Shown here: piece by piece, positions 1 through 64,000 of the stretch
Position numbering within the stretch: the first letter of the stretch is position 1
Layout: the number at the start of each line of letters is the position of its first letter
Position numbers and translations under genes: made by a program
Source of the DNA: Chamaelirium japonicum
Lineage: Eukaryota; Streptophyta; Magnoliopsida; Liliales; Melanthiaceae
Reading direction: 5' to 3'
DNA length: 64,000 bases
Assembly: GCA_947650365.1 (NCBI GenBank)
Contig: OX393550.1
Location: 102,326,343-102,390,342 of the forward strand
Notes under the pieces: generated by a model
The model's database searches: none
What the model was told of the DNA's origin: nothing
What the model saw: only the letters and a program-made list of their open reading frames with translations

Positions 1-499
1 CCTCCCCCTTATTGGGCCCGAACAACGGCCCAATAAGGGCCCAACAAGGAGGCCCAGAATCAGTGCCACGTAATCATCGCTACATCATCACTGCCATATC
101 GGGCACGTGCCTACGCTATAAAAGGACCCCCAAGGCATCCAGGAAGGGGGTTGGTCATTCGATCAGAAGAAGAGAGGATCCAGAGCCAGAGCCAGAGCCC
201 TCTATTCTCCCCACCTTGTTCTCTTCTAGTTGCTCCGTGCAACCCCACTGTACGAAGCTTCTCTCGACCTGTCGAGAGAACGCTCAACCCTTTATATTCA
301 AATTATAGTGAAGATCAGGTGGCACCTCTCGCCCGGAGACGTAGGTCGTAAGACCGAACTCCGTCACCAATCCTTGTGTCATCACTCTTTATTCTCTTTA
401 TCTATTCTCCCATCTCTCTAACTCTACAAACAATCCAATTCAATCAAGGCTGTGGGGGCGGGATTCTCGATCAAGGCGGCTCGGAAATTTCCCCCCACA
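1..499 (+). repeat. 5' LTR of E1 (truncated by the window start)
   Basis: Identical in layout to the complete LTR at 7895-8511, of which it lacks the first 118 bp. It ends in CCCACA, followed at once by the primer-binding region. A TATA box (TATAAAAG) lies at 117-124, preceded by the palindrome GGCACGTGCC. Confidence 0.93.
117..124 (+). promoter_or_regulatory. TATA box of the E1 5' LTR
   Basis: TATAAAAG lies about 10 bp downstream of a G-box-like GGCACGTGCC palindrome. The same arrangement recurs in all four LTRs of E1 and E2 (TATA at 8129, 33123 and 40906), which supports a conserved core promoter. Confidence 0.75.
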
Positions 500-504
500 A
501 TCTT

Positions 505-521
505 TGGCGCCGTCTGTGGGA
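505..521 (+). other. Primer-binding-site-like sequence of E1
   Basis: TGGCGCCGTCTGTGGGA starts six bases after the LTR end. The first nine bases fit the 3' end of a plant tRNA-Asp-type primer; the rest is the form usual in Tat-lineage gypsy elements. E2 has the same site with one substitution (TGGCGTCGT) at 33494. Confidence 0.7.
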
Positions 522-639
522 TATCGTTAGAGGTCTTACCCACACCTCTACTGACTCCTATTCAACTTGCGGTGACGAGCCACAAGTCCTCCTCCAAATC
601 AACCTCAAAGCCGTCACCACGCCGACATCAACACGCTCA

Positions 640-1019
640 ATGGTGAAGGCCAGCACCAACCCACCAAAGGCGGGTGCTGATCGGACAATCGACGTGCTAA
701 TCGAAGAAGAACAAGAAGTCTCGGTTGCAACCAACCGAAGAAATGTTTATAAGCGAATGGGGCCGCAAGGCAGCCTTCCAGAAGGGCACGGCGATCGGCG
801 AGACCCGTCATCCCCGAGGCGTCGATCTGGCAAAAAAAACACGCTATTCAAGGGAGCAAGCCTCAGGCTACATTCGAGATCTCGACTGCTGATTTCCAGC
901 TACTAAATCTCCTCAAGAAGAATGCGGCCCTCGAGCAAGAGAGGGATTCCCTAAAAAAGGCGGCTGAAAGAGCGGGGGTTATGGCCCACAACTCTCTAGC
1001 TACTGATAAAGACCGATAA
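640..1019 (+). pseudogene. Truncated, frameshifted gag N-terminal remnant of E1
   Basis: The ATG at 640 opens a frame that matches the first part of the E2 gag frame (33629 onward): the starting MVKASTNPPKAGADRTID is shared. After about 60 residues the match continues in another frame (ADFQLLNLL, AALEQERDSLKK), so a frameshift has occurred. The match stops near 1008 inside a segment equivalent to E2 about 33990, and the sequence runs directly into the 107-bp array. The gag core and zinc-knuckle region present in E2 are missing, so this copy cannot make capsid protein. Confidence 0.8.
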
Positions 1020-2215
1020 AAAGGCTCCTGGCAACCTAGGTCAACCAAAGACCTTCGATTCCGCCCGTTCAAGTCGGAAGCTCGAAGGCAATTCGGCTAC
1101 GCCCTCTCGAGGCTAAAGACCGATAAAAAGGCTCCTGGCAACCCAGGTCAACCAAAGACCTTTGATTCCGCCCGTTCAAGTCGGAAGCTCGAAGGCAATT
1201 CGGCTACGCCCTCTCGAGGCTAAAGTCCGACAAAAAGGCTCCTGGCAACCCAGGTCAACCAAAAACCTTCGATTCCGCCCGTTCAAGTCGGAAGCTCGAA
1301 GGCAATTCGGCTACGCCCTCTCGAGGCTAAAGTCCGACAAAAAGGCTCCTGGCAACCCAGGTCAACCAAAGACCTTCGATTCCGCCCGTTCAAGTCGGAA
1401 GCTCGAAGGCAATTCGGCTACGCCCTCTCGAGGCTAAAGTCCGATTAAAAGGCTCCTGGCAACCCAGGTCAACCAAAGACCTTCGATTCCGCCCGTTCAA
1501 GTCGGAAGCTCGAAGGCAATTCGGCTACGCCCTCTCGAGGCTAAAGTCTGACAAAAAGGCTCCTGGCAACCCAGGTCAACCAAAGACCTTCGATTCCGCC
1601 CGTTCAAGTCGGAAGCTTGAAGGCAATTCGGCTACGCCCTCTCGAGGCTAAAGTCCGACAAAAAGGCTCCTGGCAACCCAGGTCAACCAAAGACCTTCGA
1701 TTCCGCCCATTCAAGTCGGAAGCTCGAAGGCAATTCGGCTACGCCCTCTCGAGGCTAAAGTCCGACAAAAAGGCTCCTGGCAACCCAGGTCAACCAAAGA
1801 CCTTCGATTCCGCCCGTTCAAGTCGGAAGCTCAAAGGCAATTCGGCTACGCCCTCTCGAGGCTAAAGTCTGACAAAAAGGCTCCTGGCAACCCAGGTCAA
1901 CCCAAGACCTTCGATTCCGCCCATTCAAGTCGGAAGCTCGAAGGCAATTCGGCTATGCCCTCCCGAGGCTAAAGTCCGATTAAAAGGCTCCTGGCAACCC
2001 AGGTCAACCAAAGACCTTCGACTCCGCCCGTTCAAGTCGGAAGCTCGAAGGCAATCCGGCTACGCCCTCTCGAGGCTAAAGTCCGATAAAAGACTCCTGG
2101 CAACCCAGGTCAACCAAAGACCTTCGATTCCGTCCATTCAAGTCGGAAGCTCGAAGGCAATTTGGCTATGCCCTTTCAAGGCGAAAGTCAGATAAAAATG
2201 CTCCTGACAATCCAG
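1010..2215 (+). repeat. 107-bp tandem array of E1 (about 11 copies)
   Basis: The motif GGCTCCTGGCAAC recurs at 1023, 1130, 1237, 1344, 1451, 1558, 1665, 1772, 1879, 1986 and, changed, at 2092 and 2199. The spacing is 107 bp with a single 106. Units are nearly identical and each carries GAAGCTCGAAGGCAATTCGG. E2 has the same unit at 35455-36010 with only about five copies, so the copy number differs between siblings. Short reading frames across it are by-products of the repetition. Confidence 0.95.
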
Positions 2216-2325
2216 GTCAAGCTAAACTATCAATTATACTTATCCGAGGCGAAGAGAATAAGTCCAAGGCAAACGTCGCCGCTTTGACATGCACCAAGTT
2301 TAAGGAGACATCCTTGGCACTCGAG

Positions 2326-3130
2326 GACAAAGTCCGAGGCGACCAGCGCCTCGGCACTCTACAAAGCCCAAGGCCTAGCCCTTGGCACTTGAAGACAAAG
2401 TCCGAGGCGACCAATGCCTCGGCACTCTACAAGCCCAAGGCCCAGCCCTTGGCACTTGAAGACAAAGTCCGAGGCGACCAATGCCTCGGCACTCTACAAA
2501 CCCAAGGCCCAGCCTTTGGCACCCGAAGACAAAGTCCGAGGCGACCAGCGCCTCGGCACTCTACAAGCCCAAGGCCCAGCCCTTGGCACTTGAAGACAAA
2601 GTCCGAGAAGACCAGCGCCTCGGCACTCTACGAGCCCAAGGCCCAGCCCTTGGCACTTGTAGACAAAGTCCGAGGCGACCAGCGCCTCGGCACTCTACAA
2701 GCCCAAGGCCCAGCCCTTGGCACTTGAAGACAAAGTCCGAGGCGACCAGCGCCTCGGCACTCTACAAGCCCAAGGCCCAGCCCTTGGCACTTGAAGACAA
2801 AGTCCGAGGCGACCAGCGCCTCGGCACTCTACAAGCCCAAGGCCCAGCCCTTGGCACTTGAAGACAAAGTCCGAGGCGACCAGCGCCTCAGCACTCTACA
2901 AGCCCAAGGCCCAGCCCTTGGCACTTGAAGACAAAGTCCGAGGCGACCAGCGCCTCGGCACTCTACAAGCCTAAGGCCCAGCCCTTGGCACTTGAAGACA
3001 AAGTTCGAGGCGACCAATGCCTTAACACTCTACAAGCCCAAGGCCCAGCTCTCGGCATTCGAAGACAAGGTCCGAGACGTCGTCGCCGATGTATTGGCAT
3101 TCGATCAAAAGTCCAAGCTTAGTCTTGTCA
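2326..3130 (+). repeat. 67-bp tandem array of E1 (about 12 copies, two hairpins per unit)
   Basis: GACAAAGTCCGAGG-type starts occur at 2326, 2394, 2461, 2528, 2595, 2662, 2729, 2796, 2863, 2930, 2997 and 3064, a period of 67 (one step of 68). Each unit contains two inverted repeats, CGAGGCG..CGCCTCG and CCAAGG..CCTTGG, separated by about 15 bp. The E2 array at 36127-36930 has the same number of unit starts. In E1 most units end CACTTGA, putting a TGA in one frame, where E2 has CATTCGA. Confidence 0.95.
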
Positions 3131-3569
3131 CTCAGGTCCTAGCATTAGATTGTCAATGGCCATCACCTTTTCTCGACGACTAACGGTTCCAAACCGGTCA
3201 GGGGGTGGTTGGTCTAACTCTGTCAGTGCGTGTCTACACTCTAGTGCAGTCGATGGTGGGTAACACGGGATAAAATAGTGCTTCCTTGATCCTGGCCAAG
3301 TCAACACCCTCACATGACCGTAGTACCTGGTGAATACAGTAACCAGGTGCGGTAATACATTGGGTGAAGACCGGCTGGCCATTATGCGGCGTCATCCTAG
3401 ATTATCTCTAAGAAACCCCCTCAAATATAGCATTGTCCCTCGCCGACATCCCCGCGCACCAACGTTTCACCGAAAAAGTGTCGGTTTCAAATGGGGCTGA
3501 AATTCGAAAAATACACTATTTTCAATACCGACACTTTTTGGCCTCTTCTAGCAGCCCCAATAATGGGGT

Positions 3570-4830
3570 GTCGGCATCAACAAGCAGCCCCCCCTCGGTT
3601 TTGCAGAAAAACCGAGTGGGGAAGGGATGGCGACACACCATCAGCAACACACCCCTCGGTTTCGTCAGAAAACCGAGAGGGGGTGTGTGTCGGCATCAAC
3701 AAGCAGCTCACCACTCGGTTTCGTCAGAAAACCGAGAGGGGGTGTGTGTTGGCATCAACAAGCAGCCCCCCCTCGGTTTTGCAGAAAAACCAAGTGGAGA
3801 GGGGGTGACGACACACCATCAGTACACTACTCGGTTTTGTCAGAAAACCGAGAGGGTGTGTGTGTTGGCATCAACAAGCAGCCCCCCCTCGGTTTCGCAC
3901 AAAAACCGAGTGGGGAGGGGGTGACGGTACACCATCAGCTACAACCACCCCTCGGTTTCATCAGAAAACCAAGAGGGGGTATGTGTCGACATCAACAAGC
4001 AGCCCCCCCTCGGTTTCGCACAAAAACCGAGTGGGGAAGGGGTGACGGCACACCATCAACTACAACCACCCCTCGGTTTTCTCAGAAAACCGAGAGGGGG
4101 TGTGTGTCGGCATCAACAAGCAGCCCCCCCTCGGTTTCGCATAAAAACCGAGTGGGGAAGGGGTGACGGCACACCATCAGCTACAACCACCCCTCGGTTT
4201 CGTCAGAAAATCGAGAGGAGGTGTGTGTCGGCATCAACAAGCAGTCCCCCCTTGGTTTCGCAGAAAAACCAAGTGGGAAGGGGTGACGGCACACCATCAG
4301 CTACAACCACCCCTCGGTTTCGTCAGAAAACCAAGAGGGGGTATGTGTCGACATCAATAAGCAGCCCCCCCTCGGTTTTGCAGAAAAACCGAGTGGGGAA
4401 GGGATGGCGGCACACCATCAGCAACACACCCCTCGGTTTCGTCAGAAAACCGAGAGGGGGTGTGTGTCGGCATCAACAAGCAGACCCCCCTCAGTTTCGC
4501 ACAAAAAATCGAGTGGGGAGGGGGTGACGGCACACCATCATCAGCACACCCCTCGGTTCGTCAGAAAACCGAGAGGGGGTATGTGTAGGTATCAACCAGC
4601 AGCCCCCCCACGGTTTCGCACAAAAATCGAGTGGGGAGGGGGTGACGGCATACCATCAGCTACAACCACCCCTCGGTTTTGTCAGAAAACCGAGAGGGGG
4701 TATGTGTCGGCATCTACAAGCAGCCCTCCCTCGGTCTCGTAGAAAAACCAAGTGGGGAGGGTGCGACGGCACACCATCAGCAGCCCACCCCTCGGTTTCG
4801 ACAGAAAACCAAGAGGGGGGGTGCTCGACG
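3570..4830 (+). repeat. ~120-bp tandem array with CTCGGTTT..AAACCGAG hairpins (E1)
   Basis: The phrase CGGCATCAACAAGCAG recurs roughly every 119-121 bp (for example near 3572, 3691, 3866, 3987, 4108) with an occasional half unit (3750). Within each unit CTCGGTTTCGTCAGAAAACCGAG and CTCGGTTTCGCACAAAAACCGAG form two short stem-loops. E2 carries a shorter version at 37365-38015. The many reading frames over it are repeat by-products. Confidence 0.9.
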
Positions 4831-5520
4831 CCATCCAAACTTATTAGTCAATCCAATTCAAGTGGCATTCGCACACAAGGATCAACCAAAGACGAAGAGT
4901 TATCTTCCATTGGGTTGGTTGAATAGCATCTCAACTTAACCTATTGAGTTGGTCGTACAAACTTCACAAGCAAAATCCCTCCTTCTTATCTGGGGGTGGA
5001 CTCGTGGTAACCGCCGCGTCATCACTAGGGCCCGACTGCAGTCCCTAGTGAATACAGTAACTAGGTGCAGTTGGGTGTCGAACAGAGACGGATGAGTTAC
5101 CGCGTATCGATGCCTCTTCAAGACGCGCGTAGGACACTCGGTCAACGCGTTCTTTAGAGTCATCTCTTTATGAAGATGATTACCGGAAAAGTTACTCGTC
5201 AAGGTATACGATGTTTCACATCCACTTTGACCGGTTTTTCGGCACCGACACAACGGCACCTTATATGCGTTGAGCCGACACGTGTATGAAAAGTTATGGC
5301 TGTCAGAGGTTTTCGAGTGCCTTATCCCCGAAGCTGTGCAACGGAAAAGTTACACGTCAAGGCAAACAATGTTTCACGTCCACTTTGACCGTTTCTTCGA
5401 TGCCTACGCAACGACACCTTATACGCATTCATCCGACATGCGTATGAAAAGTTATGACTGTCAGAGGGTCTCAAGGTCTTTTTCTTCGAAGACTAGCATC
5501 AGAATAATTACACGGCAATG
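4831..5520 (+). repeat. E1 spacer with 158-bp direct repeat
   Basis: This non-coding stretch is conserved in E2 (38016-38700). CGGAAAAGTTAC recurs at 5184 and 5342, giving a 158-bp unit with a degenerate third start near 5500. E2 shows the same spacing (38372, 38530, 38687). No gene is visible. Confidence 0.7.
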
Positions 5521-6514
5521 ACGGATGCGCTCACGCCCTCAATTTGGTTCGTTACACGCCCAACTCGTAGCAGGCCAAGCGTCGGGTATGAAAGAAGAAC
5601 TTGCACCTCTCCCGGCCCACGCGTACGTGCTCTTGGCGACAACCGATCAGAATGGGAATAGGGGGTCGAATGAACAAAGCACCCTCCCGCACATTCTCCT
5701 CATGTAATTCGTCACACGGCGACGATGACGAACCTAACTCATCCTCCCCTGCCGCGCACTCCGTCTCGCAGCGGACCGAGGCGACCCCTCCGTGCGTGCT
5801 GTCTCACAGCGACCCGAAGCAACCCCGCATGTCCTCTTCGCAGCAGCCCAAGCCAACCCAGAGGGGATCAGCGAACCACACCCGGGTATCCCTCCTCGCA
5901 TGTCAACGGCTTCCATGCGCATCCTCCAGCCACTGCCGTCCGCACCCAGCATCGACCACCGCTGTTGCTACAGCTGTCCGACCCGTAGCACAGCACAAGA
6001 GAGATGGAAAGGGGAAGGACCTCGCGCACGGATCTCTCTCGCATGGGTCCTTTCTCTCACCGAGGGCTCTCTCTCGCACCCACTCTCTCTCGCACGGAGC
6101 CTGCCTCGCAACCGATCCGATCGACCGAGCCGCCCTTCGTCGCTGGCGTCGCCTAGACCCTGCGGCCCGACACCGTCGCCTGCCCCGCGCCCGGACTGAT
6201 CACCTCCTCCAGTGCCGCGGCCCGACACAGCCGCTCGTTGGCCTCCACGCTGCTGCTGCTGCTGCTGTTGTATCGTGCGAACCAGAGCCCGACAAAGAAA
6301 AAAAGAAAGGAAAGAACGGGAAACGGAAGGAGAGAGAGAGGGCCCGACTCGTGCCCGCAGCCCCCCTCTCCGATCCGATCGGGGCCAGCACCCCGGCCCG
6401 CGACCGGCCGCCGCCAGCCTCCTCCCTCCCGTCTGCACCGCAGGAACGAGGGAGCCGCCCCGATCTCCGCCATCCCTCCTCCTCTGCCGCTCCACTCGCC
6501 CTGCCACCGTCGCC
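5521..6514 (+). other. GC-rich leader of E1 upstream of the captured fragment
   Basis: C-rich sequence with CTCTCTCGCAC runs and a (CTG)n-like tract near 6250. E2 has a diverged counterpart (38700-39500). The part just upstream of the ATG at 6515 resembles the C/T-rich 5' untranslated leader of a GC-rich plant gene and may have been captured together with the coding fragment. No independent gene is recognised. Confidence 0.5.
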
Positions 6515-6841
6515 ATGGACGCCGTCGCCGACTAGAGCCTGACTCCCCTGCATGCCGCCGACGAGGAGGTCTTCGACCTGATCGAGCGGGAGAAGCGCCG
6601 GCAGTGCCGCGGGATCGAGCTGATCGCATCGGAGAACTTCACCTCGTTCGCTGTCATCGAGGCCCTCGGCAGCCCCCTCACCAACGAGTGCTTCGAGGGC
6701 ATGCCAGGCGCGCGCTACTACAGCTGCAACGACTTCACCGATGAGATCGAGAACCTCTGCCGCTCCCGCGCCCTCGCCACCTTCCACCTCGACCCCGCCC
6801 GCTGGGGCGTCAACGTGCAGCCCTACTCCGGCAGCCCCGCC
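6515..6841 (+). pseudogene. Captured 5' coding fragment of serine hydroxymethyltransferase
   Basis: Translating from the ATG at 6515 gives 109 codons that match the N-terminal part of plant cytosolic-type serine hydroxymethyltransferase, the pyridoxal-phosphate enzyme that interconverts serine and glycine with tetrahydrofolate. Diagnostic strings are [32 protein letters not shown], and FHLDP followed by [18 protein letters not shown] replaces codon 7, and the normally conserved region around the EGMPGARYY string has decayed (for example CN where GGN is usual). The pyridoxal-lysine region and everything after SGSPA are absent. The fragment lies inside E1 in sense orientation, between a GC-rich leader and a GA tract, so it is a retrotransposon-captured piece rather than a resident gene. 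Confidence 0.93.
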
Positions 6842-7469
6842 ATCAGTGCACCGCACGCCGACCACCGCCTCCGCCCGCGTCCGGAGCCGCACGCCGACCA
6901 ACACCTCCGCTCGCACCCGGTCGCCGCTGAGCCCCGCGCCACAGCCCGCGCACCGCACGCCGTTACCACCGCCCGGCCTGGTGAGAAAAGAGAGAGCGGA
7001 AGCTGCCCTCTCACAGAACAAAAGAAAAGGAGAGAGAGAGAGAGAAAGGAAAGAGAGAGAGAGGAAGCAGCAAATACGCTATGATGCTGACGTGTGACTT
7101 GTTTTTATGCGATTCACATGTTAGGACGTAAGGCTGAGACCGGGACACGTCATTCTTGCTGGAAAGCATTTTTCGGTTTGAACTTTGAAGCGTTGCGTCC
7201 GTTGGTACCATGAGAAAATTTGAGGCCTCTCGGGTCGGGGCCCGGGGGATGTGGTCCCACTCCCAGCGGTAGTCCGGGAACGGGGAGCGTATCTTATCAT
7301 ATTTAATGCGGCGATATTTTGGAGGGATGTCGGGAAGGGTAGCGTATTCGCTGCACTCACGTGAATAAAAGCTGAAGAAAGAAAAGAGAAAAACAAAAAA
7401 AGAAAGAGAGAAGCAAAGAAAGGAAAGAGAGAAAGAAAGAAAGGAAAAAGAAAAAGCTTTTCTTTCACC
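6842..7469 (+). other. E1 segment after the captured fragment: GC tail, GA tracts, unique 300-bp stretch
   Basis: 6842-6985 is GC-rich with CGCACGCCG repeats. 6990-7075 is a purine (GA) tract shared with E2 (about 40005-40060). 7085-7370 is of ordinary composition and has no counterpart in E2. 7370-7455 is an A/G-rich tract shared with E2 (40145-40215). The unique stretch encodes nothing recognisable. Confidence 0.6.
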
Positions 7470-7760
7470 AAAAGGCTCTCGGTATGCTCTCGGTACCCTC
7501 TCGGTATGCTCTCGGTATGCTCTCGGTACCCTCTCGGTATGCTCTCGGTACCCTCTCGGTCGGAAAACACACTGTGTTTTCGGAAACACACCCTTGCAAA
7601 ACCGAGACTTTTTGGCTTGCACCAAAAGGGTCTCGGTACCCTCTCGGTACCCACTCGGTACCCTCTCGGTACCCACTCGGTCGAAAAACGCACTGTTTCT
7701 TCGGAAACACCCCCTCGCAAAACCGAGACTTTTTGGCTCGCGCCAAAAAGGGTCCCGGCA
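7470..7760 (+). repeat. 11-bp tandem array near the E1 3' end
   Basis: Runs of an 11-bp unit of the form CTCTCGGTAYS lie at about 7472-7560 and 7627-7682, separated and followed by copies of a segment containing TTTCGGAAACAC, CCGAGACTTTTTGGCT and GCCAAAAAGGG. The same arrangement is present in E2 (40230-40530). Frames read on the minus strand across it give repetitive YREHTERVPRAYREH-type peptides that are not credible proteins. Confidence 0.88.
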
Positions 7761-7880
7761 TAGGCGGAAGAAGGCTCTGCTAATGCGAACCGCGGCACCG
7801 ACAACCCTCGCCAACCGTGCCAGGATCCTAAAGCGTTTGCACCATGGAATCCCAGCCGACCCAGGGGGTCCTGACTCGAC

Positions 7881-7894
7881 TGGGAGGGGGTAAC
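7881..7894 (+). other. Polypurine tract of E1
   Basis: TGGGAGGGGGTAAC directly precedes the TGTGGG start of the 3' LTR and is identical in E2 (40659-40671). This is the expected plus-strand priming site. Confidence 0.75.
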
Positions 7895-8511
7895 TGTGGG
7901 TGCAAAAATTGTACCGGACCAGATCAGAGCAGCATGGGCCCGCACAACGGCCCAAATGGGTAAGCCCGCCTGGGCTCACATGGGCCCACTCTACGGGGCT
8001 CGCAGATCAAGCCCTCCCCCTTATTGGGCCCGAACAACGGCCCAATAAGGGCCCAACAAGGAGGCCCAGAATCAGTGCCACGTCATCATCGCTACATCAT
8101 CACTGCCATATCGGGCACGTGCCTACGCTATAAAAGGACCCCCAAGGCATCCAGGAAGGGGGTTGGTCATTCGATCAGAGGAAGAGAGGATCCAGAGCCA
8201 GAGCCAGAGCCCTCTATTCTCCCCACTTTGTTCTCTTCTAGTTGCTCCGTGCAACCCCACTGTACGAAGCTTCTCTCGACCTGTCGAGAGAACGCTCAAC
8301 CCTTTATATTCAAATTATAGTGAAGATCAGGTGGCACCTCTCGCCCGGAGACGTAGGTCGTAAGACCGAACTCCGTCACCAATCCTTGTGTCATCACTCT
8401 TTATTCTCTTTATCTATTCTCCCATCTCTCTAACTCTACAAACAATCCAATTCAATCAAGGCTGTGGGGGCGGGATTCTCGATCAAGGCGGCTCGGAAAT
8501 TTCCCCCCACA
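7895..8511 (+). repeat. 3' LTR of E1 (617 bp)
   Basis: Starts TGTGGGTGC and ends CCCCACA, so the termini are TG..CA. It contains repeated GGCCCA/TGGGCC motifs, a 13-bp inverted repeat (CCCTTATTGGGCC..GGCCCAATAAGGG), one CACGTCATC (ACGT-core) box, the GGCACGTGCC palindrome and a TATA box at 8129. It differs from the 5' copy at about three positions. Confidence 0.95.
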
Positions 8512-8830
8512 GCGGTGAAGCCTGCCTCGGACTTTGTTTTCGAATGCCGAGACGAAGGTCACCTCGGGCCGAGACGGTACCGACGTCTCGGGCTTCGTCA
8601 GGTGCCGAGGCGGTGACGCCTGCCTTGGACTTTGTCTTCGAATGCCGAGGCGAAGGTCGCCTCGGGCCGAGACGTTGCCGATGTCTCGTGCTTCGTCAAG
8701 TGCCGAGGCGGTGAATCATGCCTCGGATTTTGCTTTTAAACGCCAAGGCTGTCACCTTGGGCCGAGATGATGTCGCCGTCTCGGGCTTTGTCTTTGTATG
8801 CCAAGGGTGGGACCTTGGACTTACTGATTG
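8512..8830. repeat. 98-bp tandem array (about three units) that received E1
   Basis: GCGGTGA recurs at 8512, 8610 and 8708. Units contain TGCCGAGGCG and CTCGGGCCGAGACG blocks. The E1 3' LTR ends immediately before the first GCGGTGA, so E1 inserted inside this array. Confidence 0.85.
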
Positions 8831-8844
8831 ACAGGGGGTAAGAA

Positions 8845-9790
8845 TTCAGAGTACTCAGCGTGGTGCATTTGTATCGGTTGGACTTAGGCAAAGCGCCGTT
8901 TCAGTCGAACCTACGTATTGGAACACATAGCTTTGTACCGTTGCAGGTTAGTCAACCGTGTCGCAATACGTACCGAACTAACTGTGGCAGGGCACTAGTG
9001 CATATGTCCTTACATGACAACGGGAGCATGTGCGATGCCAATGATTCGGAGTACTCAGCGTAGCGCCCTTGTATCGGTTGAACTTAGGCGAAGCACCGTT
9101 TCAGTCGAACCTACGTATCGAGACACATAGCTTTGTACTATTACAGGTTAGTAGGCCGTGTCGCAATGCAAACCGAACTAACTGTGGCGAGGCACTAGTG
9201 CATGTGTCCTTATATGACAACGGGAGCATGTGCGACGTCAATGATTCAGAGTACTCAGCGTAGCGCCCTTGTATCGGTTGGACTTAGGTGAAGCACCGTT
9301 CAGTCGAACCTACATATCGGGACACGTATCTTTGTACCGTTGTAGGTTAGTTGGCCGTGTCGCAATGCGAACCGAACTAACTGTAGCGAGGTACTAGTGC
9401 ATGTGTCCTTACGTGATAACAGGAGCATGTGCGACGCCAATGATTCGGAGTACTCTGCGTAGCGCCCTTGTATCGGTTGGCCTTAGGTGAATAGCCATTT
9501 TAGTCGAACCTACATATCGGGACACATAGCTTTGTACCGTTGCAGGTTAGTCGGCCGAGTCGCAACGCGAACCGAACTAACTGTGGCAAGGCACTAGTGC
9601 ACGTGTCCTTACGTGACAACGGGAGCATGTGCGACGCCAATGATTCGGAGTACTCAGCGTAGCGCGCTTATATCGGTTGGACTTAGGCGAAGAGCCATTT
9701 TAGTTGAACCTATGTATCGGGACACGTAGCTTTTGTACCGTTGCAGGTTAGTCGGCCATGTTGCAACACGAACGAAACTAACTGTGGCAT
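8845..9790. repeat. ~200-bp tandem array (about 4.7 units)
   Basis: GTACTCAGCG-type starts at 8851, 9051, 9251, about 9450 and about 9650 give a period of 199-200 bp. Units share GTATCGGTTGGACTTAGG, CTAACTGTGGC and GACAACGGGAGCATGTGCGA. Reading frames at 8860-9063 and 9069-9263 are similar to each other only because the units are repeats. It occupies the post-gag position of E3. Confidence 0.92.
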
Positions 9791-9997
9791 TAAGTAGAAG
9801 TTGAGATAGAATTTGATAGTATTCGATAAAACTTGAAGCAACTGTCATTTCATTGATAACTCGAAAGATGTTACATCATGGATTTCAGATGGGGGATCTT
9901 CCGAGTTGTTGATAGTCGGTGGTCTTTTACTCTGATCGGTTGACGGGCTACTTTTCTTTGGTATTTGTGGTCTTCTGAGGCTCTGTGGATCTATCGC

Positions 9998-11436
9998 CTA
10001 CCCGTCTTGACCTCTTGGAGGTTCTATCTTCCTCAGCCTTCGCGTTGTGAGCTTGAGTTGTTGGTCTCGTTCCATATCAGAAAGACGCTTCTTGAGATCA
10101 CGTTTCTTGCGAGCAACTTGATCATCCTCCACCTCGATCTCCTTTTTAATTCGATCGAATATCCCTCCGAGGGAGGCAGGAGGATTACGAATGAGATCAT
10201 TGTAGATGTGGAGGTCAAAACGTAGGGCATTCTGGAATGCAAGCATGATGACTTCATCATCGAGGTGGTGTCCGAAGAGCGTAGCATGCTCGTTTTGGAA
10301 CCTCCGAGAGAACTCTCGGAGGGTTTCATCCGATCCCATCTTGAGTCGGTAAAGGGAGTCCAGCTTCTTTTTTGGCTTGAGGTTCAGCCGATAGTGTTGA
10401 ACAAAAAGGTCTGCCAGATCCTCGAACCAACTCACGGAACCGGTCGGGAGGTTGTGATACCAATCGAGTGACATGTCGTCCAGGCTGCCAGCAAAGGTGC
10501 GGCATAGAACCTGGTTGTCGCTATCATGTGGTGTTAATGCTTGCCTGAAGGTGAGGATGTGTAGCGTCGGATGTTCAGCCAAACAATTGAACTTGGGGAG
10601 AGCGGGGGCTTTCCAGCTTCGAGGAAACAGGGCATGGAGAATATGCCGATGAAGTAGGCCTTTAGAGGCATGATCATTCCTTCTATTGCCTCACTGGTCG
10701 GAGAGGCATCTTGGAGGAAGAGGAGGTAGAGAGGGCGTCGGAGTCCATCCTGTCATCCGATGCCCGACTGGGGTTCGATTGCCATTGTAATATTGTCGAA
10801 TTTTGGAGCAATGTCGATTATTCTGAACATCTCTCCTGGTGTATGTATCGGAGGATGACTCGGAGCCCAGAGACTCGAGATGGCAAGCAGACTTATTGAG
10901 ACGCTCCCAGACAGTCGGCCTGGGAGGAACAGGCGAGGGTCCTCTCGAGAAGGATTTAAGAGAATATCGAGGGATGTTGACGGTGGATTGTTTGGAAAGA
11001 GTGGAAGATTGGTCGATCGACCGGTGGACGTTTGCTCCGTCGTTGATGTCGACGGTTGACTGCGGGGGATTAATTCTTGCATTGACTGTGATTTATCGGA
11101 GAGAGTCTCTCTCAACCATAAGAGCAGTATTCTGTTTCATGAGAGTGAGGAGCTGGAAGTCCTCTACTGTGATCGGTACATCGCTTGAGCATTGGCACTG
11201 GGAGAGATGTGTGCTTTCCCCAATCGCTGAGGAGTTAGGTCGGCGAGTTGAGACGACTGTCGAGGTTGAGTCTGGGTGACGCGATCAACCAAGGGGCGAC
11301 TCTTTGAATTAATAGCGAGTTGCTGTTCCGAGTATTGGATCGTCGTGAACCGACGACTCATTGAACGAGTCATTGGATGCTGAGTGTCTGGGTGCATACT
11401 GCTTTTCTCCGGCTGGTCTATTGGTGTCTTCGCCAT
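9998..11436 (-). pseudogene. Degraded gag of E3
   Basis: The open part (10582 to 9998) encodes a retrotransposon gag core closely related to that of E2: CRTFAGSLDD, DWYHNLPTGS, HYRLNLKPKKKLDSLYRLK, MGSDETLREFSRRFQNEHA and MLAFQNALRFDLHIYNDLIR. The match extends upstream past the first Met as LPKFNCLAEHPTLHIL. The N-terminal region (11436-10753) is split over frames. The C-terminal CxFHxxxGHxxxxC knuckle seen in E2 is absent; the frame stops after a basic KKRLSDMERDQ stretch. Gag would form the capsid-like particle that packages element RNA, but this copy is unlikely to work. Confidence 0.85.
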
Positions 11437-11559
11437 TTAGGTATAATGATGGAGACAGACGGATTGCTTGGGCAACCAGTAATAGCTACCGAAGGAGTTG
11501 GGAAGCTTAGAAGTTGTAAGTTGATAGAATCATTATCCCACAGACGACGCCATGCAAAC

Positions 11560-12243
11560 TGTGGGGGAGGATTTCGGCCGTCGTACATGACCCTCCTCCA
11601 ATAGTCGATTGAAGGTTTGACCCTTCGGGATGTGGCGCGCTTCGAAGCGCTGTTTTGTGACTTGCTGGGCCGTCACACAGGCACTGTAGAGGCGAAAGGT
11701 AGAGAAAGAGATGACACAAGATGTGGTGACAAAGTTCGGCCGAAGCCTACGTCTACATGCGGTAAGACACAACCTTTGAATCCACTATGTCTGAGTAAAC
11801 AGTAGAGCTACTCTCGACAGGCCGAGGTGTACTTTGTACAAGTAATCAGGGGGTGGAAAAGGAGTCTGAAAACCAAGAAACTCGAAGAGCTCTGGAAAAC
11901 AGAAAGTGGGTTTCTGGTCTGGAATTTCGGATCTGGAATCATTTACAGGGTTTGCTATTTATAAGGGCTTAGTTTATCTAGAGAATATTCTATGAATATT
12001 CCTAAGAAAATCCGGGTTTTGGTAAATACCCGGGGGGATTTACCAGACTCCAGATAGTGCAAGTGGGCCCCAGGCAAGGCTGCGGGTCCCACCGTTGTAC
12101 CCATGGGACCCAGGCAGGGCTGTGGGTCCCACTATTGGACTCGTGGGCCCCAAGAAGGACTGTGGGTCGCACTGTTGGTCTCGTAGGCCCTAAGCAGGGC
12201 TGTGGGTCCCACCGTTGGGCGTTAGCCAGATTTTGCACCCACA
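11560..12243 (-). repeat. 5' LTR of E3 (684 bp)
   Basis: On the minus strand it begins TGTGGGTGCAAAATC at 12243 and ends CCTCCCCCACA at 11560, followed by the primer-site region at about 11553-11537. A minus-strand TATA box (TATAAATAG) lies at 11955-11963. About 12060-12225 holds four imperfect 41-bp repeats built on GGGCCCCAGGCAGGGCTGTGGGTCCCAC. Confidence 0.85.
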
Positions 12244-14975
12244 AGTGCTACAGCATATTTTTCTTCCGCTCGATCGGTAGCGGTTGGTCACTCTCTCGTA
12301 TTAGTGGCATTTTTTTGTGGGGTTATTGAAAATCAAAACATTTCTCTCATTCCTAAAATGAGTTTGAATCTTTGGTCTATCTTGTGCCAACGCACTGACA
12401 TATGATTAACATGTGATGTACTGACCACTATAGTGGTCCCTTTAAAAAAAACAGAGATGATGATGTCATTGTGAGCAATCACAATGTTTGACCCATTGCT
12501 TTTTCTTGAGTTCAGATCTCCTCCATTCGTTTGGTCCACGTCGGTGGGCCCGACTTACATCACAGCCATATGCAATTGGTTGAAGGACGGTTCACTTTCG
12601 GGTCACTGCCATCTTTGCGGCTGTGATGAGCACCGGGCTCACCGACCGTCTGAAGAAGATCTAACTCTTTTTTCTCGTGTCTTCAACATTTTATTATTTT
12701 ACTTGACCGACTAGGTGGTTAGAGGACAGGGCGTTCGAGCATGGGCTCAATGAGGTCCGGAGATCGAAACAGGGGGAGGCAATCAACAATTGTTATTTAT
12801 TATTTCCATAATGACATGAATATGATATCAACGTCCTGGATTCACACACACAAACAAACACACAATGGCTTTGAGGGAAAACTTATTCCACGGAAGTCGA
12901 ACAGAGAACCTCTCCAACATAGGCGAGAGGAGGTACCACCAAGCCAATTCTGGAGGAGGTGCTACCCAATTCTTTTCGGATTTTTCGGAGCTAGAGCGAA
13001 AGTGAGATTACAGAGGTCGGTAATTTGGGAGACTGGTCCTCTCAGGGTGTAACTGGGTCAGGGTGAGAGATTGTAATCAGTTTACCGTATTAGTGCATTC
13101 TCGCCCCACCCCGCCCCGTGGTTTTTTCTCCTTCGACGTTGAGAAGGAGTTTTTCCACGTAAACCTGGTCCTCTTCGTTCTTTGATTTGTTAGATTGTGC
13201 ATTCCAAATGAACCGCCCGATCCAAAAAATTACCCCCCACGGTCATTGTCTCCAATTGACAATTCAGTTGGTAAAACATATACAACTAATGGCCTTGGTC
13301 AAGGGTTTGAATAAGTACTGCGACATATTTTTCTTTCACTCGATCGGTAGCGATGGGTCTCTCTTTCTCATCTTAGTGGCGAGCTTTTCTCTTTTTTTTT
13401 TCTCTGTGGGGTTATTAAAAATCAAGATATTTCTCTCGCTCCTATGATGAGTTTGGATCTTTGATCTATTTTGTACCGACGCACTAACATGTGATGTACT
13501 GACCACTATAGTGGTCCCTTAAAAAAAGAGAGATGGTGATGTCATTGTGAGCAATCACAATGTTTGACCCACTGTTTTTTCTTGAGTTCAGATCTCCTCC
13601 AGTCGATTGACCCACGTCAATGGGCCCGGCTTACATCACAGCTGCATGCAATCGGCTGAAGGATGATTCATACACTTTCGGGTCACTGCTATCTTTGCGG
13701 TTGTGATGAGCATCGGGCACACCGACTGGCTAAAAGAGATCTAACTCTTTTTTCTCATGTCATCAACATTTATTTTTTTACTGGACCAACTAGGCTCTTG
13801 ATTTGGTTCAGTTATCAACCCAAGGGCTACAAGAGTCAAATTTTAGTAAATAAATTATATTAAGCAAAATAGAGGGGCAATCTAAGGAATAGTCCATTGA
13901 AGAACTGATATCTCCTGATTGGCAGGACTATGGGCCATGGGATGAACCCTAGAGGCAACACCCCTGGATGGGTTGTTCGGTCATGAATTAACCAACTTTG
14001 AAATTCAAGAGCACTTCAACAAGCAAACTAATGCATAAAATTTCATATTAAGATCGGCTTTATTTGGTGTGTAATGATATCAAGTAAGAGTACTCCACTA
14101 CCCAATAAACAAAGCGGTTTAGCGAAAAGCATGTGATTAGCAAAGAGCCAAGAATCATTAGGAGACCCCATTCTTAGTGATGTAGAAGGTTTGAAAATGA
14201 GGATAAGACGATGATTAATTAATTAGCGTCTCCTGCCCTTCAAACATAAAAAAAAATAAGACAAGTCATTGTCTCTAATTGATAGTTCTGTTGGTAAGAC
14301 ATGCAACTAGTGGCCTTGGTCCAGGGCTCGAATAAGTGTTACGACATATTTTTCTTTCGCTCGATCGGTAGCGGCGGGTCTCTCTCTCATCTTAGAGGCG
14401 AGCTTTTTTTTTTTCTTCTGTGGGGTTATTGAAAATCAGGACATTTCTCTCGCTCCTAAAACGAGTTTGGATCTTTGGTCTATCTTGTGCCGACGCACTG
14501 ACATATGATTAGCATGTGATATAGTGACCACTAGATCTCCTCCATTCGTTTGGTCCACGTCGGTGGTCCCGACTTACATCACAGCCACATGCAATTGGCT
14601 GAAGGACGATTCACTTTCGGGTCGCTGCCATCTCTGCGGCTGTGATGAGCACCGGGCTCACCGATCGGCTGAAGAAGATCTAACTCTTTTTTCTCGTGTC
14701 TTCAACGTTTTATTATTTTACTGGACCGACTAGGCGGTCAGAGGACAGGGTGTTCGGGCATGGGCTCAATGAGGTCCGTAGATCGAAACAGGGGGAGGTA
14801 ATCAACAATTTTTATTTATTATTTCCATAATGACATGAATACGACATCAACGATCTGGATTCGCACACGCAAACAAGCACAACGGCTTTGAGGGACAACT
14901 TTTTCCACGGAAGTCGAACAGAGAACCTCTCCAACATAGGGGAGAGGAGGTACCACTACCACCAAGCCAATAGCT
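12244..14975. repeat. ~1-kb tandem triplication (units A, B, C)
   Basis: Three related units: A about 12244-12950, B about 13235-13800 and C about 14270-14975. All share GCATATTTTTC..GCTCGATCGGTAGCG, TTTCTCTCGCTCCTAAAA, the ATCTCCTCCATTCGTTTGGTCCACG stretch and a CATCTTTGCGGCTGTGATGAGCACCG block, at intervals of about 1020-1070 bp. A and C also share a long tail ending in GAACAGAGAACCTCTCCAAC. Frames at 12484, 13663 and 14524 give similar CHLCGCDEHRAH peptides, but this similarity follows from the duplication. B and C begin with GTTGGTAAGACATGCAACTAG and GGGCTCGAATAAG, faintly like tRNA A and B boxes, so a SINE ancestry is possible but unproven. Confidence 0.8.
13801..14269. other. Intervening sequence between units B and C
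   Basis: AT-rich sequence of ordinary complexity. No gene, terminal repeat or tandem structure was seen. Confidence 0.5.
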
Positions 14976-15063
14976 TATTGGTGTGTCTTCAACGTATATG
15001 AGCGCACGAACCACTCTTACTGTCCTTTGATCACACCCAAGAGAGCAGCTGTAGTAGGGAAAA

Positions 15064-15219
15064 TGCTATTTGAACATACAAAGCCATACACACGGACATA
15101 ATGCCGACGTGGATGGCATCGGCCAGTTCATTCGTTCGATGGCGGAGGCACTGAGGGCGATGCCACCGATGTCGGCATGATGTCCGCGTGTATGTCCCGT
15201 TCGTATGTTGCAATAGCAG
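15064..15219. mobile_element. Short MITE with ~60-bp inverted ends
   Basis: The left end (TGCTATTTGAACATACAAAG..CACACGGACATAATGCCGAC) is the reverse complement, with a few mismatches, of the right end (GTCGGCATGATGTCCGCGTGTATG..CATATGTTGCAATAGCA-like). The total is about 156 bp with almost no interior. A target duplication could not be fixed by eye. Confidence 0.7.
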
Positions 15220-15607
15220 TGCTCGTGTTGCTAAAAGATCCCTCAATCAAGCGATTCCTCTTCGAAAGTTGATGGGTCAGCGTCAGCTGTGACCGGTGAG
15301 TGGGAAGCCTCCAGGTTGGGACCATGGGGCCCTCCCTAGTGGGACAGCTGCAGCGAACCATGTAGGCTTTGAGACAGTCGGCGCATATGAACTCACGATG
15401 TTAAGATTGCTCTGTCGATCTGTGAACACTATCCACCAAATGATTTGGAGATAGAGAGAGAGACAGAGAGAGAGAGAGAGACTGGATTTTAAAACCCTAT
15501 CAACAAACAAGCCCTGTGGTAGAGAGAGACAGAGAGGAGTTTTAAAACCCTATCAACCCCCGAGACCTTTCTCATTGTCACGCACTGTCCTTCCTTACAC
15601 ACCACAC

Positions 15608-15612
<5 letters not shown>

Positions 15613-15683
<71 letters not shown>

Positions 15684-15702
15684 GGGGAGGGAGGGAGGGG
15701 TA
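15613..15702. repeat. (GA)n microsatellite followed by a G run
   Basis: About 29 GA dinucleotides run into some 15 consecutive G and then GGGA repeats. Frames over it are serine/leucine runs and not genes. Confidence 0.95.
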
Positions 15703-15849
15703 TTTTGGAGCATGTATAGCGGTCTCCTCAAAAGCATGATTGAGGACGATTTATATGCTACGTCGGCACCGTGTGAAAGCCCAACAATAACAATTGAATT
15801 CTTTTGGACCACACGATCGGCACTGTACGGCTACGATTTACAAGGACAA

Positions 15850-16212
15850 AGCCACTCGTGTGCACAAACGAGCCAAGATCAAATAGACCAAAGCTTGGCT
15901 CGATTAGGCTTGTGAACATGGCTGTTTAGAGCTCGTGAGTAGGCTTGTGAATAGGCTCGGCTTGAATAGAACTAACATATATAATCCATGCTTTTGATTG
16001 ATTATGAACAAGCTCCATATAGGACCGTTTGATCACTAATCGAGCGAAACCTAGCCTGAAGTTTAGGCTAAATCAAACTGAAGCAGACCAAAGCTCGGCT
16101 CGACTTGATTATTAATCAAGCCAAGCCCAAGCCTAAAGTTTAGGCTCGTTTAATAATTGAACAAGCTCAAAGATGTCAAAGCTAGACTCGGCTCATTTTA
16201 AGGCCTACCCTA
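15850..16212. mobile_element. Possible hAT-type MITE rich in GGCTCG/CGAGCC
   Basis: Repeated subterminal motifs AAGCTTGGCTCGATTAGGC, AAGCTCGGCTCGACTTGA and CAAGCCAAGCCCAAGCC, with a right end TTAAGGCCTACCCTA that resembles other hAT-type ends here. No matching left end or target duplication was identified. Confidence 0.4.
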
Positions 16213-16247
16213 GAGAGAAAGGGCATCTTTCAAACCCAGAGAGAGAC

Positions 16248-16325
16248 AGAGACATACATACACACAGAGAGAGAGAGAGAGAGTACCTTTCAACCCCCTC
16301 CCCCCCTCTCCGCCCCCACCCCCAC

Positions 16326-16380
<55 letters not shown>
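16248..16380. repeat. (GA)n microsatellites around a C-rich block
   Basis: GA runs at about 16260-16284 and 16330-16379 are separated by CCCCCTCTCCGCCCCCACCC. Confidence 0.9.
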
Positions 16381-16382
<2 letters not shown>

Positions 16383-16986
16383 CTCTCAAACACCCACCAC
16401 ATCAAACAAGCAATGTGGGGAGTGATGGGCATGGCGATCCCTCAAGTCTGTGAGAACTTTTTGACCTTTAATAGCACACTCATTGTCCTTCCTCTCCTAC
16501 TTGTTAATGGGAGCATAATACGCGGTTTGTTTCGATGTAACTAATGTGGTAAGTCAATGAAGCAAGTCAATATACCTCATGCGACTTACTCTTTTTTGGT
16601 TTGAAATAAATTACTTTGAGGTGAGGTATTGAACTTATCGTAAGTATTTTGGATACCTTATAATTCATTTCAATATCACAAAATTAGTAGCAAGACAAAT
16701 ACGGGAACTCATCGGTTGTTTCTGATCCCAATGCAACCACGAGAACCATTGTTGATCATCGGATCACTACCTGACCATTATCGCCGATCGCCGGACCACT
16801 ACAGACCATCTCCTTAGGTTATTGGGTATCCGTTGATCCATCGGATCACTGCATGACTGTCATCGGTCACTAAACCACCACAGTCGGCCGCAGGACCATC
16901 GCCTCTAACAACCAAATAGTGATTGATCGGTCACCAGACAATCAGCTCCTATCACCGAACCACAACTAACATTTTATTAAAATTTT

Positions 16987-17241
16987 GATAAATTACATTT
17001 TGCCCCTTGAAGTTTAGCTCAAAAACAATTAACCCCCTGTAGTTTATTTTGTTTCAAATTGCTCCCTAAAGTTTGAAATGTCACCACAATACCCCCTTTT
17101 GTGAACTACTTAATTCCTTCATCTGGTAATTTTTGTCTGATCAAAACTGAATTTAAGGGAGGCAAGATATTCTTTTTTAACGATAGTGGGGTTAAGTGTT
17201 TTTTAGCTATACTTTAGAGGGGGCAAAGTGTAATTTACCCT
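16987..17241. mobile_element. ~255-bp MITE with ~36-bp terminal inverted repeats
   Basis: Left end GATAAATTACATTTTGCCCC TTGAAGTTTAGCT pairs with right end AGCTATACTTTAGAGGGGGC AAAGTGTAATTTACC in inverted orientation. A related partial copy lies at about 18795-18930 (GGGTAAATTATACTTTACC). Superfamily not assigned; no clear target duplication. Confidence 0.65.
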
Positions 17242-17565
17242 CTTGTTAACAAATTTTGTTGAAATTTTCAATTCTTATCTCAAATCTTATTTGAAACGAA
17301 ACGAAATGAAATAAGGTATTCAGATACCAAACGTTTAGGGATTTCCTTGGGCCAACTTTATATGGTAAAATATTGCTTGGATTTCATAGCGAGTCCTCTC
17401 ATGGGCTTACAATTTAGGCCCAAGTTTTAGACTACAAGCTCTCTGGGCATTGATCGTCGGCCTGGAGGAATTTAGGCCTGTTTCGGCCCGATCCGACTTG
17501 GTACAAATGGAGGCCCAATCATCCATTTACACCGCTATAAGCATTTGACCCCCAGGAGCTAATAA

Positions 17566-17764
17566 TAGGGTGGCAATGGGTCGTGTCGGGTCGGATTCGT
17601 GTCGTGTCCAAAACCCCTAGACTCACCCGACCCATTTAACTAATTGTGTCTAGATCCTAAACACGTACCCAACCCGTTTATAAATGGGTAGACCCGTTTA
17701 CCACACGGGTTTATTCAATTGACCCAATCCGACTCGACCCGACCTAACCCGATAGACCCGCTGA

Positions 17765-17801
<37 letters not shown>

Positions 17802-17973
17802 TAAACGGGTCTTCCCGGGTCTACCGTGTTTAGACCCTAAACCCGGACCCAACCCGTTTATTAAACAGATCTATCGTGTCGACCCGTTTACGACCCGAAC
17901 CCATTTTTCCCTGACCCAGACCCGCTAACTTCGTGTCGGGTCTGCCGTGTCGGGTCTGAAATTGCCAGCCCTA
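17566..17973. mobile_element. hAT-type non-autonomous element, GGGTCG family, copy 1
   Basis: Ends TAGGGTGGCAA and TTGCCAGCCCTA are inverted repeats; the interior is built of GGGTCGTGTCGGGTC and its complement, with a (TA)n run at 17768-17797. It is the same family as 30571-31002 (shared GACCCGCTGATACTATATAT-type centre). The 8-bp flanks do not match, so this copy is old or its boundaries have shifted. Confidence 0.7.
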
Positions 17974-19654
17974 GGTCCCTTAGCCTAATATATGCCCCAC
18001 CTTAATTTCAAACGGAGGCACTTGAAGCAAGGCCGAGCTGGGATTGGACAGCCCATTTGAGACTAGCACTGTTCTCGGGCCGGGACAAGGGGTCTTCCAA
18101 GCCTGGCCCAAGTTTGATTGGGTTCTTATTTCAAGCCAGTTTGAGTGGGTGTGTGGTGCATGTTGGCGTATGGTGCCTCGCCCCCATTGGCAAACATGCC
18201 ACGCGAAGCCTTATCCTCGATAGTGTACTAGAGGAAGGCATGTGCAATGCACGTGTGCAATAAGGATAGGAGAAGAGTGAGAAAGAGGAGAGATGATGGA
18301 AGCGGGGGGATGGGAGCCCCGATTGGGAGGGTTTATGAGAGAGATCATAGGGGATAGCCTGTTTATTCTCTTCTATGGTGCTGATTAGAGTAAAAATAAC
18401 TTTCTACAAGCCTCACACCCATGGTTTTGTTTGGTACTACTAAGAAACTTGGGTCATGTCCGAATGTCCTTGATGCACAGACGACATCACAGTCGTCCGA
18501 AGAAGTATGCAATCTGGAGTGATTGTATTTCATTAATCCGGGTGTGATTCGTTTGTTAGAGAGAGAAAGAGACTTAGTACTAGTGATTTTTCTAATTAAC
18601 ATAAAAAAATAAGTAAATGGCATTGAATTGGTATTTATCATCTTTATCGTATGTTTTTAATAGGATTTATGAGAAAGAGAGCAGCGTTCGTACACGGGAG
18701 AATGATTCTGACTCTTCAAAAGTAATCCACGTATCATAACACGGAAGAGAGGGCTTCATTTTAATATTATACTATTAGATTATATTATTATAGTTTTGGG
18801 TAAATTATACTTTACCTCTTTGAAGTTTAGCCCCAAATCACTCCACCCGTCTATGACTAATAAACTAATTTTGAACCCTTCAATTCAGTTTTGATTAGGT
18901 AGAATTTACAGAAAGAGAGGGAATTTAGTAGTTGACAAAAGGCGATGGTGTGCTAACATTTAAAACTATAAGTATTGATTTGAAAAATGAAAGACTTATG
19001 AAGGCCCACAAATAGTAATTGTGCCAGTTGACCCGTATCAGTCTATCCGCACCTAGGTCCTAGAACACCTCGAGTAAATATTGAACCGAACCCAATTTCC
19101 TTCGTCTAAATCCGCTCTTTAAATAACTCCTGGTTACAATTATTAATATTTGCATACATTGTGTTCACCTTGTCATGGTGTGACCATGGCGATCCAACAA
19201 GTAGTAAATCGAAGACCAATCAAATATAACGAAATATCACATTCATCAATGAGGTGACATGTACATTTTTAATAATATAAAATAAAAATAATAATAAATT
19301 AATGACGTCTTACATAGAATACATGTTTATATATTAACTTGAATGCCTAGCAGGTAGTGATAATTGAAGTATAACTTTTAATATGAATGGTGATTCTGAC
19401 TTTTGCAGGAGGAACCTGGGAAAAATATAGGAAATTTTATTCACATCATGAACTTGATGAGTTTATGCTATTTCCCATTGCCCCCATGGTTTCCCACCCT
19501 TTTTTTTTATTAATGGCAAGTTTGCCCTCCCCCATACCCCACTTGCTTCCCTCTTTCATTCCCTCCCCCCCTCCTCATCCAATCGCGAGAGCCACTATAG
19601 TCTCCCTTGCTCCTCCTCCTCCTCAACATTGCCGCCGCTGCCTCCCCTTCCCTC
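17974..19654. other. No gene seen
   Basis: AT-rich intergenic sequence with a partial MITE at about 18795-18930 and a C-rich stretch at about 19500-19650. The short frames lack recognisable domains. Confidence 0.5.
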
Positions 19655-20519
19655 TGCTGGATATTTTCAAAATATGTTTGATATATATTTGTTGTAATGG
19701 AGTTGATCACAACATGAAGTTGTAATTCCTTAGTAAGCAATATGGCTTGCTAGGATGAAGAACATGTTAAAAATGTCAAAAGGTGGCAAATAGTTTGAAC
19801 GAGTAAAACCCACGATTTGAACAGACGGATCCTAGGGATACTTCAAGCACCTGTTGGCCAATAAACCATTGCATTTGTTGCTGAACTAATGTGAACCAAG
19901 GGATGCTTATGGCACCCATTGGTGTGCGAATAGATGCAACCCCTGGCAAGAGATGCTTTCTAGCATTCAATGGTGTGTGAAGAGATGCAACCTGACCAAA
20001 GGGTGCATTGTGGCATCCATTGGTGTGTGAAGAGATGCAACCATTCTAAATAATGCATTATGACATCCATTGGCCCATGAACCATTGCAATTTTTGGCAA
20101 ATGGTGTATTATGGCACCTGTTGGATCGTGAACTATTGCAACCTTTGGTGAATTAAAGAGTGCCTCACACTCTATAAATAGAGGAGCATTTCCTCCATGA
20201 TACAAAGATGATGATGAAGAATGAATGAATATAGTGAATCAAAGATTCATAGAAGTGAAGCGATGAAGCGTCACATAACCAAATAACCCAATTCGTAATG
20301 GAGCGAGAGTGTTTTGGTCGGATTAGAGAATACATACTTTGCATCCGATGAACCACGGATCAGGAGCTTGATTGTATCCTAAGGACGGTTTCTCAAACAC
20401 CCCATTTGTACTTGCAGTTTTTACTGAAAGGGAAAAATTTTATCTAAAAGACAATGAATTACATACCTTGAAGCCTTTGATTGATACATCCTTGTTTATC
20501 GGCCCCAAAATTTCCAACA
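19655..20519 (+). repeat. 5' LTR of E4
   Basis: Contains about six imperfect ~60-bp repeats of the type GGCATCCATTGGTGTGTGAAGAGATGCAACC and a CTATAAATAGAGG box at about 20171. Confidence 0.75.
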
Positions 20520-21079
20520 ATTTTTTAGATAAAATTATTTCTAAATAAGTTGATGGATTATGCAAACTTTGAATCGCTTTTAGCGATGTATCTCAATCAT
20601 TCCAATTTGACGAATTACATCCGTTGTATGTAATGAATAAGGAGTCTCGAATTCATTATGAATGCATGACCCCAAACAAGTATAATAAAGGATTTTCAGT
20701 GCCGAGGTTGATCGACATAACAACAGATTTCCAGTGTCGAGGTTAATCAATATAAACTAGTAAGGCTAGTGTTTGGACACTATCTTAACTATATATCTTA
20801 AAGTAAATCATTGAAAATGGACTTAATGAAAGATTTCAGCAAATTACTTGAGATAAATGTGATGGCTTAAACTCTTTGATCAAAAGACTTGAGTGTACCG
20901 GTAACAACAAAGTCAAGATAAATTTCTTTTATAAGAAAATAGACCAAGATGAGAGTGGTGGTATAGTGATTTAGATATTAAATGATCCACAGTTACACCA
21001 TTAATGGTGATATAGTTCTAAAATATTTGAACTATATCTGGATCTCGATGGTGCTTGAACTTATAACAATCTTAGAAAA

Positions 21080-21560
21080 AGCAAGAACAAACGAGGTGGC
21101 ACTTGGATTTGTAATGATATCGAAAAATCAAGTACAAGCGAGGTAACGATTGGGCTTATGAGGATCTCGGAAAAGCAAGTACAAGCGAGATGACATTTGG
21201 ATTTACATATCTTGGTAGAGTTAGAGATATGATCTCTAAAGTAACCCTTGATTATATAGAGTCAAAGAAGAACTTGTCAAAAACTAGAGATATGATCTTT
21301 AAAGTAACCCTTGACTATGTAGAGTCAAATAATAACTTAACAAAACTAGAGATATGATCTCTAAAGTAATCCTTGATTATGTAAAGTTAAAGAAGAACTT
21401 ATCAGAACTAGAGATATGATCTCTAAAGTAACATTTGACTATATGGAGTCAAAGAAGAATTTGGAAGATTCTTTTAATAAAAAAATTATCTAGAGACATA
21501 ATCTCAAAATAATATTTGACTATATGAAGTCAACAAAAGGATTATCTAGAGATATGATTT
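21080..21560. repeat. Imperfect ~73-bp tandem repeats inside E4
   Basis: CTAGAGATATGATCTCTAAAGTAA recurs about five times at roughly 73-bp steps, alternating with GACTATATAGAGTCAAAGAAG. Just upstream a shorter repeat built on AAGTACAAGCGAG occurs. No coding capacity. Confidence 0.7.
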
Positions 21561-22126
21561 CTTAGGCTTCAAAAGGAATGGGAAGATCTAATGATTAATC
21601 AGTCATCTTTGGTGGAAACCCTTCTTATATCTTGAAAATATAGATAAATGTTAGAAGGTATTAACAAATCAACTGAATGACTAAGTGGATACACTAGAAA
21701 ATAAAAGCTCATTCCTGATACCTAGTGTTGGGTTTTGCATGATGAGAAGTTGGATTTATTTCTTAACAAGTCTTATAAAGTAACTTGCATGATCATTATA
21801 AAGAGAACTTGCCTATATGAGTGAAGAAAATAAGGTAGTTTTCTATCAGATCTAGACTGTTTCTAAAACACTCATGAAAATTGGGATGCTGCACAAGACA
21901 ATTAATGTGCGAGCTAAAAGGAACACTCTACCTATAGAGATGAGTATGTGCAATGATACCGGCGTATCTATAAGAGTCATTGGTTCAAGATACGTTCACC
22001 ACAGTACTTTGATACAACTTTCTAATGTCTACACTAAGTGAAGGTTCAAAGCCAAAAGCTACCTATACGATGATGCTTGTAAGACTCTAAGAGTATGATT
22101 TTCAAAATTTAAAAATGACGAAGTAA

Positions 22127-23023
22127 TATTGGATATTTTCAAAATAAGTTTGATATATATATATATATGTTATAATAGAGATGATCATAACATGAAGTTG
22201 TAATCCTTAGTAAGCAATATGGCTTGCTAGGATGAAGAACATGTTAAAAATGTCAAAAGGTGTTAGTTTGAATGGGTGGATTATAGGGATGCTTCAAGCA
22301 CCAATTGGTCGATGAATCATTGCATTGGTTGACAAACCATTGCATTGGTTGGCGTACTAGTGTGAACCAAGGGCTGCTTATGACACCTATTGGTGTATGA
22401 ATAGATGCAACCCCTGATAAGAGGTACTTTCTAGCATCCATTATTGTGTGAAGAGATGCAACGTGACCAAAGGGTGCATTGTGGCATCCATTGGTGTGTG
22501 AAAAGATGCAACCCTTCTAAAGGATACATTATGGCATTCATTAGCCCATGAACTATTACAACTTTTGGGAAGGGATGTATTACGACACCTGTTGGATCGT
22601 GAACCATTGCAACCTTTGGTAAATCAAAAGGTGCCTCACACTTTATAAATAGATGGACATTTCTTCTATGATAAAAAGATAATGATGAAGAATGAATGAA
22701 TATAGTGAATCAACGATCCACAGAAGTGAAGCGATGAAACGTCACATAACCGAGTAACCCAATTCGTAATGGAGTGAGAGTTTTTCAGGTATCATGAGTT
22801 TAACTTTTTTTAGGGTGCATCTTGGTCGGATCAGAAAGTATATACTTTGCATCCGACGAACCACAGATTAGGGGCTTGATTGTATTATGAGGACGGTTTC
22901 TCAAACACCCCGTTTTTACTTGCAGTATTGGAGGGGAAAAAATTTGTCTAAAAGAAAGTGAATTACGTACCTTGAAGCTTTTGAATAATTCATCATTGTT
23001 TATCGACCCCAAAATTTTCAACA
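22127..23023 (+). repeat. 3' LTR of E4
   Basis: Direct repeat of 19655-20519; shares AGTAAGCAATATGGCTTGCT, the GATGCAACC repeats and the CACATAACCGAGTAACCC-like block, with clear divergence. Confidence 0.75.
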
Positions 23024-24485
23024 ACTACCACCACTCCTTTCCCTCCTCCTTTCCCCACCGGAGGTGATGAGGAAGGAGGAGGAAGAGAAGGAGGGGAAGG
23101 GGAGGCGATATCGGCTTTGACGATGTGAAAGGAAGATAACAAGGAGAAGGGGAGGTGGTGAGTGCTCTGGCAATGAAAAAGAGGGTGAAAAGAGGGGGGG
23201 TTGCTCTTGCAATGGGGAATGAGGAGGGGAGTCCAGTGGGGTATTAGATGGAGTAAGGGTTGGAGGTGTGGTTTGGAGTATAATATGGAGTAAGAGGAGG
23301 TCATACTCGGCATCTAAGAAATTATGGGTAAATGGAGGAAAAACATAGGGAAGTAATTAGGGCTGGCACTAGGCCGGGCTTGGGCCTAACAAATACGTAT
23401 TATTCAAGTGGCTCAACTCGACATGATATAAATGAGGTCGAATCTGGGTCCATTACCACCCCGATAAATGGGGTATATATATGTACGTTAGTTAATCTCG
23501 AGGTGAATAATATTACCCATAATATAATCTTTGAATAATATGAAAAATAATATGTTCTTTGAATAATGTGGAAATGCACAAAGTTACTGAGAATATCTAA
23601 TAGTGTATGATGTTATTAAAATATTCTATGAGAAAGTGTATTAAGCCAAAAATGCAATATGAAAACCACAATTATTATGACACGTTCAGATGAAAAAAAG
23701 AAATAGAAAAAAGTTGAAAATGTGTTAATCTACCAATAGAGGTAGGGAGCCCACACAGACTAGGAATGTGGACCTCCCAAGGTTGTGCAGCTGAAAGATC
23801 AAAGTAGGCTTGGGGTCATGGGCACGGGTTATGGAACTACGGTTAGACCATGTAACTTCCATTTGAAGGGGCCTGACTTAGGAACTTGGCCTGGGGATGT
23901 AGTAAACCTCGAAGAAAGCAAGTTGGGCGTGAGTGCTCTGTCGTAAAAGTTAGGAAATAAAATTTGGCCGTTTGGATATGTTTGCACGAACAAATTAAGT
24001 GCATGGATAAAGATGGCTCTGTGTAGCAAGATAAAAATCCAATAGTAATATCCATTGGGGGCAAGATATACAAAATAAATCACGGGTTCACATTAGGCTA
24101 TAAAACATTACAACACTCATAACGTCATAATTTAATTATTAGCAATGCTATACAAACATTTTATATTATGCAAAGACATGTTAATTCCTTAAACTATAAT
24201 CAATGTAATTAAGTTGTATTCATTCATTTTAGTAAACACTATTTAGTAGTCACTAGCCTTTACCGACTAACCCCATTATTTTTAGGGTTGCTTACTTGAT
24301 GGATGATCCCACTTTCGAACAGTATCACTAAGATCAGAGGCGCCAGTAGGAGTTTTGTGGAAATTTAGATTATTGTAGACTCCCCCCTTTTAATATGTGT
24401 TGAACATATTACATTACTTGTAATATCTGGTACGTTTGATTTCGGAGCAGTAGTAGGAGTCTAGGAGCAAGTTTAGAGTTGTAGT
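23024..24485. other. No gene seen
   Basis: A G/A-rich, C-poor block (23024-23260) then AT-rich sequence. TTAGGGCTGGCACTAGGCC at about 23349 resembles a hAT-type left end, but no right end was found. Confidence 0.45.
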
Positions 24486-24489
24486 TTAT

Positions 24490-25125
24490 TCTTTTTAGTT
24501 CTAGTATGTCGATTTTAGCAGTAGTCTCTTTCATTCGATGTAATCAAACTGGATTGAAATAAGAATTTTAGCTAGCATGATATGATTGTTAGTAGTAATG
24601 TGCCAGCTGAATCTTTTGGGTAGGCCTCTCTTCAAAACCCTAAGCCTAGGTTAGATCACAATAAAAATATAAAAAGAAAAACTGACCTAATTTGACTAGC
24701 CCAGTAGATAGGACCTCTAAACCAGTGCACCGAGTGCTAGGGAAAGGGTGAGGCTACTTGGCTCGCCGTCGGAGGCTTAAGCCTCGTGCTCTTTTAGAGA
24801 ATCTTCTGTCGGTATGTAGTGACACTGTTAGGTCACTCATACTAAGAGGTTATCCATTTTTTTTAAGGTCGAGCATGGCTTAACATTTCTCGCTGTTGAT
24901 AAATATCATTTTTCTCCACTTTCTAAAATAAATAAAAATATTTTCAAGTTTCAAAAATATCCTCTCTTAGTTCTCCCCCTTCTTTCTTTTTCATGAGTGT
25001 GAGCGTAGAAGGAGCCCGGTAAGAATCCCAATTGGCATAGTTAAATGACCAGACCCAAAACCTTCTTCTTTTTCTTACCTCACATCCCATGAATTAATCT
25101 TCAGATTTCTGGGGCGTGACAACAC
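24490..25125 (+). repeat. Left arm of a large imperfect inverted repeat
   Basis: Reverse complement of 25730-26345 at roughly 80% by eye. Anchors in both arms: TAGGCCTCTC, CTCTAAACCAGTGCAC, CGTCGGAGGCTT, TCGGTATGTAGTGACA and the block ending in CCAGAAATC next to the spacer. Confidence 0.8.
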
Positions 25126-25189
25126 TTTTGGAATAAGAATTATTAGCGGTTGTATATCTCTGCAATGATACACCTGCAAAAAAGAGGAC

Positions 25190-25740
25190 AATTATTGGTA
25201 GGCCTCTCCTCAAAGCCCCCTTAACTCTAGCAATTAGTTAATAATAATTAGGTAAAAGACTATGAGTTATCATGTAGATGGTTGGTACCAGCTCTTACTC
25301 TTAGTTGTACCCAAGTGCCAGGTGAGTGGTGTGAGATTTCTTGCTCTCCCACGTAGGCTTGAGCAGTCGTACTCCCATAGGTGAGATTCTACCAGCGTGT
25401 AGTTGCACCCAAGTGCTATACATACTGTGAGAGTAGCCTTCTCGTAGGTTGAGTTTCTTCCTTGGGAAGTTTCTTTTCACAAACATAAAAAGAAAAACAT
25501 ATTTTCAATTTTCAAAAGTAATAAAGTAGTCCATCTATTATCGAGAGGTCAGAGTAAGGTAGTTCCCTTAGTCACTTAGTGCCTTGAGCATTACAGTTGG
25601 GCAGTCATCTGATCTTTCTCAGCATAAATGATTTTAATATTTATAGATTTAATTATCTTTCTTTCTCTTTTTCTCTCTCTAGTTTAGAGCGGGTGAGATC
25701 TTCAGTAGACCTAATTTAAACTATCAAGCCCCAGAAATCC
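25190..25740. repeat. Spacer of the inverted repeat; dispersed repeat with a second copy at 43095-43620
   Basis: Nearly colinear with 43095-43620: both carry AGTTAATAATAATTAGGTAA, GTGCCAGGTGAGTGG, CTTGCTCTCCCAC, GTGCTATACATACTGTGA and AGAGCGGGTGAGATC. The small minus-strand frames at 25301-25486 and 43201-43386 are related only through this repeat. Confidence 0.8.
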
Positions 25741-26345
25741 GAAGATCGATTCATGGAGTGTGAGATGAGAAAAAAAGAGTTTTGGGTCTAGTCACTTAAC
25801 TATGCCTATTGGGGTTCTCACCGGGCTTCTATTTCGATCTCACACATGAAAAGAAAGAAGGGGAGAAATAAGAGAACATATTTTAAGCATGATTTTTATA
25901 AAAAAAAAATATTTTATTAAAGGCAAAGAAAGATAAATTTATCAATAGAGAAAAGACCAAGCTCGATCTTCAACAGAGCTATCCTCTCTACATGTGTGGT
26001 ATGTCTATGTCACTACATACCGATAGAAGTCCCTCTAAAGAAGCATGAAGCTCAAGCCTCCGACGGTGAGCTAGGGATCTCACCTACTCCCTGACACTCA
26101 GTGCACTGGTTTAGAGGTTCTATCTACTGAGCTAGTCAATTAGGTCATTTAAAGACTTATATTTTTATCGTGAGCTATCCTAGTCTTGGGGCCTTAAGGA
26201 GAGGCCTATCCAAAAGAATTTCAGTTGTATTATTGCCACTAAACTTAGACTAAAGGATTCTCATACTAATCCAATCGATTACATTGTCAGAAATGAACAG
26301 ACTACAAAATGACATACCGAAGATAGAACTCTAATGACATCCTAG
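25730..26345 (-). repeat. Right arm of the large inverted repeat
   Basis: Inverted counterpart of 24490-25125, separated from it by about 600 bp. The whole structure is foldback-like; no transposase frame is present. Confidence 0.8.
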
Positions 26346-28336
26346 TAGCTTTTAATAATATGAGACAACAAAATAAGTCAAAGTTTACAGATAAATATCA
26401 TAAGCCTATCAGCAGTCTACGTTTTCATACAATTCCTACTGTCACTAGGTTGTCTGATAGTAAATTCATTCAGTATTCCACAGTACTTAAATATCAATCC
26501 AGTAATCATCTATCATAATGTAAACCTTGGATATTTTGTTCATCCTGCCCCCGATCGGACATTATTATAGGGCCTTTTATTTCGGTATAGAGGGCCAACT
26601 CTCTTGCCGTGCATCCACCAACACCTTGCACAAAATCACCTATATGATCATAAGGGGTTTTTCGTCTTTCATGTTGGAGCTCTACCACCCAACTTGCTTT
26701 ACTTTGAGGGCTTTAACTATCCCGTAACAGGATTGCTAGGCCAATCTCTATTAGAGGACTACTCCTATTGGCTTTACCACAACCCTTGCACGTAACCCCT
26801 AGCCTACTGATATTCGGTTGTGTGCACAGGGTGGTTCACGGTCCTTGCGCACACGGGATTCCAATCTTTTTACAAGATAGATTATCACACAGTTACCGAA
26901 GAAGCTACACAGTGATTTAATCAATTTTGACATTTTACCCCGGGATTCGCACCGCACTCACAGCACATCCATCACATGATATATAATAAAAATAAACATT
27001 CTCTCGGGACGCAGTTTAGGTATGATCCCTGCACTCCTAGCGGAAAGGTGGGGGCCACACTTACTATTAATTATTATTTTATTTAAATTATAGTTTAATT
27101 TAAGAGAATGCCTAATTACAGTGTCCATGCAATAATTGTGATTATTTTATTAATATTTTAAAGCATGTGTCGCCGGAATCGCGACTCCGCATGCAAGAAG
27201 GGGTCCACGTGACCACATGCGACGATGCTCAGTAGACCCCGCATGCAGTATCATGGACACATACCATAGTTGTTCTCACTTCCCACTATCAAAGACCACG
27301 AGAAGGGAAGTAGATGTCACCTGGTTGGCGAACACGAGCTTCTACTAGGTGACCTCCGCTCCGCTCCACCTTTGGTTGAATCGCCACAATCACAAACCGC
27401 CAACTACTCACAACAGGCCTATGATTATTGATTGCTCCTACAAATCATAGAACTAGGCCTAAGTTGGACGAGTCGAGGAAATTTACATGCCATTGGACGT
27501 CTATCTATTAGCATGCAAAATGATGCAACTAATAGTACAATCTCAGTTCAGGTCTAGGCAAGGTCGAAGGTCTGATTCATCGTCTACTCGAGATGACCTC
27601 GGGCTAAGATACATGCACGGGAATCGATGTGAACGATAGGTTGAGCTCGGTGACATCGTGTGCAAAAGCACAATAGTGTTGCTACTAATTCAGCAGATGG
27701 GTTTATCCTAGTCCAACATAATGTAAACTATCAAAATACCCCCATCATCTTCTTACAGAGCAAACCAAGGAAAGAGAGGCCTTCAGCGACCTAGAGTCAC
27801 GTTGGTCAAGTCCCAATGGTTGTTTTCAACTCCTGCAGAGTCGTTGGTATCATCATCGCCATGGAGTCGATCGTATGCGCACATGATTACACAAGGCATT
27901 CCAAGATCCTACTCGGCCTAGGCGGTCGAAACCGCATCGGCATCATCAATTTTAAGGTAGGCGCGAACCGATGAAGTCGGGCCAATTAACCTTGAGTGTG
28001 GTTTCATAGTGCTAGATTAATATCGCGGGGAGGCTGGTAGTCAGGGGGGTTGGTGTGTCGGATAGTGGCTAGCATCGTCGGTCGCCTATTCGCCGGACTC
28101 ACACCCGGCGGCTATCACAGCAATAAACACAAGAGGGAGAGAAAAAGAAAGAAGAATACAAGGTACTGGCCACATGATTGTTTCAGGTGACCGGGTCATG
28201 CTTGGCCGGGGTGGTCGAAGCCACCTGCTGCCTGGCCGTTGGCAGCCAAGCTGTTGGCAACCATTGCAACAAGAGAAAGAGAACAAGGGGTCGGGTCCAG
28301 GTAGGTCGGGTGGCTGGTGGGGGCCTAGCCTGGCTG
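26346..28336. other. No gene seen
   Basis: Mixed-composition intergenic sequence. Short frames (for example 26527-26795, 28086-28444) show no recognisable domain, and no terminal repeats were found. Confidence 0.5.
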
Positions 28337-28666
28337 GGTCAGGCTAGGGGTGGATATGGTCGGGTTGGTCGGGTTTGGAGGTCTGACTATGTTTGGACCA
28401 AGTTCGTTTGCCCAAATTGCCCGAGTTGCCCGGGGAACTTGTAGAGGGTTTGCCCGTGTTTGGACCATGGAAGTTCATCGGGTTGCTCGGATTCGTCCGG
28501 ACCGTTCACTAAAAAGTAGAGGTACGTCCGATCTAAAATTTACACCAATCAATATGGAGCTTCCTCACTTAAACAAAAAAAAAAATCAGTGTCTACCGTG
28601 CAATGAAGAATATTACAAGTTTAACTTGATTGTAGAGAATATGTGCATTTCTATTAATCCCTCACT

Positions 28667-28668
<2 letters not shown>

Positions 28669-28745
<77 letters not shown>
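28669..28745. repeat. (TA)n(GA)n microsatellite, left of the nested unit
   Basis: About 21 TA then about 17 GA dinucleotides; mirror image of 29614-29706. Confidence 0.95.
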
Positions 28746-28748
<3 letters not shown>

Positions 28749-29613
28749 CGGGAGGTGAGCTGCCAGCCTTTTTTTCATTTTGAGCAGTCTCTATCAACCA
28801 TTCGATTTGCAAAGATTAAGGGTTCAGATCGAGCTATATTACAGCTGCATTACAGCACAGCTGTAATACAGCTGTAATACAGGTTCGTCTCCCCCTTCGG
28901 ACCTCCAGCCCAGCTCCCCACCACCCTCCACCTCTCCCGTCTCCGGCCCCGGTCCCCTCCGGCGCCCCCGGTCCCCTCCGGCGCCCCCGGTCCCCTCCGG
29001 CGCCCCCGGCTGCTGCGCCTGCCTCCGGCCCGGCCTCCCAAACCCCTGCGCCCGTCTCCGGCCTCCGACCGGTCCGTCTCCGGCCTGCGGATGCCTCCGT
29101 CTCCGGCCTCCGGCTTGCACCTGCCTCCGTCTCCGGCCTGCGACTACTGCCGCCGTCGGCGCTGTAGCCGGCTTCATAAGCATGCCCGAGGTTCCTCAGC
29201 CGGTTGAGCTCCGGCAGGACGACCATCCCGAGATCCGGCCGGTCCGGGGTCAGGGGGCTGCCGTCGGGGGATCCGGTGCCGGAGGGGGAGCCGATGCCGG
29301 AGGGGGAGGCGGATCCGATGCCGGAGGTGGAGGAGGATGCTGCCGAAGGGGGCTGAGGTGGATCCGGTGCCGGTGGTGGAGGGGCTCCATTGCCGGTGCC
29401 GGTGCCGGATAGGGTCGGGGGTTGCCGGATCGCAGGGGTCGGGGTCGGGGCTCCGGTGGTGGGGATTGGGAGAGAGAGGGACAGGAGAGAGAGAGGGTCG
29501 GTGTTTTGTGAGTGTTTTTTTTTTTTTTTTAAATCAAGGGTCCATGATGGAGATCGGATGGCTGTGAGCTGACAGCCCAAATTCAGAAATGGGCTGTCAG
29601 CTCATACCCCGTA
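28745..29613. mobile_element. MULE-like (Pack-MULE-like) GC-rich unit
   Basis: The ends form a ~85-bp imperfect inverted repeat: AACGGGAGGTGAGCTGCCAG on the left against the complement of CTGACAGCCC..CTCATACCCCGTATT on the right, continuing through CCATTCGATTTG / CATCGGAT-type blocks. The interior is GC-rich with an 18-19-bp repeat (CGGTCCCCTCCGGCGCCCC, three copies) and CCGTCTCCGGCCT repeats, unlike the AT-rich surroundings, as in gene-fragment-carrying MULEs. A minus-strand frame (29580-28834) is open but low in complexity and has no recognised domain. Confidence 0.55.
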
Positions 29614-29614
29614 T

Positions 29615-29706
<92 letters not shown>
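29614..29706. repeat. (TC)n(TA)n microsatellite, right of the nested unit
   Basis: About 11 TC then about 35 TA dinucleotides, in inverted order to 28669-28745. Confidence 0.95.
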
Positions 29707-29709
<3 letters not shown>

Positions 29710-29897
29710 CTCGGGTTCTTCGGGTTGCTCGGGTTGGTCATATGGGTGACCATGTTTGCCCAAATTCAAATTCGGGCAAAAAAAATTTGCCCATACCCGT
29801 CCAAATTCTCAAATATTGTTGCCCGTGATTATCCAAATTCAGAATTTGGTCGGGTTGCTCGGGTTCGTCCGGACCAAGTCCCAGCCCTAGGTCAGGC

Positions 29898-30065
29898 CTC
29901 ACCGGTTGCATAGTCACCAGCCCTTTGGGCGGTGGCCGTGGCCATGTCGAAAGCAAACCGATAGGGTCTGGGGGTCGCTTACCTGGTGCAGGGCTCAGCT
30001 CCAGCTGGCCGGTTCCTCCTCCTCGCTCTGGTTTTCATGCACCGAACACCAGAGAGAGAGAGAGA

Positions 30066-30137
<72 letters not shown>

Positions 30138-30570
30138 AGAAGGGGGCGATGGCAGCGGCTTCTTCGGCCGGCTGCACCTCTCCGGCGTCGCCGCGTGCAG
30201 TCACACAGGAGAGATGGGGAGATCTGTAGGGAGAAAAAGAGGTCGGGGGGAGAGAGAGAGAGAGAGAGAGGCAGATCGGGGAGGGGGAAATGAGAGATCG
30301 GAGAGAGGTGAGGTCGGGTCTGGGTTTAGGGCTTGGATTGAAGGAGGGGGTAAGGGCTTGGTGTATTTCAAGGAGGAGGGGGGCAGCGGTCGGTACGGGC
30401 GAGGTCAGGTGGCCGGATTTTCTGGGATCCGGGTGAGGGATGAGCAAGGACGGAGAGGGGGAGAAAGGGAGAGAGAGAGGTGACGAGAGAGAGGGAGGTC
30501 GGGATGATGAGGGAGAGGGGGAACGGTGAATGGAGGGTTTATGGGATTTAGGTTGTACGAGTGGGTTAAG
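29898..30570. other. Intergenic; (GA)n microsatellite and purine-rich block
   Basis: A long GA/GATA run lies at 30050-30135, followed by purine-rich sequence to 30540. Its complement reads like the C/T-rich 5' leader of a plant gene, but no gene follows. Confidence 0.5.
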
Positions 30571-31002
30571 TAGGGGTGTCAACGGGTCGTGTCGTGTCTA
30601 GTTTCGGGTCGTGTCCAAACCCCTAGACCCGGACCTGACCCGTTTAACTAAACGTGTCTAGATTCTAAACCCGTACCCGACCGGCTAATAAATGGGTAAA
30701 CCCAATAAGACCCGGTAAGACCCGTTTACCACACGGGTCTATTCAGTTGACCCGATCCGGCCCAATCCAACTCGATCCGATAGACCCGCTGGTACTATAT
30801 ATTACAGTAGCGGATTGCAGGTAGACCCGACCCGACCCGTTGAATTTTAAACGGGTCTTCCCGGGTCTACCGTGTCCAGACCGTAAACCCGAACCCGACC
30901 CGCTTATTAAACGGGTCTATCGTGTCGACCCGTCTACGACCCGAACCTGTTTAACCCAGACCCAGACCCGCTAACTTTGTGGGTCCAACATTGCCAGCCC
31001 TA
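30571..31002. mobile_element. hAT-type non-autonomous element, GGGTCG family, copy 2
   Basis: Ends TAGGGGTGTCAAC and TTGCCAGCCCTA are imperfect inverted repeats. Flanks GGGTTAAG (30563-30570) and GGGTTGAG (31003-31010) agree at 7 of 8 bases, an 8-bp hAT-type duplication. The interior matches 17566-17973. Confidence 0.8.
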
Positions 31003-31010
31003 GGGTTGAG

Positions 31011-31608
31011 TGGAGATTGGGCTGGTTGGGTTGTGGGTTTGGCTGAAGTGGGGTGGTTGAAAGGGGTAGTTGGAAGGGGTAGTACGTGTAGAAGTGGTTT
31101 GGGTTGAGTTGTGAGAGGGGGGTGTTGAATAGAATTTTGATTGGATGATTTTGATGTGTCGGATTGAAATCCGGTGGCCGACGAAAAGAGAGGAGTTCAA
31201 GCTGAATCGAGTAAGTAGGAGAACCCATCGGCCCTATACCGACAATGTCGGTTGGATCCTGAGAGTTGCGCCACTTGGTGCCATGTGGCGACGGGTCGCT
31301 ACTAAGGCACACCTAGAATGTCGCAACACACACAGAATAAATTATTAAATAGTGTACACGTGCTCGCTTGCACGCTCAACACCCGCACCCACGCACATAC
31401 ACATGGTTAAACAATCATATTACTCACATCATTTCGCCTCGCGACCCGGATCTGGGACCTGCTACCCGGTCCAACACAAGTTCAACAAACAGTAAGCCAT
31501 ATCAAAAATTTGCAATAACAAGGGATCCACATTAGCAATAATATATTAATAAAAGGACGAATTTGGGTTACCCTAAGCGAAAATAACTCTAAAGTACCAT
31601 GTATTACA
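31011..31608. other. No gene seen
   Basis: G/T-rich then AT-rich intergenic sequence without recognisable coding or repeat structure. Confidence 0.45.
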
Positions 31609-31734
31609 CAAACCCAATTATCCCCACTTTGCCTCTTCACATTCCCAAGTCTGGCTACCAGGCCTTTACCAAATTATTGGGTACCGTCAAACCTCAGTGT
31701 GATTCTACCCCCTCGAGGCCATCCTTGCCGCAGC
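31609..31734 (+). repeat. Dispersed repeat R, copy 1, first piece
   Basis: Colinear with 43623-43750: CAAACCCAATTAT, TCATTCCCAAGT-like, GCCTTTACCAAAT, CTCAGTGTGATTCTACCCCC. It is interrupted after GCCGCAGC by the hAT element at 31735 and continues at 32393. Confidence 0.8.
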
Positions 31735-32384
31735 TAGGGGTGCAAGTCGGGTTGGTTCGGTTCGGTTTGGCCTCAAACCAAAACCAACCCAACCTATGGT
31801 CGGTTCCAACTTTCTCAACCCGGAACCAAACCATTGACCTATTGAACCAACCCAACCCAACCAATAAAAAGTTCGGGTCGGTTCGGGTTTAAGACTTTTT
31901 TTTCGGGCAATCCGAAATCAAACGAAGGATAACAAAAATAATATGCACAGCCTTTAAAAAGTGGAAACGGTTTAGACAAAGGCATCGTGAAAAATGGGAC
32001 AATCAGACACTTGCATCAAGAAACAAACAAGAAAGCATAGTAGTGACTCCAGCAAATCTATTGCAAAGCTTTTTAACAAGACCATTCATTTGCTTATCCT
32101 AAAGATGGATTAGAAGCGAAGTGTTTAAGTGATCAGTACAACATGTATTTGAATCAACACCATTGGTAAGCTGAATGCATATCTTACCAAAGTATTTAAG
32201 TAATACAAAGTCGGGTCGGGTCGGGTCATACAAACCTCGATCCATAATCGAACCGATTTAGATCGGGTCTGCTAATAACGAAACCGGATCCGACCCATTA
32301 TAAACTAGAAAACCGATCCAAACCAACCCAATGCGGTCGGGTCGGGTCGGTTCTCGGTTTGACCCGGACCAAGTTGCACCCCTA
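31735..32384. mobile_element. hAT-type element with perfect 8-bp target duplication
   Basis: Termini TAGGGGTGCAA and TTGCACCCCTA are perfect inverted repeats. GCCGCAGC flanks both sides (31727-31734 and 32385-32392). The uninterrupted relative at 43740-43755 (GTTGCAGCAAGTGG) confirms the empty site. Subterminal regions hold GGTTCGGTTCGG and CGGGTCGGGTCGG repeats. 650 bp, no transposase. Confidence 0.93.
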
Positions 32385-32392
32385 GCCGCAGC

Positions 32393-32888
32393 AAGTGGTG
32401 GGCTTAGGGTTTGGGGGACGTTATTGTAAACGGGTGAACTGAAATGGGTGCTGGTGGTGTTTAAAAAAAATCATTTTTTATATTTAATATTTAGTTCTTT
32501 TTGTTAAAAGTTTTATTAGCTATTTTCTATAAATATTTAAATGGCTAGCAATTAAACCAATTAAAGTCATTTGCATGGGAGATGTTACAAAATACCAACA
32601 ATTACTTAATGACTAGCTATTAAACCGCTTAAAGCCATTTGTATGGGAGACGTTGCATGTTTTGAATGGTGCTTAATATCCTTGTTATGTCTCTTCATCT
32701 ATAAATAGAGTATAGTGGGGAGAAACACAGAGTACAAGAAAAATTTATCTTCTCTTCTTTCTCCATATTATGAACTTTTGTTTTGAGGCTTTCAACATTT
32801 TCATTCTAGTAGTTGTTGTGTTCTTGAAAGGAAGATTGAGCTTGTATGTCTTTCTTGAAGACGTACCGACGAGAAGGATGGTGGATAC
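32393..32888 (+). repeat. Dispersed repeat R, copy 1, second piece (LTR-like)
   Basis: Continues the match to 43756-43918 (AAGTGGTGGGCTTAGGGTTTGGGG; CGACGAGAAGGATGGT) but also has about 330 bp absent from copy 2, with a TATA-like CTATAAATAGAG at about 32699. It ends at the GATAC that was duplicated by the E2 insertion. Confidence 0.7.
32884..32888. other. Target-site duplication of E2 (left)
   Basis: GATAC directly before the TGTGGG of the 5' LTR; the same five bases follow the 3' LTR at 41273-41277. Confidence 0.95.
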
Positions 32889-33488
32889 TGTGGGTGCAAA
32901 AATTGTACCGGACCAGATCAGAGCAGCATGGGCCCGCGCAACGGCCAAAATGGGTAAGCCCGCCTGGGCTCACATGGGCCCACTCTACGAGGCTCGCAGA
33001 TCAAGCCCTACCCCTTATTGGGCCCGAACAACGGCCCAATAAGGGCCCAGCAAGGAGGCCCAGAACCAGTGCCACGTCATCAGCGCCACGTCATCACTGC
33101 CATATCGGGCACGTGCCTACGCTATAAAAGAACCCCCAAGGCATCCAGGAAGGGGGTTGGTCATTCAATCAGTGGAAGAGAGGATCCAGAGCTAGAGCTT
33201 ACTTCTCTCATCCTAGTTTCTTTTCTTGTTGTTCCGTGCAACCCCCACTGTAAAGAGCTTCTCTTGGCCTGTCGAGAGAACGCTCAACCCTTTATATTCA
33301 TATTATAGTGAAGATCAGGTGGCACCTCTCGCCCGGAGACGTAGGTCGTAAGACCGAACTTCGACAACAACTCCACGTGTCAATCCTATCTCCCTACTTT
33401 CTAATCTCTAATTCTACAAACAATCCAATTCAATCAAGGCTGTGGGGTGGGGGTTCCCGATCAAGGTGCTCGGAAATTTCCCCCCACA
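32889..33488 (+). repeat. 5' LTR of E2 (600 bp)
   Basis: TGTGGG..CCCACA; TATA box TATAAAAG at 33123. Two CCACGTCATC boxes and many GGCCCA/TGGGCC motifs lie upstream of the TATA box. Confidence 0.95.
33005..33130 (+). promoter_or_regulatory. LTR promoter region of E2
   Basis: Within about 125 bp: a 13-bp inverted repeat of TTATTGGGCC type, several GGCCCA (site II-like) motifs, two CCACGTCA (ACGT-core) boxes, the GGCACGTGCC palindrome and TATAAAAG. GGCCCA motifs are known as TCP-type sites in promoters of growth-related plant genes, and ACGT cores as bZIP/bHLH sites; activity here is inferred. Confidence 0.55.
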
Positions 33489-33628
33489 ATCTTTGGCGTC
33501 GTCTGTGGGATATCGATAGAGGTCTTACCCACACCTCTACCGACTCCTATTAAGCTTGTGGTGACGAGCCACAAGTCCTCCTCCAAATCAACCTCAAAGC
33601 CTTCACCACGCCGACATCAACACGCTCA

Positions 33629-34279
33629 ATGGTGAAGGCCAGCACCAACCCACCAAAGGCGGGTGCTGATCGGACAATCGACGTGCTAATCGAAGAAGAA
33701 CAAGAAGTCTCGGTTGCAACCAATCGAAGAAATGTTTATAAGCGACTGGGGCCACAAGGAAGTCATCCGGGAAGCCACAGCAATCGGCAGGACCCACCAT
33801 TCCCGAGGCAACAATCTAGCAAAGAGCACGCCACCCAAGGGGACAACGATCTAACTACATACCAAATTTCGGCTGCTGATTTCCAGCTGTTGAACCTTCT
33901 CAAGAGGAATGCAGCCCTCGAGCAAGAGAGGGATTCCCTAAAGAAGGTAGCTGAAAGAGCGGGGGTTGTGGCCCACAACTCTCTAACTGCTGATGAAGAC
34001 CAACCAAGGACTCGCCCAGCCGTGATTCATCATCTTGAAGAATCACATGTGCCACGTATCGAGAGGCGTCAAGTATCCACACAAGCACCAAGGCAAACGG
34101 TGTGGGATCGCCTCGACGTCAACGGTGCGCCCAACTATTGCGGAGAAGGATCACCTCAGTCAACAGGGTCCACTAGACATTCTATCCCTTCGCACACGAA
34201 AGCAACAGATGCCCGCGAACTGCTCAACCGACTAAGGCATACTGCCGACGTGGGACGCCGCCATCAAGACCGTAGGTAA
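33629..34279 (+). pseudogene. E2 gag, N-terminal part (ends at an in-frame TAA)
   Basis: The ATG at 33629 opens 216 codons ending in TAA at 34277-34279. The next frame (34280-35281) is in the same phase, and its first residues continue the gag homology, so one nonsense codon splits a single gag gene. This part is hydrophilic with a coiled-coil-like ALEQERDSLKKVAERA segment at about residues 98-113. In gypsy elements the region precedes the capsid core. Readthrough cannot be judged from sequence. Confidence 0.85.
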
Positions 34280-35281
34280 CTAATCACCTCGGTGGGGCCA
34301 CTGCATCCCAAGGTTCTTGCAACACCATTTCCTATGGGTTGGCGAACACCGAACCTACCAAAGTTCAACTGCATCCGAGGAGACCCTGCTCTCCATATCC
34401 TAGCCTACAAGCAGGCCTTGACGCCCTACGAATATGAGAACCATGTTCTCTGCCGTATGTTTGTGGGAAGCCTCGAGGGACCTGCCCTCGACTGGTACTA
34501 CACACTGCCTACCGGTACGGTGGCCACATTCAAAGAGTTGGCTGAACTTTTCATGGACCATTATCGGTTAAACTTAAAGCCGAAAAAGAGGCTGGATACA
34601 CTCTACCAGCTGAAGATGGGCTCCGACGAGTCTCTAAGGAGCTTCACGATGAGGTTTCGTAATGAGCATTCTGAGCTCACCGGTCGCTCCTATAATGAGG
34701 AGGCCATCATGCTGGCATTCCAGAATGCTATCCGGCCAGAGCTCCACGTCTACACCGACTTCATCCGACATCCTTCCAATAACTTGGAAGCGATGTTCAA
34801 GCGCGTACAGCGGGAGATAGAGGTGGAAGACAATCAGCGGGCCAGAAGACTACGCGAGCCCCGCGAGTCTCGTGACTCCCGATATAAGAAAGATGATGAA
34901 GCTCCGAATGAAGCACATTACAAGAAGTCTGCCCATGCCGCGTCCGACCAAAAGGTGCAGGCCAAAAGGTACAATGAAGATCCGAAAGCCCCTCCAGCAG
35001 AAAAGAGGCGAACTCCAAGAGAGCAAAGGGTATTCACTGAGCTGAATACCTCCATTGAAGACATCTTCGCATACTTGCAGAACGAGCCCTTTTGCAAGTG
35101 GCCACAGCCGCTCCCTCCAAATTCCGACCAGGCGGAAGATACGACAGCCTACTGTGAGTTTCATCACAGCCATGGCCACCCAACCTCTACATGTCGGAAG
35201 CTAAAGCATCACATCGAAGACCTGATCCAAGAAGGGCGGCTCGATGGCTACCTCGCTAATAAGGAACCAGGTCGAGAGTAG
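34280..35281 (+). CDS. E2 gag, capsid core and C-terminal knuckle
   Basis: This frame is open without an ATG (first GTG 34292), in phase with 33629-34279. It contains the plant retrotransposon gag domain: PNLPKFNCIRGDPALHI, CRMFVGSLEGPALDWYYTLP, FMDHYRLNLKPKKRLDTLYQ, MGSDESLRSFTMRF and MLAFQNAIRPELHVYTDFIR. A basic region follows, then FTELNTSIEDIFAYLQNEPF and a zinc-knuckle-like CEFHHSHGHPTSTC. The product would form the particle that packages element RNA. The gene ends at 35281 with no protease downstream. An upstream in-frame stop makes it doubtful that this copy is expressed intact. Confidence 0.88.
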   Translation, partial: LITSVGPLHPKVLATPFPMGWRTPNLPKFNCIRGDPALHILAYKQALTPYEYENHVLCRMFVGSLEGPALDWYYTLPTGTVATFKELAELFMDHYRLNLKPKKRLDTLYQLKMGSDESLRSFTMRFRNEHSELTGRSYNEEAIMLAFQNAIRPELHVYTDFIRHPSNNLEAMFKRVQREIEVEDNQRARRLREPRESRDSRYKKDDEAPNEAHYKKSAHAASDQKVQAKRYNEDPKAPPAEKRRTPREQRVFTELNTSIEDIFAYLQNEPFCKWPQPLPPNSDQAEDTTAYCEFHHSHGHPTSTCRKLKHHIEDLIQEGRLDGYLANKEPGRE

Positions 35282-35389
35282 GAGAGGCTGCAGCAGTGGA
35301 GAAAAGAAAGTCAATGTAATACGTGGATGCGTAATCGTAACGTCCGCGGGGCAACCTCTGAAAAAGTGTAACTGCAACTTTGTTATATC

Positions 35390-35395
35390 AATAAA
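35390..35395 (+). terminator. Possible polyadenylation signal after E2 gag
   Basis: AATAAA lies about 110 bp after the gag stop and before the tandem arrays. It could end a gag-only mRNA; this is only suggestive because the motif is common in AT-rich DNA. Confidence 0.35.
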
Positions 35396-35454
35396 GTGTC
35401 TTTTTTTCTCAAAATCAAATCTCTCGAAGTTCGATTCCACCATATTAAGGCAAA

Positions 35455-36010
35455 AAAAAAAGCTCCTGGCAAACCAGGTCAACGAAAGACCCTCGATTCC
35501 GCCCATTCAAGTCGGAAGCTCGAAGGTAATTAAGTCGGCTACACCATCTCGAGGCTAAAGATCGATAAAAAGGCTCCTAGCAACCCAGGTCAACCAAAGA
35601 CCTTCGACTCCGCCCGTTCAAGTCGGAAGCTCGAAGGCAATTCGGCTACGCCCTCTCGAGGCTAAAGTCCGATAAAAAGGCTCCTGGCAACCCAGGTCAA
35701 CCAAAGACCTTTGATTCCGCCCATTCAAGTCGAAAGCTCGAAGGCAATTCGGCTACGCCCTCTCGAGGCTAAAGTCCGATAAAAAGGCTCCTGGCAAACC
35801 AGATCAACCAAAGACCTTTGATTCCGCCCATTCAAGTCGGAAGCTCGAAGGTAAGTCGGCTACGCCCTCTCGAGGCTAAAGACCGATAAAAAGGCTCCTG
35901 GCAACCCAGGTCAACCAAAGACCTTCGATTCCGCCCATTCAAGTTGGAAGCTCGAAGGCAATTCGGCTACACCCTCTCAAGGCGAAAGTCAGATAAAAAT
36001 GCTCCTGACA
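35455..36010 (+). repeat. 107-bp tandem array of E2 (about 5 copies)
   Basis: Same unit as E1 1010-2215 (GGCTCCTGGCAAC, TCAAGTCGGAAGCTCGAAGG) with more sequence variation and fewer copies. Confidence 0.92.
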
Positions 36011-36126
36011 ATCCAAGTCAAGCTAAATTATCAACTAGACTCATCCGAGGCGATGAGAATAAGTCCAAGGCAGGCGTCGTCGCTTTGACATGCACCAAGT
36101 TCAAGGAGACATCCTTGACATTCGAA

Positions 36127-36930
36127 GACAAAGTCCAAGGCGACCAATGCCTCGGCACTCTACAAGCCCAAGGCCCAGCCCTTGGCATTCGAAGACAAAG
36201 TCCGAGGCGACCAATGCCTCGGCACTCTACAAGCCCAAGGCCCGGTCCTTGGCACACGAAGACAAAGTCCGAGGCGACCAACGCCTCGGCACTCTACAAG
36301 CCCAAGGCCCAGCCCTTGGCATTCGAAGACAAAGTCTGAGGCGACCAATGCCTCGGCACTCTACAAGCCCAAGGCCCAGCCCTTGGCGTTCGAAGATAAA
36401 GTCCGAGGCGACCAATGTCTCGGCACTCTACAAGCCCAAGGCCCAGTCCTTGGCACACGAAGACAAAGTCCGAGGCGACCGACGCCTCGACACTCTACAA
36501 GCCCAAGGCCCAGCCCTTGGCATTCGAGGACAAAGTCTGAGGCGACCAATGCCTCGGCACTCTACAAGCCCAAGGCCCAGCCCTTGGCATTCGAAGACAA
36601 AGTTCGAGGCGACTAATGCCTCGGTACTCTACAAGCCCAAGGCCCAACCCTTGACACTCGAAGACAAAGTCCGAGGTGACCAATGCCTCGGCACTCTACA
36701 AGCCCAAGGCCCAGCCCTTGGCACTCGAATACAAAGTCCGAGGCGACCAGCGCCTCGGCACTCTACAAGCCCAAGGCCCAGCCCTTGGCACTTGAAGACA
36801 ACGTTCGAGACGACCAACGCCTTGGCACTCTACAAGCCCAAGGCCCAGCCCTTGGCATTCGAAGACAAAGTCCGAGACGTCGTCACCGACGTATTGGCAT
36901 TCGATCAAAAGTCCAAACTTAGTCTTGTCA
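36127..36930 (+). repeat. 67-bp tandem array of E2 (12 unit starts)
   Basis: Starts recur exactly every 67 bp from 36127 to 36864. Each unit has the CGAGGCG..CGCCTCG and CCAAGG..CCTTGG inverted repeats. Because 67 is not a multiple of 3, a frame passes through all three phases; none of the phases holds a stop in most units, giving a 297-codon open frame at 36090-36983 (GTLQAQGPALGIRRQSPRRP-type repeats). No known protein resembles it, so it is listed as a repeat. Confidence 0.93.
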
Positions 36931-37364
36931 CTCGGGTCCAAGCATCAGATTGTCACTGGCCATCACCTTTTTTCGACGACTAACGGTTCCAAACCGATCA
37001 GGGGGTGGTTGGTCTGACTCTGTCAGTGCGTGTCTCCACACTGGTGCAGTCGACGGTGGGTGACACGGGATAAAATGGTGCTTCCTTGATCCTGGCCAAG
37101 TCAACACCCTCACGTGACCGTAGTACCTGGTGAATACAGTAACCTGGTGCGGTAATACATTGGGTGAAGACCGGCTGGCCATCATGCGGCATCATCCTAG
37201 ATTATCTCTAAGAAACCCCCTCAAATATAGCATTGTCTCTCGCCGACATCCTCGCGCACCAACGTTTCACCGAAAAAGTGTCGGTTTCAAATGGGGCTGA
37301 AATTCGAAAAATACACTATTTTCAATACCGACACTTTTTAGCCTCTTCTAGCAGCCCCAATAAT

Positions 37365-38015
37365 GGGGTGTCGGCATCAACCAGCAGCCCCCCCTCGATT
37401 TCGCACAAAAACCGAGTGGGGAAGGGATGACGGCACACCATCAGCAACACGCACCTCGGTTTCGTCAGAAAATCGAGAGGGGGTGTGTGTCGGCATCAAC
37501 AAGCAACCCCCCCTTGGTTTCGCACAAAAACCGAGTGGGGGGGGGGGGTGACGGCACACCCCTCGGTTTCGTCAGAAAACTGAGAGGGGGTGTGTGTTGG
37601 CATCAACAAGCAACCCCCCCTCGGTTTCGCACAAAAACCGAGTGGGGAGGGGGTGACGACACACCATCAGCACACCCCTCGGTTTCGTCAGAAAATCGAG
37701 AGGGGGTATGTGTTGGCATCAACAAGCAGCCCCCCCTCAGTTTCGCACAAAAACCGAGTGGGGAAGGGACGACGGCACACCATCAGCAACACACCCCGGC
37801 CTCGGTTTCGTCAGAAAACCGAGAGGGGGTGTGTGTCGGCATCAACAAGCAACCCCCCTCGGTTTCGCACAAAAAACCGAGTGGGAAGGGGGTGACAGCA
37901 CACCATCAGCAGCCCACCCCTCGTTTTCGACGGAAAACCGAGAGGGGGGGTGTACGGCATCAATATCAACCCACCCCTTGGTTTCGTCAGAAAACCGAGG
38001 GGGGGGGGGTGCTCG
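37365..38015 (+). repeat. ~120-bp tandem array with CTCGGTTT hairpins (E2)
   Basis: Counterpart of E1 3570-4830 with fewer units and a run of ten G near 37540. Confidence 0.88.
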
Positions 38016-38700
38016 ACGTCATCCAAACTTATTAGTCAATCCAATTCAAGTGGCATTCGCACACAAGGATCAGCCAAAGACGAAGAGTTATCTTCCATTG
38101 GGTAGGTTGAATAGCATCTCCACCAAACCTATTGAGTTGGCTGTACAAACTTCACAAGCAAAATTCCTCCTTCTTATCTGGGGGTGGACTCGTGGTAACC
38201 GCCGCGTCATCGCTAGGGCCCGACTGCAGTCCCTAGTGAATACAGTAACTAGGAGCAATTGGGTGTCGAACAGAGACGGATGAGTTACCACGTATCGATG
38301 CCTCTCCAAGACGCGCGTAGGACACTCGGTCAATGCGTTCTTTAGAGTCATCTCTTTATGAAGGTGATTACCGGAAAAGTTACTCGTCAAGGTGTATGAT
38401 GTTTCACGTCCACTTTGACCGGTTTTTCGGCGCCTACACAATGACATCTTATACACATTCAGCCAACACGTGTATGAAAAGTTATGGCTGTCAGAGGTTT
38501 TCGAGAGCCTTATCTCCGAAGCTGAGCAACGGAAAAGTTATACGTCAAGGTGAACTATATTTCACGTCTACCTTGATCAGTTTTTCGACGCCGACGCAAT
38601 GGCGCCTTATACGCATCGATCCGATGCTCGTATGAAAAGTTATGATTGTCGGAAGTTTTCGAGACATTTCTTCCTGAAGACCAACTTCGGAGAAGTTACA
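38016..38700 (+). repeat. E2 spacer with 158-bp direct repeat
   Basis: CGGAAAAGTTA-type starts at 38372, 38530 and 38687; otherwise a non-coding match to E1 4831-5520. Confidence 0.7.
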
Positions 38701-39555
38701 CGGCAGCGACGGTCACACTGACGCCTTCAACCTGGTTCACTATGCGACCAACTCGCAGCAGGCCAAACACTGCGCATAAGAGAAGAACTCATGCCTCTCC
38801 TCGCGAGCATGGGTACTTGGCGGCAGCGGGTCGGAATGGGGACAAGGGGTTGGATGAACCAAACCCCCCTCCTACACGCTCTCCTCACACATACCTCATG
38901 CACACGCTACTCCTTGCAGCCAACAGAGACAACCCGGGGTGGGGTCGAACGAACCAAATGTCCCTCCTTCTCCGCACGTCCACCTTGCAGCCGACAGAGA
39001 CAACCCGGCGTGGGGTCGGACGAGCCAAACGCTCTCCCCCCCACAACGCGTGTCTCCTCCAAGCCCGTGTGTATCTCGCAGCAGAGAAGAGAGAGAGGGT
39101 CGGACGTACCGATCCCCCCTTCTCACGCTCCGCCTCGCAGCAGCTGAAGGCCCCCCCTCTCACGTGTTCCTCTCACCGAAAGCAAAGAAGGAAAGAGAGA
39201 GAGGTGCGCCGCCCGTCTGACACACCGAACCCGCGCTCCGCTCCAGCCCGATGGCATGCTGCCGCTGCTGCTGCTCTCCCTCCTGAAGCCTGGTCCGATC
39301 GCCCATCACTCGCCGCCCATCTGACACGCCAGACCCCGTGCTCCGCTCCGACTCGATCGCCTGCTGGCGCAGCTGCTCTCTCTCTTGAAGCTCGGTCCGA
39401 TTGCCCCGCGCTCGATGCCCGGCCACCGCTGGCCACCTCTGCACCCCGCGCCCGTGCCCACCTCTTTGCACCCTGATCCGGACCGGCGGTATCACAGTGA
39501 TGTAGAGAGAGAGAACTGGGTACTGCCAAATTTATAAATGGATATAGGGAACCAT
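38701..39555 (+). other. GC-rich leader of E2 upstream of the captured fragment
   Basis: Diverged counterpart of E1 5521-6514. It contains an imperfect repeat of a ~65-bp segment (CTTGCAGCCRACAGAGACAA, then GTCGGACGAGCC) and a (CTG)n stretch near 39265. No gene is recognised. Confidence 0.5.
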
Positions 39556-39560
39556 CAAGG

Positions 39561-40000
39561 TTGAGCTCGTCGGAGCCCATGATGATGGGGCCCAATTCTT
39601 ACGGAGGTGGTGTTCCAAACAGTTCGATGTCAATGGTGATGCCGGGTTCGGCGGGAATGATTCCGGGCATGCACCCCTCTTTCAACCACATGGTGTCTTC
39701 CTCGTCGAAGTTGATAGACACTCCCAGCTCTTTGTACCAGGGAGGGCCGAGCGGTGCGCTTAACATCGGGGAGACGGTGAAGAAGAAGAGAGGGAGGCCG
39801 AGGAAATATGGGCCGGATGGGAGCATGGCCTTGGCTTTATCGCCTCTTTCTCCTCCTTCTGGGTGCTCTAACAGTACGATGTCGGAACCATCGCCTAAGC
39901 GACGAGGCCGCCCTCCTGGATCGGGGAAGAAGCAGCAACTTGATGCCCTGGGCTCACTAGGGATTGCTTTTACTCCACAACTTATCACTGTTAAAGCCGA
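39561..40000 (+). pseudogene. Captured 5' coding fragment of an AT-hook (AHL) nuclear protein
   Basis: The frame gives about 147 residues matching the N-terminal half of plant AHL proteins, which bind AT-rich DNA at nuclear matrix regions and regulate growth genes. Two AT-hooks are visible: KKKRGRPRKYGPDG (RGRP core at residues 77-80) and KRRGRPPGSGKKQQLDALGS (RGRP 115-118). The start of the PPC domain follows as FTPQLITVKAE, where the match stops and a GA tract begins. The likely start codon reads TTG instead of ATG; the next ATG is codon 7. The rest of the PPC domain, needed for trimer formation, is missing. It sits inside E2 in sense orientation, in the slot that holds the SHMT fragment in E1. 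Confidence 0.92.
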
Positions 40001-40215
40001 AGAGGAAAGAGAGAGAGAGAAAGGAAAGAGAGAGAGAGAGAGAAAGGAAAGAGAGACAGAGGGTCCAGGAGGACTTGTGTGGAAAAGGTTTCATCCGTTG
40101 GGTACCATGGGACGGCTGTGATGCAGCCGGACTCCCCTTCCGCCAAAAAAAATAAGGAAAGAGAGAAGCAAAGAATGGAAAGAGAGAAAGAAAGAAAGGA
40201 AAAGAAAAAAGCTTT
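40001..40215 (+). other. Purine-rich tracts of E2 after the captured fragment
   Basis: GAGAGAAAGGAAAGAGAG tracts at 40005-40060 and 40145-40215 match E1 6990-7075 and 7370-7455. The ~90 bp between them (GGTCCAGGAGGACTTGTGTG..) is unlike the longer unique stretch of E1. Confidence 0.65.
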
Positions 40216-40229
40216 TCTTTTACCAAAAG

Positions 40230-40530
40230 GCTCTCGGTATGCTCTTGGTACCCACTCGGTATGCTCTCGGTATGCTCTCGGTACCCACTCGGTATGCTCT
40301 CGGTACCCTCTCGGTCGAAAAACACACTGTTTTTTCGGAAACACACCCTTGCAAAACCGAGACTTTTTGGCTTGCACCAAAAGGGTCTCGGTACCCACCC
40401 GGTATGCTCTCGGTACCCACTCGGTACGCACTCGGTACCCTCTCGGTATCCACTCGGTCGGAAAACGCACTGTTTTTTCGGAAACACCCCCTCGCAAAAC
40501 CGAGACTTTTTGGCTCGCGCCAAAAAGGGT
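40230..40530 (+). repeat. 11-bp tandem array near the E2 3' end
   Basis: Runs of CTCTCGGTAYS and CACTCGGTAYS units with the same interspersed CGGAAACAC..CCGAGACTTTTTGGCT segments as E1 7470-7760. Confidence 0.88.
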
Positions 40531-40658
40531 CTCGGCATCGGCGGAAGAAGGCTCTGCTAATACGAACCGTGGCACCGACAACCCTCGCCAACCGCGCCAG
40601 GATCCTAAAGCGTTTGCACCTTGGAATCCCAGCCGACCCAGGGGGTCCTGACCCGACT

Positions 40659-40671
40659 GGGAGGGGGTAAC
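40659..40671 (+). other. Polypurine tract of E2
   Basis: GGGAGGGGGTAAC directly precedes the 3' LTR. Confidence 0.75.
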
Positions 40672-41272
40672 TGTGGGTGCAAAAATTGTACCGGACCAGA
40701 TCAGAGCAGCATGGGCCCGCGCAACGGCCCAAATGGGTAAGCCCGCCTGGGCTCACATGGGCCCACTCTACGAGGCTCGTAGATCAAGCCCTACCCCTTA
40801 TTGGGCCCGAACAACGGCCCAATAAGGGCCCAGCAAGAAGGCCCAGAACCAGTGCCACGTCATCAGCGCCACGTCATCACTACCATATCGGGCACGTGCC
40901 TACGCTATAAAAGAACCCCCAAGGCATCCAGTAAGGGGGTTGGTCATTCAATCAGTGGAAGAGAGGATCCAGAGCTAGAGCTTACTTCTCTCATCCTAGT
41001 TTCTTTTCTTGTTGCTCCGTGCAACCCCCACTGTAAAGAGCTTCTCTTGGCCTGTCGAGAGAACGCTCAACCCTTTATATTCATATTATAGTGAAGATCA
41101 GGTGGCACCTCTCGCCCGGAGACGTAGGTCGTAAGACCGAACTTCGACAACAACTCCACGTGTCAATCCTATCTCCCTACTTTCTAATCTCTAATTCTAC
41201 AAACAATCCAATTCAATCAAGGCTGTGGGGTGGGGGTTCCCGATCAAGGCGGCTCGGAAATTTCCCCCCACA
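40672..41272 (+). repeat. 3' LTR of E2 (601 bp)
   Basis: TGTGGG..CCCACA; TATA box at 40906; about seven differences from the 5' copy. Confidence 0.95.
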
Positions 41273-41503
41273 GATACCACCGGGGTCGTCGTATCTCTAG
41301 GAGCGTTTGCTGGGAGTTCTGTACGTGAAGGACAATTACGTTCTTAGGAAAGCATCTAGCGTGCTTCGATCCCGGACCACTTCTTTCTCTTTTCCCTTGT
41401 TAATTTTATTTGTATATATATTTATGTATTTACTTGCAACAATAGTTTTAGATCTGAAAATAGATATCATAAAAATCCTAGTTTTAAAGAAAAATATCCA
41501 ACA
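41273..41503 (+). repeat. Target duplication of E2 (right) and dispersed repeat R, copy 1, last piece
   Basis: GATAC at 41273-41277 is the duplicated target. The following sequence is colinear with 43918-44135: CACCGGGGTCGT, CAATTACGTTCTTAGGA, GCTTCGATCCC, CACTTCTTTCTCTTT, ending TATCCAACA. Together with 32393-32888 it restores one continuous repeat when E2 is removed. Confidence 0.88.
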
Positions 41504-43094
41504 ATTTAAGAACGTAATTATAAATATGACTTGTTATTAATTTTTCTAAAACTAATTTGTTGTGTGATTGCGAGGAACATCCATTATTGAAGCCGTCGAA
41601 TGTTTGTCGGGAAATCGATTCCAAGTCCCACGTTATGGTCTAAAGACTTTCTAAGGGTCAAGGTATTTTACTATCCAGGTTCGCCGTATTTAACCGTAGT
41701 GACTTAATATAGTTCGGCTTACATGGTCATAGGTTTTGGTTCACCAAATCAGGACCTGTCCACTGCTTTACTCAATTGAGCCATACTATTATTTTGGGTT
41801 CAAACCAAATATCTAAATGGTTTTGGTAAAACACGTCCCTAAGGACCATAATCCAAATGGGGGATTAGGATGTCTGGACTGCTAGACAGGTTAGTTAGGC
41901 TCAATTCGGTGTGAGGTGGTGCACACCACGCTGCACTTAAGCAAAACATACCACTAGGCCAATAGCCCTTTGTTCATGTATAGAGTCTAGGGGTAATATG
42001 GTAATCCAATAAGAAGGTTGGATTTTAATTTAGGGCTAATATGTGTAAGGTCCCTGAAAAAGAGATCGGTTTAGCCTAATGATATACAAGAGATTAGTTT
42101 AGCCTAAGCCCCTGCCTTCTGATGATAAACCTGACACTAAACCCACCCCCCCCCCCCCCCCCTCCCCCCCCCCCCCCCCTCCCCCCCCCCCCCCCTCTCT
42201 CTCTCCCGGTGACCTCTAGACCCCGGCGGCCTCGCAACCTCGGCGGCTCGACCTCCCGACCCCGGCGACCACCCGACTTTGGCGAGCTCAACCTCCGGCG
42301 GCAGCGGGCTCGACCTCCCGACCCCGGCGAGCTAGACCACCCGACCCCCGCGAGCTTGACCTCGGGCGGCGGCGGGGATTCAGTTAGGTCTAGGGTTCAT
42401 CCCATGGCCTGTAGATTAGGTCCGGCCGGCTGGGAGGGGGGTTCAGTTAGGTCCGACGGCGCGGGGGGGGGGGGGGATTTGGTTAGGTCCGACGGCGGCA
42501 GGGGAGGGGGGGGTGGTTCACTGGTTTGGTCGCATTTCAAAGAAAATTTGAAATGCTATGGAGGGCAATTCCGTCGACAACATTTCAAGGGACTTGGGCT
42601 TAACCGATCTCTTGGTGAGGAACCTCTCACTAAGTCCCCCTTTAATTTAAACCAACTCATTCCCTTTGTTTTCCTTAGTACCGCCAGGACTCAAGAGTCC
42701 TAATCCCTTGGCCCCAGCCCTGCCGGATTACTTGCCACCTCCGGCCGGCTCCCTAAAGCCGGTGTGCCCTGCAGAGCTGCGACGTGCACCATGTTGGCGT
42801 TCATCGTCGAGCCACGACCCTTGGAGATGGCTGCCACCCTGACAAAATCGCCGGAGTTGATGAGTGCCTACTGTTCGGATCCAACTTGTCTCGCCACTAC
42901 CGGCACTGATCGACAATCGCCTGTCATTGCACTTCAGGCTCTCGATCGGGCGCCGCAGATTGCTGGAGTCCATGCTCGGCCTATGCATAGCCATGGGATG
43001 CCACCGACGGGTTTGGGATGCAGATCATCGAGCGTTAGTCAATGATTTGTGTAAAATTGATCCGGTGATTGAATCATCAAGGATGATAATTGCT
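41504..43094. other. Intergenic; C-rich low-complexity block
   Basis: 42145-42197 is almost pure C. 42200-42520 has GC-rich repeats of CTCGACCTCCCGACCCCGGC type. Frames at 42122-42703 and 42764-43045 are Pro-rich or featureless, with no domain recognised. Confidence 0.5.
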
Positions 43095-43620
43095 TGTAGT
43101 TATTTATACCTCAAGGCCCCCTTAACCCTAGCAAATAGTTAATAATAATTAGGTAAAAAACTATAAGTTATCTATAGATGGTTGGTACTAGCCCTTACTC
43201 TTACTTGTACTCCAGTGCCAGGTGAGTGGAGTGAGGTTTCTTGCTCTCCCACATAGGCTTAAGCACTCGTACCCCCATAGTTTGGATTCTGCCAGCGTGT
43301 AGTAGCACCCGAGTGCTATACATACTGTGATAGTAGCCTTCTCGTAGGTTGAGTTTTTTCGTTGGAAAGGTTTTTTTCACAAACATATAAAAAGAAAAAC
43401 ATATTTTAAATTTTCAAAAATAATAAAGTAGTCCATCTATTGTCGAGGGATCAGAGTAAGGTAGTTCCCTTAGTCACTTAGTGTCTTGAGTGTTACAGTT
43501 GGGCAGTCCTTTTGATTTTTCTCAGCATAAGAAATTTTAAGATTTATAGATTTAACTCTCTCTCTCTCTCTCATTAGTTTAGAGCGGGTGAGATCTCCAA
43601 CCCTGTTTCAATAGACTTAA
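43095..43620. repeat. Second copy of the 25190-25740 dispersed repeat
   Basis: Colinear match in the same orientation with scattered substitutions and small indels; it abuts repeat R copy 2. Confidence 0.8.
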
Positions 43621-43622
43621 TC

Positions 43623-44135
43623 CAAACCCAATTATCTCCACTTTTCATCTTCTCATTCCCAAGTATGGCTACCTAGCCTTTACCAAATTCTAGGGAACCG
43701 TTAAACCTCAGTGTGATTCTACCCCCTCAAGGCCGCCCTTGTTGCAGCAAGTGGTGAGCTTAGGGTTTGGGGGAGGTCATTGTAAATGGGTGAACTGAAA
43801 GGGGTGTTGGTGGTGTTTTTTTTTAAATCAATATTTATATTTATTATTTAGTTTTTTTCATTAAATTTTTTATTAGTCTTCTTGCAAACTTACCGATGAG
43901 AAGGATGGTAGATATCACCGGGGTCGTTGTAGGAGCGCTTGTCGGGAGCTCCTTACGTGGAGGGCAATTACGTTCTTAGGACATCGTCTAGCGCGCTTCG
44001 ATCCCAGGTCACTTCTTTCTCTTTTTCCTTGTTAATTTTATTTGTATAGATATTTATGTGTTTACTTGCAACAAAAGTTTTAGATTTGAAAATAGATATC
44101 ATAAAAATCTTAGTTTCAAAGAAAATTATCCAACA
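43623..44135 (+). repeat. Dispersed repeat R, copy 2 (uninterrupted; empty-site reference)
   Basis: Same sequence as copy 1 without the hAT at 31735, without E2 and lacking ~330 bp. The E2 site reads GGTAGATATCACCGGGG here, against GGTGGATAC|E2|GATACCACCGGGG in copy 1. Confidence 0.85.
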
Positions 44136-45000
44136 AGGGGGAGGTCTCGGTGTTGACATTTTACTTTTTGACTCGAGGGTTATTAGGTCATTCCTCATAC
44201 ACCGCTAACAGTGTGGGCGCGGGCGCACGTGCACGTGGGGGGGAGGGGGCAACGCTTGTATGGGAGTGCAGTGTAACTACTCGAAGCAATGTAAACTACA
44301 CGGACCTCCCCTCTGGTTCGAGTAGTTTTTTTTTATTGTTAAAAGAAAAAAAAACTCGAAGCACAGGGGAGGTTCATCTAGTGTAGATATTAGGGGAGTT
44401 CCATGTAATTTATCCTATTTTATTTTATGTTGAAGACTTGGAGTTTTATCACACGCACGAGTTCACTGCTATTATATACTAGAATGAAAAACGTCGCTCG
44501 TTATTTGCGCCACATGGTCTTATCGGAAAAAAAGGGGGCCTTAGTGATGAAATTTCATCCACATGTTGTGGATGAAATTGCTCAATACAACATTTCAAAA
44601 TTTCTTTTGGCATGTCACCGAGCCAATGAACCACCTAGCCGACCATCGAATTGTTCGCTGTCGTTGGAGCTGCTTGTTGCCACCGAACCAAACCGAACCA
44701 AACCGAACCATTGTTCGCCGTCATCCGAACCGAACCGAACCGAATCAAACCGAACGACGATAGTAGCGGCGGCAGGGGGCGATGGTGTGGTGGCCATGGC
44801 AGCGGTCCGGTCTCGCCCATGTTTCACACTAATTTTGTAGCACGACGGTGTGGATTTTGGTAGAGGGTGACGGGACGGGACAACCTTAAGACATTTGGTC
44901 CGAGTTTGGGCTGACCCAACTCGGACTCCACTGTTGCTGAGGTAAAATTTAGACTTCAGTCCACGAGACCCTTATCCATCCTCCCATCACTGCGCCCGAT
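44136..45000. other. Upstream intergenic region with two small inverted repeats
   Basis: 44296-44386 is a ~90-bp imperfect hairpin (CTACACGGACCTCCCCTCTG against the complement of CAGGGGAGGTTCATCTAGTGTAG). 44551-44579 is a perfect 13-bp-arm hairpin (AATTTCATCCACA, 3-bp loop). 44685-44760 is an ACCGAACC repeat. No gene. Confidence 0.6.
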
Positions 45001-45303
45001 TTCATCCTGCCTCACCCCCCGTCGATGGCGGCAATGGAGCTCCATTTCAAGTTCCAGATCACGAGCTCCCTCTCCCGCCAGCTCTAAACCATGAAACCCT
45101 AACTCTGATGGAGGTACTTTCCTTCCTCACTTTCATTTTTGTTTCTTGATTTTTTTTTTTTTAAATTTTCATCCAACCCCGTGAAAGGGTAATAGGAGGA
45201 CAAATTCTCTCTCTACAGTTTTTGATCTGTTTGATATATAATGTTGTGGACGTAGAAACCCTAATTTCATTGTAATGGTGAGTTCTTTGTTTTGTAAATT
45301 TGA

Positions 45304-45984
45304 ATGACCCAGACACTGTTTGTTGGAATGCTTCATCCAAGCAAGGTGCGGATTCTTGTTGCACCAAACAGATGCTACAAAAGAAAGGCCGTGCGTTTCG
45401 GCTGCATAAAGTGTGTGAGGAAGGACGGGAAATTCGACCCGTCATCGGTCGAACAGCCTCCATACCATGTGTACTATGATTCCACATCGGGGCAGCTTGA
45501 ACCGGCATCCGGTGCTCGAGCAGCGATACCCGGCAAGGAGTACTGGCCTGAAGGCACGCTTAGCCGGGTGACGGCCGCCAGGGCCCCCGAACCGGTTGGC
45601 AAGTCGGAAGGGAAGCCTTCGTATGGAAAAAGTCCTGGTAGCAGGAGGAAGAAGTTTAGGGAACAAGCTGCTGCATCAGAATCTACGGAGACATGTGCAG
45701 ACTTGGGCGATCAACTGACCATGCTTGAAATCTCGGATGAAACCTCCGATGACCATAAACACCCATCCGAGGATTATGTTATATATCAGACAGAACCTGA
45801 GGAAGAGAATCTTAGTCCTTATGAGTTAGATAAAAAGATCGGGCGCCCACATCCCTTCATCGATCCAGCTATCGATAAGCCCATTGAAAAACCTCGTACA
45901 AGTGAAGATCTGTGGTGGAATTGGCGGAAGCCCGAGAAGGAGCAGTGGTCAAGGTGGCAAAGGAGGCGTCCCGATGTTGACACG
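45304..45984 (+). CDS. HMR: HMR-like exon with N-terminal and acidic regions
   Basis: Open from ATG 45304 (MTQTLFVGMLHP) through the splice donor at 45985 (ACG|GTTAGT). The CAG at 45310-45312 is a plausible acceptor: joining ATGGAG (45108-45113, followed by GTACTT) to ACACTG keeps phase and yields METLFVGMLHP. Contains a basic, transit-like N-terminus, CIKCVRKDGK, the STSGQLEPASGAR block, KSPGSRRKK, an acidic region and the WWNWRKPEKEQW block at the end. An upstream ATG (45024) opens a short 20-codon frame in the leader. Confidence 0.85.
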
Positions 45985-46180
45985 GTTAGTCTAGAGATAC
46001 AATTCTGTATATTGGGAAGATCTGATTATGGCCATTAAGATTCTTGACCATGCATGATTTCTAGGCCAGGCCATATAAGTTGCTCTGAAGTCTGAGCTCA
46101 ATTTGCTCAGTGGTTGAGTTCATTTATCGTGTATCATTTACTGCAGTTTTATCATCAAACTTGCTGTTACTTGTTTGCAG

Positions 46181-46293
46181 GTCTTTGCGAAGGCAATGGC
46201 AGAGACTGGGCAAATAAAGCTTTATGGAGACTATCCAACGATAACTGAGGCTGCTCTTGCTAGGGCAAGGAAAGATGTATTAAAGGAGGAAAG
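46181..46293 (+). CDS. HMR: HMR-like exon 2
   Basis: Bounded by TTTGCAG|GTCTTTGCG and GGAAAG|GTAACG; encodes VFAKAMAETGQIKLYGDYPT and an ARARKD helix. Too short to stand out as a separate frame. Phase matches both neighbouring exons. Confidence 0.88.
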
Positions 46294-47439
46294 GTAACGA
46301 TTAGCGATTTGCTAAAGTTTTTTAGATTCAAGCTATACTTGCAAATTCTTACTCCATATATGTCACTTCAACCAGCCTTAGAGTTGCTTTTATTTTACAG
46401 GGGTGTATGTATGGGTTACCTTTCGAATCTGCTGTGCTTTACAAAACTAAAATTGTGCCAACCCTTGTGGATAAAAAAGGTCACAAGACATAGGAAATTT
46501 ACGTTAGCGATGATGACCAACACAAAGGGTTTATGTGTGTATGCTTGTGACTTTATCTTGCCGAACACTACCGCCCCTATTTTCTGGACCAACTAGACAT
46601 TCCCGCCCTCCCCACCCATGACCATTTACAATGTCTCATTGGCGCTTTCCCTCCCCTTCCTTTTGTTCATTATGTCCTTCCTTCCTCATTTTCTTTCAAT
46701 TACCAAAGATATACAAATGAAGATTTTCTTTAATGTCTCTTTCTCCTTTCTTTCTTGCACAACCAATAGAGACTAAGATATTTGAAAGTGATCTATAATT
46801 CAATCTAAAAATTGGAAGTTGTTAAGAGAGGGCCAGAAAGGAGAAAATATTTTGGAATCTTGGATTGATACCCAATGAAAGAGAAGAAAGTGTCAACCCT
46901 GGAATCCATTAGATGCCTCAGAGTACCTTTGGTGCGGCATCAAAGTAAGAGAGGAATGGGAGAATTATATTGTTTCAAAGAGAATAAGTGATTAACTACC
47001 ATATTTTCTTCTTTAGGAGAAGTTACTAGCAAGGGGTAGGAGGAAGAGAGACTATAGAAGAAGAGAGAAGTGAAAAAGTAGAAACTAGAAAGAAAAATAT
47101 CCACTTAGGGCTTTATTCAAAACAGATTCTTCAAAATCATCATTCAAATCCGATTCTTCAATGTCATAAAATTTAAAGTTCCATAGAGTTCTCTCTCTAT
47201 GCGAACTTCAAATTTAAAATTTACATAGGTCTTTACCGATTCAATATATAATGAACCGTGGACTTTTAAGCAATAATCTTAATAAAAATATGCTTCTATA
47301 AAGGCTAAGAAATAAGAATATGCTATTCAATTATCAAAAAAAAGGTTGAATAATTAAAGCCCATAATATAAGGCCTAACAAACATTTTATCACACTTCAA
47401 AGACTTTGCTAGTTTTTGTTCTTTTATATGTGCCAAAAT

Positions 47440-47636
47440 TTAAGATGGTTTGGCCATGGATTAGTGTGGAAGTCCAAGGAGGAGGGGAAGACCTAAAATA
47501 ACATTGATGGAAGATGTTAGAAAAGACATGGACAATTTCATTGACAACAGATATAGCCCTAAATAGAATTGAATGGTGAAGAAAGATTCATAAAGGTGGC
47601 CCCAAGTAGATGGGACATGGCTTGATGGTTATGGTG
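47440..47636 (+). mobile_element. 5'-truncated LINE remnant (ORF2 C-terminus) with 13-bp target duplication
   Basis: Encodes, with frameshifts, the C-terminal tail typical of plant LINEs: RWFGHG, RRRGRPKITLMEDVRKDMD, then IALNRIEW and RKIHKGGPK. The 13-bp sequence TATGTGCCAAAAT flanks it (47427-47439 and 47637-47649). It ends in GATGGTTATGGTG rather than poly(A), which fits the RTE clade. Lies in HMR intron 2. Confidence 0.85.
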
Positions 47637-47860
47637 TATGTGCCAAAATATCATTTATAATAGGATGAAAATAGTAAATTCTAACACCTCTTTGCTAAAT
47701 CAGTCATCTTTGTTTAGTGATAACTCTTTCTTGAGTTTCTTCTGCTTTAACTTGCTGTTGTGCTTCAAACAGTAATATGGATTGAAGATTTAGATTAAGA
47801 TTAGCTTAGTTGTAGATTGAGTTCAATTACTTTTTTATTTTGTCATTGGATTTAATTTTT

Positions 47861-47975
47861 TGTCCCCCATCACTTTTGCAGATTTAGAAAGTCCTAGATG
47901 GATGGTTTTGATTTATTTGGGAATAAATATCCTATTTTCGGTTATTGTAATCGCCAAAATTTTGGGAAACAGAAC
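47861..47975 (+). repeat. Inverted repeat pair, left copy (HMR intron 2)
   Basis: Near-perfect inverse of 50356-50470: GCAGATTTAGAAAGTCCTAG, TTGATTTATTTGGGAATAAA, CCTATTTTCGGTTATTGTAA. It lies upstream of exon 3. Confidence 0.9.
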
Positions 47976-48394
47976 TTTTCTAGAGAAGAACAAACCATTA
48001 TAGAATGACCACCACATCATTGGTCTAGATCCGACCATTATAGAATGACCACCACATTGATCCAACAATAACTTTTCTAGAGAAGAACAAACCAGGCTCC
48101 CTCATCATCTCTATGTCATGCTAGAGTGAAATAAGAAGCTGAAGGCGCTCCAAGGATAATCGTGTGATTAGTTTCTTAGATAAACCTATAACTTTGCTTT
48201 TAGCAGCTAAAATCAGTTTTCTGATAATGGTTTAAGTACGTCTAGGCTTCTTTGGGTTCAAGTTATTGTGGCCAATCCAAGAGTTACGAGCAAATGAATA
48301 AAAGCTAGCTTTGTTTTCGCCTACTTTATCTTTTTGTCTCCTCTTTTTTTCCTTCCTTTTTTCCCTATGGATTTGAGTGTACTTTGTGGACAAG

Positions 48395-49315
48395 GATAAA
48401 AAATCGCAATATTTTGTGAAATATTTCAGTTTTATGAAGGACCGAAACGAAATGTACACATCAATTTCAAGCGTCTAGGAAATTGCAAGACATTTTGCAG
48501 TAGATAGCGATATATTGCGAAATTTCTTGAATATTCTAAACTTTCTATCAAATTTCAAGAAATTTATCGAAATTCATCCGAAACCCTAAAAGGCTAAAAT
48601 TCATCTGTTCGACTTCTTTGACATGATTTTTCTTTATATTTTGGCTTTGGGGTGTTAGATTTGCCATCTAACACAATTTTGGGGAGATCAAATCAGTGAA
48701 AAACACACCAACTCATTTGTTCGATCGGAATGAAGCATTCTTTACCAAAAGTTTGAAAACAGTAAATCTTAGATTTCTTTCAATTAATTTTTTTTTCTAT
48801 TTGCTTAATTGATAACATGATGGTGTAAGAACATCAAATATATCAAGATTTGATAATACTCAAAAACGATTTGGGGATCAATTACTGAGCTTATCATATT
48901 TACCTTTCAAAAATTTTGGAGTTATTGAAAAAATAAAAAGAATCGATCTTTATGTTGACGGAATCACTTGATTTTTGGATATGTTGTAGATCTAAAATTT
49001 TGTATGATCAATTTTATTTTTATTTTTTAAATATTTTTGCCATTTATATGTTTAGACTGTGATGCATCTACACTTCATACATTGGAATACCTGCTATGTA
49101 GAGCTGCACGCCCCATGATAATATAGTATAGAAATATTATTTAATTGTTCTAATGTGCGTACCGGTGCTTGATTTATGATTGTCGAGTGTTTCCATAAAA
49201 AATACATCATTTAATCAATATTTCCATCTTTTCTTCAAAAATGCAATATTTTTACACAATATTTCATATCCTGCAGTGTCAAATTATTGATTGAAATCGA
49301 AATTTCAAACCTTGC
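48395..49315. mobile_element. Possible AT-rich TIR element in HMR intron 2
   Basis: GCAATATTTTGTGAAATATT near the left edge and its approximate inverse AATATTTTTACACAATATTTC near the right edge, with several GAAATTTC motifs between. Boundaries and target duplication are unclear. Confidence 0.35.
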
Positions 49316-49583
49316 TTGTCGTGTAATCTGCAATATTCAGCTGTGCCGCTACTTGTGAAAACATGATTTTCTTGGATTTCATACCTTTAGATATATGAGC
49401 TATACATCATACAATCTTAATTACAATCATAAAATCTTCAGAGCTATGATACTTGAGCAATGTTGGCATTGTTATTTATATTAAATGTTTGCTATGATGC
49501 CATGCTCACCTGTCAAGTTTATCATATATATAAGTACACTTGTTTGAGCAGTTAATTTTCATGATAGTTTTGTTGCAATTCAG

Positions 49584-49843
49584 GCTACAAGCTGAGCGGA
49601 GGAGATTGGAAGAAGTAGGACCAATATCATACTATTCAGAATGGGTTAAAGCATGGGACTGGGATACTTCACTTGAGGCTGTGCAGAAACACTATGAAGA
49701 GACCGGCGAAGATGAGAACACACAACTTATCACCATGTTTCAGCATCAGACTGCTGAGGAATACCGCATCATGATGGGCACCGATGTTCGTATTCAACGG
49801 GATCCTTTAGCAATGCGGATGTGAGAGGATCAAATAAAAGAGA
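49584..49843 (+). CDS. HMR: HMR-like exon 3 with in-frame TGA
   Basis: Acceptor TTCAG|GCTACAAG; encodes LQAERRRLEEVGPISYYSEW, KHYEETGEDENTQLI, EYRIMMGTDVRIQRDPLAMR and M, then TGA at 49822-49824, then EDQIKE. The donor GAGA|GTATGA joins in phase to exon 4. The codon before EDQ is Arg in relatives, so CGA or AGA to TGA is the likely change. Confidence 0.85.
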
Positions 49844-50355
49844 GTATGACCTCACTTTGTTCTATGAGATATGTGGTTAGATCTTTCTTGTCTTTTATTT
49901 ATATTTTTAATATGAATTGGTATCATAATCTAATCATTTCTTCAGATATATATTAGTTGGGAATTCGTGTACTAGACATCTCCATATTTTTGTTTTATAT
50001 CTTGCTCACCTAGCTTTAACTACACAAGCATACTGCTTATCTTCTATCCTATAAGTCATTATCTTCCTATCTAGGAATATTTCTACAATTTGGTTGTTTT
50101 TATTCCAAGCATCAATTGCAAGGCACTAAGAATGATATATAAAAATATAGATAATGAATATTTCTACAACTTGGTTAGTTTATAAAAACCCCAAAAAGAC
50201 ATTTACATTCAAATCCTGCTTCAGCACTTCAAGTTCAAACCATGATAATTGGTCAGAACGGACATGTTTGGCATCTCTAACACATCCAAAAAATTTCTCA
50301 TTGAAGCACCCTAACAACATACATTATAAGCCGCAAAAGAACAGAAGGATCTCAA

Positions 50356-50470
50356 GTTCTGTTTCCGAATATTTTGGTGATTACAATAACCGAAAATAGG
50401 ATATTTATTCCCAAATAAATCAAAACAATCCATCTAGGACTTTCTAAATCTGCAAAAGTGACGGGGGACA
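50356..50470 (-). repeat. Inverted repeat pair, right copy (HMR intron 3)
   Basis: Reverse complement of 47861-47975 with about five mismatches by eye. The pair brackets exon 3. Confidence 0.9.
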
Positions 50471-50879
50471 TAAACTTTGTTGTCATAAAAATGTGTTTGC
50501 GGTCAACCGTTTTCATTAAATTTGTTTTAAGTTGATCAAATTGTTTTCTTATATATATAATCATCCAAGTATTGTCCCATTGAGATACATTTTTTTTTTT
50601 TAGAAATCCCTCTTGTGTGGGGGGTGGGGGGGTGGAGTTTGGTCTATAGACCCCTATATATACTTATACACATACATGCACAATATACTTATATGCATAC
50701 ATGCATATGTATGTACGTCTCGTTGCGTATGTGTATGTCGGTTAGAGTGTATCGGTGTGCGCACATGGACGCCCATCTGTGTTAAATTGAATGCCTGATT
50801 ATGATCATGTCTAGTGTGTCGAGTTGAGATGGAAATGGTTGAGTAAGGGATACTTTTGTAAAGAGTCCATCTTCCTTTA

Positions 50880-51509
50880 GGCGGTGTTTGAGTACGCTTT
50901 TTGCTCCGGATTTTGGGATTCTGGGAGCCCAAAAAGCCCGAAAACACATGGAGAGTAGCTAGCCTGTTTGGGGCACATCGTTATAGCTTACGAAGAGTCC
51001 GTTTTTGGGTTTTTTGAAGCCGTTTTTCTGGAGCCCTTTTTTGAACTTCTGGCTTATGAGCCCTTGAAATAGTTTTTTCGGAGAGCCCTAACAAAACCCT
51101 TGTTGTGATCCACAATCTCTTCCCTTTCGATCTCTCATCTCTGTCTGGCTTCTCGACTCGAGCTGCGCTTCGGATCGGCGACGAGACTCCTAATGCGCTT
51201 CAGATCGGCGATGGAATTTCAACTTTGCTTTTGATCAGCGATGGGACTCTGGTTCTGTGTCAGATCTCATGACTCGAGCTACGCTTCAGGTACCCCCCCC
51301 CCCTCTCTCTCTCTCTCTATATATATATGATATTATGATCCGATCGGGATTCTTGTATGGCATGATCCGATCTGGATTTTGACTTTTGCCAAACAGACTT
51401 CTTGGATTCTAGGCTGTACCAAAAACAGGATTTTGAGAGCTCAAAAGCCCAGAGTCTGTGGGATTCTGGGAGTTCAAAGCCCAGAATAAAATCCTATCCA
51501 AACAGCGCC
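50880..51509. mobile_element. Tourist-like (PIF/Harbinger) element with TTA target duplication
   Basis: Left end GGCGGTGTTTGAGTACG and right end TCCAAACAGCGCC are imperfect inverted repeats; TTA flanks both sides (50877-50879 and 51510-51512), as expected for this superfamily. The interior repeats GGATTCTGGGAG / CAAAAGCCCAGA blocks and includes a C/T run and (TA)n at about 51290-51330. 630 bp, no transposase, inside HMR intron 3. Confidence 0.8.
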
Positions 51510-52251
51510 TTATTTCTTCCTTTATTGAGGTAGACTGGACAACAGTGCGAATAAAAGCTTACTTTCCATTAATTTGTTCTAGTGTATGAGACTTCGGGAA
51601 TTAACATCTCTTGGATCATAAGCTTCAATGGCCATTGTTATGTGGGCTACTATGTCATGATGCCTAAATAGAAAATATCCTGCAAGAGATTGCATAAGAG
51701 ATTGATGGTCGAATTTTAGCTTCTTATACAAAGGATGCATATTTGATGTATTATCAGATATATGTTAAGATGTGAACCTAATTGGAAAGCCTGACATGTC
51801 ACATGTGGCTTGGGTTAAATTTTTTTGTCCAACATCTTGAATGTATATTGATCTTTTGATTGATATTTTACTGTCTTACTGAGAGAAAAGTTATACTTTG
51901 TGAGTTGTTGAAAATGCTGGCGTCTTAATAGGTTCAGCATTATATTGTTTTTTAATAAAAAATATTTGCAATTTGTTCTCTAGCTTGGCTTGTTTTGTTG
52001 ACCTGTAGTTATTGAACTTGGGTGGTTGTTTTTATGAATTATCTCCTCAGATACTAAGTAAATCATTGTTATGATGCTATCTTTAATCTTAAAAGAAAAA
52101 ACTATCACTAAAAGATGGGTTGTATCTTTAATTTAAACCACATTCCTATTAGATACTTTTCCAGATTACAAATATGCTATCATGGAATGGTATATTTTGG
52201 TTTTTATATAACTGATGAGCTTTGGTTTTATTATCCATAATCCTTTTGCAG

Positions 52252-52373
52252 TATGGGGCGGTGATCCAGTTTATCCAACTGTCAATTACATTCAAGATCC
52301 GGATGAAGTGATTGATTACAGAGGTCCAGATTTTCATGAGCCTACGCCCAACATGTTGGCTTACCTTATGGAC
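52252..52373 (+). CDS. HMR: HMR-like exon 4
   Basis: Acceptor TTTTGCAG|TATGGGGC, donor ATGGAC|GTATGT. Encodes WGGDPVYPTVNYIQDPDEVI, then DYRGPDFHEPTPNMLAYLMD. The next exon (family ENGKVIS-type region) was not found. Confidence 0.85.
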
Positions 52374-54328
52374 GTATGTATCATTTTTGCACCTTCCATG
52401 TAAAGTTTGAAATTTAGCTTCATTGTTTAATGCCAGCATTTACCTTATAGCATGTATTACATGGTGGCATGTTACACATTTGTTAGACCTAGTCAGGCTT
52501 TGTGATGGGAATAAAACGACTGCTTTAGTGCTTTTGCCTTGAGTCCAGCACAAAACTCCAAACTTGCATACAGGCTGCTGATACCTCAGTTAATAGGCGA
52601 TTCCTTGTGCACATTCCCAAGGAACATCCTTCGATGCTGATTTAATTCAGATTTTTCAAAAACTTGGGATTTATGGGAGACGTATGAGAGACCATATGGA
52701 AACAACTGGGAAAGCTTGTTGAATTTCTTGGTAGTTTCTCATGATCATGAGATTCCTACATGTTTGTGTATTGTTCAAGGAAATTTCCCAAACTTAAGGG
52801 AAACTTAAGGGCCTTTTCTGACTCCCAGTTTTCATTTCTTGTCGCATCACATCCTATACATCTAACCAATTTGGCAACTTTGCCTGACGCAACCACTGTG
52901 ATAATTGCAATGTGTTTATTCGTCATAGATGAAGCCCATGTCTCATCAGCTCTTGTATTTCATTGGCTAATTCTATGTGTTTTGAGTAATTTTATCATCA
53001 ATTCATTTGTTTTTTTCTGGGATTTAATAAGGCTATACACATTGTTGCTTATAGGAGAATTATCTGAACTCTTTTGTAAAGATCAAACCTGATCTTATCT
53101 ATGCTATTTTTGCGTTATTTTTTTATCATTGAGATTTTATGTCATAGTTGGTAGCAATAGCGTTATTCATGAGAAAATTCATGTTTGTTCATTTCCCATC
53201 GTGAACACTGAACAGCAAAACCCCGTATAGCATTTGTCAGAAATTCCCATGAAATGTGTCATGTCATTGCTGCTGTTTCTGCATGCTTCTTTTTCTTTAC
53301 CAAACGTGCTGCTGGAGTTGGCAATATGTGTATTGTCAAATTGATCGGTATTTAGGATACCGGGTTTACTCGAAAATCCAACGAGAAAAGGGACTTTGGT
53401 ATCCAGAAAGCGGATAAGTGTGGGTTAAACCTTGTATGCAGAATATCGGGTTTAAACCTGATTGTCCAAATACCGGGTTCAACTTGAAACCAAAAAAAAA
53501 AACACTCGGCGCTCGCTTTACAGCTCTGACATGCCTTGTGGCTGTCAGAGCGCTAACTTGGTAAATAGTTATGATCTACAGCTCTTTAGTTAAATATTTA
53601 TTTTTTTAATAATGTTTTGAAAAAAATCCCTTGCCACTAAGAACATCGGCATTCTGGTGGTAAATTCTAAGCACGTAGGCCTGGTGTTGCTCCATTTTTC
53701 CATACACGAAGAAGGGATCTATAGGACGTTAGCACAGGGTTGAGCCACAAACCAGACTAGACCGATTCAGTCAGCAATACGATTCCGTACCTTTGTTGGA
53801 GAGGACTCCCGGTATGGACACCATAGAGTGAACTTTCCCTCAAGGCCAATGCTTTATTTGTGCGTGCAAATCTTGACTGTTGATGTCATGTTCACAGGAT
53901 TGTGGAATCTAATAAAAACATCAATTATGCTGTCTTCACCCGGTTTCGACCTACAGACCTCTGAGCCCATGCTCTAGCACCCTGTACTAGCTCGAGCCTG
54001 AGTCCGTTATCAATCAATGAAAAATCGCAGAGTCGAGCCCACAACAAGACGATGCAACTCAAGTCCCCTCTAGTCCTTAACCAGACCACACCTATTCCCA
54101 GGGCACAACAAACCTTATTCATCTTTCATCCTTTTGCCAAAATGGTAGTCTGGAACAGAACCAATGATAAAAGCTACCAATCCATAAAGCAAAATGTAAC
54201 TTCTGCTAGCAGCAGTCCTTCGAAAAAAAGGCATCACAGGATCCCTACATCGATCTCTCAATCGTCAATCAGGAAGTACGGATTCTATCGGCGATCTTCA
54301 AGTTCTTAAGGAATATCATCCATTTACA
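52374..54328. other. Region after HMR exon 4; no further exon recognised
   Basis: AT-rich sequence. I looked for the acidic C-terminal exon of HMR and did not find it. Frames at 52760-53092 and 54052-54309 have no recognised domain. Confidence 0.5.
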
Positions 54329-54329
54329 T

Positions 54330-54553
54330 GGTGAACCCATCGGGCTCGACACCCCGGTCGCCGTTGTCCTCTGCCGAAAGAGGGTGAGGGCCTCGTTCAG
54401 TCGGCTGTTGATGGCGAACCCGTTGACGACGGAATTCTAGGTGATGAGGTTGCGGCGGGTCATTCCCTCTAACACCTGGTGCGCGGTCTCGAAGAGGCCG
54501 CAGGCAGCGTAGAAGAGGACGAGAGTGTTCTGGACGAAGACCAGCGCTTTCCA
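54330..54553 (-). pseudogene. Partial duplicate of the neighbouring PPR gene
   Basis: Close match, same orientation, to 55693-55925 of the DYW PPR gene (TGGTGAACCCATCGGGCTCG, GTTGCGGCGGGTCATTCCCT, GTGTTCTGGACGAAGACCAG). It carries an in-frame stop in place of Trp in the LITWNSVINGF repeat and a small deletion. It lies just downstream of the PPR stop codon. Confidence 0.85.
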
Positions 54554-54586
54554 ACCAATGATCCTCATCAAGTTGCTTCCCTCTCT

Positions 54587-55962
54587 CTACCAATAATCCT
54601 TGCAGGAACATGACCCGTCCCTGAAATGGTGGAACCGGCTCCGATCCCTAACGATAATTTCCCGCTCATATACCTTGGATATTAGTTTAGTCACCAAGTG
54701 GCAATCTGCGCACACCCGCAAGTTCTTCACGATCGTGATCGGGGCACCGGGAGCGGTGCTGAGCAGGGCGTAGGCGATGGCCAGCTTCTCGCTGTGGTAG
54801 TTCAGCGCGGTCTCCTTCTCTTCCTCCTCAATGTCGGCCAACACGTTCGTCGTCCGAGGCATGTACCCTTCCCGCCTCAGCCTCTTGGCGATCTTTTCGA
54901 GGATCCCGTAGATTTCGTCGCTCCGAGGGTGGGACCGATCTCCCATGACGAAGTCGTGCACGCGGTTCCCCAGCTCCACGAGGCTATGCCCAGGCAATTT
55001 CCGAACTCCCCCTTCAGCATGCTCCTCCTCAGCGTCTGCACGTCCCCCCACCGCCCGACCGCGGCGTAGAGATTGGAGAGGACATAGTCCCCGCTGTGCC
55101 CGGGATCCAACCGAACGAGCTGGCCTTAGGTCGCCTCTCCGAGGGCCACTTGCTTGTGCATCGCGCAGGTGCCGAGCAGAGTCCGCCACACCACGGCATT
55201 GGGCTGAAAGGGCATTTCTTCGATAAACTGATGTGCATCCTCAACCAAGCCAGCCCTGCCCAGCAGATCAACCATGCATCCGTAGTGCTTGATCTTGGGG
55301 GTTATGTGGTACTCATCCCTCATCCTATTGAAGTGCCTGAATCTCTCGTCCACCAACCCGCAGTGGCTGCAAGCATACAAGACCCCGACCAGCGTGATCT
55401 CAGTGGGCACCAGCCTCTCCCTCTCCATGGCGCTGAAGAGCTGGAGGGCCTCCTCGCCGCACCCATTCACCGCCAACCCCACGATCAGGGACGTCCAAGA
55501 GACCACGTTCTTGGAGCCCATCTCGGGGAAGACCTGGTGAGCTTCCCGGATGCTCCCGCACTTGGAGTACAGGTCGATGAGAGCGTTCCCGATGTGATGG
55601 TTGCTGCCGAGCCCCACCTTGAGCAGGTACACGTGGGCCCGACGGCCGAGGGCAAGAGCACCCAACTCGGCGCAGGCGCAGAGCAGGCTGACCATGGTGA
55701 ACCCATCGGGCTCGACGTTCCGGTCGTCGTCGTCCTCCGCCGCCGTCATCTGCCGGAAGAGGGTGAGGGCCTCGTTCGGTCGGCCGTTGATGGCGAACCC
55801 GTTGATGACGGAGTTCCAGGTGATGAGGTTGCGGCGGGTCATTCCCTCGAACACCTGGTGCGCGCTCTCGAAGAGGCCGCAGGCGGCGTAGAAGTGGACG
55901 AGGGTGTTCTGGACGAAGACCAGCGCCTCGAGGCCGTCGCGGATGGAGCGGGCGTGGACGAC
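54587..55962 (-). pseudogene. DYW-class PPR gene, C-terminal part
   Basis: Encodes PLS-type pentatricopeptide repeats, then E/E+ and DYW domains: FVQNTLVHFYAACGLFESAH, LITWNSVINGFAINGR, GFTMVSLLCACAELGALALG, VVSWTSLIVGLAVNGCGEEA, YACSHCGLVDE, then HYGCMVDLLGRAGLVEDA, YHSEKLAIAYALLSTAPG, NLRVCADCHLVTKLIS and the terminal SCSCKDYW. The HxE zinc-binding motif (HSE) and CADCH are present. Such proteins edit specific C residues in plastid or mitochondrial RNA; the closest family I recognise is the Arabidopsis At4g21065 type. Two lesions: TAA in frame at 55126-55128, and a 1-nt deletion in a C5 run (55008-55012) that shifts the DYW region. It is separated from its N-terminal part by E5. Confidence 0.93.
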
Positions 55963-57349
55963 TGATGAAGACCTGATCAGCATCATCAGATCATCACCGC
56001 ACCTTCAAATCATTGCCAGAGACCTTATTTACTGTCGTTTTTATTTTTATGCTTGGATGACATTAGCCGTATGGACTTGTCAGCAGTCTGTTTCAGTTTT
56101 TGGCCATTTTTCTATGTTTTTGGCCTTATTTCGGCACTTAGGTTTATTTATGTTCTTGCCCAGTTCATGGGGGATGTCCATGATCTCATCCGAGGGCTTT
56201 TCGGATTGAATCCGGGTCTTCTCGGGTGAGTTTCAGCATGATATTAATAAAATTATGGGTGTGTGTGTTTGCGGGGCACCGACGGACGAGATTAGATCTC
56301 GAAACCGACGGTTAGATGGCGAAATAACTCTATTTTGATGACATGGGAAGTTATGGGCTTCATAGGGTCTTAAATGGGCTTATCTTAAGCCCAATTGGGC
56401 ATCTATAGCATTACCGATCCCCCCCCTTCTCTTTTCTCGTGAACCGGCCGGCCCCACACCCTTCCGCGCGGATCCCAAGGCCGGCCTCCCCCCCTTGTCC
56501 GTTCCCTCTCTTCTCTCTCTCTTCTCTCCCTTGTTTCTCTCTTTTTCTTGCCTTTCTTGGTCCCTTACATCCACACCATCTAACCCTAATTGGCCTTTGA
56601 TCTTAGCCATCGAAACAAAACCCTAATCCTACAAAAGATGAAGAAAGAATGAGAAATTCAGATTTGGATGAATTGCTGAAATTTGGTGCCTCTTCGTGAG
56701 TGCTTCCGGGCGAGACTCGTGTCCCCGATCCTCGCCGCTTCCACGACTTCGCCTCGTGAAGGCCTTGGTGCTGATTTTCCGAAGGTTCCGGCTTCTCCCG
56801 ACGTCCGGCCTTGCTCCGTGTGCGGGATCATCGGCGCATCCTCGCAATCGACCCACGGCGGGAAACCCCAGGCAGTATCTTTTCTTTTCCTTTATTTTCC
56901 CATCGCATCCGCTTCGTTTCATTAGTTTCCATTGCCTCCGCTCCGCATCGCAGCCGTCATCATCCTTTTCATTGCTAGTTGAAGCCATAATTTATGCCTA
57001 TTTGCTAGATTCGCCATCTATAGTCTGTCGGTAACCCTAGCAACCATCTCTAACCTATTTTTAGTGAAAATCTGATGCATGCCTATTGTTCTATTTCATT
57101 ATCTATTGCTGCGATGGAATATATTATATGCTGAATTCTGTTCTTCGTGATAATATTGCGTTTCTATTGTTTAAATCTGAATCCTGCTTAATGTTGACGG
57201 CATAGTCTTTTAGAACTGCATGAGATAATTTATGTTTGCTGTCATTTTGATTCATACGTCGCTATATTGATCATTAAATCATAGTTATTGACTAAAGAAA
57301 ACCCTAAAAGGGCTTAGGATTGTAGTGTGCCTTATTGGTGCCTGCATCA
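55963..57349 (+). repeat. 5' LTR of E5
   Basis: Direct repeat of 58557-59946 at a constant offset of about 2594-2597. Confidence 0.95.
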
Positions 57350-57351
57350 AG

Positions 57352-57364
57352 TTGGTATCAGAGC
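57352..57364 (+). other. tRNA-Met primer-binding site of E5
   Basis: TTGGTATCAGAGC, the standard plant initiator-Met tRNA complement, two bases after the LTR. Confidence 0.93.
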
Positions 57365-57535
57365 TCGAAAGAACCTGTTCGGGTTTCTTTTGAGTGCTGA
57401 ATTTCAGCAAACCCTAATATTTTTCTTTGCTGATTTTGCATAGGGCATAATCTTGCGTGCTTGAATTTGCATCTAGTGTTAGGTTTACATCTAGCGTTAG
57501 GATTGCATCGTGTTTACATAGAGCAATCTGACGCC

Positions 57536-58570
57536 ATGTCCTATCATCGCGTCCGATCCCATCATTATTCGCTTGACCCACTAGATACCCACACCTATAA
57601 ACAATTTGTCAGGTTATATAAATCTTTTGAGCCATGTCCTACCCTTTTCCCGAGATCTTCGATGGAACGTAGATACTCCTCTTTGATTCGAGATCGAGCC
57701 CATGACCTAGTTCTATCTTCCAAGCCTTTTGTTCAATGGATTCTACGGAGTCCTTCAGTGCCATCCTTGAAAATCAGATATATCGAAACCCAGCTCTTAC
57801 TTGATGATATTGAGGATGAGTTGGCATGGAGAGAGAAGCAGAACCAGAGGCTTGCCAGATACAGCAGGCCACCACCTCCAGCAGAGCCTCCACCTCCTGT
57901 GGAGCACCCGGTTCCACCAGTGGCACCACTTGAGGAGCATCCACCTCCTGTGGAGCTTCCTTGTCCGCTGCCTACGGAGGAGCCACCTCTCCAGTCAGCG
58001 ACTCCAGAGGAGTTCCTTCCACCTTCTCCAGTGCCTACAGAGGTGCCACCTCCTCCTTCAGTGACTCCAGAGGAGTTCCTTCCACCTTCAGCAGTGCCCA
58101 CAGAGGAATCCCTTTCTCCGGCAGTGACTATAGAGAGGCTTCTCCTGCCTTTCACAGAGCTTACAGAGGAGACACCTCCTCCTGCAGTCCTTCCTATAGC
58201 AGAGACACCCATGGAACCTTCGACTTCCGCGGAGCTTCCTTCACAGCTACAGTCAGAGTCAGTTGGGGAGTTTCAGACAGCTGAGCCACTTACGCGCTTT
58301 GACTTTGTCGGGACTGACCGACCACCTACCGCTCGTGTGCTTCTGTTTATGTACTTCAGTAGCTTCTGGCTCTCGCTCGACGCCAGCACTCTCTTCGCGA
58401 GGGGCCCAGAGGTTGTTGACTGCCCGAGACATCACTTGTTGGGAATTCATCATCAGATCCAGGCACATCGACGTTCCCCGGTGGTGGTCTCCCTTCTGCT
58501 ACCGGCGATGTCTTCCGGCGTAAACTCGAGGACGAGTTTTTCGCAGCGGAAGCGATTGATGAAGACCTGA
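57536..58570 (+). CDS. E5 internal frame: Pro/Glu-rich protein of unknown function
   Basis: 344 residues from the ATG at 57536 (MSYHRVRSHHYSLDP); upstream codons are also open back to 57461. Residues 1-115 are a basic, Tyr/Arg-rich region (YKQFVRLYKSFEPCP, DIEDELAWREKQNQRLARY) without a family I recognise. Residues about 118-270 are Pro/Glu-rich with repeats such as TPEEFLPPS and VPTE, encoded by 66-bp DNA repeats near 58000-58100. The last ~85 residues are of ordinary composition and the frame ends just inside the 3' LTR. It is the only coding capacity of E5. It might be a divergent gag or a captured host sequence. Confidence 0.55.
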   Translation: MSYHRVRSHHYSLDPLDTHTYKQFVRLYKSFEPCPTLFPRSSMERRYSSLIRDRAHDLVLSSKPFVQWILRSPSVPSLKIRYIETQLLLDDIEDELAWREKQNQRLARYSRPPPPAEPPPPVEHPVPPVAPLEEHPPPVELPCPLPTEEPPLQSATPEEFLPPSPVPTEVPPPPSVTPEEFLPPSAVPTEESLSPAVTIERLLLPFTELTEETPPPAVLPIAETPMEPSTSAELPSQLQSESVGEFQTAEPLTRFDFVGTDRPPTARVLLFMYFSSFWLSLDASTLFARGPEVVDCPRHHLLGIHHQIQAHRRSPVVVSLLLPAMSSGVNSRTSFSQRKRLMKT

Positions 58571-59946
58571 TCAGCATCATCATATCATCACCGCACCTTC
58601 AAATCATTGCCAGAGACCTTATTTACTGTCGTTTTTATTTTTATGCTTGGATGACATTAGCCGTATGGACTTGTCAGCAGTCTGTTTCAGTTTTTGGCCA
58701 TTTTTTTATGTTTTTGGCCTTATTTCAGCACTTAGGTTTATTTATGTTCTTGCCCAGTTCATGGGGGATGTCCATGATCTCATCCGAGGGCTTTTCGGAT
58801 TGAATCCGGGTCTTCTCGGGTGAGTTTCAGCATGATATTAATAAAATTATGGGTGTGTGTGTTTGCGGGGCACCGACAGACGAGATTAGATCTCGAAACC
58901 GACGGTTAGATGGCGAAATAACTCTATTTTGATGACATGGCAAGTTATGGGCTTCATAGGGTCTTAAATGGGCTTATCTTAAGCCCAATTGGGCATCTAT
59001 AGCATTACCGATCCCCCCCCCTTCTCTTTTCCCGTGAACCGACCGGCCCCACACCCTTCCGCGCGGATCCCAAGGCCGGCCTCCCCCCCTTGTCCGTTCC
59101 CTCTCTTCTCTCTCTCTTCTCTCCCTTGTTTCTCTCTCTTTTCCTTGCCTTTCTTGGTCCCTTACATCCACACCATCTAACCCTAATTGGCCTTTGATCT
59201 TAGCCATCGAAACAAAACCCTAATCCTACAAAAGATGAAGAAAGAATGAGAAATTCAGATTTGGATGAATTGCTGAAATTTGGTGCCTCTTCGTGAGTGC
59301 TTCCGGGCGAGACTCGTGTCCCCGATCCTCGCCGCTTCCACGACTTCGCCTCGTGAAGGCCTTGGTGCTGATTTTCCGAAGGTTCCGGCTTCTCCCGACG
59401 TCCGGCCTTGCTCCGTGTGTGGGATCATCGGCGCATCCTCGCAATCGACCCACGGCGGGAAACCCCAGGCAGTATCTTTTCTTTTCCTTTATTTTCCCAT
59501 CGCATCCGCTTCGTTTCATTAGTTTCCATTGCCTCCGCTCCGCATCGCAGCCGTCATCATCCTTTTCATTGCTAGTTGAAGCCATAATTTATACCTATTT
59601 GCTAGATTCGCCATCTATAGTCTGTCGGTAACCCTAGCAACCATCTCTAACCTATTTTTAGTGAAAATCTGATGCATGCCTATTGTTCTATTTCATTATC
59701 TATTGCTGCGATGGAATATATTATATGCTGAATTCTGTTCTTCGTGATAATATTGTGTTTCTATTGTTTAAATCTGAATCCTGCTTAATGTTGACGGCAT
59801 AGTCTTTTAGAACTGCATGAGATAATTTATGTTTGCTGTCCTTTTGATTCGTACGTCGCTATATTGATCATTAAATCATAGTTATTGACCAAAGAAAACC
59901 CTAAAAGGGCTTAGGATTGTAGTGTGCCTTATTGGTGCCTGCATCA
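58557..59946 (+). repeat. 3' LTR of E5
   Basis: Preceded by a weak purine tract (CAGCGGAAGCGAT) after CTCGAGGACGAGTTTTT, a sequence form common before the 3' LTR of plant gypsy elements. Confidence 0.95.
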
Positions 59947-60548
59947 ACGGCCTCGCCATCGCGGAGGGATAGGAGCCTGGCGCAGGCCTTGAGGAGGAAG
60001 GGGTAGGTGTGCGTGTCGGGGGAGACTGCAGCGGGAGAGGAGAGCATGCGGCGGTGGACGGCGAGGGCGGGGCGGGGGTCGTTGCTCTCGGCGTAGCCGC
60101 GGATCATGGTGTTGTAGGTGAAAATGTCGGGGTGAGAGATTTGGGAGAAGATGAGGTGGGCGTAGGGGATGATGGCGGTGGAGGGGGAGGAGAGTGAAAG
60201 GAGCGTGAAGATGAGGTGCTTGCCGAAATGCCGATGAGAGAGGAGGACGCCGGTCCGGACGGAGTGGGCGTGGATCTGCTTGAGCCGGGGTAGGGACTTG
60301 CATGTCCGCAGGAGGGCGATACACTTCTGGAGTGTGGGGGGGTTTGGCGGTGAGGTTGGTTGTATGGTGGTGGTGGTGGTGGTGCAGGGGGTCGAATTTG
60401 ATGAGAACTGCTCCCTCTTCAGGACCGGTGAAGGATTTTCCAGGGGGTGGGTTGTCATTTTGGGTGCATCGGGCCATTTAGTCAAAGGGTGCACGTAGTT
60501 GAATGAAGGGTTTCTTGAGTATGCTGTTCCAACATCGAGTAGGAACAT
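59947..60548 (-). pseudogene. DYW-class PPR gene, N-terminal part
   Basis: Starts at ATG 60548 (MFLLDVGTAYSRNP) with a Ser/Pro/Thr-rich leader that may be an organelle transit region, then LLRTCKSLPRLKQIHAHSVR, ISHPDIFTYNTMIRGYAESN and DTHTYPFLLKACARLLSL. It ends at DGEAV where E5 begins. Removing E5 and one copy of its 5-bp target duplication rejoins GAGGCCGT to CCACGCC in phase (DGEAVHA), giving a protein of about 650 residues, normal for this family. A later in-frame Met (MTTHPLENP) is an alternative start. Confidence 0.93.
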
Positions 60549-61337
60549 CCTGATCTCACACCCGTCTGATGCCCTGAAGGTTGGGGTGAGTGAGATTCAC
60601 CTTTGAGGTGGGTGGCTGTGATCTGATTCAGTGCCACGGCAGTATGTTCTTGCCACGTCGGTTTGCTTAGGGCTCAATAGGGGCGGGCCATTGTCTCCAA
60701 ACAAGCCACATAACATCTACAAGGTTCATGTGCGAAGGAAAGACGAAGCAACGAAGGAGCGAACGCGGTGTGCTGCCAGGAAGTTCGCTCGGGCGCTTGG
60801 GCGAATTGGGCTGCAGCATCACGTTGGATTCCTCCTACAACTCGGATACGTTTGTCTGTGTTTGTGTGTGTGTGTATTGGGGTATAACACAACCTAAGGT
60901 ACTCTAATGATATATCCTAGGGTTGAGAGGGCGGCTATCATCGAGGGAGACGGAGAGGGAGAGGGAGGGGAACCCATTGGAGAATTAGGGTTTTAGTGGG
61001 ATGGTTCTTTTTGGTTATTCAAGGTGAGAGGGTTATAAATCTTTTCTCTTTGTGTGATATTTTCGAGGGTGTATGAGGGATTGATGAGAGGGCAAACAAA
61101 CGTGTATTCTTGTTTTTCAGTATAAATGAATTCATTGATCGTCGTTGCAGAAATTTATTGTGTATGGTTGCTTGTGCTTGATCTATTTCTCTTATTGGTG
61201 ATTGTCGTCTACCGGTGGTGGTTCCTTGCTCCTCGAGGCCCTCTTTCTAATGTGCAGATTTTTTATTTCACAACAGAGTATCAATTACGGTTTAGTAAGA
61301 GGGCATGCGATGACGGCTACCTATTGGCTGTGTGGTG
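60549..61337. other. Upstream region of the PPR gene; no other gene seen
   Basis: Would contain the minus-strand PPR promoter; no clear TATA box was recognised. Frames at 60631-60897 and 61126-61494 lack known domains. Confidence 0.45.
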
Positions 61338-62048
61338 CTATGCTATCAAAGTCGGGACTAGTCCCCGACTAGTCGCTGGGCGGCATTTTGCCGACCGATT
61401 TATTTGGATTTTTTCATTGCTGGGCGGTAGCCCGACTAGTCCCCGACTAGACCCGACTAGCCCGACTAGTCCCCGACTAACGACTGCCGACTAGTCCCCA
61501 GGCAGCATTTTGCAAGCAAATTTTTTTTTGAAAGAAGTCTTTGCAAGCAATTTTGTTTGGATTTTTTTACATTGGCTCAAAGTCTTGAGTAGCAAGACTC
61601 ACAACTATGGCTCTTCCCTGTAATCATCTGTTGAGCACCTGAGAATCTCCGATAAAAACATAGACAAATAATTAGTTTATTTGTTGATATTCATATAACC
61701 CTATAATCAAAATTGGGGTTGTTCACTGATTAAACATCATCAAACAAACATTGTGATGAATTCTTAGTTCTGAGTCTTTTGGCATGGGCATGAAGCCAAT
61801 ACAACTGTGTTCTGTTAGACTGTTACTTATGTATTTATACCCATGTTGTGAAGTGTGAAGGTATGTATTGTTATTAACCGACTAATATCATATACTTATT
61901 GACATTTATACTAGTTCATATATCATATATGTTTAGGGAGGGAGGGAGGGGTTAGAATAAGTTTTGGCCGACTAGTCCCGAATTAGTCCCGACTAGTCCT
62001 AGTCGGCCCTTGGCCGACTAGGGCCGACTACCGACTTTGACTGCATAG
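61338..62048. mobile_element. hAT-type element with CGACTAGTCC repeats and perfect 8-bp target duplication
   Basis: Termini CTATGCTATCAAAGTCGG and CCGACTTTGACTGCATAG are inverted repeats; GTGTGGTG flanks both sides (61330-61337 and 62049-62056). Both ends are packed with CCCGACTAGTCC and complement, as transposase-binding subterminal repeats often are. 711 bp, no transposase. Confidence 0.88.
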
Positions 62049-62056
62049 GTGTGGTG

Positions 62057-64000
62057 GTACTTGAGAAAATGACTAGGGAGGGCAACCGTTTTTTTTTTTA
62101 AATTTTGTTTTTTAAGTAGACCTGTCAACGGATCATATTCGAATCAAATTAGGTTATATCCAAATCTGATTGGTTAAGAAAATCGATTATTGGATGCAGG
62201 CCGTTATCAAATCATAGGATCACAAACACACAATCCATATCCATTTAAAGTACGGATCGGATTGGATTCAGATCGAATCCGGATCATGGACAAGACTGCA
62301 TCGAACAATTGTGATATCATTGAGCGTTGAAGCCACAAAAAAACAATCAATTCCGAACTCGGAACTCAAAAGGGCGAGGATAAAATATGACTCGATTGAG
62401 GGATCATGATAATCTTTTTATATTAACCATTAGGCCTTAAATCTAAAACAATCTATAATTTAACAATGGATAAAATATAGGGGTAATGTGGATGTGGTCC
62501 CTGACAACAAGATCATGTTCGGTGTGAAAGACGGGCAAAAGATGGCTATTACCTAAGGTTCTTGATCGACAGATCCATGTGGTGTAAAGGGCTGTCGAAA
62601 CCCGAAATTACGCTCACTCAAACCCAAATTGCCTCCACCTATCCTCGAGGATCGATGGCGAGCAGCTGGCGACAGTGGCCACGACAACAGACATGAGCAG
62701 CCGCAGCGGGTTGGCCTCCACCTCCTCCTGTCATACGACACCTTCTCCTTCCTCATCAACGGTGCTAGCAGCAACGGCGACGAGTAACGAATTGATCTCG
62801 AGTCTCCGTTGCTAGCCATCGCCGTGGCTACTCGGCCTCTACCTCCTCTCGTCACACGACGCCTTCTCCTTCCTCCTCAATGGTATTAGCAACAGCGGTG
62901 GCGAGCAACGAATTGATCTTGAGTCTCTGCTGCTTGCCGCCGCCAGGGGTCTCGAGTCTCCGCTGCTCGCCACTGCCGCTCTGGCGGTGGCAAGCAGCGG
63001 AGACTAGAAGGAACAGGGGATGAAGCGGTTTTGTTAGGTTTATAATGTTGTAGCTCGTGTGTCCTTAGCGTGGATTTTCTGTATTAACATTAATAAAGAT
63101 GACTTTGGTTATTGCTTTAATTAGAATACTACTTTGGTATATGATAATACTCATATAATAAAAGGACCCTAGGGAACACTGTAGGCCACTGAGGCGCATG
63201 GAGGATCCATGCTTGGGAGACCCAGTGGACCAGTTCTGTGTAGACCTAGAACTAGTTCACAGCTTAGGTGATGCCGGTCGCTTCACCGAGAACAAGCTGT
63301 TGGCAGGTAGAGGATGTGGTGAAGTCTCCACTACGGGAACGTGGGATTCCCATTCACCTGACCAAGCACGATGATCGTGTTGAACAGGAACCAAGACGGT
63401 GCACAGTTCAGTGATTCAGACATTGGTGCATAAACCGTCTTGCTACTATAAATAATCTGTCCTTAACCCTGAGGGACCATGTACACTGGGCCAACCAGTT
63501 GTGTGGTGCTTTGATGTGCCAACGTGTGCGGACCTTCCATAGTCCAATACCACGGTACGTTGGGTTACCCGGCTGGCGCTTGAGTGATATGTAATCCCTA
63601 CAGGTTATCTGACGTCCAGTGTTGGATGGGTGCGTTTTGATGAGTCAATCTGTCCACACAGTTAACCCAGGCCTGGTGGTTGTCAGTATGACTGACGACG
63701 TTCCGGATGCTAGGCATAACACCGGAAGGTGTGTGGTGTTATAGATGACAAGTCATCAATTCCTAGTCAGATGATCGATCGGGATCTGACAGTGCTCCCC
63801 ACCGCCCGAGTCGTATCATGGCACCAGTAATAGGAGGGACTGAGGATTATCGGAGTATAGTAGAGAACAGGGTTACGAGGGAGTAACATAAGTTTAGGAT
63901 CACTAGAGTTCAACTCGTGTCGCACTCTGGGTGGCTACGCGGGTTAATCGGATTAGGGCTGATTAACGGAACTTTCGGTGTGTCACCGGAACTGTTAATC
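62057..64000. other. No gene recognised to the window end
   Basis: 62110-62300 resembles a MITE with GGATCATATTCGAATC / GATCGAATCCGGATC parts. 62640-63005 contains a ~120-bp direct repeat (CGAATTGATCTCGAGTCTCC / CGAATTGATCTTGAGTCTCT) in GC-rich sequence. 63010-64000 is of moderate complexity without a recognisable frame; it may be part of a larger repeat running off the window. Confidence 0.4.

Follow-up and report, generated by a model that had tools for sequence, protein, structure and literature searches.

The window, the whole 64,000-nucleotide stretch of DNA analysed here, contains two sibling LTR retrotransposons, E1 (1-8511, its left end lying beyond the window edge) and E2 (32889-41272), which carry pieces of different host genes. 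With a probability of roughly 0.84, they belong to a high-copy LTR family whose hypervariable cargo slot, located between a leader and a GA-rich tract, was filled by template switching onto host mRNA, with subsequent retrotransposition and reshuffling. Among 40 elements, nine donor families contributed identifiable pieces, which supports a repeated pick-up of host transcripts into one slot instead of a single accident, as an earlier note on this DNA had proposed. A reading by common descent alone, in which all members would carry the SHMT or AHL piece, fails in the same comparison of 40 elements because of these nine families.

E1 and E2 as sibling elements

All features given below by window coordinates lie on the + strand. 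The 5' LTR of E1 (1-499) is clipped by the window edge and is 99.4% identical (499 bp, BLAST) to positions 8013-8511 of the 3' LTR (7895-8511, TGTGGG...CCCACA); it ends in CCCACA, followed by the PBS-like TTTGGCGCCGTC. The two LTRs of E2 (32889-33488 and 40672-41272) are 98.7% identical (603 bp, BLAST) and are flanked on both sides by the target duplication GATAC (32884-32888 and 41273-41277). Paired LTRs with TG..CA ends are accordingly accompanied by a target duplication that is readable for E2 alone, the left flank of E1 being outside the window. The high identity within each LTR pair suggests that both insertions are young.

Between the elements the LTRs are 86-88% identical (BLAST), the 107-, 67-, ~120-, 158- and 11-bp arrays follow in identical order, and the flanks of the slot are colinear, which bears out the earlier claim that the two are siblings. 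The PBS-like TTTGGCGCCGTCTGTGGGA behind the E1 5' LTR differs by one base in E2, and a candidate polypurine tract, GGGAGGGGG, precedes the 3' LTR in both. The description of both elements as gag-only did not hold, as the gag core (34280-35278, Retrotrans_gag, 7.1e-9) was found in E2 only, and the E2 region that holds it (34002-35455) has no E1 counterpart in the E1-E2 BLAST alignments. Scanning ten frames (seven from E2, three from E1) revealed no pol domain. With the E2 gag as a protein query, none of 805 candidates matched at an E-value of 0.001, and no match was found in viral contigs. As far as seen, with gag only in E2 and no gag core in E1, the family appears non-autonomous. A DUF7622 match, under its cut-off, came from one of the array frames of E1.

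A common slot with variable contents

The colinearity of E1 and E2 breaks at 5702 and 38887, respectively, and returns at 7390 and 40145, so that, as anticipated, the two slots are aligned by their flanks and differ between leader and GA tract. The proposed common GC-rich leader stood in part. Its landmark (5481-5702 in E1, 38667-38887 in E2) is common to both and is the only part that aligns well (70.7%), but beyond it the leaders are only weakly alike (equalled by 2 of 200 shuffles; 3 of 200 for the GC parts) and the GC leaders differ. In E1, a purine tract (6293-6341) lies 5' of the SHMT segment, and the slot closes with a GA tract (7012-7067). Between SHMT and GA tract lies a module (6851-6973) that occurs at at least 28 other places without a listed SHMT match (40 of 348 candidates scored). 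On the 3' side of the GA tract, 7188-7215 matches E2 40085-40112 (equalled by none of 200 shuffles), followed by the 11-bp arrays used as search landmark (7475-7681). The corresponding GA tract and 11-bp arrays of E2 are found at 40000-40061 and 40230-40458.

E2 additionally carries a GC-rich leader module at 39207-39453. This was considered as the 5'UTR of AHL and ruled out, because it occurs, whole or in part, at at least 31 places without the AHL piece (40 of 79 candidates scored). At three of these 31 places the module extends to 39440-39453, and at the rest to about 39359-39378.

The source genome (G000, 1.52 Gb) was searched with the E1 11-bp array, yielding 1354 candidate places, 40 of which were scored, namely E1, E2 and 38 others. 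For all 38 further copies the slot side (~5.3 kb) was read, so that the comparison registers captures on that side only, and 17 of them contain the E1/E2-type leader landmark. The leader and closing tracts are common to varying extents, and the interiors are different. The nine donor families identified by tools are spread over 12 of the 40 elements, or 10 of the 19 that bear the landmark when E1 and E2 are counted. They comprise SHMT (E1, L019), AHL (E2), NAC (L010, L043), PDX1 (L013, L021), RPS2 (L021), CAF1 (L028; PDB 1e-8, Pfam only 0.24), class III peroxidase (L036; PDB 1e-9, Pfam 0.0004 and under its cut-off), beta-tubulin (L040, antisense) and GT2 glycosyltransferase (L014, and L031 through a 98% DNA match). 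Donor genes were located for SHMT, AHL and tubulin only.

In the remaining 28 elements no host piece was identified by tools, with Pfam applied to representatives and part of their frames. The scans covered 79 of 103 sense frames (at least 55 residues) from 12 leader-type representatives, and 120 of 234 further frames on both strands (13 non-landmark elements and the antisense of 10 leader-type elements), from which array and low-complexity frames had been dropped beforehand. One member gave a PMEI match (5e-5), which is left out of the donor count, and weak matches to TRP, DUF7857 and zf-FPG_IleRS were obtained in one member each. By reading alone, L014 and L044 look CSLC-like (counting L044 would bring the total to 13 elements), and L017, L035, L041 and L046 hold a common reading frame with the look of a membrane protein; the frames of L044, L041 and L017 matched no Pfam family. 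The 23 other elements gave nothing nameable by Pfam on representatives or part of their frames.

The SHMT cargo of E1

The captured SHMT piece (6417-6842; E = 4.4e-47 to SHM4, 6smr) comprises a 98-nt stretch of 5'UTR followed by codons 1-109 and a single further base, with a stop at codon 7. The earlier note had placed a sense-oriented 5' coding end of SHMT at 6515-6841; its identity, orientation and 5' end were confirmed, and its limits were redrawn. A donor gene with an open first coding exon lies on contig C134 (L057) and differs from the piece at 17 of 426 bases (96.0% identity), and a second SHMT gene, on C8 (L058), is more distant from the E1 piece. The captured piece begins 35 nt past the point where the TATA box of the donor opens with its first T, and it does not include the promoter. 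Since 35 nt is the usual distance from a TATA box to the transcription start in plants, the piece appears to start near the predicted mRNA start. It ends within the first coding exon of the donor and, being inside one exon, gives no intron test. Relative to the donor, dS is 0.040 and dN 0.037, values that fit a piece decaying without selection.

At least ten elements carry SHMT, L019 and L050 being counted as one (40 of 348 candidates scored). Their 5' junction is identical apart from slight shifts of the alignment in L055 and L056, while two kinds of 3' junction were observed, E1 leaving SHMT at 6842 and the nine others at 6832. The 3' side has evidently been swapped after capture, because E1 retains 10 extra true SHMT bases. 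The present SHMT 3' junctions lie outside any purine run.

The AHL and tubulin cargoes lack donor introns

The AHL cargo of E2 (about 39473-39998, the left limit being uncertain by some bases, 39467-39473) links, in spliced form, the last part of an exon in the 5'UTR to coding exons 1 and 2, with joins at 39488/39489 and 39951/39952. Its identity is clear (best E = 8.7e-49, best named matches AHL10-like), and the donor gene was located on C6. Two donor introns with canonical sites are missing from E2, one of 378 bp in the UTR (GGCG/GTATGA ... GTAAG/GTATCA) and one of 655 bp in the coding region, after the LDALG codons (CCTGG/GTATTG ... TACAG/GCTC). The UTR exon was located with a 21-base pattern allowing two mismatches, which occurred at 11 places (nine AHL-bearing, the donor and C6:19919626), the reversed control giving none. 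Read by eye, AHL frames of other plants diverge at LDALG in some cases and at KAGE in others, as expected if these positions are exon ends. At the exon end where the donor reads GGAGAG/GTAAGA, E2 has GAAGAGGAAAGAGAG, which runs on into the GA tract, and the AHL piece ends in that tract. The full-length piece was found at E2 and eight more places, and a partial one at one place (14 of 14 candidates scored). Here, too, identity and sense orientation agreed with the earlier note, which had set the limits at 39561-40000.

In L040, beta-tubulin is present in antisense; the cargo covers 5'UTR and roughly 210 codons and contains one stop. An intron of ~2.7 kb in the donor on C1 (CCAAG/GTGAGG ... TTGCAG/GATTCC) is missing from this cargo, and the same two-part match was obtained at nine other tubulin loci. 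The 5'UTR region of the donor contains a CT tract just 3' of a TATA-like box, which in antisense runs into the GA tract of L040; a cDNA of the tubulin mRNA would be expected to end in GA repeats, which could pair with the element's CT strand. The tubulin piece was found in L040 and at four more places at 96% (27 of 27 candidates scored).

The intron check suggested earlier therefore gave a clear outcome, with two donor introns absent from the AHL cargo and one from the tubulin cargo, and an RNA origin is demonstrated for both. Two marks of retroduplication by LTR elements are present, loss of donor introns (AHL, tubulin) and location of the copy within an LTR element (E1, E2). Capture of genomic gene fragments at the DNA level, by gap repair or ectopic exchange, is very improbable. 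In its favour, it would easily give antisense orientation (L040), SHMT offers no intron test, and donors were found only for SHMT, AHL and tubulin; for AHL and tubulin it is refuted by three introns from two donors gone exactly at splice sites.

Once acquired, the pieces were also multiplied by descent, as seen from the ten or more SHMT elements, the nine full-length AHL places and the five tubulin places. They were reshuffled as well: the NAC piece has a common start and different ends in L010 and L043, and in L021 RPS2 is fused to a part of PDX1 that is also present in L013. By reading alone, L021 additionally holds a KH-type piece and a last piece. The notion of 5'-end capture applies to SHMT, AHL and tubulin, whose 5' side is kept, but not as a rule, since the pieces of RPS2, CAF1, peroxidase and GT2 come from inside the gene or from toward its 3' end. 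Likewise, sense orientation describes SHMT in E1 and AHL in E2, and is contradicted as a rule by the antisense tubulin.

A probable mechanism and the possible role of the purine tract

According to the template-switching reading, the growing cDNA would leave the element RNA during reverse transcription and continue on a host mRNA that is already spliced, copy part of it, sometimes as far as roughly its 5' end, and jump back into element RNA. Each chimera would then be multiplied by retrotransposition, and through later jumps between element RNAs both cargo and leader modules would be shortened and reshuffled. The switching may take place within particles, with the reverse transcriptase presumably supplied by an autonomous partner.

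Whether a special site takes part is less clear-cut. The purine tract had been proposed as the place of switching, which fits E2 and L040 but not the present SHMT junctions. Between slots, the start of homology falls near a purine tract in 46 of 79 cases compared with 19.7 expected (13 representatives of the 19 leader-type slots), a count that may be inflated by tract-to-tract similarity and the shared history of the alignments; homology ends show no enrichment (16 of 71 compared with 17.2 expected, same representatives). A slightly less than even chance is given to switching along the whole element, with a slot that simply tolerates insertions and a passive purine tract, which is compatible with the main reading. 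It would account for the common leader stopping at different points among elements, for homology ends without purine excess, and for the GA tract being touched, among the junctions read, only by E2 and L040. Two independent donors in opposite orientations are, however, joined at GA/CT homology. The GA tract is probably one landing place via short purine homology, and it may have an active role. A more far-reaching version, in which strand transfers would time and again be primed or received at the tract, acting as an internal polypurine-tract-like site and making the family a cassette system that samples host mRNAs in either orientation via GA/CT homology and recombines the pieces into multi-gene chimeras, is speculative and rather doubtful.

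Spliced copies could likewise have been made by LINE machinery and inserted into elements that then carried them. A LINE copy is expected to retain the 3' end, including poly(A), while its 5' end is lost. The pieces in E1, E2 and L040, in contrast, keep the 5' side without the 3' side, and no poly(A) tail was seen at the junctions read (SHMT, E2, L040), which makes this route unlikely.

Comparison with known systems

TR-GAG elements have LTRs and gag and are without pol. E2 resembles them in its LTRs, its gag and the lack of a pol domain among the seven E2 frames scanned, but E1 is without the gag core, and several tandem arrays and a cargo slot are present here. In the Retand lineage, tandem arrays precede the 3' LTR in about half of the elements, and some members are non-autonomous, as here; that lineage is defined by reverse transcriptase phylogeny, so that for E1 and E2, which show no pol, the likeness is one of arrays and non-autonomy (PMC11963269).

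LTR elements with host genes or gene pieces are known from maize, rice, sorghum and pepper (PMC2774510, PMC3726574, PMC5664825). A 2026 review (PMC13317346) covers transduction and abnormal template switching, citing Bs1, TRIM, Rider, Veju and BARE for plants, and states that no 5'-transduction has been reported from plants. Maize Bs1, likewise an LTR element, contains fragments from three host genes (PMC13317346) but is one element; in the present family the one slot is occupied by different donors in sibling elements. A maize survey counts 425 LTR elements that bear gene fragments, with a minimum of 189 independent captures, and 81 families; under its conditions no element contained pieces of more than one nuclear gene, unlike L021 with RPS2 and PDX1, and its accessible text does not mention a common slot such as the one found here (PMC2774510). 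In pepper, NLR retroduplication similarly captured spliced mRNA, approximately 72% in non-autonomous LTR elements, although one gene class is emphasised there, in contrast to the short pieces of unrelated genes within one family (PMC5664825). Among the titles and abstract openings listed from the openly licensed literature, none was seen to describe an LTR family in which a single slot takes up many donors.

The family offers many independent junctions in one system, with high copy number, a single slot, donor genes that can be identified within the genome itself, exact evidence of splicing, and switching that has recurred after capture. How plant LTR elements switch template during gene capture, which strand they favour and which sites they prefer could be measured here instead of being inferred from single events. 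Gene capture by plant LTR elements is itself known; what is unusual is the fixed slot with its many donors.

Results and discussion

The AHL frame of E2 (39579-40121) remains open across the GA tract without a stop. As read from the sequence, it could possibly encode a chimera that combines two AT-hook-like motifs and an R/E-rich tail; in a Pfam search of this frame, AT_hook was matched once only, and weakly (0.072). When the source genome was searched with the AHL piece, four copies were found at G000:C4:59952029-59965420, spaced by exactly 4303 bp, and these evenly spaced copies look like a tandem array. In the single family copy L021, RPS2 and PDX1 pieces lie consecutively within the slot, which by eye perhaps holds two further host pieces.

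Close to the right end of E1, a third related gag is found on the minus strand (10181-10564), displaying 68% DNA identity to the E2 gag across 386 bp, with 98-bp and 200-bp arrays (8512-9789) between it and E1. Elsewhere in the window, two PPR-like parts (54587-56004 and 59901-60596, minus strand) were identified by reading frames by eye, and judging from these frames they read like portions of one PPR gene. Between them sits a pair of 1.4-kb repeats (55959-57350 and 58553-59947), which share 98.7% identity when compared within the window.
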